Assembly (NCBI GenBank): GCA_000467715.1
Contig: AJFK01000203.1
Span: 1 to 21,845 of the forward strand
From: Hysterium pulicare CBS 123377
Taxonomy: Eukaryota > Ascomycota > Dothideomycetes > Hysteriales > Hysteriaceae
Length of the DNA stretch: 21,845 nt
Reading direction: 5' to 3'
Part shown: positions 1 to 21,845 of the stretch, in pieces
How the letters are laid out: each line of letters begins with the position of its first letter
Position numbering within the stretch: position 1 is the stretch's first letter
Notes under the pieces: generated by a model
Told to the model about the DNA's origin: nothing
What the model saw: only the letters and a program-made list of their open reading frames with translations
Database searches by the model: none
Program-made: the position numbers and the translations under genes

Positions 1-1
1 G

Positions 2-988
2 ACGGAGGTCTTGGGCGAGAAATTGCAGTTTCCGATTGCGATGGCGCCGGTCGGGGTTTTGAGGATTTTCAATCCGGAGGGGGAGGTTGCGGCTGCGAGG
101 GCGGCGGAGAAGGAGGGCGTGCCGTATATCTTGTCTACGGCTTCTAGTACTAGTATTGAGGATGTGGCGGAGGCGAATGGGGGCGGTCAGAGGTGGTATC
201 AACTTTACTGGCCTTCACGTGCGCAGGACGAGATTACGGTTTCTCTGCTTCGGCGCGCGAAGAAGGCTGGATACACGGCGCTTTTTGTTACGCTGGATAC
301 GTATATTCTGGGCTGGAGGCCCGAGGATATGGATAATGGATTTAATCCCTTCCTCCGCGCAGATCAGATCGGCGTCGCCTTGGGGTTCTCAGATCCAGTA
401 TTCAGGAGGGAGTTCAAGAAGAAGCATGGGAAGGAGATCGAGCAAGACGTCGGTGCCGCTGCCGCCGAGTGGACGCGGACCATCTTCCCGGGTAAAAGTC
501 ATGGATGGGAGGATATCAAGTTCTTGCAAGAGCACTGGGATGGTCCGATCGTTCTGAAAGGGATTCAAACCATCGCCGACGCGAAGAAAGCTGTCGAAGT
601 CGGTGTTCAGGGGATCGTGGTTAGTAATCATGGAGGAAGGCAGCAAGATGGGGGAACTAGTAGTTTGGGCATGCTACCACATATTGTGGATGCGGTGGGA
701 GATCAGTTGACTATTTTCTTTGATAGTGGGGTGAGATGTGGAGCGGATATCGTGAAGGCGTTGGCGTTAGGGGCGCAGTGTGTTTTGATAGGGAGACCGT
801 ACGTGTACGGCCTAGCGCTGGGTGGGGAGGGCGGTGTGTGTCATGTGTTGAAGAGTCTGAAGGGGGATCTGGAGTTGACGTTGCATTTGAGTGGGATTGA
901 GAGTGTGGATAAGGAGAGTTTGAATAGGGGAGTGTTGGTGAGGGAGAATGATTTGTTTGATAGTGTTAAGGGGATATCAATTACATAG
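2..988 (+). CDS. FMN-dependent alpha-hydroxy-acid dehydrogenase/oxidase, lactate 2-monooxygenase-like (5'-partial)
   Basis: The frame is open to the left edge (reads T-E-V-L-G-E-K from base 2), so the gene starts outside the window; 328 residues are present, and I expect about 390-400 in full. The family oxidises 2-hydroxy acids such as L-lactate to 2-oxo acids with FMN. Visible landmarks, numbered from base 2: PIAMAPVG at 11-18, an FMN-side strand in the FMN-dependent TIM barrel; LDTYILGWRP at 98-107, close to the loop of lactate 2-monooxygenases; VLKGI at 184-188 with the FMN-binding Lys; SNHGGRQ at 208-214 with the catalytic His and substrate-binding Arg; DSGVR and GADIVKALALGA from 241, then GRPYVYG at 264-270, the phosphate-binding end. 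The family call is firm. The exact substrate, and whether it acts as an oxidase, monooxygenase or dehydrogenase, is not decided by these motifs. It converges with the large gene downstream and probably has no functional link to it. Confidence 0.9.
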   Translation, partial: TEVLGEKLQFPIAMAPVGVLRIFNPEGEVAAARAAEKEGVPYILSTASSTSIEDVAEANGGGQRWYQLYWPSRAQDEITVSLLRRAKKAGYTALFVTLDTYILGWRPEDMDNGFNPFLRADQIGVALGFSDPVFRREFKKKHGKEIEQDVGAAAAEWTRTIFPGKSHGWEDIKFLQEHWDGPIVLKGIQTIADAKKAVEVGVQGIVVSNHGGRQQDGGTSSLGMLPHIVDAVGDQLTIFFDSGVRCGADIVKALALGAQCVLIGRPYVYGLALGGEGGVCHVLKSLKGDLELTLHLSGIESVDKESLNRGVLVRENDLFDSVKGISIT

Positions 989-1053
989 GGGGCAGGCCGG
1001 GCTTCATAGTTGGTTGAATCAGTAACGTTCATTGATGGGAAGACAGAACATTG

Positions 1054-1080
1054 TACTATTACCACTTGCCAGTAATAGTA
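1054..1080. repeat. Perfect 9-bp hairpin
   Basis: Bases 1054-1062 (TACTATTAC) and 1072-1080 (GTAATAGTA) are exact reverse complements around a 9-nt loop. The hairpin lies 66-92 bases after the stop codon of the upstream oxidase gene, in its probable 3' UTR. It may be an RNA fold near the transcript end or part of the repeat-rich spacer. Confidence 0.5.
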
Positions 1081-1134
1081 GTTTGTAAGATAGGCTGAAG
1101 GGGTTATAAGTGGAAACCATTGATACGGTTTTTG

Positions 1135-1255
1135 GGAATTAGTAGTTTAAGGTATAGCTAAGAAACATTCTAAGTAAAAGCTACTATTTCTACTTTCTTA
1201 AAATAGTGAACTTTACAAATTTAGAGGATAGTTAACCCTTGGAACTACTAATTCC
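1135..1255. repeat. Inverted repeat pair, 13 bp perfect
   Basis: GGAATTAGTAGTT at 1135-1147 is matched by its exact reverse complement at 1243-1255. The pairing continues imperfectly inward for roughly another dozen bases. The enclosed 95 bp are AT-rich and non-coding. This could be the terminal repeats of a decayed MITE, though no clear target-site duplication flanks it. Confidence 0.4.
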
Positions 1256-1503
1256 GGAGATTGGGAATAGTAGATTTCAGCAAGTTCATAAGCCACTAAC
1301 CATGCAATTTACTAATTTTACTTTTCAAATTTAGTTGACTTCACTAATTCTACAACTAGTTATTTAAGAAACCTAGTAATAATAAGGAGGGCTGCGCTTA
1401 GTATAGAAGATTAGACGTCTGGAAAAGGTCGACTTCCTCCCTCAGTAGATCAGAAGGAAAACTACAAGCTCAGCACATGTCACAATCACTATCAATTTAC
1501 ACC

Positions 1504-4500
1504 TTAAGCCCCAGCAACTGGAGCAACATCCACCACACCCTCAGTCAACCACGGCGCCTCCAAGTAATACGTCTCAAAAGTCTTCGCATCACCCATCAGC
1601 CCCACAGGCTTATCCGCCTTCAACCAAGGCCCCGCACCCAAAACGGCATCCCAATCAAAAAGATCCATCCAAGCATCCGCCACCGTCTGCGCCACCGTAT
1701 TATCGACAGCAGCCCAAACACCCTCAATCTCATCAAAACTAGGTCCTGGATCCAAAGTCGTCTTACTCGGGTCAGCAGGATCCGGCACTACGAGATCTGG
1801 CTTCTTTGGTTCTGGGAGATCGCTCGTTTGCGGGTCAGGTGTTGGTTTGAGTACAGGGCGCTCGTCGACGTCGGTTGGGGGACCCAGGATGGGGTTCTGG
1901 CGCTTGGGTTTCACGGTTTCGTCGGTGATGCCGTCTTGGAAGACGCCTTCTTGCATCGCGGCGAGGGCGTTGAATTCTGGGAACGACCATTCTGGTAGTT
2001 GGGGGTCTGGGGCTTTAAACGTGAAGCCGCAGAGATGGTTAATGGTTGAGTCGGCGGCCGTGTTGGAGTTGAGGAGAGTGTCGATTGAGTTGCCGGCCTT
2101 TAAGGGGTCTTGTTTGCGGTCATCTGAGTTTTTAATTAGCGTGGTTATAAGTATAAAGCAGGATAGTACTTACATTTAGCCCATAAAGCCTTGGGCAGAG
2201 CCCGAATGACTGGTGTCACAAGCCACGGATTCGTTGTATCGTTGTCTAAGGTTGGTGGGTCACCAGGGGCATCGATCTTTACCGTCAATGTAGAAGCGAA
2301 AGAGTTATCGAGCTGCATCGGTCGCCCATATATAGGATCCGTTGTTGGCACCGGCGGTTTCAACTTAGTAGAGTCAAGTTGCTTGACGCCATCTCCATAT
2401 CCCATGCTATCGATCGGGAATTTGGTCTCGATTCGGAATTGAAGGGATCCAGCACGCACAAACCACTTATCACCTGTATCACGATTGGTGTTCGCGGACT
2501 TCTCATCGGCAGAGCCCTTCTCGATAGCAATGACGGCCATGGCAGTATTGTTTGCATCGCTTCCTGGGCCCGGCTGCTTGACCAAAGGCAAGAAACTGTG
2601 ATTCGGGTCACCATTCCAAACCAAAGGATCGGGAGTATTGTTTTGATCTCCGAAGTAAACGTCGAAGCCCATGACCCAAAAGTGGACATGCGCCACACCT
2701 CCGAAAGGCGGGCCTTGGAGATGAAGTGATGCGCCCAACTCAGCATGGACATGGATATGGACGATCCAGAAGTCGATGTTGCAGCCGACGGTTACGTTGA
2801 CTCCGATATCAGCGATGAAGAAGAAGGGCTTGAAGTTGATGAGAAAAGACGCCCAGGCTTCGAAAGATGCATAGATGGGGCCAGAGTTGAATGTTGCAAG
2901 TAATCGTCCACCGCCCATACAAGCCTTGGGGCATATGGCGAAGTAGGACTCTCCACGAACCGTGAGAACGTCGCTAAGATTCCAGGAGATACCAAGGCGA
3001 GGAACGTCTGGATAATACTTTGGTTTGCTGAAGGCCGGATGGTATCCGCCGACTGTGAACACCCAATCTCCGGCATTTTCATTTTTCCCAAACCAGTAGC
3101 ACAACGCAGCGCCTCCTGTCAGATGACAATCTGGAGCCAAGATGTAGGAGTTGGGTGTAAGCTGAGCAGACACCATCAACGAGCCACCCATGATGTCGAG
3201 GCTGGCAACAATTCCAAGCTCAACATATACGAATGCTTCTGGCGGCTTCTCTTTCCCAGCTGAGGGTGGCATACTAGCCGAAGCAATTGCAACAAGCGCA
3301 ATCTTCACATCGTCAGCTGCAAAACTTACAATCGCAGCTGCATCAATTGTGAGGACTTGAAATGCATCGACTTTCATACCGATAGCAAACCACAACGAGT
3401 TTTCTTTCGCTGGACTCCAGTTCACAAAGCTTGACTTATCTTCGGGCTTGCTGGAGAGGAGATCCATTGGATTATTTGTAGACTCTGGACCATGCACCAG
3501 AGGGAAGTCCTGAATATTCGATGCAGTTGGCAAGATAAGGTCATAATTATAACCAAATCCGGCCTCGACGCCGGAGACTTCGGCAAATTCTAGGGTGAAT
3601 AGTGGTCCATCCAACCTAGCAAACACAAACACGGATTTGAAGTCCTTAGGTCTCTTGGTATGCTGATAGGCCCCGACTGCAAGAAGCGTATAGGGCAGAA
3701 TACTGACAGCTAGTCCACCTCTGTAGGCCTCATAATCAGGGTTGTCGACATGGATGAAGCATCCAGCTATCATTACAGGAGGGGCGTTGAAATACACTCC
3801 TACACCTGAAAGCTTGATATCAAATCTATCAATTGCATCGGCAAGATGACTGAAGCTGATATCAAGTGGTATTCCAATGCCAAATCCCTCAAGAGTAAGT
3901 TCGATTGGGCCAAGTAGGATCTATCAGAAGGTTAGCCTATTAGAGTGTAATGAGTGTAATAATTTGTTGGATTCGGGCTCCGTTTTCCCTGCACGTTCGA
4001 CATTGGAAGGTTATGCAGCCGATAGTTTTGACTTCCGCTGCATCCTGGACACTGCTCCTCTAGAATCATACTATCAAGCTCAAACGGTATGTGCGGACAG
4101 CAACCATAGTCATCACGTGGTTTGAGGCGTACTCAGAATCCAGCAAGTTATTACACCCAGTATGGAGCAGGATAATAGCAAAGAAACTCACTTTTGCGTC
4201 AATGAGAAAGTAAACCTTTTTGTCCTTCACTTGTATACCAAACTAACGTAGCGTTAGCATGCGTGGCATGAGATTAGAAGACATCCTTACATTGGTGATG
4301 GTGATGGGAATACCAGGAAAGCTTCGTTTGCTAGCTCCCATAGTAGCCCCCGAGTCTTCCTCTGTAGCCTGGGCTGTCGGTGGGACCGCGTCTCGTTTCA
4401 CAATCGGTCCTGCAGCTGCTCGTCGAATAACAGCCCCTTGAGCTTTCTGAGGATTTGACGGAGCCCCATCGGAAGCAGTAGACGAGGACCCTCCGAACTT

Positions 4501-7500
4501 GTGGTCCAAAATGACAACATCATCTGTCACCACAATGAAATGATGCCCTTGTAGAAGCACATAATCCGGTTTCTCAGTAGTGCTACTGCTGGTACCACTG
4601 CCAGAACTCTGGTTCACGGGTAGGTTGGATTGTGTGTCTCTGAATTTTATTTCATTCCACGATTGAAGTGTCTGCAAGATAAGTCAGAATTCTCCAGTCA
4701 ACAACTTAATTTGTCATGAGATTAAGATATACTTACGCCGTTGATCACGTCAACTTCTTGCCGAGTGAAGCCTGCCGCAGAAGCATTTGAGGCAACACCA
4801 TCGGAATCCTGGACGTACATGTAGGATACAGAATCAACCGGCTGTCCGATGGAGCCCACAATCGGGATATTAGGTAACGTAGGCAATTGATCAAGTCTAA
4901 CGCGGATCAATCTCTTTGCGCTAGGTCTTGTAGTGGGCGTTTTCCCGGATGAATCTGCCTTGGGAATAGGCTTATACTGCGTGAAAAGAAACGTAAAGGC
5001 TCCAATATCAGTATCAATCTCGATTTGAAACCACATGATAATAGCGTCGGGAGTGTGGGACATGTAGAATTGAATCGGGGCGGAATCGAAATCTTCCGCA
5101 TCGGCATTTATGGCAGGTACCGCAATGCTTTTGACGAATTCCACTTCATCCAAAACATCTGCAACACTCGAGTCAAATTCTCGAATGATGTCGGCGATTG
5201 TTATTTTGGCTTCAGGGGCTACCACTCCAAGTTGCGCTTGGAAGCTCCATGACTTGCTAGACGAGTCATAGAAATACGCCATGTCCAACTCCAGAGTGTA
5301 GATTCTAAGAGCGCCGTCGAGAGTGAGCTGGAACGACTTATCGGGGCTATAGTCGAATTGAAATTCCAAGCGAGGTATTTCAAAGTGCTCTAATATGTCC
5401 ATTACATGTTCAGAAGCATCAGAATCGAAAAGGCTGTAGATAGTAGCAAAACTGATGTCCTCTGTAGCAGCAGCCACAGTCCATTGCCCGTCTGTCACAT
5501 CGACCGACACTCTTACTTTCGCAGCAAAGGAGTCTTCCTTGTCGGGATCAAAATCACGCGGTGTGAGGTAGATGACTGTAGAAATACCAACGTCATAGGA
5601 TGTTTCATTGCCAACACCAGTTGCAGTGCGCGTGGCGATCATGTCTAGGGTGTCGAAATCCAGCCAAGGCAACCCTCCAGAGTCATCGAGCTTAGAGCAG
5701 AGCTGAGCCTCAAATAGTAAATCCATGGGCTTATCTCCATCCTTTGAAGCAGTAAAATTTGCTTCCACAACCTGGAAATCAACGGCTGGAGGTATGTCTA
5801 GATTTTGCATAGAATCCGGCAAGAAGTTCTTCAAGCCTACGCCTTTCGATATTGCATCTAGTTGAGACGGTTCAATCGATTGGTATGGCTCCCACCAAGG
5901 CACCATCCCAGGCTGGTCTTCATCAGTTACGTCAGTCCACAGATAGGCGTTGAGTCGGAAGCTCGGCCAAGAAACCTCCACGAAGAAGGCAGCGTCAAAA
6001 CAATCCACCTCCAGGACAATCGTTTTCACAACATCTCTGATATCGAAAGCCCCATCAGCAGCCAAACCGCCCATTGAAATTGACACTTGACGTATGAAAA
6101 CAGACTTGGTGACAGGTAGGAGATCCGCGGGACTGCCTTCTAAACCAAGAGCACTCGCCAACCAATCAAAGGCGTCGCCGATAGATTTCGGCTCATCAAA
6201 TCGAATGATAAGCTTGGTAATCTCTGAGCCAAATTCGAGAAATATTTTCATAGACATTGAGCGGATCGTTACAGTGGCTTCGATGCAGACGAATGACGCT
6301 AGACTATATGTGCATGAATCATTTCTCCATTCGCTTTTGAGTCGCTTTTGACAAATCACACAAGCGTCACTAAGCGAAATAGGGCCGAGGAAGTTGAGAC
6401 GAGTTTGGATCCTATTCTTGAAATCTTGGAGAGAGTCATCGGCGACTTTGAACTGCAGACGTAACCATGTTGAGAAGTGTTTCTCGGCTTGGAAGAATAG
6501 ACCATTCCGTGTTGATTTTGCTCCAACGTCGAGGACAAATTTCAAGGAAGACTCAAATCCAGGTAAATCCAATACTTGGCCTGCTTTTTGGAGCCAATGA
6601 GGGCCAAAAAGCTGCAAGAGCGTCCCTAATGTGAAAGCATTCGGGGTCGTTATAGTAGTGTCTGAAGAAGTTACAGACGAGAGTCCAAGGACGAGCAGAT
6701 TGTAACCTGAGTAAAAGGCATCTCCGAACTCGGGATTTGTCTTGCTACCTGCAATCATTGTGTTGTACGTCGAGGAAGTAGAGAAGCTTAACGTGCGGTT
6801 ACTGGTTGAAATAGAGGATGTAATTTCAGTAACCTCTGCTACCTGACGAGCAATGTTCACAGCGCCCTTCAGAGCAATTCCGGAGATGTTAAGGTTATTA
6901 GATGTGATGCTCTGTATCCAACTACAATCTGCGGAGATATTGGAGCCTGCGGGGCTGAGCAGGGTATCAGTCGCCCAAAGTCCGGGTGGAAGACAGTTTA
7001 GGAACGTGTTAAGAGGATCATGTTCGTCCAAATAAACATCAGTCGGATTTGCTGCATTGAAAGGTATATTGGTATACATGGTCCCATATATGTAATATCT
7101 TTGAGTTGATTGAGGTTGCGACACCTCTAGAACCCGCAGTGGAATAGATATTCCTGGATGATTTTGTAATCCCTGGGCAGCGACAAGCTGAGGGCGAACA
7201 ACTTGTTTTATAGCCAGTTTGGGATCGGTAGGCTCGACGGGCATATCGTCCTTGTCGTCTGTTTCTGATTTGACGGGGACTGGTGAGGCGTCGGCCCCAG
7301 GATCTGAGACCACCTCTGCAGTTCTTGCCCAACCAGCAACTCGAGCGGTAGGCACCACTCGAGTCTTTTTAACAGTTTTTCCATCTGTAGCTGCTGCTAC
7401 TGTTTTTTTCGTGCTCGTTTCAACGACCATAGCATCTGTTGCATGTGTTGTCGAGACGGTGGCTGGAGGGTCAACAGCAACGGTTTTCTTTTCCGCCGGC

Positions 7501-8208
7501 TCCAACTTTCTCAACGTACCGTCAGCATACCAAGCACCATGCTTGGGATTTACGGGATCTTCGTCAAGGCCGAGGACGAGAATCCAAGCCTTGATTTTTT
7601 CGTCTGATTTCTGGGGTGAAATTTCGCTCATACGAAGCTGCAAGAGCGCTGCCATTGCAAGCCTCCGCTCATTCCTTTCCACTAAAGCCGCCTCTTTAGA
7701 AAGCTTTGGAACATCATTCGGATACGTCGACGTAAAGGCTGCGATGATATTGTTGTCAAGCTTCGCTAACTTATACAGCCCCTTTAGATTCATTTGAAAG
7801 TCTTGATCAACAAGTCCCTTAGAAGTGAAAGCATCAAGATCGTACGGCTTTTTACTTGTGGTATTGAACCAACCTATATGCAATCAGTCAATAGCAAACT
7901 GTTAGATTTGAGAGAATAGCTAAATACCAGGATAGTTTGTCAGCAGTAGCGGTGGATATCGATCCATCAAATCAACTTCCGTAACCATTTCGTCTTTCGA
8001 ATCTGTGTTTGGCTTTATTTTCGCTTTGGCTTTCTGTATATCATCTTCACGCAAGGTTGCGATCCCCGCATCGATGAAAGCTAAAGTCTCGGCATCTGTA
8101 GGGTTTCTCTTACTCAGCAAATCTCAATGTAGATGAAACTAAGAAAGAGACAAGATGCTAGTTTTTACAAGTAATGTTCATGAATATGCATCGCTGTGAT
8201 AGATTCAT
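1504..8208 (-). CDS. Giant DUF6603-type protein, 2056 aa (seven-exon model)
   Basis: Model: complement(join(1504..2123, 2174..3920, 4192..4242, 4291..4671, 4737..7873, 7928..8122, 8169..8208)). All junctions are GT...AG and in phase, and continuity across them is good, e.g. TNYPG|WFN, VING|TLQSW, DAK|ILLGPIEL and WAK|YD. The C-terminal half carries the DUF6603-like core at about residues 1270-1700, with alternating hydrophobic strands ending in GPPFGGVAHVHFWVMGFDVYFG (about 1670-1691). Residues about 205-300 are a Thr/Lys/Val-rich low-complexity linker; before and after it are beta-rich regions of no family I recognise. The C-terminal 200 residues are Pro/Asp-rich. No signal peptide or TM segment is evident, so it is probably intracellular. 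Function is unknown. It lies just downstream of, and on the same strand as, the MBL gene. The 40-nt first exon (MNLSQRCIFMNIT, ATG at 8208, intron only 46 bp) is weak: a stop in frame just before base 8122 forces an intron there, but an alternative fuses it to the MBL gene. Confidence 0.8.
3952..4158. mobile_element. MITE-like element with 23-bp terminal inverted repeats inside an intron
   Basis: Bases 3952-3974 and 4136-4158 are inverted repeats matching at 20 of 23 positions; all three mismatches are transitions, and the left copy carries the A/T version each time. The left end reads GAGTGTAATAATTTG. The 207 bp unit has no open frame of note and sits wholly within the 271 bp intron (3921-4191) of the DUF6603 gene, whose other introns are 46-65 bp. 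Removing it leaves an intron of about 64 bp, the normal size here. No unambiguous target-site duplication is visible, so the superfamily is not assigned. Confidence 0.65.
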
Positions 8209-8310
8209 GCAAAAAAGAATGGGCAGTGCAGAGTCCGTGCTTAGGGAAGCTGGGAGGCGGCCGTTACAGTTGTGATGCAAAACTAATGAAGCAAATCACT
8301 GCCACCTCTC

Positions 8311-10359
8311 TCAAGCCGACCTATAGTGGGTAATTCTCTCGAACATTCGGGAGCACCTCGTTACTGGGGGAGAAGCCATCGAAACCAGCAAATGAGAGTG
8401 AATACGCTCTCAGCATATCAAAGAAAAAGGGATGTCGGATCAGAGAGTGGCGTTCGTTCCATTATGTATTCAAATATTTCAATAGAGACGATCAAAAGTA
8501 CTCACGTGGATGGTAATATTCGCCGGATTCGGTCACAGACGCGACAATGAAACTTGGAGAAAGTGCTTCGAAGAAAGATACTTCGGTCGACTCATTCGCA
8601 CCGTGGCTGAAAAACATTAGCATGCCTAAAAGCATAAATGGATATAGTTTGACTCACTGGCTTAACTTCATTGCCGAAATCAATGATGTCCATTTATTTG
8701 CACCTGTCCCATTCTGGAGCCATGAAACAAGTGCGCCTTCAACATCCCACAAAACATCACCACCAAGATAATGCAAAAGCTTGAACGAATCTTTTGGTTC
8801 TGTCTTCCCTGTCGGAGCAATAATAAAGCAAACTATAGAAGCAGAGTTCTTTTCGTGGCTATTCTTGCGAGTTTTTGTAAACCGCAGGCCCTTGCCAAGG
8901 TTTCCTCCAGTGGAGTTGACGACGTCTCGATGCGGCTTAAAGGTGAATTCAGACTTGTTTGCTGGTTTCAGCGTCACATCTTCAATAGATGCATCCCTGA
9001 GAGGAATAGAAGCGCTGGCCTTTTTAGCCACTGCCGTAAAAACAGTTGTTTTCATAAGAGGAGTATCGCCAATGATGTACTGGTCTCCAGCCACAATGTA
9101 CATTCTTGGGCCGTCGTTTGTACCAAGATTCCAGCCCGCGGCACCAATTAACAAAGCCGGATTTGTGAGATCAGTTTGAGTCTTTCCTGAAGCTAGGAGC
9201 CCGTCTTGAAAAACCTCAGCTCCTAAATATTGCATAGCTGAATCATGTAGAATAGCGACCAGGTTGAAGCGCCAAGCTTTGTAGTTGTTTGGATTTTTGA
9301 TCCAAGTAGGAGGTACGGAGGCATCGTCGCTATTTTCGAGTGGGTAAGGTATTCCTAAATGGTATTTGATTGCGGTTGAAACTGCAACAGCGTTGACTCC
9401 ACTTGCAACATACTTATCGTCTAAATTGACTTGAAGGGAATCAGGGACGTCTTCCGGATCCTTGTACTTCTCCACAGCTGGTGTTGAGGGTGTTGGATCA
9501 TCTGTTGGTGTAGCAGCCTTTTTGCCACGCTTCTTTTTGGGCTCTACTGAGGTAATCTTAGCAATTTTCCTCTTTGCTGGGCGTCTAGATGCTGGTTTTG
9601 GCTTTGCGTCGTCTTCGGTCACAGGTGGCCCGATTCGGCCTCTAATCTGGTCGACCATGTATGGCACAAAGAATTTTGTAACCATTTTGTCAGGCGTGAC
9701 TGTAATTCCAACCGTGGGGGTTTGAACAATTGTTGGGTTGTCTGGAAAGTCGCTCGCATATCTCAGATACCTGCTTTTCATCGCAATGTTTTTGTTGGTA
9801 CTCCGGACCTGGTCCCATGCTTGTCGTTCCGATAATGAGGCTGCACGGTTGAGTTCCAGGACTTCTGCTGAATCCAATTTATCAAAATCTGCTTCTATCG
9901 TCGCATCATCAACCGTCTCGCCGGCCTTAGTGAGAATCCACGATTTGTATTTTTTTACTGATGCTGGAATCAAAGCCTTATATTCATCCACTTCGAACAG
10001 TTGATTAGTAAAGTCTTCAGCGAGCAAACTGATGACTCCCTTGTAGTGATCCATATCCCTAATAAATTTCCTTAGCTACAGGCTCACACAAGAATAACAC
10101 GACGGACTCACCAATGCGTTATCATAACGCTATCAAATTTCAATTGAGTATCTCCATCGGGCAGATCATACCGTCCCTCAATCTTACCAATTACATCCTT
10201 GATAGCTTGAGGACTGGAAGATTTCCCTCCATCGATCAAGACAGCCTTGAGGATCTTCGGTTTGGCTGTTGCAAGTTCATTTTCTTGAACCAGCAAGACG
10301 ATGGAAGAGTCGCCGTTGTTAATGTTGATGTGCCAACTGTGCACAGTCTTATCCGACAT
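8311..10359 (-). CDS. ComEC-type metallo-beta-lactamase-fold hydrolase with large insertion, about 615 aa
   Basis: Model: complement(join(8311..8408, 8506..8606, 8658..10058, 10112..10359)). The first two junctions each restore a diagnostic motif: ITHW|DMDHYKG and MKLS|HHGANES. Motifs in order: INNGDSSIVLL at 13-23 (the ComEC vGqGDs strand), LIDGG at 41-45, HWDMDH at 82-87 (the HxDxDH metal-binding form), NSASIV...LGGD with a metal-bridging Asp near 517, SHHG at 549-552, and YYHP before the last intron. This is the full motif set of the MBL domain of ComEC/Rec2-like proteins, which act on phosphodiesters. Between HxDxDH and GGD there are about 430 residues, far more than a plain MBL domain, including a strongly basic stretch at about 235-265 (RRPAKRK, KKKRGKK) that could be a nuclear localisation signal or nucleic-acid contact. 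No signal peptide is seen. The terminal exon (stop at 8311) is uncertain; the second acceptor AG two bases further on gives a different tail. Confidence 0.8.
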
Positions 10360-11334
10360 CTTGCCACAAGATTTGCTGTCGAAATCTAGCGTCTGATTGC
10401 ACCTCAGTTGGCCCAGTCGCCTTGAGGTTTAAGGGTCATGAAGGGACCGGATACTTAGCTGGTCAGCGGTATCATACCGCTTGAAGGCTCTTGATTGCGT
10501 GTTATGACCGGGTACTGACGAGTAGAAGAATCTAAAGCGTGATTATGTAGAAATAGATGCTTTAGTGGGTTGGCTCTTTCCGAAGATCATTAGATGCAGC
10601 ATCAATAGACTCAACACATGCGTATGAGTATGGCCAAGCTCCCGGGATTTCGAACTCAAGGTCGCCCCTCGGTCCAGTCGTGGTAAGTTGGTACAGCTGC
10701 CGCGCTGCATTAATTTGGTGCGGCAAGAATTCGCGGCCTGCGAGTTGGAGGCTGGAAAGCCATAGCTGAAATGAAACAGCAGAATCAATAAACACGACTG
10801 CATGTGTCCGCGTGTTGTAGTGCATAAGTGTTGATCTATAAGGTCGGTAAAGGGTGAAGGGTCAAATAAGAAGCAGAGTATGGATTAATGAAAGACGGGT
10901 TGTTGGATTAGGGCCGCCAAGCTTTGAACTAACCCCTTACGCCTTTCCCGTACAGGGTTTAGGACGCCTTTTCCAGCGTCGCGAGCTGAGGTTCATCCTC
11001 TTTCAGCGGCGCTACCTCTAGTAAGAGCGGAGAAGTGGCGTAAGCTGAGACATAGTTTTGCATTGTGCATGCATATGCATATTGCGCTTAAGAGATCCAT
11101 CGTCGAAGTGCGTCAGAGCAGTGGTCTGGATTCTCCATCCTCGGTTCAATTTTTCGAGGTGTAAACGTTCTCCCACCAATTTATGATATGGATTCGTTTT
11201 CAGTTTCAAGCTATAGCACGCTATCTATCTCCGCTCTTATACTTGCAAGCTCCACATTCCTCATCCTCAAATCTTTGGTTTTCGCATCATATTAGCATTC
11301 ATCTTTTCCAACCATCTCAATCAATCCTCACACA
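10360..11334. promoter_or_regulatory. Divergent promoter region between MBL gene and SUR7-like gene
   Basis: These 975 bp separate the ATG of the MBL gene (minus strand) from the ATG of the membrane-protein gene (plus strand), so they must hold two promoters and two leaders. The right end (about 11240-11334) is rich in C and T and leads into CACAATGG, a typical fungal leader and start context. The left end carries the palindrome and flanking repeats listed separately. A minus-strand open frame of 87 codons (10562-10825) is present, but I found no support for it being a gene. Confidence 0.6.
10465..10481. promoter_or_regulatory. Palindrome AGCGGTAT-C-ATACCGCT, candidate Zn2Cys6 factor site (CGG-N7-CCG)
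   Basis: Two perfect 8-bp arms surround a single central base, about 105 bp upstream of the MBL start codon. It contains CGG-N7-CCG, the inverted-triplet layout bound by fungal binuclear zinc-cluster regulators. It is flanked by a near-perfect 11-bp direct repeat, GACCGGATACT at 10445-10455 and GACCGGGTACT at 10506-10516 (10 of 11). The arrangement looks like a cis-regulatory module for the MBL gene; which factor might bind is unknown. Confidence 0.45.
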
Positions 11335-12177
11335 ATGGCACACCATCACCACCCCCATAACGCAACTCCTCAACCAATATCTCGTCCCCTAATCCTCCGA
11401 ATCCTCTCCATTCTGGCTCTCATCCTCCCCCCAATTCTCTTCCTAATTAGCATGTCCTTAACCCTCGCCACAATCTACAACCCCCATTACTCCCGCTCCG
11501 CACTCTACAACAGCACCGGCCAACCCAACGGCATCGTCATCTCCGCCTCTCCCTTTTACACGTGCGACAGAGTCCCCACCGAAACAATCGATGACATCTC
11601 AACCTACAACCAGACCTGCCAGCGGACGAGCTTTCTGGGGAACAAAGGAATGAAAGCATGCATCGCGAGATTCAAGCCCGGATTCGACGACACCCAACTT
11701 TGTCAGAAGGTCATTGCGAGCGCGAGTTTATATGTCGCAGGAGCCGTACTTGTAGGCCTTGCCACGCTCTTCTCCGTCATTTATCTAGCTCTTGCTGCGA
11801 AATCTGCTTTAGCGACTACAGAGCCTGTCCCCGGGTACACCTACAGATCTATTCCTGCAAAATCCGAAGGCAGCGAGACGACTGCGGACGCGGCATCATC
11901 GGCACCATACTCAACTTCAAATATGCTTGTGAGCATGCTTGGTTCTTTTACCACGTTCCTGGCGCTGCTGGCCACGGGCTGCTTGATTCTGGCACAGATA
12001 GTAGGCGTGCAGGCGCTGGTGAACGAGCAGCATCCTACGGCGGGCGAAAGTCCGGAAGATGGCGTCATGGGGAGGTGGTATATGGGGACGCCTGCATATG
12101 TGTGGAGTAGTGTTGCGTGGTTAAGTGCGACCATTGGAGTTTTTGTTGCTGTTGCTGGACGGATTGCGAGGAGGTAG
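11335..12177 (+). CDS. Four-TM SUR7/claudin-like integral membrane protein, 280 aa
   Basis: A single uninterrupted frame starting at ATG in a good fungal context (CACAATGG). Four hydrophobic segments are visible at about residues 19-46, 127-155, 197-227 and 254-276. The loop after the first, about residues 47-126, holds four cysteines (77, 95, 109, 123) and two N-glycosylation sequons (Asn59, Asn92), which suggests it faces outward and is disulfide-bonded. A short Ser/Thr-rich loop (about 160-196) joins TM2 and TM3. The topology matches the fungal SUR7/PalI/claudin-like superfamily of plasma-membrane organisers, but no sharp signature motif was recognised, so the family is a topology-based call. 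The N-terminus has an odd His run (MAHHHHPH). It sits between the two halves of the large-protein cluster. Confidence 0.75.
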   Translation: MAHHHHPHNATPQPISRPLILRILSILALILPPILFLISMSLTLATIYNPHYSRSALYNSTGQPNGIVISASPFYTCDRVPTETIDDISTYNQTCQRTSFLGNKGMKACIARFKPGFDDTQLCQKVIASASLYVAGAVLVGLATLFSVIYLALAAKSALATTEPVPGYTYRSIPAKSEGSETTADAASSAPYSTSNMLVSMLGSFTTFLALLATGCLILAQIVGVQALVNEQHPTAGESPEDGVMGRWYMGTPAYVWSSVAWLSATIGVFVAVAGRIARR

Positions 12178-12521
12178 TGGGGCACATTGAGCGCAACCAT
12201 TCGTGGCGCCTGGAGTATACATTAGACTCGTGATAGGCCTTCTTTCTGGCCTCGTATATAGTTTAAGCTTGGTAATTTATCTCGTTAACAACCTCAACTG
12301 ATGTCCTGGCCGCCAAGAAAAGAACATCCCTCGCAATGCGCATAGGTGTCAAACGCACTTGTCGGACCACTGCAACTTTTAAAAATACTATTAACTATTT
12401 CCTTGATTACGTATTAATGCTGCCTCCATGATGAAAAAAATATTAAGAATAAAGAATGTCATTAAAAGGGGCAAACAAAATCAGCGTTAAAGATATCAAA
12501 TCATCATATCAAATCTCAGAA
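12178..12521. other. Convergent 3' spacer
   Basis: These 344 bp lie between the stop codons of two convergent genes and hold their 3' UTRs. The right half is A-rich, with an AATAAA on the plus strand at 12448-12453 that could serve as a poly(A) signal for the membrane-protein gene, although it is about 270 bases past the stop. No gene or clear repeat is seen. Confidence 0.5.
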
Positions 12522-15500
12522 TCAAGCAGCCTTGGGCGGCGGATCAGGTCTCCACCCCGTCGCAAATCCCGTCCTCCTCATAACCTTCCAATTAAAATTC
12601 GCACTCCCCTGATCCTGCCAAGTCTTCCCATCCGCTAACAAAAACCCATACAACTCTCTCACTCTGACTTCAACCGGCCCAGTCGGCGGCTTGACCTTTC
12701 CACTCTGTATATCCGCCCCTAGTCCAGGTACATCAGACCCAGCGACATCAACCTCCATAAGCTTGAATGACAAATTACGGTTCCACTCAACGGGCGTCGC
12801 CATCTTCGTTGATCGGGGAATCACACGCACTATCATGTATTCAGCACCTGGGTCTAGATGAATCACCCAGCGCTGGTTATTCAGCATACGGCCGCGTAGA
12901 CCAGCGGACGCAGAATCAGACACGAGCCCCAGGCCTTGGATATCAGCGTCGCCCTTTCTCCTGCTTGCATCGCCGATTGGGATCTTGATCTGAACTTCTC
13001 GAAGCCAAAGGCTCTTTTTAATGGTCTGGCCTGGTTTCGAGGGATCTGGAACATCGATTGGATTCATCATTGCGGGATTGATGTTGATGCTGAATATGAG
13101 GTCGGGCACGTAGGGCGTGTCGACGAAGACGTAGGAGTTTGAGGAGGGTTGGTTGGGTTGCGGTGCAACGTATGCTGATGTTGAGGGGAAGATGGCGTAT
13201 TTGAAGGACCGGTCATGTGCGACTGGTACAATAGGGGCCGGAGGTGGAGCGCCTGTTGCCTTGACTGGAGTGAGTGGTGCGAGTCGGGTTAAGTGGGGCG
13301 GTGTTACGGGCAGAGACTGTGCTTGGGCTCGCGCTGAGGTTGATGGAAGTAGTATCGTAGTATACTGGGGCACCGCAGGAACTGCATCCTTGGATATCTG
13401 TGTGAGAGGTGCTGACGTGGAAGATGACCCGTTCTTAATGCTCTGAATCTTTTTATCCGCACTGTCCACTTGCGAGGAAGATGCTGAGTCTCTTGCCCGG
13501 ATCTTGTAGGGCTTTTGTGGGTTCTTTATTTTCCCATCTGCATTGAGGCCCTTGATCTCAAGGTACTTCATAGTGTCGTTGAGCATCAACGCAGTCATAG
13601 CGCTAGAGAGCTTGAACTTGCCACCAGGCCCCCATTCATCCGGCATTTCTTTCACAAATAGGCTGTCATCACCCAGAAGATACTTCTCGAGAGTAGGAAA
13701 ATTAAGGCATCGTGTATTCCAGTCATATAAAGGCTCTTTAGTGACCGTAACAGAAGCGGCTACATCATGTGGGTCGGGTGATGCTGGTTCATGTCCAGGA
13801 CGGTATAACTTCTGTGGTCCTGCAAATTCATGGAGGAAGTCTTTCTCAATTTGCTTCGTGACTGGGTTGATGTCTCTGTACACTTTGCGAAACAAGAACT
13901 CAAGGGATGCATTGTCAAGGGCGTCTCCTGCGCTAAATCTCTGCTGATGGGGTGGTTGGGAAATTTTGATTGTAACCAGTTCTTCGGGTGGTCTATCAAG
14001 CAGCACAAGTAACACATCCTTTCCTAGATGCTTTTGCAGAAGAATTGGCACTCTGCCTTTACGGGTTGACTCATCTGGATAAGGAATGTCGAGAACTAGG
14101 TCGGGGAAGACAGTCACAACGGCTGAACGAAGCAGAAACCCATACGTTGGGACCTGCGGGTAATGTAGAGGTTCGCCCTGCTTATCGGTATACGGAGTGG
14201 AGAAGAATGTGTTCAGTTGAGTCTTTATAGCATCTCGCACGTGGTCGTCATCCCGGGCCATATGATTCGCGACGCTCAAAGCGCCATCAATAAAACAATC
14301 CATCCAATTGGTATCAATCTGAAAGAATCGTATACTCTCAGGTGGTAGAAACGATGGATCATTGATATAATAGTGAGTTGGTAGTCCACTTAGCCAAAGC
14401 CTATCCATAATCCATTGGTGGACGTAGGCCCAATCAGTTGACGCCGCCAGCGTCAACTCATCAAATATGGTATCTTCGGATTCAGCACTAGAAGATGTGG
14501 CGGCCACTTGTCGGCGCACTCCTGCCACAAAAGCGTGTGATACCTCCGCGTTTAATGTCGGATGGCCCTGTGATTTGATGTCTGCCGGAATAGGTCCGGT
14601 ATGGCTCCACCGTTGTTTTAAGCCTGGGGTTGGGGAGGCATGTGTGGAAGTAGCTGTGGCTATATCATTCAAAGCCGAGGTCGTGTGTGCTAAATTCTTA
14701 AACACCGCTCTTTTGCCCTTCATGCCGATGATAGCGTTAGCAGCTACCAAATTAGATGCCTGGCTGCCGGCTTTATGTGCCATAGCTCGAACACGCATCA
14801 AAGCTGCCACGAAGCCCAAGTCCGAAGTTGCGAGTAGTTTTCCTATTTGCCACGCGGAGCTATAAGATATGTCCATGATACCTAAGGATTTGTCAAAGAT
14901 TTGATAGTCCTGGCCAAAAGTTGAGTTATATGGCCACCCATCCTGGGCTGATGGAGAGGCAGTAGGGAGAAGCGGGCCCCTTGTGAAAGCAACTGTCTCT
15001 TCGCCAGATGCTGTACGATGGCGAATTAATGTATAGCCATTCGTCAGTCGCTCAATCATTGCCAGTTTGAGGCTGGTAATTTTATCTTGCTTAAGAGATG
15101 AACTGCCGGTAGTGCCTGCCAATGCTGCTTGCACTCGGAGCTGATTTAAAGTGCCATCAGGACAGCGTAGCAAATTTCTCGCCACCTGATCTTTCGTATC
15201 TTTCATTGTCGCTCCGAGGTCTCTCATGGAGTCCACGAAATTGACGGTCATAGGAGGCTGACAGAGGTAGTTCCAGCGGTAAAGCGAGATGAATGCAACG
15301 AGTTCGTTGTCAGCCATCTGATCGATCCCTTTCATCTGATCGACATACTCCAGAGATATCATGTGCACAATCTGCGGCCTTGGAGGAGTATTTTGGGCGA
15401 TATCAGTCGGTCCCGTTCGTTTGGAATGAACAATTGAGAATAGACCACTTTCGGCATCTTGTGCGCTTGCTTGGACCATACCCGCAGTGTTAACGTTTCG

Positions 15501-16391
15501 TACATGAGAAAGACAGCTAAAGGCTCGAACGTCAGGCTGACTTGTGGTAGAGTCCAAGGGAAACAGTTGCTTGAAAAGCTTTCCTGAAAGGAAAATGACT
15601 TCTACCGGAGTCGAAAGGCTAGATATCTCCGAGTAATCTGGGTCTTTTTTAAAAGCTGGAATGCTGAGCTTGCTGGTACTAGGTGATGGAGCTGCAGGTG
15701 GATCTGGCAGATTTGGTAATGCTAGGTACTCGGCCACTGTCATCGGAACCGTGAATGCAGAAGACTGCTTGATCTCCAGAGGGTTGCCATCGGCATCAGT
15801 CCTCTTGAAAGTAGCATTCAACCAATTTAATTGATCGGATGACAACCTTAGCTCTTGATCCTCTTCCTTAGGGGCACTGCAATCAAATGGAAAGACAGCG
15901 AGCCAGGGGATCGCATCCTCCTTCGGGTCTGATATGTCTTCAGATATGCCCGGTGCACTACGTTCCCAAGGTAGGTGCGGGTCATTGAAGACTATGTGAG
16001 GGAGCACATTGGGCTGGTCTGCATGTCCTTGTGGTGGGTAAGTGCTGTGTATATCTTTCGGGTCGATGCTGAATTGTGGAGCGACAACTTCGAAAGTCTG
16101 GATTGCTGTTGTTTCTCCTTTTAATCCGAGGGGGAGTTGTTCGTGAACTACAGCACTCTTGCCATTTTCGTCGGCGTTATAAGTTATTACCACCTCTTGA
16201 GAGACGTTTATCGAATATGTGCCAGCCTCCAAAGAAGGCTTGAAGAATGAGTGTATCTGCATATCTCCCAGAGCCGGAAGAGGTAAGGAGTCGCGGTCTT
16301 CTTGCCCCGTAGAAGGTGTAGCATCTCGCTGGACCTCTTTACGAAGGTTTCGCAGAACCTGATTCCGAGGAGAGAGGGCTGCGGTAGCCAT
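12522..16391 (-). CDS. Uncharacterised 1289-aa protein with LPWER / PPESIRFF / GFLLRS motifs
   Basis: A single-exon frame; an in-frame TAA nine bases before the ATG at 16391 supports that start. Blocks in order: a beta-type N-terminal part with APQFSIDPKDIHSTYPP (104-120), then NVLPHIVFNDPHLPWER (128-143) and IPWLAVFPFD (161-170); a central helical part with QIGKLLATSDLGFVAALMR; PPESIRFF.IDTNWMDCFIDGALS near 683-707; GFLLRSAVV near 745-755; a Pro/Ala/Ser-rich linker in the C-terminal third; and a closing beta-rich domain. From memory these blocks resemble very large uncharacterised bacterial proteins, but I know no assigned function and cannot name a family. No signal peptide or TM helix is seen, so it is likely intracellular. 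It is divergently arranged with the 1481-aa gene and probably co-regulated with it. Confidence 0.85.
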   Translation of the reverse strand: MATAALSPRNQVLRNLRKEVQRDATPSTGQEDRDSLPLPALGDMQIHSFFKPSLEAGTYSINVSQEVVITYNADENGKSAVVHEQLPLGLKGETTAIQTFEVVAPQFSIDPKDIHSTYPPQGHADQPNVLPHIVFNDPHLPWERSAPGISEDISDPKEDAIPWLAVFPFDCSAPKEEDQELRLSSDQLNWLNATFKRTDADGNPLEIKQSSAFTVPMTVAEYLALPNLPDPPAAPSPSTSKLSIPAFKKDPDYSEISSLSTPVEVIFLSGKLFKQLFPLDSTTSQPDVRAFSCLSHVRNVNTAGMVQASAQDAESGLFSIVHSKRTGPTDIAQNTPPRPQIVHMISLEYVDQMKGIDQMADNELVAFISLYRWNYLCQPPMTVNFVDSMRDLGATMKDTKDQVARNLLRCPDGTLNQLRVQAALAGTTGSSSLKQDKITSLKLAMIERLTNGYTLIRHRTASGEETVAFTRGPLLPTASPSAQDGWPYNSTFGQDYQIFDKSLGIMDISYSSAWQIGKLLATSDLGFVAALMRVRAMAHKAGSQASNLVAANAIIGMKGKRAVFKNLAHTTSALNDIATATSTHASPTPGLKQRWSHTGPIPADIKSQGHPTLNAEVSHAFVAGVRRQVAATSSSAESEDTIFDELTLAASTDWAYVHQWIMDRLWLSGLPTHYYINDPSFLPPESIRFFQIDTNWMDCFIDGALSVANHMARDDDHVRDAIKTQLNTFFSTPYTDKQGEPLHYPQVPTYGFLLRSAVVTVFPDLVLDIPYPDESTRKGRVPILLQKHLGKDVLLVLLDRPPEELVTIKISQPPHQQRFSAGDALDNASLEFLFRKVYRDINPVTKQIEKDFLHEFAGPQKLYRPGHEPASPDPHDVAASVTVTKEPLYDWNTRCLNFPTLEKYLLGDDSLFVKEMPDEWGPGGKFKLSSAMTALMLNDTMKYLEIKGLNADGKIKNPQKPYKIRARDSASSSQVDSADKKIQSIKNGSSSTSAPLTQISKDAVPAVPQYTTILLPSTSARAQAQSLPVTPPHLTRLAPLTPVKATGAPPPAPIVPVAHDRSFKYAIFPSTSAYVAPQPNQPSSNSYVFVDTPYVPDLIFSININPAMMNPIDVPDPSKPGQTIKKSLWLREVQIKIPIGDASRRKGDADIQGLGLVSDSASAGLRGRMLNNQRWVIHLDPGAEYMIVRVIPRSTKMATPVEWNRNLSFKLMEVDVAGSDVPGLGADIQSGKVKPPTGPVEVRVRELYGFLLADGKTWQDQGSANFNWKVMRRTGFATGWRPDPPPKAA

Positions 16392-16668
16392 AGCAGCGAG
16401 TTATCCCTTGAAGTTCTCGATCGAACTTCACTCGTAGAGTTCCTGGCTTCACGGTGTAGGATGAGGCTTCTTCCAGCGTCACAGAGAGAACGTCCCGGCA
16501 CCAGCTAAAGTCGAAGAGGCCGTGCAACGAGATGCACACTATTCGGCACCATGTGACTTGGTGACTAACGAGCATTCCGGTCTGCATGCCCGATGAAACA
16601 TGAGAGTCGTTCATTTCTGGAAACGCGGTCAATGCTCCACCGGGAAGCTCAAAAAGAGAGTCAGACAT
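16339..16668 (-). CDS. Possible small protein (109 aa) or upstream ORF overlapping the 1289-aa gene start
   Basis: An ATG-initiated frame (MSDSLFELPGGALTAFPEMN...) runs into the start of the 1289-aa gene and overlaps it by 53 bp in another frame. The peptide has alternating hydrophobic residues and a stretch ending in TVKPGTLRVKFDREL that looks protein-like. I recognise no family. No good GT donor would splice it in phase onto the large frame: the candidates I checked, GTGAAG before the CCGCAG acceptor, leave the wrong phase. It may be a separate small gene, an overlapping upstream ORF in the leader that lowers translation of the giant, or chance. Confidence 0.3.
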   Translation of the reverse strand: MSDSLFELPGGALTAFPEMNDSHVSSGMQTGMLVSHQVTWCRIVCISLHGLFDFSWCRDVLSVTLEEASSYTVKPGTLRVKFDRELQGITRCYGYRSPLSSESGSAKPS

Positions 16669-17174
16669 TTCAGCTACGGCATATGGAATAATGAGTAGCG
16701 CCTAGTCCGGACCATAGTAGAGGCAGTTAGTTGTGAATGAAACGGTGATGGCTTGCATGGTGGAGCAAAGTGTGGCTTGCGTCGAAGCTCAGCTCAACAT
16801 GACCGAAGCGCCAAGCTCCCGAAACGGAATTACGGTAGAGCGGGCAGGCCATAGTCACATATCTACTCCGTCTACACTTTCCATTCCATCAGATCCGTCT
16901 TCACAGCTCCATCCGCCATCATTTTCCAGCCATTCGAACATCCACAGCTGAGTCCTGACCCCGCATCTACATCGATTCTTTTTTTAGACGAGGCATGCTA
17001 GACCCATGGGAACCGGGCATAGCACGATGCATCCAGAAGCTCTTTTTTTTGAGCTTTCACATGCTTCTCTTTCCTTCATCGAGACGTCCCAAGTTTGTGA
17101 CATGATATCTTCTATTATACATACTTGAAGTAGCTGTAATACCAAGCAACATTCTTGCTTGAATTGTTGCAACT
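16669..17174. promoter_or_regulatory. Divergent promoter between the 1289-aa and 1481-aa genes
   Basis: A 506 bp region (783 bp if the 109-codon frame is not a gene) lies between two outward-facing start codons. It contains an 8-bp palindrome GTCCGGAC at 16705-16712, poly-T runs near 16979 and 17043, and an ATTGTTGCAACTATG start context for the plus-strand gene. A shared bidirectional promoter would let the two giants be expressed together. Confidence 0.5.
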
Positions 17175-20100
17175 ATGTCTGGTGTGGTGGCTAATCCTCC
17201 ACCTGGAGATCCCGTCACAACAGTCTTAATACCATGTGCTTTGGATGCTTTCGTACTCACTGAGCAGTGCTGCGACCCTCTCAACAACTACAAGATAGCA
17301 CCAATTACGCAACCAAAGTTTGTCCTCATCCGGATTGCAAGCTCGCTTGATTTGCTAATCCGCTTCAAGTTACACTTTCCTACGACTTCACGATCAGCTG
17401 CTCGAGAACGACGTGTTAGACCATGTTGATCTCCATTCTGCGACGCCCGCCGACCTCAATTCGAGAGTCACAGATCTGGGGAGTGGAATTCGCAGAGACT
17501 CGCGACTTGGTGTCTATCTACATTGGACTATTCCTCAATTCTACCGGATAGGCTCCTCAAGTGCAGGTGGCGCTACCGTGGACAAGTCGCAAAATACTCC
17601 TGAAACGCAAACCGAACGAAAACGCCAACAAGGATATCCATCTCGCAGTGGAGTCGGTCCGTCGTCTGGCGCAGATGCTGATACAACTACGCCCGACTTC
17701 CGCCCAGTACCCAACCGTTGGCTGATTACGCGTCGAATTGACAAGGGCTCAATTGGGACAGCTGGTGTAGACTACCCGAAGGAACTCACTATCAAAGATT
17801 TTGAATCCTGGATTGTCGAGAGCGACACCTTGTCAAACATTGATGAGATTGGTGAAAAGTATGGGCTGGACTTTGATCTGGAAGCGGAGCGTAGTCCGTT
17901 TCTCAGCTCAGTCAGCATGACTCCCGACAATACTGCCATTATCGACAGCCAAGCCGAAGTTTTCATTGGCAAGAAGACCAAAGTGGAGGATTGGGATTTA
18001 TCGGCAGCCGACGCAAGTTCAAACGTAGACTTAACAGTCATGACTTCGAGTAATCCACTTTTCGCGGATTTTACGCATCATAATATGAATGTCTTCAGTA
18101 TAGTGGACAATTTCGAGTATATCGTTACCAGCGGCGGTAAAACAACGAAGGAGTATCTCCATAAGGCTAAAGCGGATTACAGTGTCATCGGTTGGCACTC
18201 AAATTCCGATGCTGATCCCTTGACAACGTACTTAGACAAAATCAACTCTACAGTACCAATCCACTCCAAAAGACTAAGCGATTGTCGAATGCAGATCAAA
18301 GAAGTGTCCGATGATGTTCAGAAGTGGCTAGATTCCTCTTCTGCTTCCAGGATTCTATGTCATGCATCGAAATATGACGTAGTCTTCGACCTTACGGCCA
18401 AGTCTCCTGCTAGCACAGTACAAGCAGACAACGCCGGTCTTGCCATGCTGCACAAACAACCGATTTCCGTAGGCGCTACGCCAATCGACGCATTGCTAGC
18501 CTTTTGTCAAGCTCATCAAGACGAAAAGGACGATAAGATGCACGATGTGTATCAAGATTTGCTACGCATTCAGTACTTGCTTCACGAGCAAGAGGACGAT
18601 GATGTTGATGGGCTTCAAGCCGCATCCGATGAGGCATACGAACAATCCTTCGAAAAGATTGAGAGTGGTACGCAGTGGTTCTTCAAGCATCAGTCAGCTC
18701 CAGGCGATAAACCGGTAGAGGCAACAACTCCGCAAATAAATGCCCTACAGGATTTAAACAGGAAGCAAGCAGTGATTGACAATCTAGCTCGGGAGACATC
18801 CAAGAAGCAGTGGTATTTATTTGCCGCCTGGTGGAATTACGTGTCTGGATTCATCGAGAATACCAGGTCTGATGATTACAGACAACACATCTCCAATTGG
18901 ATGGGCCGTCTGAAACAACTCCAGACATGGAAAACTGATTGGGATACGCAAATAACGACCCTGAATAATAGCCTCTCTGATCCTTCAAAGGGCACCCCTG
19001 GTCGCTTTTTCCAGAGGAAAGATCCCACCATCTTGTTTGGTAACCTCAGTCGAGGTTGGGACGCCGACTTTGTAGATACTTTGAACGTGCGGCTTCAAAC
19101 CCAAACAGTGACGCCGGATCCAAAAAAGTACACGTCATCTATAGCTGGATGGGAAGCATCAGAAGATCATTTCATTAAAGCGGTGAAACCAAAACTTCCA
19201 TCAGATCTCCAAGAAGGGGCAATCAAGCTACTTGAGGAGTTCCGAGAGCTGAATAGTTCCAACGATACCAATACGAAAGCTGTCGAGACCCCGAGAGTTA
19301 TCCCTTGGTATCATGACGAATTAGCAAGAAGAGACTCGAACGATAACGTTGCAGAAGAGAGCAGAGGAAGGGACAAGTGGCAAAATACGCAACCCTGGCG
19401 ACCATTATTTATTGAATGGGAAGCAACCTATTACCACATACCATTTGACCAGTGGAGCCTCAACGAGTATGATCGCTTTTCAAATTGGGGCGCAAAAGTT
19501 GTCCATTACGGCGCGAACGTCGATCTAGCGGACCCCAAAAATCAAGTCACGGATGTCAGGCATATCACAGGCCGGAGCTACCTTACTCCTCAGGCAGCCT
19601 CCACTTTGCAAACTACACTTACGCAGATCTTTCAAAATACCAATCCAGATGATTTGAATGATCCTGACAAGTACAACATGCCACAAGCCGAACGAGATAA
19701 CCTACTGAAGCTCGTATCCGGACTAGAGATTGTTTCGACTCCAATGACTGGTTTAACATCTCATCTCCTCACACTATGTGAAGGAACGCATCTGAAACCA
19801 CTCGTGCGCCTGCCAAATCAAACGACACTGCCTATACTTGCGGCAGAAACGGCAATTAATCCCGCTTTGATCGATCCGGTCAAGAAGACTAGAGTTGCAG
19901 ATCCAAATGATCTCCTCGTCGCAATGGACACCGAGACGAGCCTCACTCCTTACGGCGATATCGCTGTGAACACTAATGCTCAACCAATGAAGCCCGTTAC
20001 TCATGGCCAGCTTATGTTCACAAAGCTCAATGTTGTAGACAAGTTTGGACAAGTCGTTTGCGCTATAGATCCAGGACCTCGTCGGGCTGGAGCCATACCA

Positions 20101-21672
20101 ACGATCACTCCATGCATGTCGGATACGTATTTCCCTGGAACCGTTACAGGTGAAGATCCCAAGCTTGCAACTTCCAGGGCAAACACCGTTATTGCGCAGA
20201 CGGACCATGCAGCGTGCCCCTTGATTGCTCTCCCTCCAAGTATCAATCAACCAGCAAGGTTGAATGCTTCATTTGTTGTTAAAGACAAGGACACTGGAAT
20301 ATGGAGAAAGGCGACCGATTGGGATTTGGACCCAGGACCTGTCATTGGATGGATGGTGGTCAATTATGCCAATCAAGGTTTACAGCTGTTCTTCCCAGAT
20401 GGCACCTTCTACCGCGAAGTGAGGCTCGGAGGAAGACATAGGACATCTGCCGGGTTTAAATTTCTGCCTTTCGATCCTCCAAGTGACACGACCGCAGCCG
20501 GGGCTAGTACGGAACTTGACAAGATAATCAATCTTCTCATCACTCAAGACGATCCGTCATACTTACGAGGTTTCTTCGACATGATCAATCAGAGCATTGA
20601 TGACAACCAAGCTCATGCTCCGAAATCCTATGCTACTTACAGTTCGGCTATCGTTGGGAAGCCTTTGGCTATTGTCAATGCAGGGTGGAGCCTCGAGTTG
20701 GCATGTGAAGAGAGCCAGAACTGGAGTACCTACTGGCAAGACTACGTAGACAAACTCAAGGAGCAAAACAAACAACCTCCGCCAAGCCGTACCCTCCTTG
20801 ATCCGACTGAAGGTGATCAGCTCCCTCCAGATGATAACTTAGGATACACGTTCCCCATCAAATTTGGGGACAAAGAACGCACATTCGATGGATTGGTCGG
20901 GTACTTCTTGCCTAAAAATCCATCTACACGAACATCCACAGATATCGACTATACACATATCTACACCTACTTCAACGACACTCTCGCCCAGGATACCAAA
21001 AAGCGTGGCAAAGACCCTCGCATCCCCATTGCTACTTCAAACTTTCCCAAGTTCACTCCATACTGGATCCCACCAAGCGATCCAGCCAACGCCCCACCAT
21101 CTCACGATTCCTATCTCCAAGTCCTAACACTAATCATGGATCCATTCCTTCCCGTCCACGCTTACAGCGCAATTCTGCCAAATAAATCCTTAAAACTACC
21201 CGACTACACCGTCGAGCGCGCATTGAAGCGGATTTCCGCCTTCTGGGCCGTCGGTCCCCTCTTATCATCCATCGATGTCTCTCCATTCGATTCAACCGCG
21301 CCATTGGATGAAAAATACATCAATTCCATCCGCCCTCCCGCCCCAGGAGCAGCGGCCATCGCCTCGGCATCAGCGACACAACTCCCCACCGTTCATCTCC
21401 CGCTCAGTCCTCCTACTGCGACGCAGGGAGGCGGTGGTGCGCAGTACCGATACTTGCAGCCCTACTACGTTGAGGACAAGAATGTGAAGGACAAGAAGAT
21501 TACGAGGTTTAATGCTTATTCCATTGATGGGAACGCGGCGGCTGGGAGTGAGGCTTTGGAGGCGAAGTTGGTGCAGGGTCCGTATACGGCTATTGAGGGG
21601 TATTTGCAGGTTGCGAAGGCGATTACAGATGATGTTGTGGTGACGACGCCTGTGGTTGTTGGGGGAAAGTGA
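17175..21672 (+). CDS. Uncharacterised 1481-aa protein with ITQPNYTFLRL / LHWTIP / PNRWL / GRSYLTPQA motifs
   Basis: Model: join(17175..17317, 17370..21672). The 52-bp intron (GTTTGT...TTCAAG, with GCTAATC upstream of the acceptor) is supported by the protein: exon 1 ends ...IAPITQPN and exon 2 continues YTFLRLHDQLLENDVLDHVDLH without a break. Landmarks: VLIPCALDAFVL at 17-28; LGVYLHWTIPQ at about 94-104; PNRWLITRR at about 162-170, after a 50-residue Gln/Ser/Gly-rich insert; a helical, possibly coiled-coil part at about 440-620; IEWEATYYHIPFDQW at about 735-750; GRSYLTPQA near 781; QLMFTKLNVVDKFGQVV near 925-941; Pro-rich C-terminal segments. I recall bacterial giants with similar LHWALP and PNRWL blocks, but no function is known to me. 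No signal peptide or TM segment is clear. It is the divergent partner of the 1289-aa gene. Confidence 0.85.
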
Positions 21673-21845
21673 TGGACTTAGTTGTTGTCTTCTTTAATTT
21701 ATTTACTATATACGTATCTATAAATCAATAGTGTTTTATTGCTCTCTATGCATAAGGTTTATCTTAAATTTATACTTCTATATTATAATATTATAATACT
21801 ATACGTTTATAATTTTATATTTCTATAATTTTATATTTCTATAAT
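21673..21845. repeat. AT-rich tail with 16-bp tandem repeat at the window edge
   Basis: After the stop codon the sequence turns strongly AT-rich. The unit TATAATTTTATATTTC occurs at 21808-21823 and 21824-21839, and a third copy begins at 21840 and is cut by the window end. The first 100 bases are probably the 3' UTR of the 1481-aa gene. The change in composition may mark the edge of an AT-rich block, as in many ascomycete genomes. Confidence 0.6.

What the first reader, a model, noticed from the sequence alone, without database searches (positions are those of the whole stretch)
1504..21672. Four-gene cluster of three giant uncharacterised proteins plus a ComEC-type MBL hydrolase
Within 20 kb a DUF6603-type giant (2056 aa), a 1289-aa and a 1481-aa protein with their own conserved motif blocks, and an MBL-fold hydrolase lie together: two as a tight same-strand pair and two as a divergent pair. 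The motif blocks (LPWER, PPESIRFF, GFLLRS; LHWTIP, PNRWL, LTPQA) look strongly constrained. From memory they occur in large uncharacterised bacterial proteins, which would suggest an old transfer of a whole multi-gene system into fungi followed by intron gain. The shared function is unknown. This is the best candidate in the window for an undescribed system.
Basis: partly seen in the sequence, partly recalled or inferred. Interest (0 to 1): 0.85.

Follow-up and report, generated by a model that had tools for sequence, protein, structure and literature searches.

The report
Bacterial giant-protein weapon cassette in fungus
Four neighbouring fungal genes, three of them giants, are the same genes that sit side by side as one operon in many soil bacteria, where a changeable enzyme gene and a fibre-like gene often flank them; this looks like an undescribed protein-delivery or weapon system.

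Summary
Observation confirmed. Window genes: M (MBL hydrolase) and A (DUF6603 giant) on the minus strand, B (1289 aa) minus, C (1481 aa) plus. In 85 bacterial loci held (79 found through C alone, 6 through B or C), B and C are adjacent in 85 and A stands directly upstream in 83, order A-B-C on one strand. A fifth family, D, is present in 72 of 77 testable loci, after C in 70. M relatives fill the slot just upstream of A in 14 of 81 loci; other loci have other enzymes there (S8 or M91-like peptidase, lipase-like, LanM-like, EEP-like), and 45 of 81 have no adjacent gene. Some D ends carry F5/8C, PLAT or tail-spike-chaperone domains. C has a confident predicted fold (pTM 0.81) with no significant PDB or viral match. 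Representatives of B and C match no Pfam, PHROG or PADLOC family; A is DUF6603, absent from the papers searched. Best reading: a modular complex (A-B-C) carrying an exchangeable enzyme and a binding fibre. Function is inferred, not shown. Old bacteria-to-fungus transfer is plausible, but no fungal genomes could be searched. DUF6603 co-occurs with contractile sheath genes in Streptomycetaceae (39/46 against 87/154).

The parts
1504..8103 (-). Gene A, DUF6603 giant, several exons; the start is not fixed (7.9-8.1 kb seems to hold short exons)
   Evidence: DUF6603 E 4.4e-143 on 2145-3920; the N-terminal exon 4722-7883 matches the N-terminal extension of bacterial long A at E 1.3e-9 (one sequence, filters off); no BLAST or phmmer hit for that exon
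2145..3920 (-). DUF6603 core of gene A
   Evidence: 96 phmmer hits among the bacterial proteins held, best E 2.5e-86
8492..10359 (-). Gene M, ComEC-like MBL-fold hydrolase (exons 10359-10112, 10058-8658, 8606-8492; a further 3' exon is possible)
   Evidence: splice reading and motifs; matches the bacterial operon M profile; weak Pfam Lactamase_B 0.15; no tblastn match in plasmids for its long exon alone
12522..16391 (-). Gene B, 1289 aa, single exon
   Evidence: alignments; tblastn
12555..13214 (-). Possible D-like tail fused to the C-terminus of fungal B (residues 1060-1279)
   Evidence: profile comparison with the D family P 0.0019, probability 14%; 0 of 60 shuffles and 0 of 35 other window pieces score as high; single-sequence hmmsearch gave only 0.8-2.8 bits
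17175..21672 (+). Gene C, 1481 aa, exons 17175-17317 and 17370-21672
   Evidence: sequence; alignments; tblastn

Best explanation
The window holds a fungal copy of a bacterial multi-gene cassette with the order [enzyme]-A-B-C-D (shown for bacteria). A, B and C are structural proteins that form one complex (inferred from near-obligate linkage and from conservation of W/P/G/R rather than catalytic sets). A is a very large amphipathic beta-sheet protein that could be a barrel, groove or shell (weak model). The gene just upstream of A, where there is one, encodes an exchangeable enzyme, the payload: an MBL hydrolase here and in at least 14 bacterial loci, other hydrolases elsewhere (slot shown, payload role inferred). 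D is a binding fibre with a conserved attachment domain and variable, sometimes sugar- or lipid-binding ends (domains shown, role inferred). The whole works like a toxin complex: made in the cytosol, released without Sec signals, docked by D, and delivering the enzyme to or into a target cell. In this fungus the enzyme keeps its metal motifs and D may be reduced to a tail on B.
For: A-B-C in order on one strand in 83 of 85 loci, 79 of the 85 selected by C only. In 12 genomes chosen through C, 23 of 24 DUF6603 loci have B next door (two pairs are mirror copies in one genome). D present in 72 of 77, after C in 70, within 130 nt in 66. A same-strand gene ends within 200 nt upstream of A in 30 of 48 long-A but 6 of 33 short-A loci; 13 of 16 M hits fall among the 36 slot genes (35 of 928 called genes plus one open frame). 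Slot contents: MBL, S8 subtilase 2.5e-47, LCAT-like 1.3e-4, DUF4135 9.3e-19, M91-like under the cut-off, EEP-like by recalled motifs. D ends: F5/8C in 4 of 106, one each of PLAT, S74, haemagglutinin repeat; C of L001 also carries F5/8C, 1.8e-13. Signal-peptide-like starts in 1/83 A, 0/85 B, 4/85 C, 0/106 D; Walker A-like motif in 3, 2, 7, 3. C model pLDDT 86.4, pTM 0.81, no significant PDB or viral match (best E 0.9 and 0.15).
Against: No assembly, release or toxicity is shown. 18 of 48 long-A and 27 of 33 short-A loci have no adjacent same-strand gene, and in L054 the adjacent gene is a D, not an enzyme. Order is not universal: one further copy (L091) reads C-D-A-B. I did not search for immunity genes and saw none named. 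Pfam sees binding domains in only a few of 106 D, and D C-terminal parts are partly related (84 of 89 in one BLAST component). The A model is weak (pTM 0.48; Foldseek best E 1.7e-3, TM up to 0.34 in the 50 rows shown). 28 of 83 A have a hydrophobic 19-residue stretch above 1.8, so a membrane role is possible. The fungal copy shows no separate D before the window ends, and fungal M and the A N-terminal exon match the loose Walker A-like pattern.
Confidence: 0.5

Rival explanations
1. An intracellular conflict (anti-phage or anti-parasite) system: A-B-C sense or hold the invader and the exchangeable enzyme is the suicide or restriction effector; in fungi it would be an internal defence.
For: Hardly any secretion signals; M of L045 hits PADLOC LmuA (Lamassu effector) at E 2.8e-12 and RTasMBL at 1.2e-5 (the window M exon itself has no PADLOC hit); exchangeable nucleases, lipases and peptidases also typify defence effectors (general knowledge).
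Against: No PADLOC hit for one representative each of A, B, C and D; Walker A-like motif in few members, whereas sensors of such systems are usually NTPases (general knowledge); some D carry discoidin, PLAT and endosialidase-chaperone domains, which fit an outside target.
Confidence: 0.2
2. Cargo or partner of a contractile injection system (CIS): the cassette product is loaded on, or acts with, phage-tail-like particles encoded elsewhere in the genome.
For: Sheath PF17482 in 13 of 15 cassette genomes, PF04984 likewise 13 of 15; within 200 Streptomycetaceae, 39 of 46 DUF6603 genomes against 87 of 154 others have a sheath (Fisher p 4e-4; size-adjusted odds ratio 4.0, p 6e-4); Actinomycetota draw without the centre genome 4 of 8 against 24 of 287 (p 0.0035); M of L045 hits a PHROG named tail protein at 9.1e-10.
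Against: Not corrected for kinship; two of the 15 genomes have no sheath match; in those 15 genomes the nearest sheath on a shared contig is about 236 kb away; fungi have no CIS that I know of; no PHROG family for a representative A, B or C. The sheath families also match ordinary phage.
Confidence: 0.12
3. A scaffolded surface, spore or matrix enzyme complex without any target cell: A-B-C hold an enzyme and an adhesin at the producer's own surface.
For: Adhesin-like D; hemopexin-type genes upstream of some short A; spread in filamentous actinomycetes; a copy kept in a fungus.
Against: Exchange of unrelated enzymes at one slot is typical of weapons, not of a housekeeping coat (general knowledge); patchy distribution (9 of 296 Actinomycetota genomes).
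Confidence: 0.12

Closest known systems
DUF6603 (Pfam PF20248)
   Same: Gene A is a member (E 4.4e-143)
   Different: The Pfam entry names one domain of unknown function; B, C, D and the enzyme slot are other families
Streptomyces umbrella toxin particles (UmbA/B/C; PMC11062931, passages read)
   Same: Particle logic: variable toxin plus diversified lectin parts, soil actinomycetes
   Different: UmbA is trypsin-like with lectins, UmbB small, UmbC has ALF repeats and the toxin domain; here the enzyme is a separate gene and A-C are other giants. No direct sequence comparison with Umb proteins was run
Tc toxin complexes (recalled)
   Same: Large multi-gene complexes with an enzyme payload
   Different: No Pfam match of the A, B or C proteins scanned to Tc or RHS families
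Extracellular contractile injection systems (PMC12923769, PMC8213781, listings)
   Same: Variable binding fibres and changeable effectors; genomes co-occur
   Different: No sheath, tube or baseplate family found in the A-D proteins scanned
Lamassu MBL effector LmuA (PADLOC)
   Same: M of L045 resembles it
   Different: No other Lamassu model hit in A-D representatives

Membership tests
DUF6603 (PF20248) | Match above the gathering score | tested here: met
   477.9 bits against cut-off 27
A-B-C(-D) cassette defined here | A, B and C neighbours | tested here: met
   All within 20 kb of the window, though M and a membrane-protein ORF lie between A and B; bacterial loci 83 of 85 with A, 85 of 85 with B
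A-B-C(-D) cassette defined here | Same order on one strand | tested here: not met
   In the window M and A keep the bacterial order and strand, B is on the same strand but upstream of M, C is divergent
A-B-C(-D) cassette defined here | Enzyme gene directly upstream of A | tested here: met
   M ends about 400 bp before the A region, same strand; bacterial parallel
A-B-C(-D) cassette defined here | D gene after C | tested here: inconclusive
   No separate D before the window ends; weak D-like tail on B
MBL-fold hydrolases of ComEC type | HxDxDH, DGG, GD and HHG motifs | tested here: met
   Present in spliced M; the relation to ComEC is from memory
MBL-fold hydrolases of ComEC type | Pfam Lactamase_B above cut-off | tested here: not met
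   Fungal M 12.4 bits, E 0.15, cut-off 22.7; bacterial M of L067, L010 and L005 pass, L045 just misses
Tc toxin | TcA and RHS-type TcB/TcC proteins | tested here: not met
   No such Pfam family in window A, B, C or in the bacterial A, B, C scanned
Contractile injection system | Sheath, tube or baseplate genes in the cluster | tested here: not met
   No such match in the A-D proteins scanned; sheaths lie elsewhere in 13 of 15 genomes. Flanking genes of the loci were not all scanned
Umbrella toxin | UmbA trypsin-like lectin, UmbC ALF repeats | tested here: inconclusive
   No trypsin-type Pfam match in A-D proteins scanned; no search with Umb sequences was made
Lamassu or other known defence system | Core sensor proteins | tested here: not met
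   PADLOC: 0 families for one A, B, C and D each; only M hits
Secreted (Sec) complex | Signal peptides | tested here: not met
   Crude h-region test: 1/83, 0/85, 4/85, 0/106

The most novel reading that the evidence does not exclude
A new class of protein-delivery machine, not derived from phage tails or from Tc, umbrella or pore-toxin families, with a swappable enzyme slot and swappable fibre ends, found in about seven bacterial phyla and captured whole by a fungus, which still keeps its nuclease-like payload; a wider kin of cassettes (DUF6603 plus a B-like giant plus other giants) reaches further actinomycetes and Bacteroidota.
Probability: 0.35. Interest if true: 0.95.

Novelty: categorically new. 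Interest (0 to 1): 0.8.

Why it matters
Three giant protein families, two of them in no library used here and one of those with a confident but unmatched predicted fold, turn out to be one near-obligate unit with a modular enzyme slot and a fibre-like partner. If it delivers enzymes, it is a new delivery chassis in common soil bacteria and a rare multi-gene transfer to fungi; either way DUF6603 gains a context that makes its function testable.

Tried and rejected
Viral origin: the C alignment and window C against IMG/VR found no relative; C has no significant match in viral structures. PDB sequence searches with C, B, A and D profiles gave no significant match (best E 2.6, 1.3, none, 0.019). 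B and C as paralogues: hhalign probability 0.4%, not supported. C against the large giants of two other DUF6603 cassettes: no match, while B matches their second giants at E about 5e-4. Donor: the quick B tree gives the fungal row a branch of 1.85; the smallest well-supported set holding it has 9 rows, none actinobacterial, but the program calls its place unsure. The first D-tail control was run in the wrong hhalign mode and did not separate the tail from shuffles; one search replaces it. I had expected a near-universal enzyme upstream of A; no adjacent gene is found in 45 of 81 loci.

Papers: no hit for DUF6603 or PF20248; four broader searches and one on transfer to fungi listed nothing recognisable as this cassette. 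PMC11062931 was seen in passages; the others as listings. No preprints and few subscription journals were held, so 'not in print' is limited to these seven searches.
Full report
What is in the window. The window is eukaryotic: the genes carry short GT-AG introns. Four genes match the finding. A (minus, about 8.1 kb down to 1504) contains DUF6603 (E 4.4e-143). M (minus, 10359-8492) is a metallo-beta-lactamase-fold protein whose metal motif is split by an intron; Pfam sees it only weakly (E 0.15). B (minus, 16391-12522) is one exon of 1289 aa. C (plus, 17175-21672, one intron) is 1481 aa. No Pfam (E up to 1) or NCBIfam family is found for the open frames of B, C, the long exon of M or the N-terminal exon of A. 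A fifth gene, a small membrane protein at about 11335-12177 (+), separates M from B.

The bacterial operon. tblastn of B and of C against 72,556 plasmid records hit the same 8 records, with B and C adjacent in each; three of the eight are copies of one S. clavuligerus plasmid. DUF6603 lies just upstream in 7 of the 8. Annotated examples are Paenibacillus polymyxa p-YT9A and Streptomyces sp. NBC_01276, where a DUF6603 protein and two hypothetical proteins, B and C, follow one another. One scan of 84,980 prokaryote species with the C alignment gave 199 encoding stretches, of which the best 80 (79 distinct loci) were kept. In the 85 loci held (79 plus 6 plasmid loci) A is found in 83, B in 85 and C in 85; A, B, C follow in that order on one strand in 83 of 83, and no B-C gap exceeds 300 nt. 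L028 is cut by its contig end; L002 lacks A. The hosts include Actinomycetota, Bacteroidota, Chlorobiota, Myxococcota, Pseudomonadota, Bacillota and a SAR324 bin. An exception to the order is a further copy read later, L091, with C-D-A-B.

How obligate the linkage is. Twelve of these genomes hold 24 DUF6603 loci; 23 have B within a few kb, the exception being G006:C4. These genomes were chosen through C, and two pairs of loci in one genome are mirror copies. In a draw of 296 Actinomycetota genomes 9 hold DUF6603, one being the centre genome. Of the other 8, three have A-B-C, one has only a weak B match and four have none. The loci without clear B-C that I read sit beside other giants (L092, L095, L096, L099). 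The second giant of two of these (L096, L092) matches the B profile at E 4.6e-4 and 5.6e-4 in the LPHI/LPWER region; the next giant does not match C. So a wider kin of cassettes probably exists.

The enzyme slot. Of the 83 loci with A, 81 hold at least 900 bases upstream. A same-strand gene ends within 200 nt of A in 30 of 48 long-A loci and in 6 of 33 short-A loci. The M family has 16 hits among 928 called genes, 13 of them in this slot, which holds 35 called genes and one open frame. That open frame, L045, is a 14th case. L050 is a further case where A is split, and L098 from the Actinomycetota draw shows M-A-B-C again. The three M hits outside the slot are L050, L051 and L078. Other contents of the slot: S8 subtilase (L033, 2.5e-47), LCAT-like (L076, 1.3e-4), DUF4135 (L085, 9.3e-19); M91-like, under the cut-off (L009, L017, L058); proteins with WNI-, GDFNVD- and SDHLP-type motifs that I recall as EEP hallmarks (L034, L044, L069; Pfam only 0.061 for L044, none for the other two); hemopexin-type in short-A loci. 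L086 has a class 3 lipase upstream of a 3,208-aa A.

The fungal M and A belong to this arrangement. Spliced M matches the profile of bacterial M at E 7.5e-23. Its five phmmer partners are L067, L005, L065, L098 and L081, all of them genes directly upstream of A. The N-terminal exon of fungal A matches the N-terminal extension of long A (E 1.3e-9 with filters off), though plain phmmer and BLAST find nothing.

D. A family with a conserved N-terminal beta domain is present in 72 of 77 loci with at least 900 bases held downstream of C. It starts after C in 70 of them, within 130 nt in 66; in L054 it lies upstream of A and in L079 it is fused to C. Among 106 D proteins Pfam finds F5/8 type C in 4 and one each of PLAT, haemagglutinin repeat, endosialidase chaperone S74, DUF5649 repeats and bactofilin; C of L001 carries F5/8 type C as well (1.8e-13). 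N-terminal parts are linked by BLAST in 2380 of 3916 pairs, C-terminal parts in 1148 of 3916 (89 proteins compared, 17 too short). Fungal B ends in about 220 residues absent from bacterial B that resemble the D domain weakly (P 0.0019, probability 14%; 0 of 60 shuffles and 0 of 35 other window pieces reach it).

Nature of the giants. Invariant positions of B and C are mainly W, P, G, R and D, which suggests structure rather than catalysis. A to D show few signal-peptide-like starts and few Walker A-like motifs; 28 of 83 A have a strongly hydrophobic stretch. Bacterial B and C representatives (three B, four C) gave no Pfam match under 0.05 other than the F5/8 C domain of L001. C (L039, 51-row alignment out of 86 rows at hand) is predicted at pLDDT 86.4 and pTM 0.81; Foldseek finds nothing significant in the PDB (best E 0.9) or in viral models (best 0.15). 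A (L039, 29 of 83 rows, short A only) is predicted at pLDDT 77.5 and pTM 0.48 as long runs of antiparallel hairpins; its best PDB matches are outer-membrane barrels, SprA and apoB-100 at E about 2e-3 with poor superposition, so only 'amphipathic beta sheet' can be said.

Mechanism. The most economical reading is a modular weapon or delivery complex: enzyme plus A-B-C body plus D fibre. It works like a toxin complex; the defining parts of Tc toxins and contractile systems were not found in the A-D proteins scanned. A defence-system reading remains open because the proteins mostly lack secretion signals and M of L045 resembles the PADLOC LmuA model (2.8e-12).

A lead against a purely stand-alone reading. 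Contractile sheath PF17482 is present in 13 of 15 cassette genomes. In 200 Streptomycetaceae, DUF6603 (46 genomes) and sheath (126) coincide in 39; the others have 87 of 154. Fisher p is 4e-4 and the size-adjusted odds ratio 4.0, p 6e-4. Kinship was not corrected, DUF6603 here includes the wider cassettes, and the sheath family includes ordinary phage.

Evolution. Fungal B has 29% highest identity to a bacterial B (L085) and a branch of 1.85 in a quick tree of 49 rows; the program flags its place as unsure. With no fungal sequences to search, transfer, its direction and its age remain inference.

Checking.

Noticed in passing
11335-12177 (+): Intronless membrane-protein ORF of about 281 aa with several hydrophobic stretches and a cysteine-rich loop, claudin or SUR7-like by memory; no Pfam match. 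It separates M from B.
   Followed up: no
2-988 (+): C-terminal part of an FMN-dependent dehydrogenase (lactate dehydrogenase type by memory), E 1.9e-104; ordinary.
   Followed up: no
about 9500-9620 (-), inside M: Fungal M carries a lysine-rich insertion that resembles a nuclear localisation signal (judged by eye); at least one bacterial M (L045) also has a charged insertion in the same part.
   Followed up: no
L092, L095, L096, L099, L101: A second kind of DUF6603 cassette with other giants: frames with LLPIRLETRF, frames with WNRLEPVPRSSDMRPQ and RQWQFGEF, and in S. longwoodensis a peptidoglycan-binding protein and FG-GAP repeats.
   Followed up: partly
L100 (Halobellus sp. DFY28 plasmid): An archaeal DUF6603 gene followed by a row of hypothetical proteins, one very large; three of its neighbours have no Pfam match.
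   Followed up: partly
L007, L036, L053, L056, L060 upstream of A, minus strand: A divergent small gene (about 235 aa) with zinc-finger-like and deaminase-like motifs by eye recurs upstream of A in several Streptomyces loci; no convincing Pfam match for the two scanned.
   Followed up: no
L086, L087, L094: Cassettes with an A of about 3,200 aa and B split into two frames (L086, L094) or shortened (L087).
   Followed up: partly
L024, L051, L070 (Streptomyces olivoreticuli, G002): Five DUF6603 loci in one genome, four of them two mirror pairs near the two chromosome ends.
   Followed up: no
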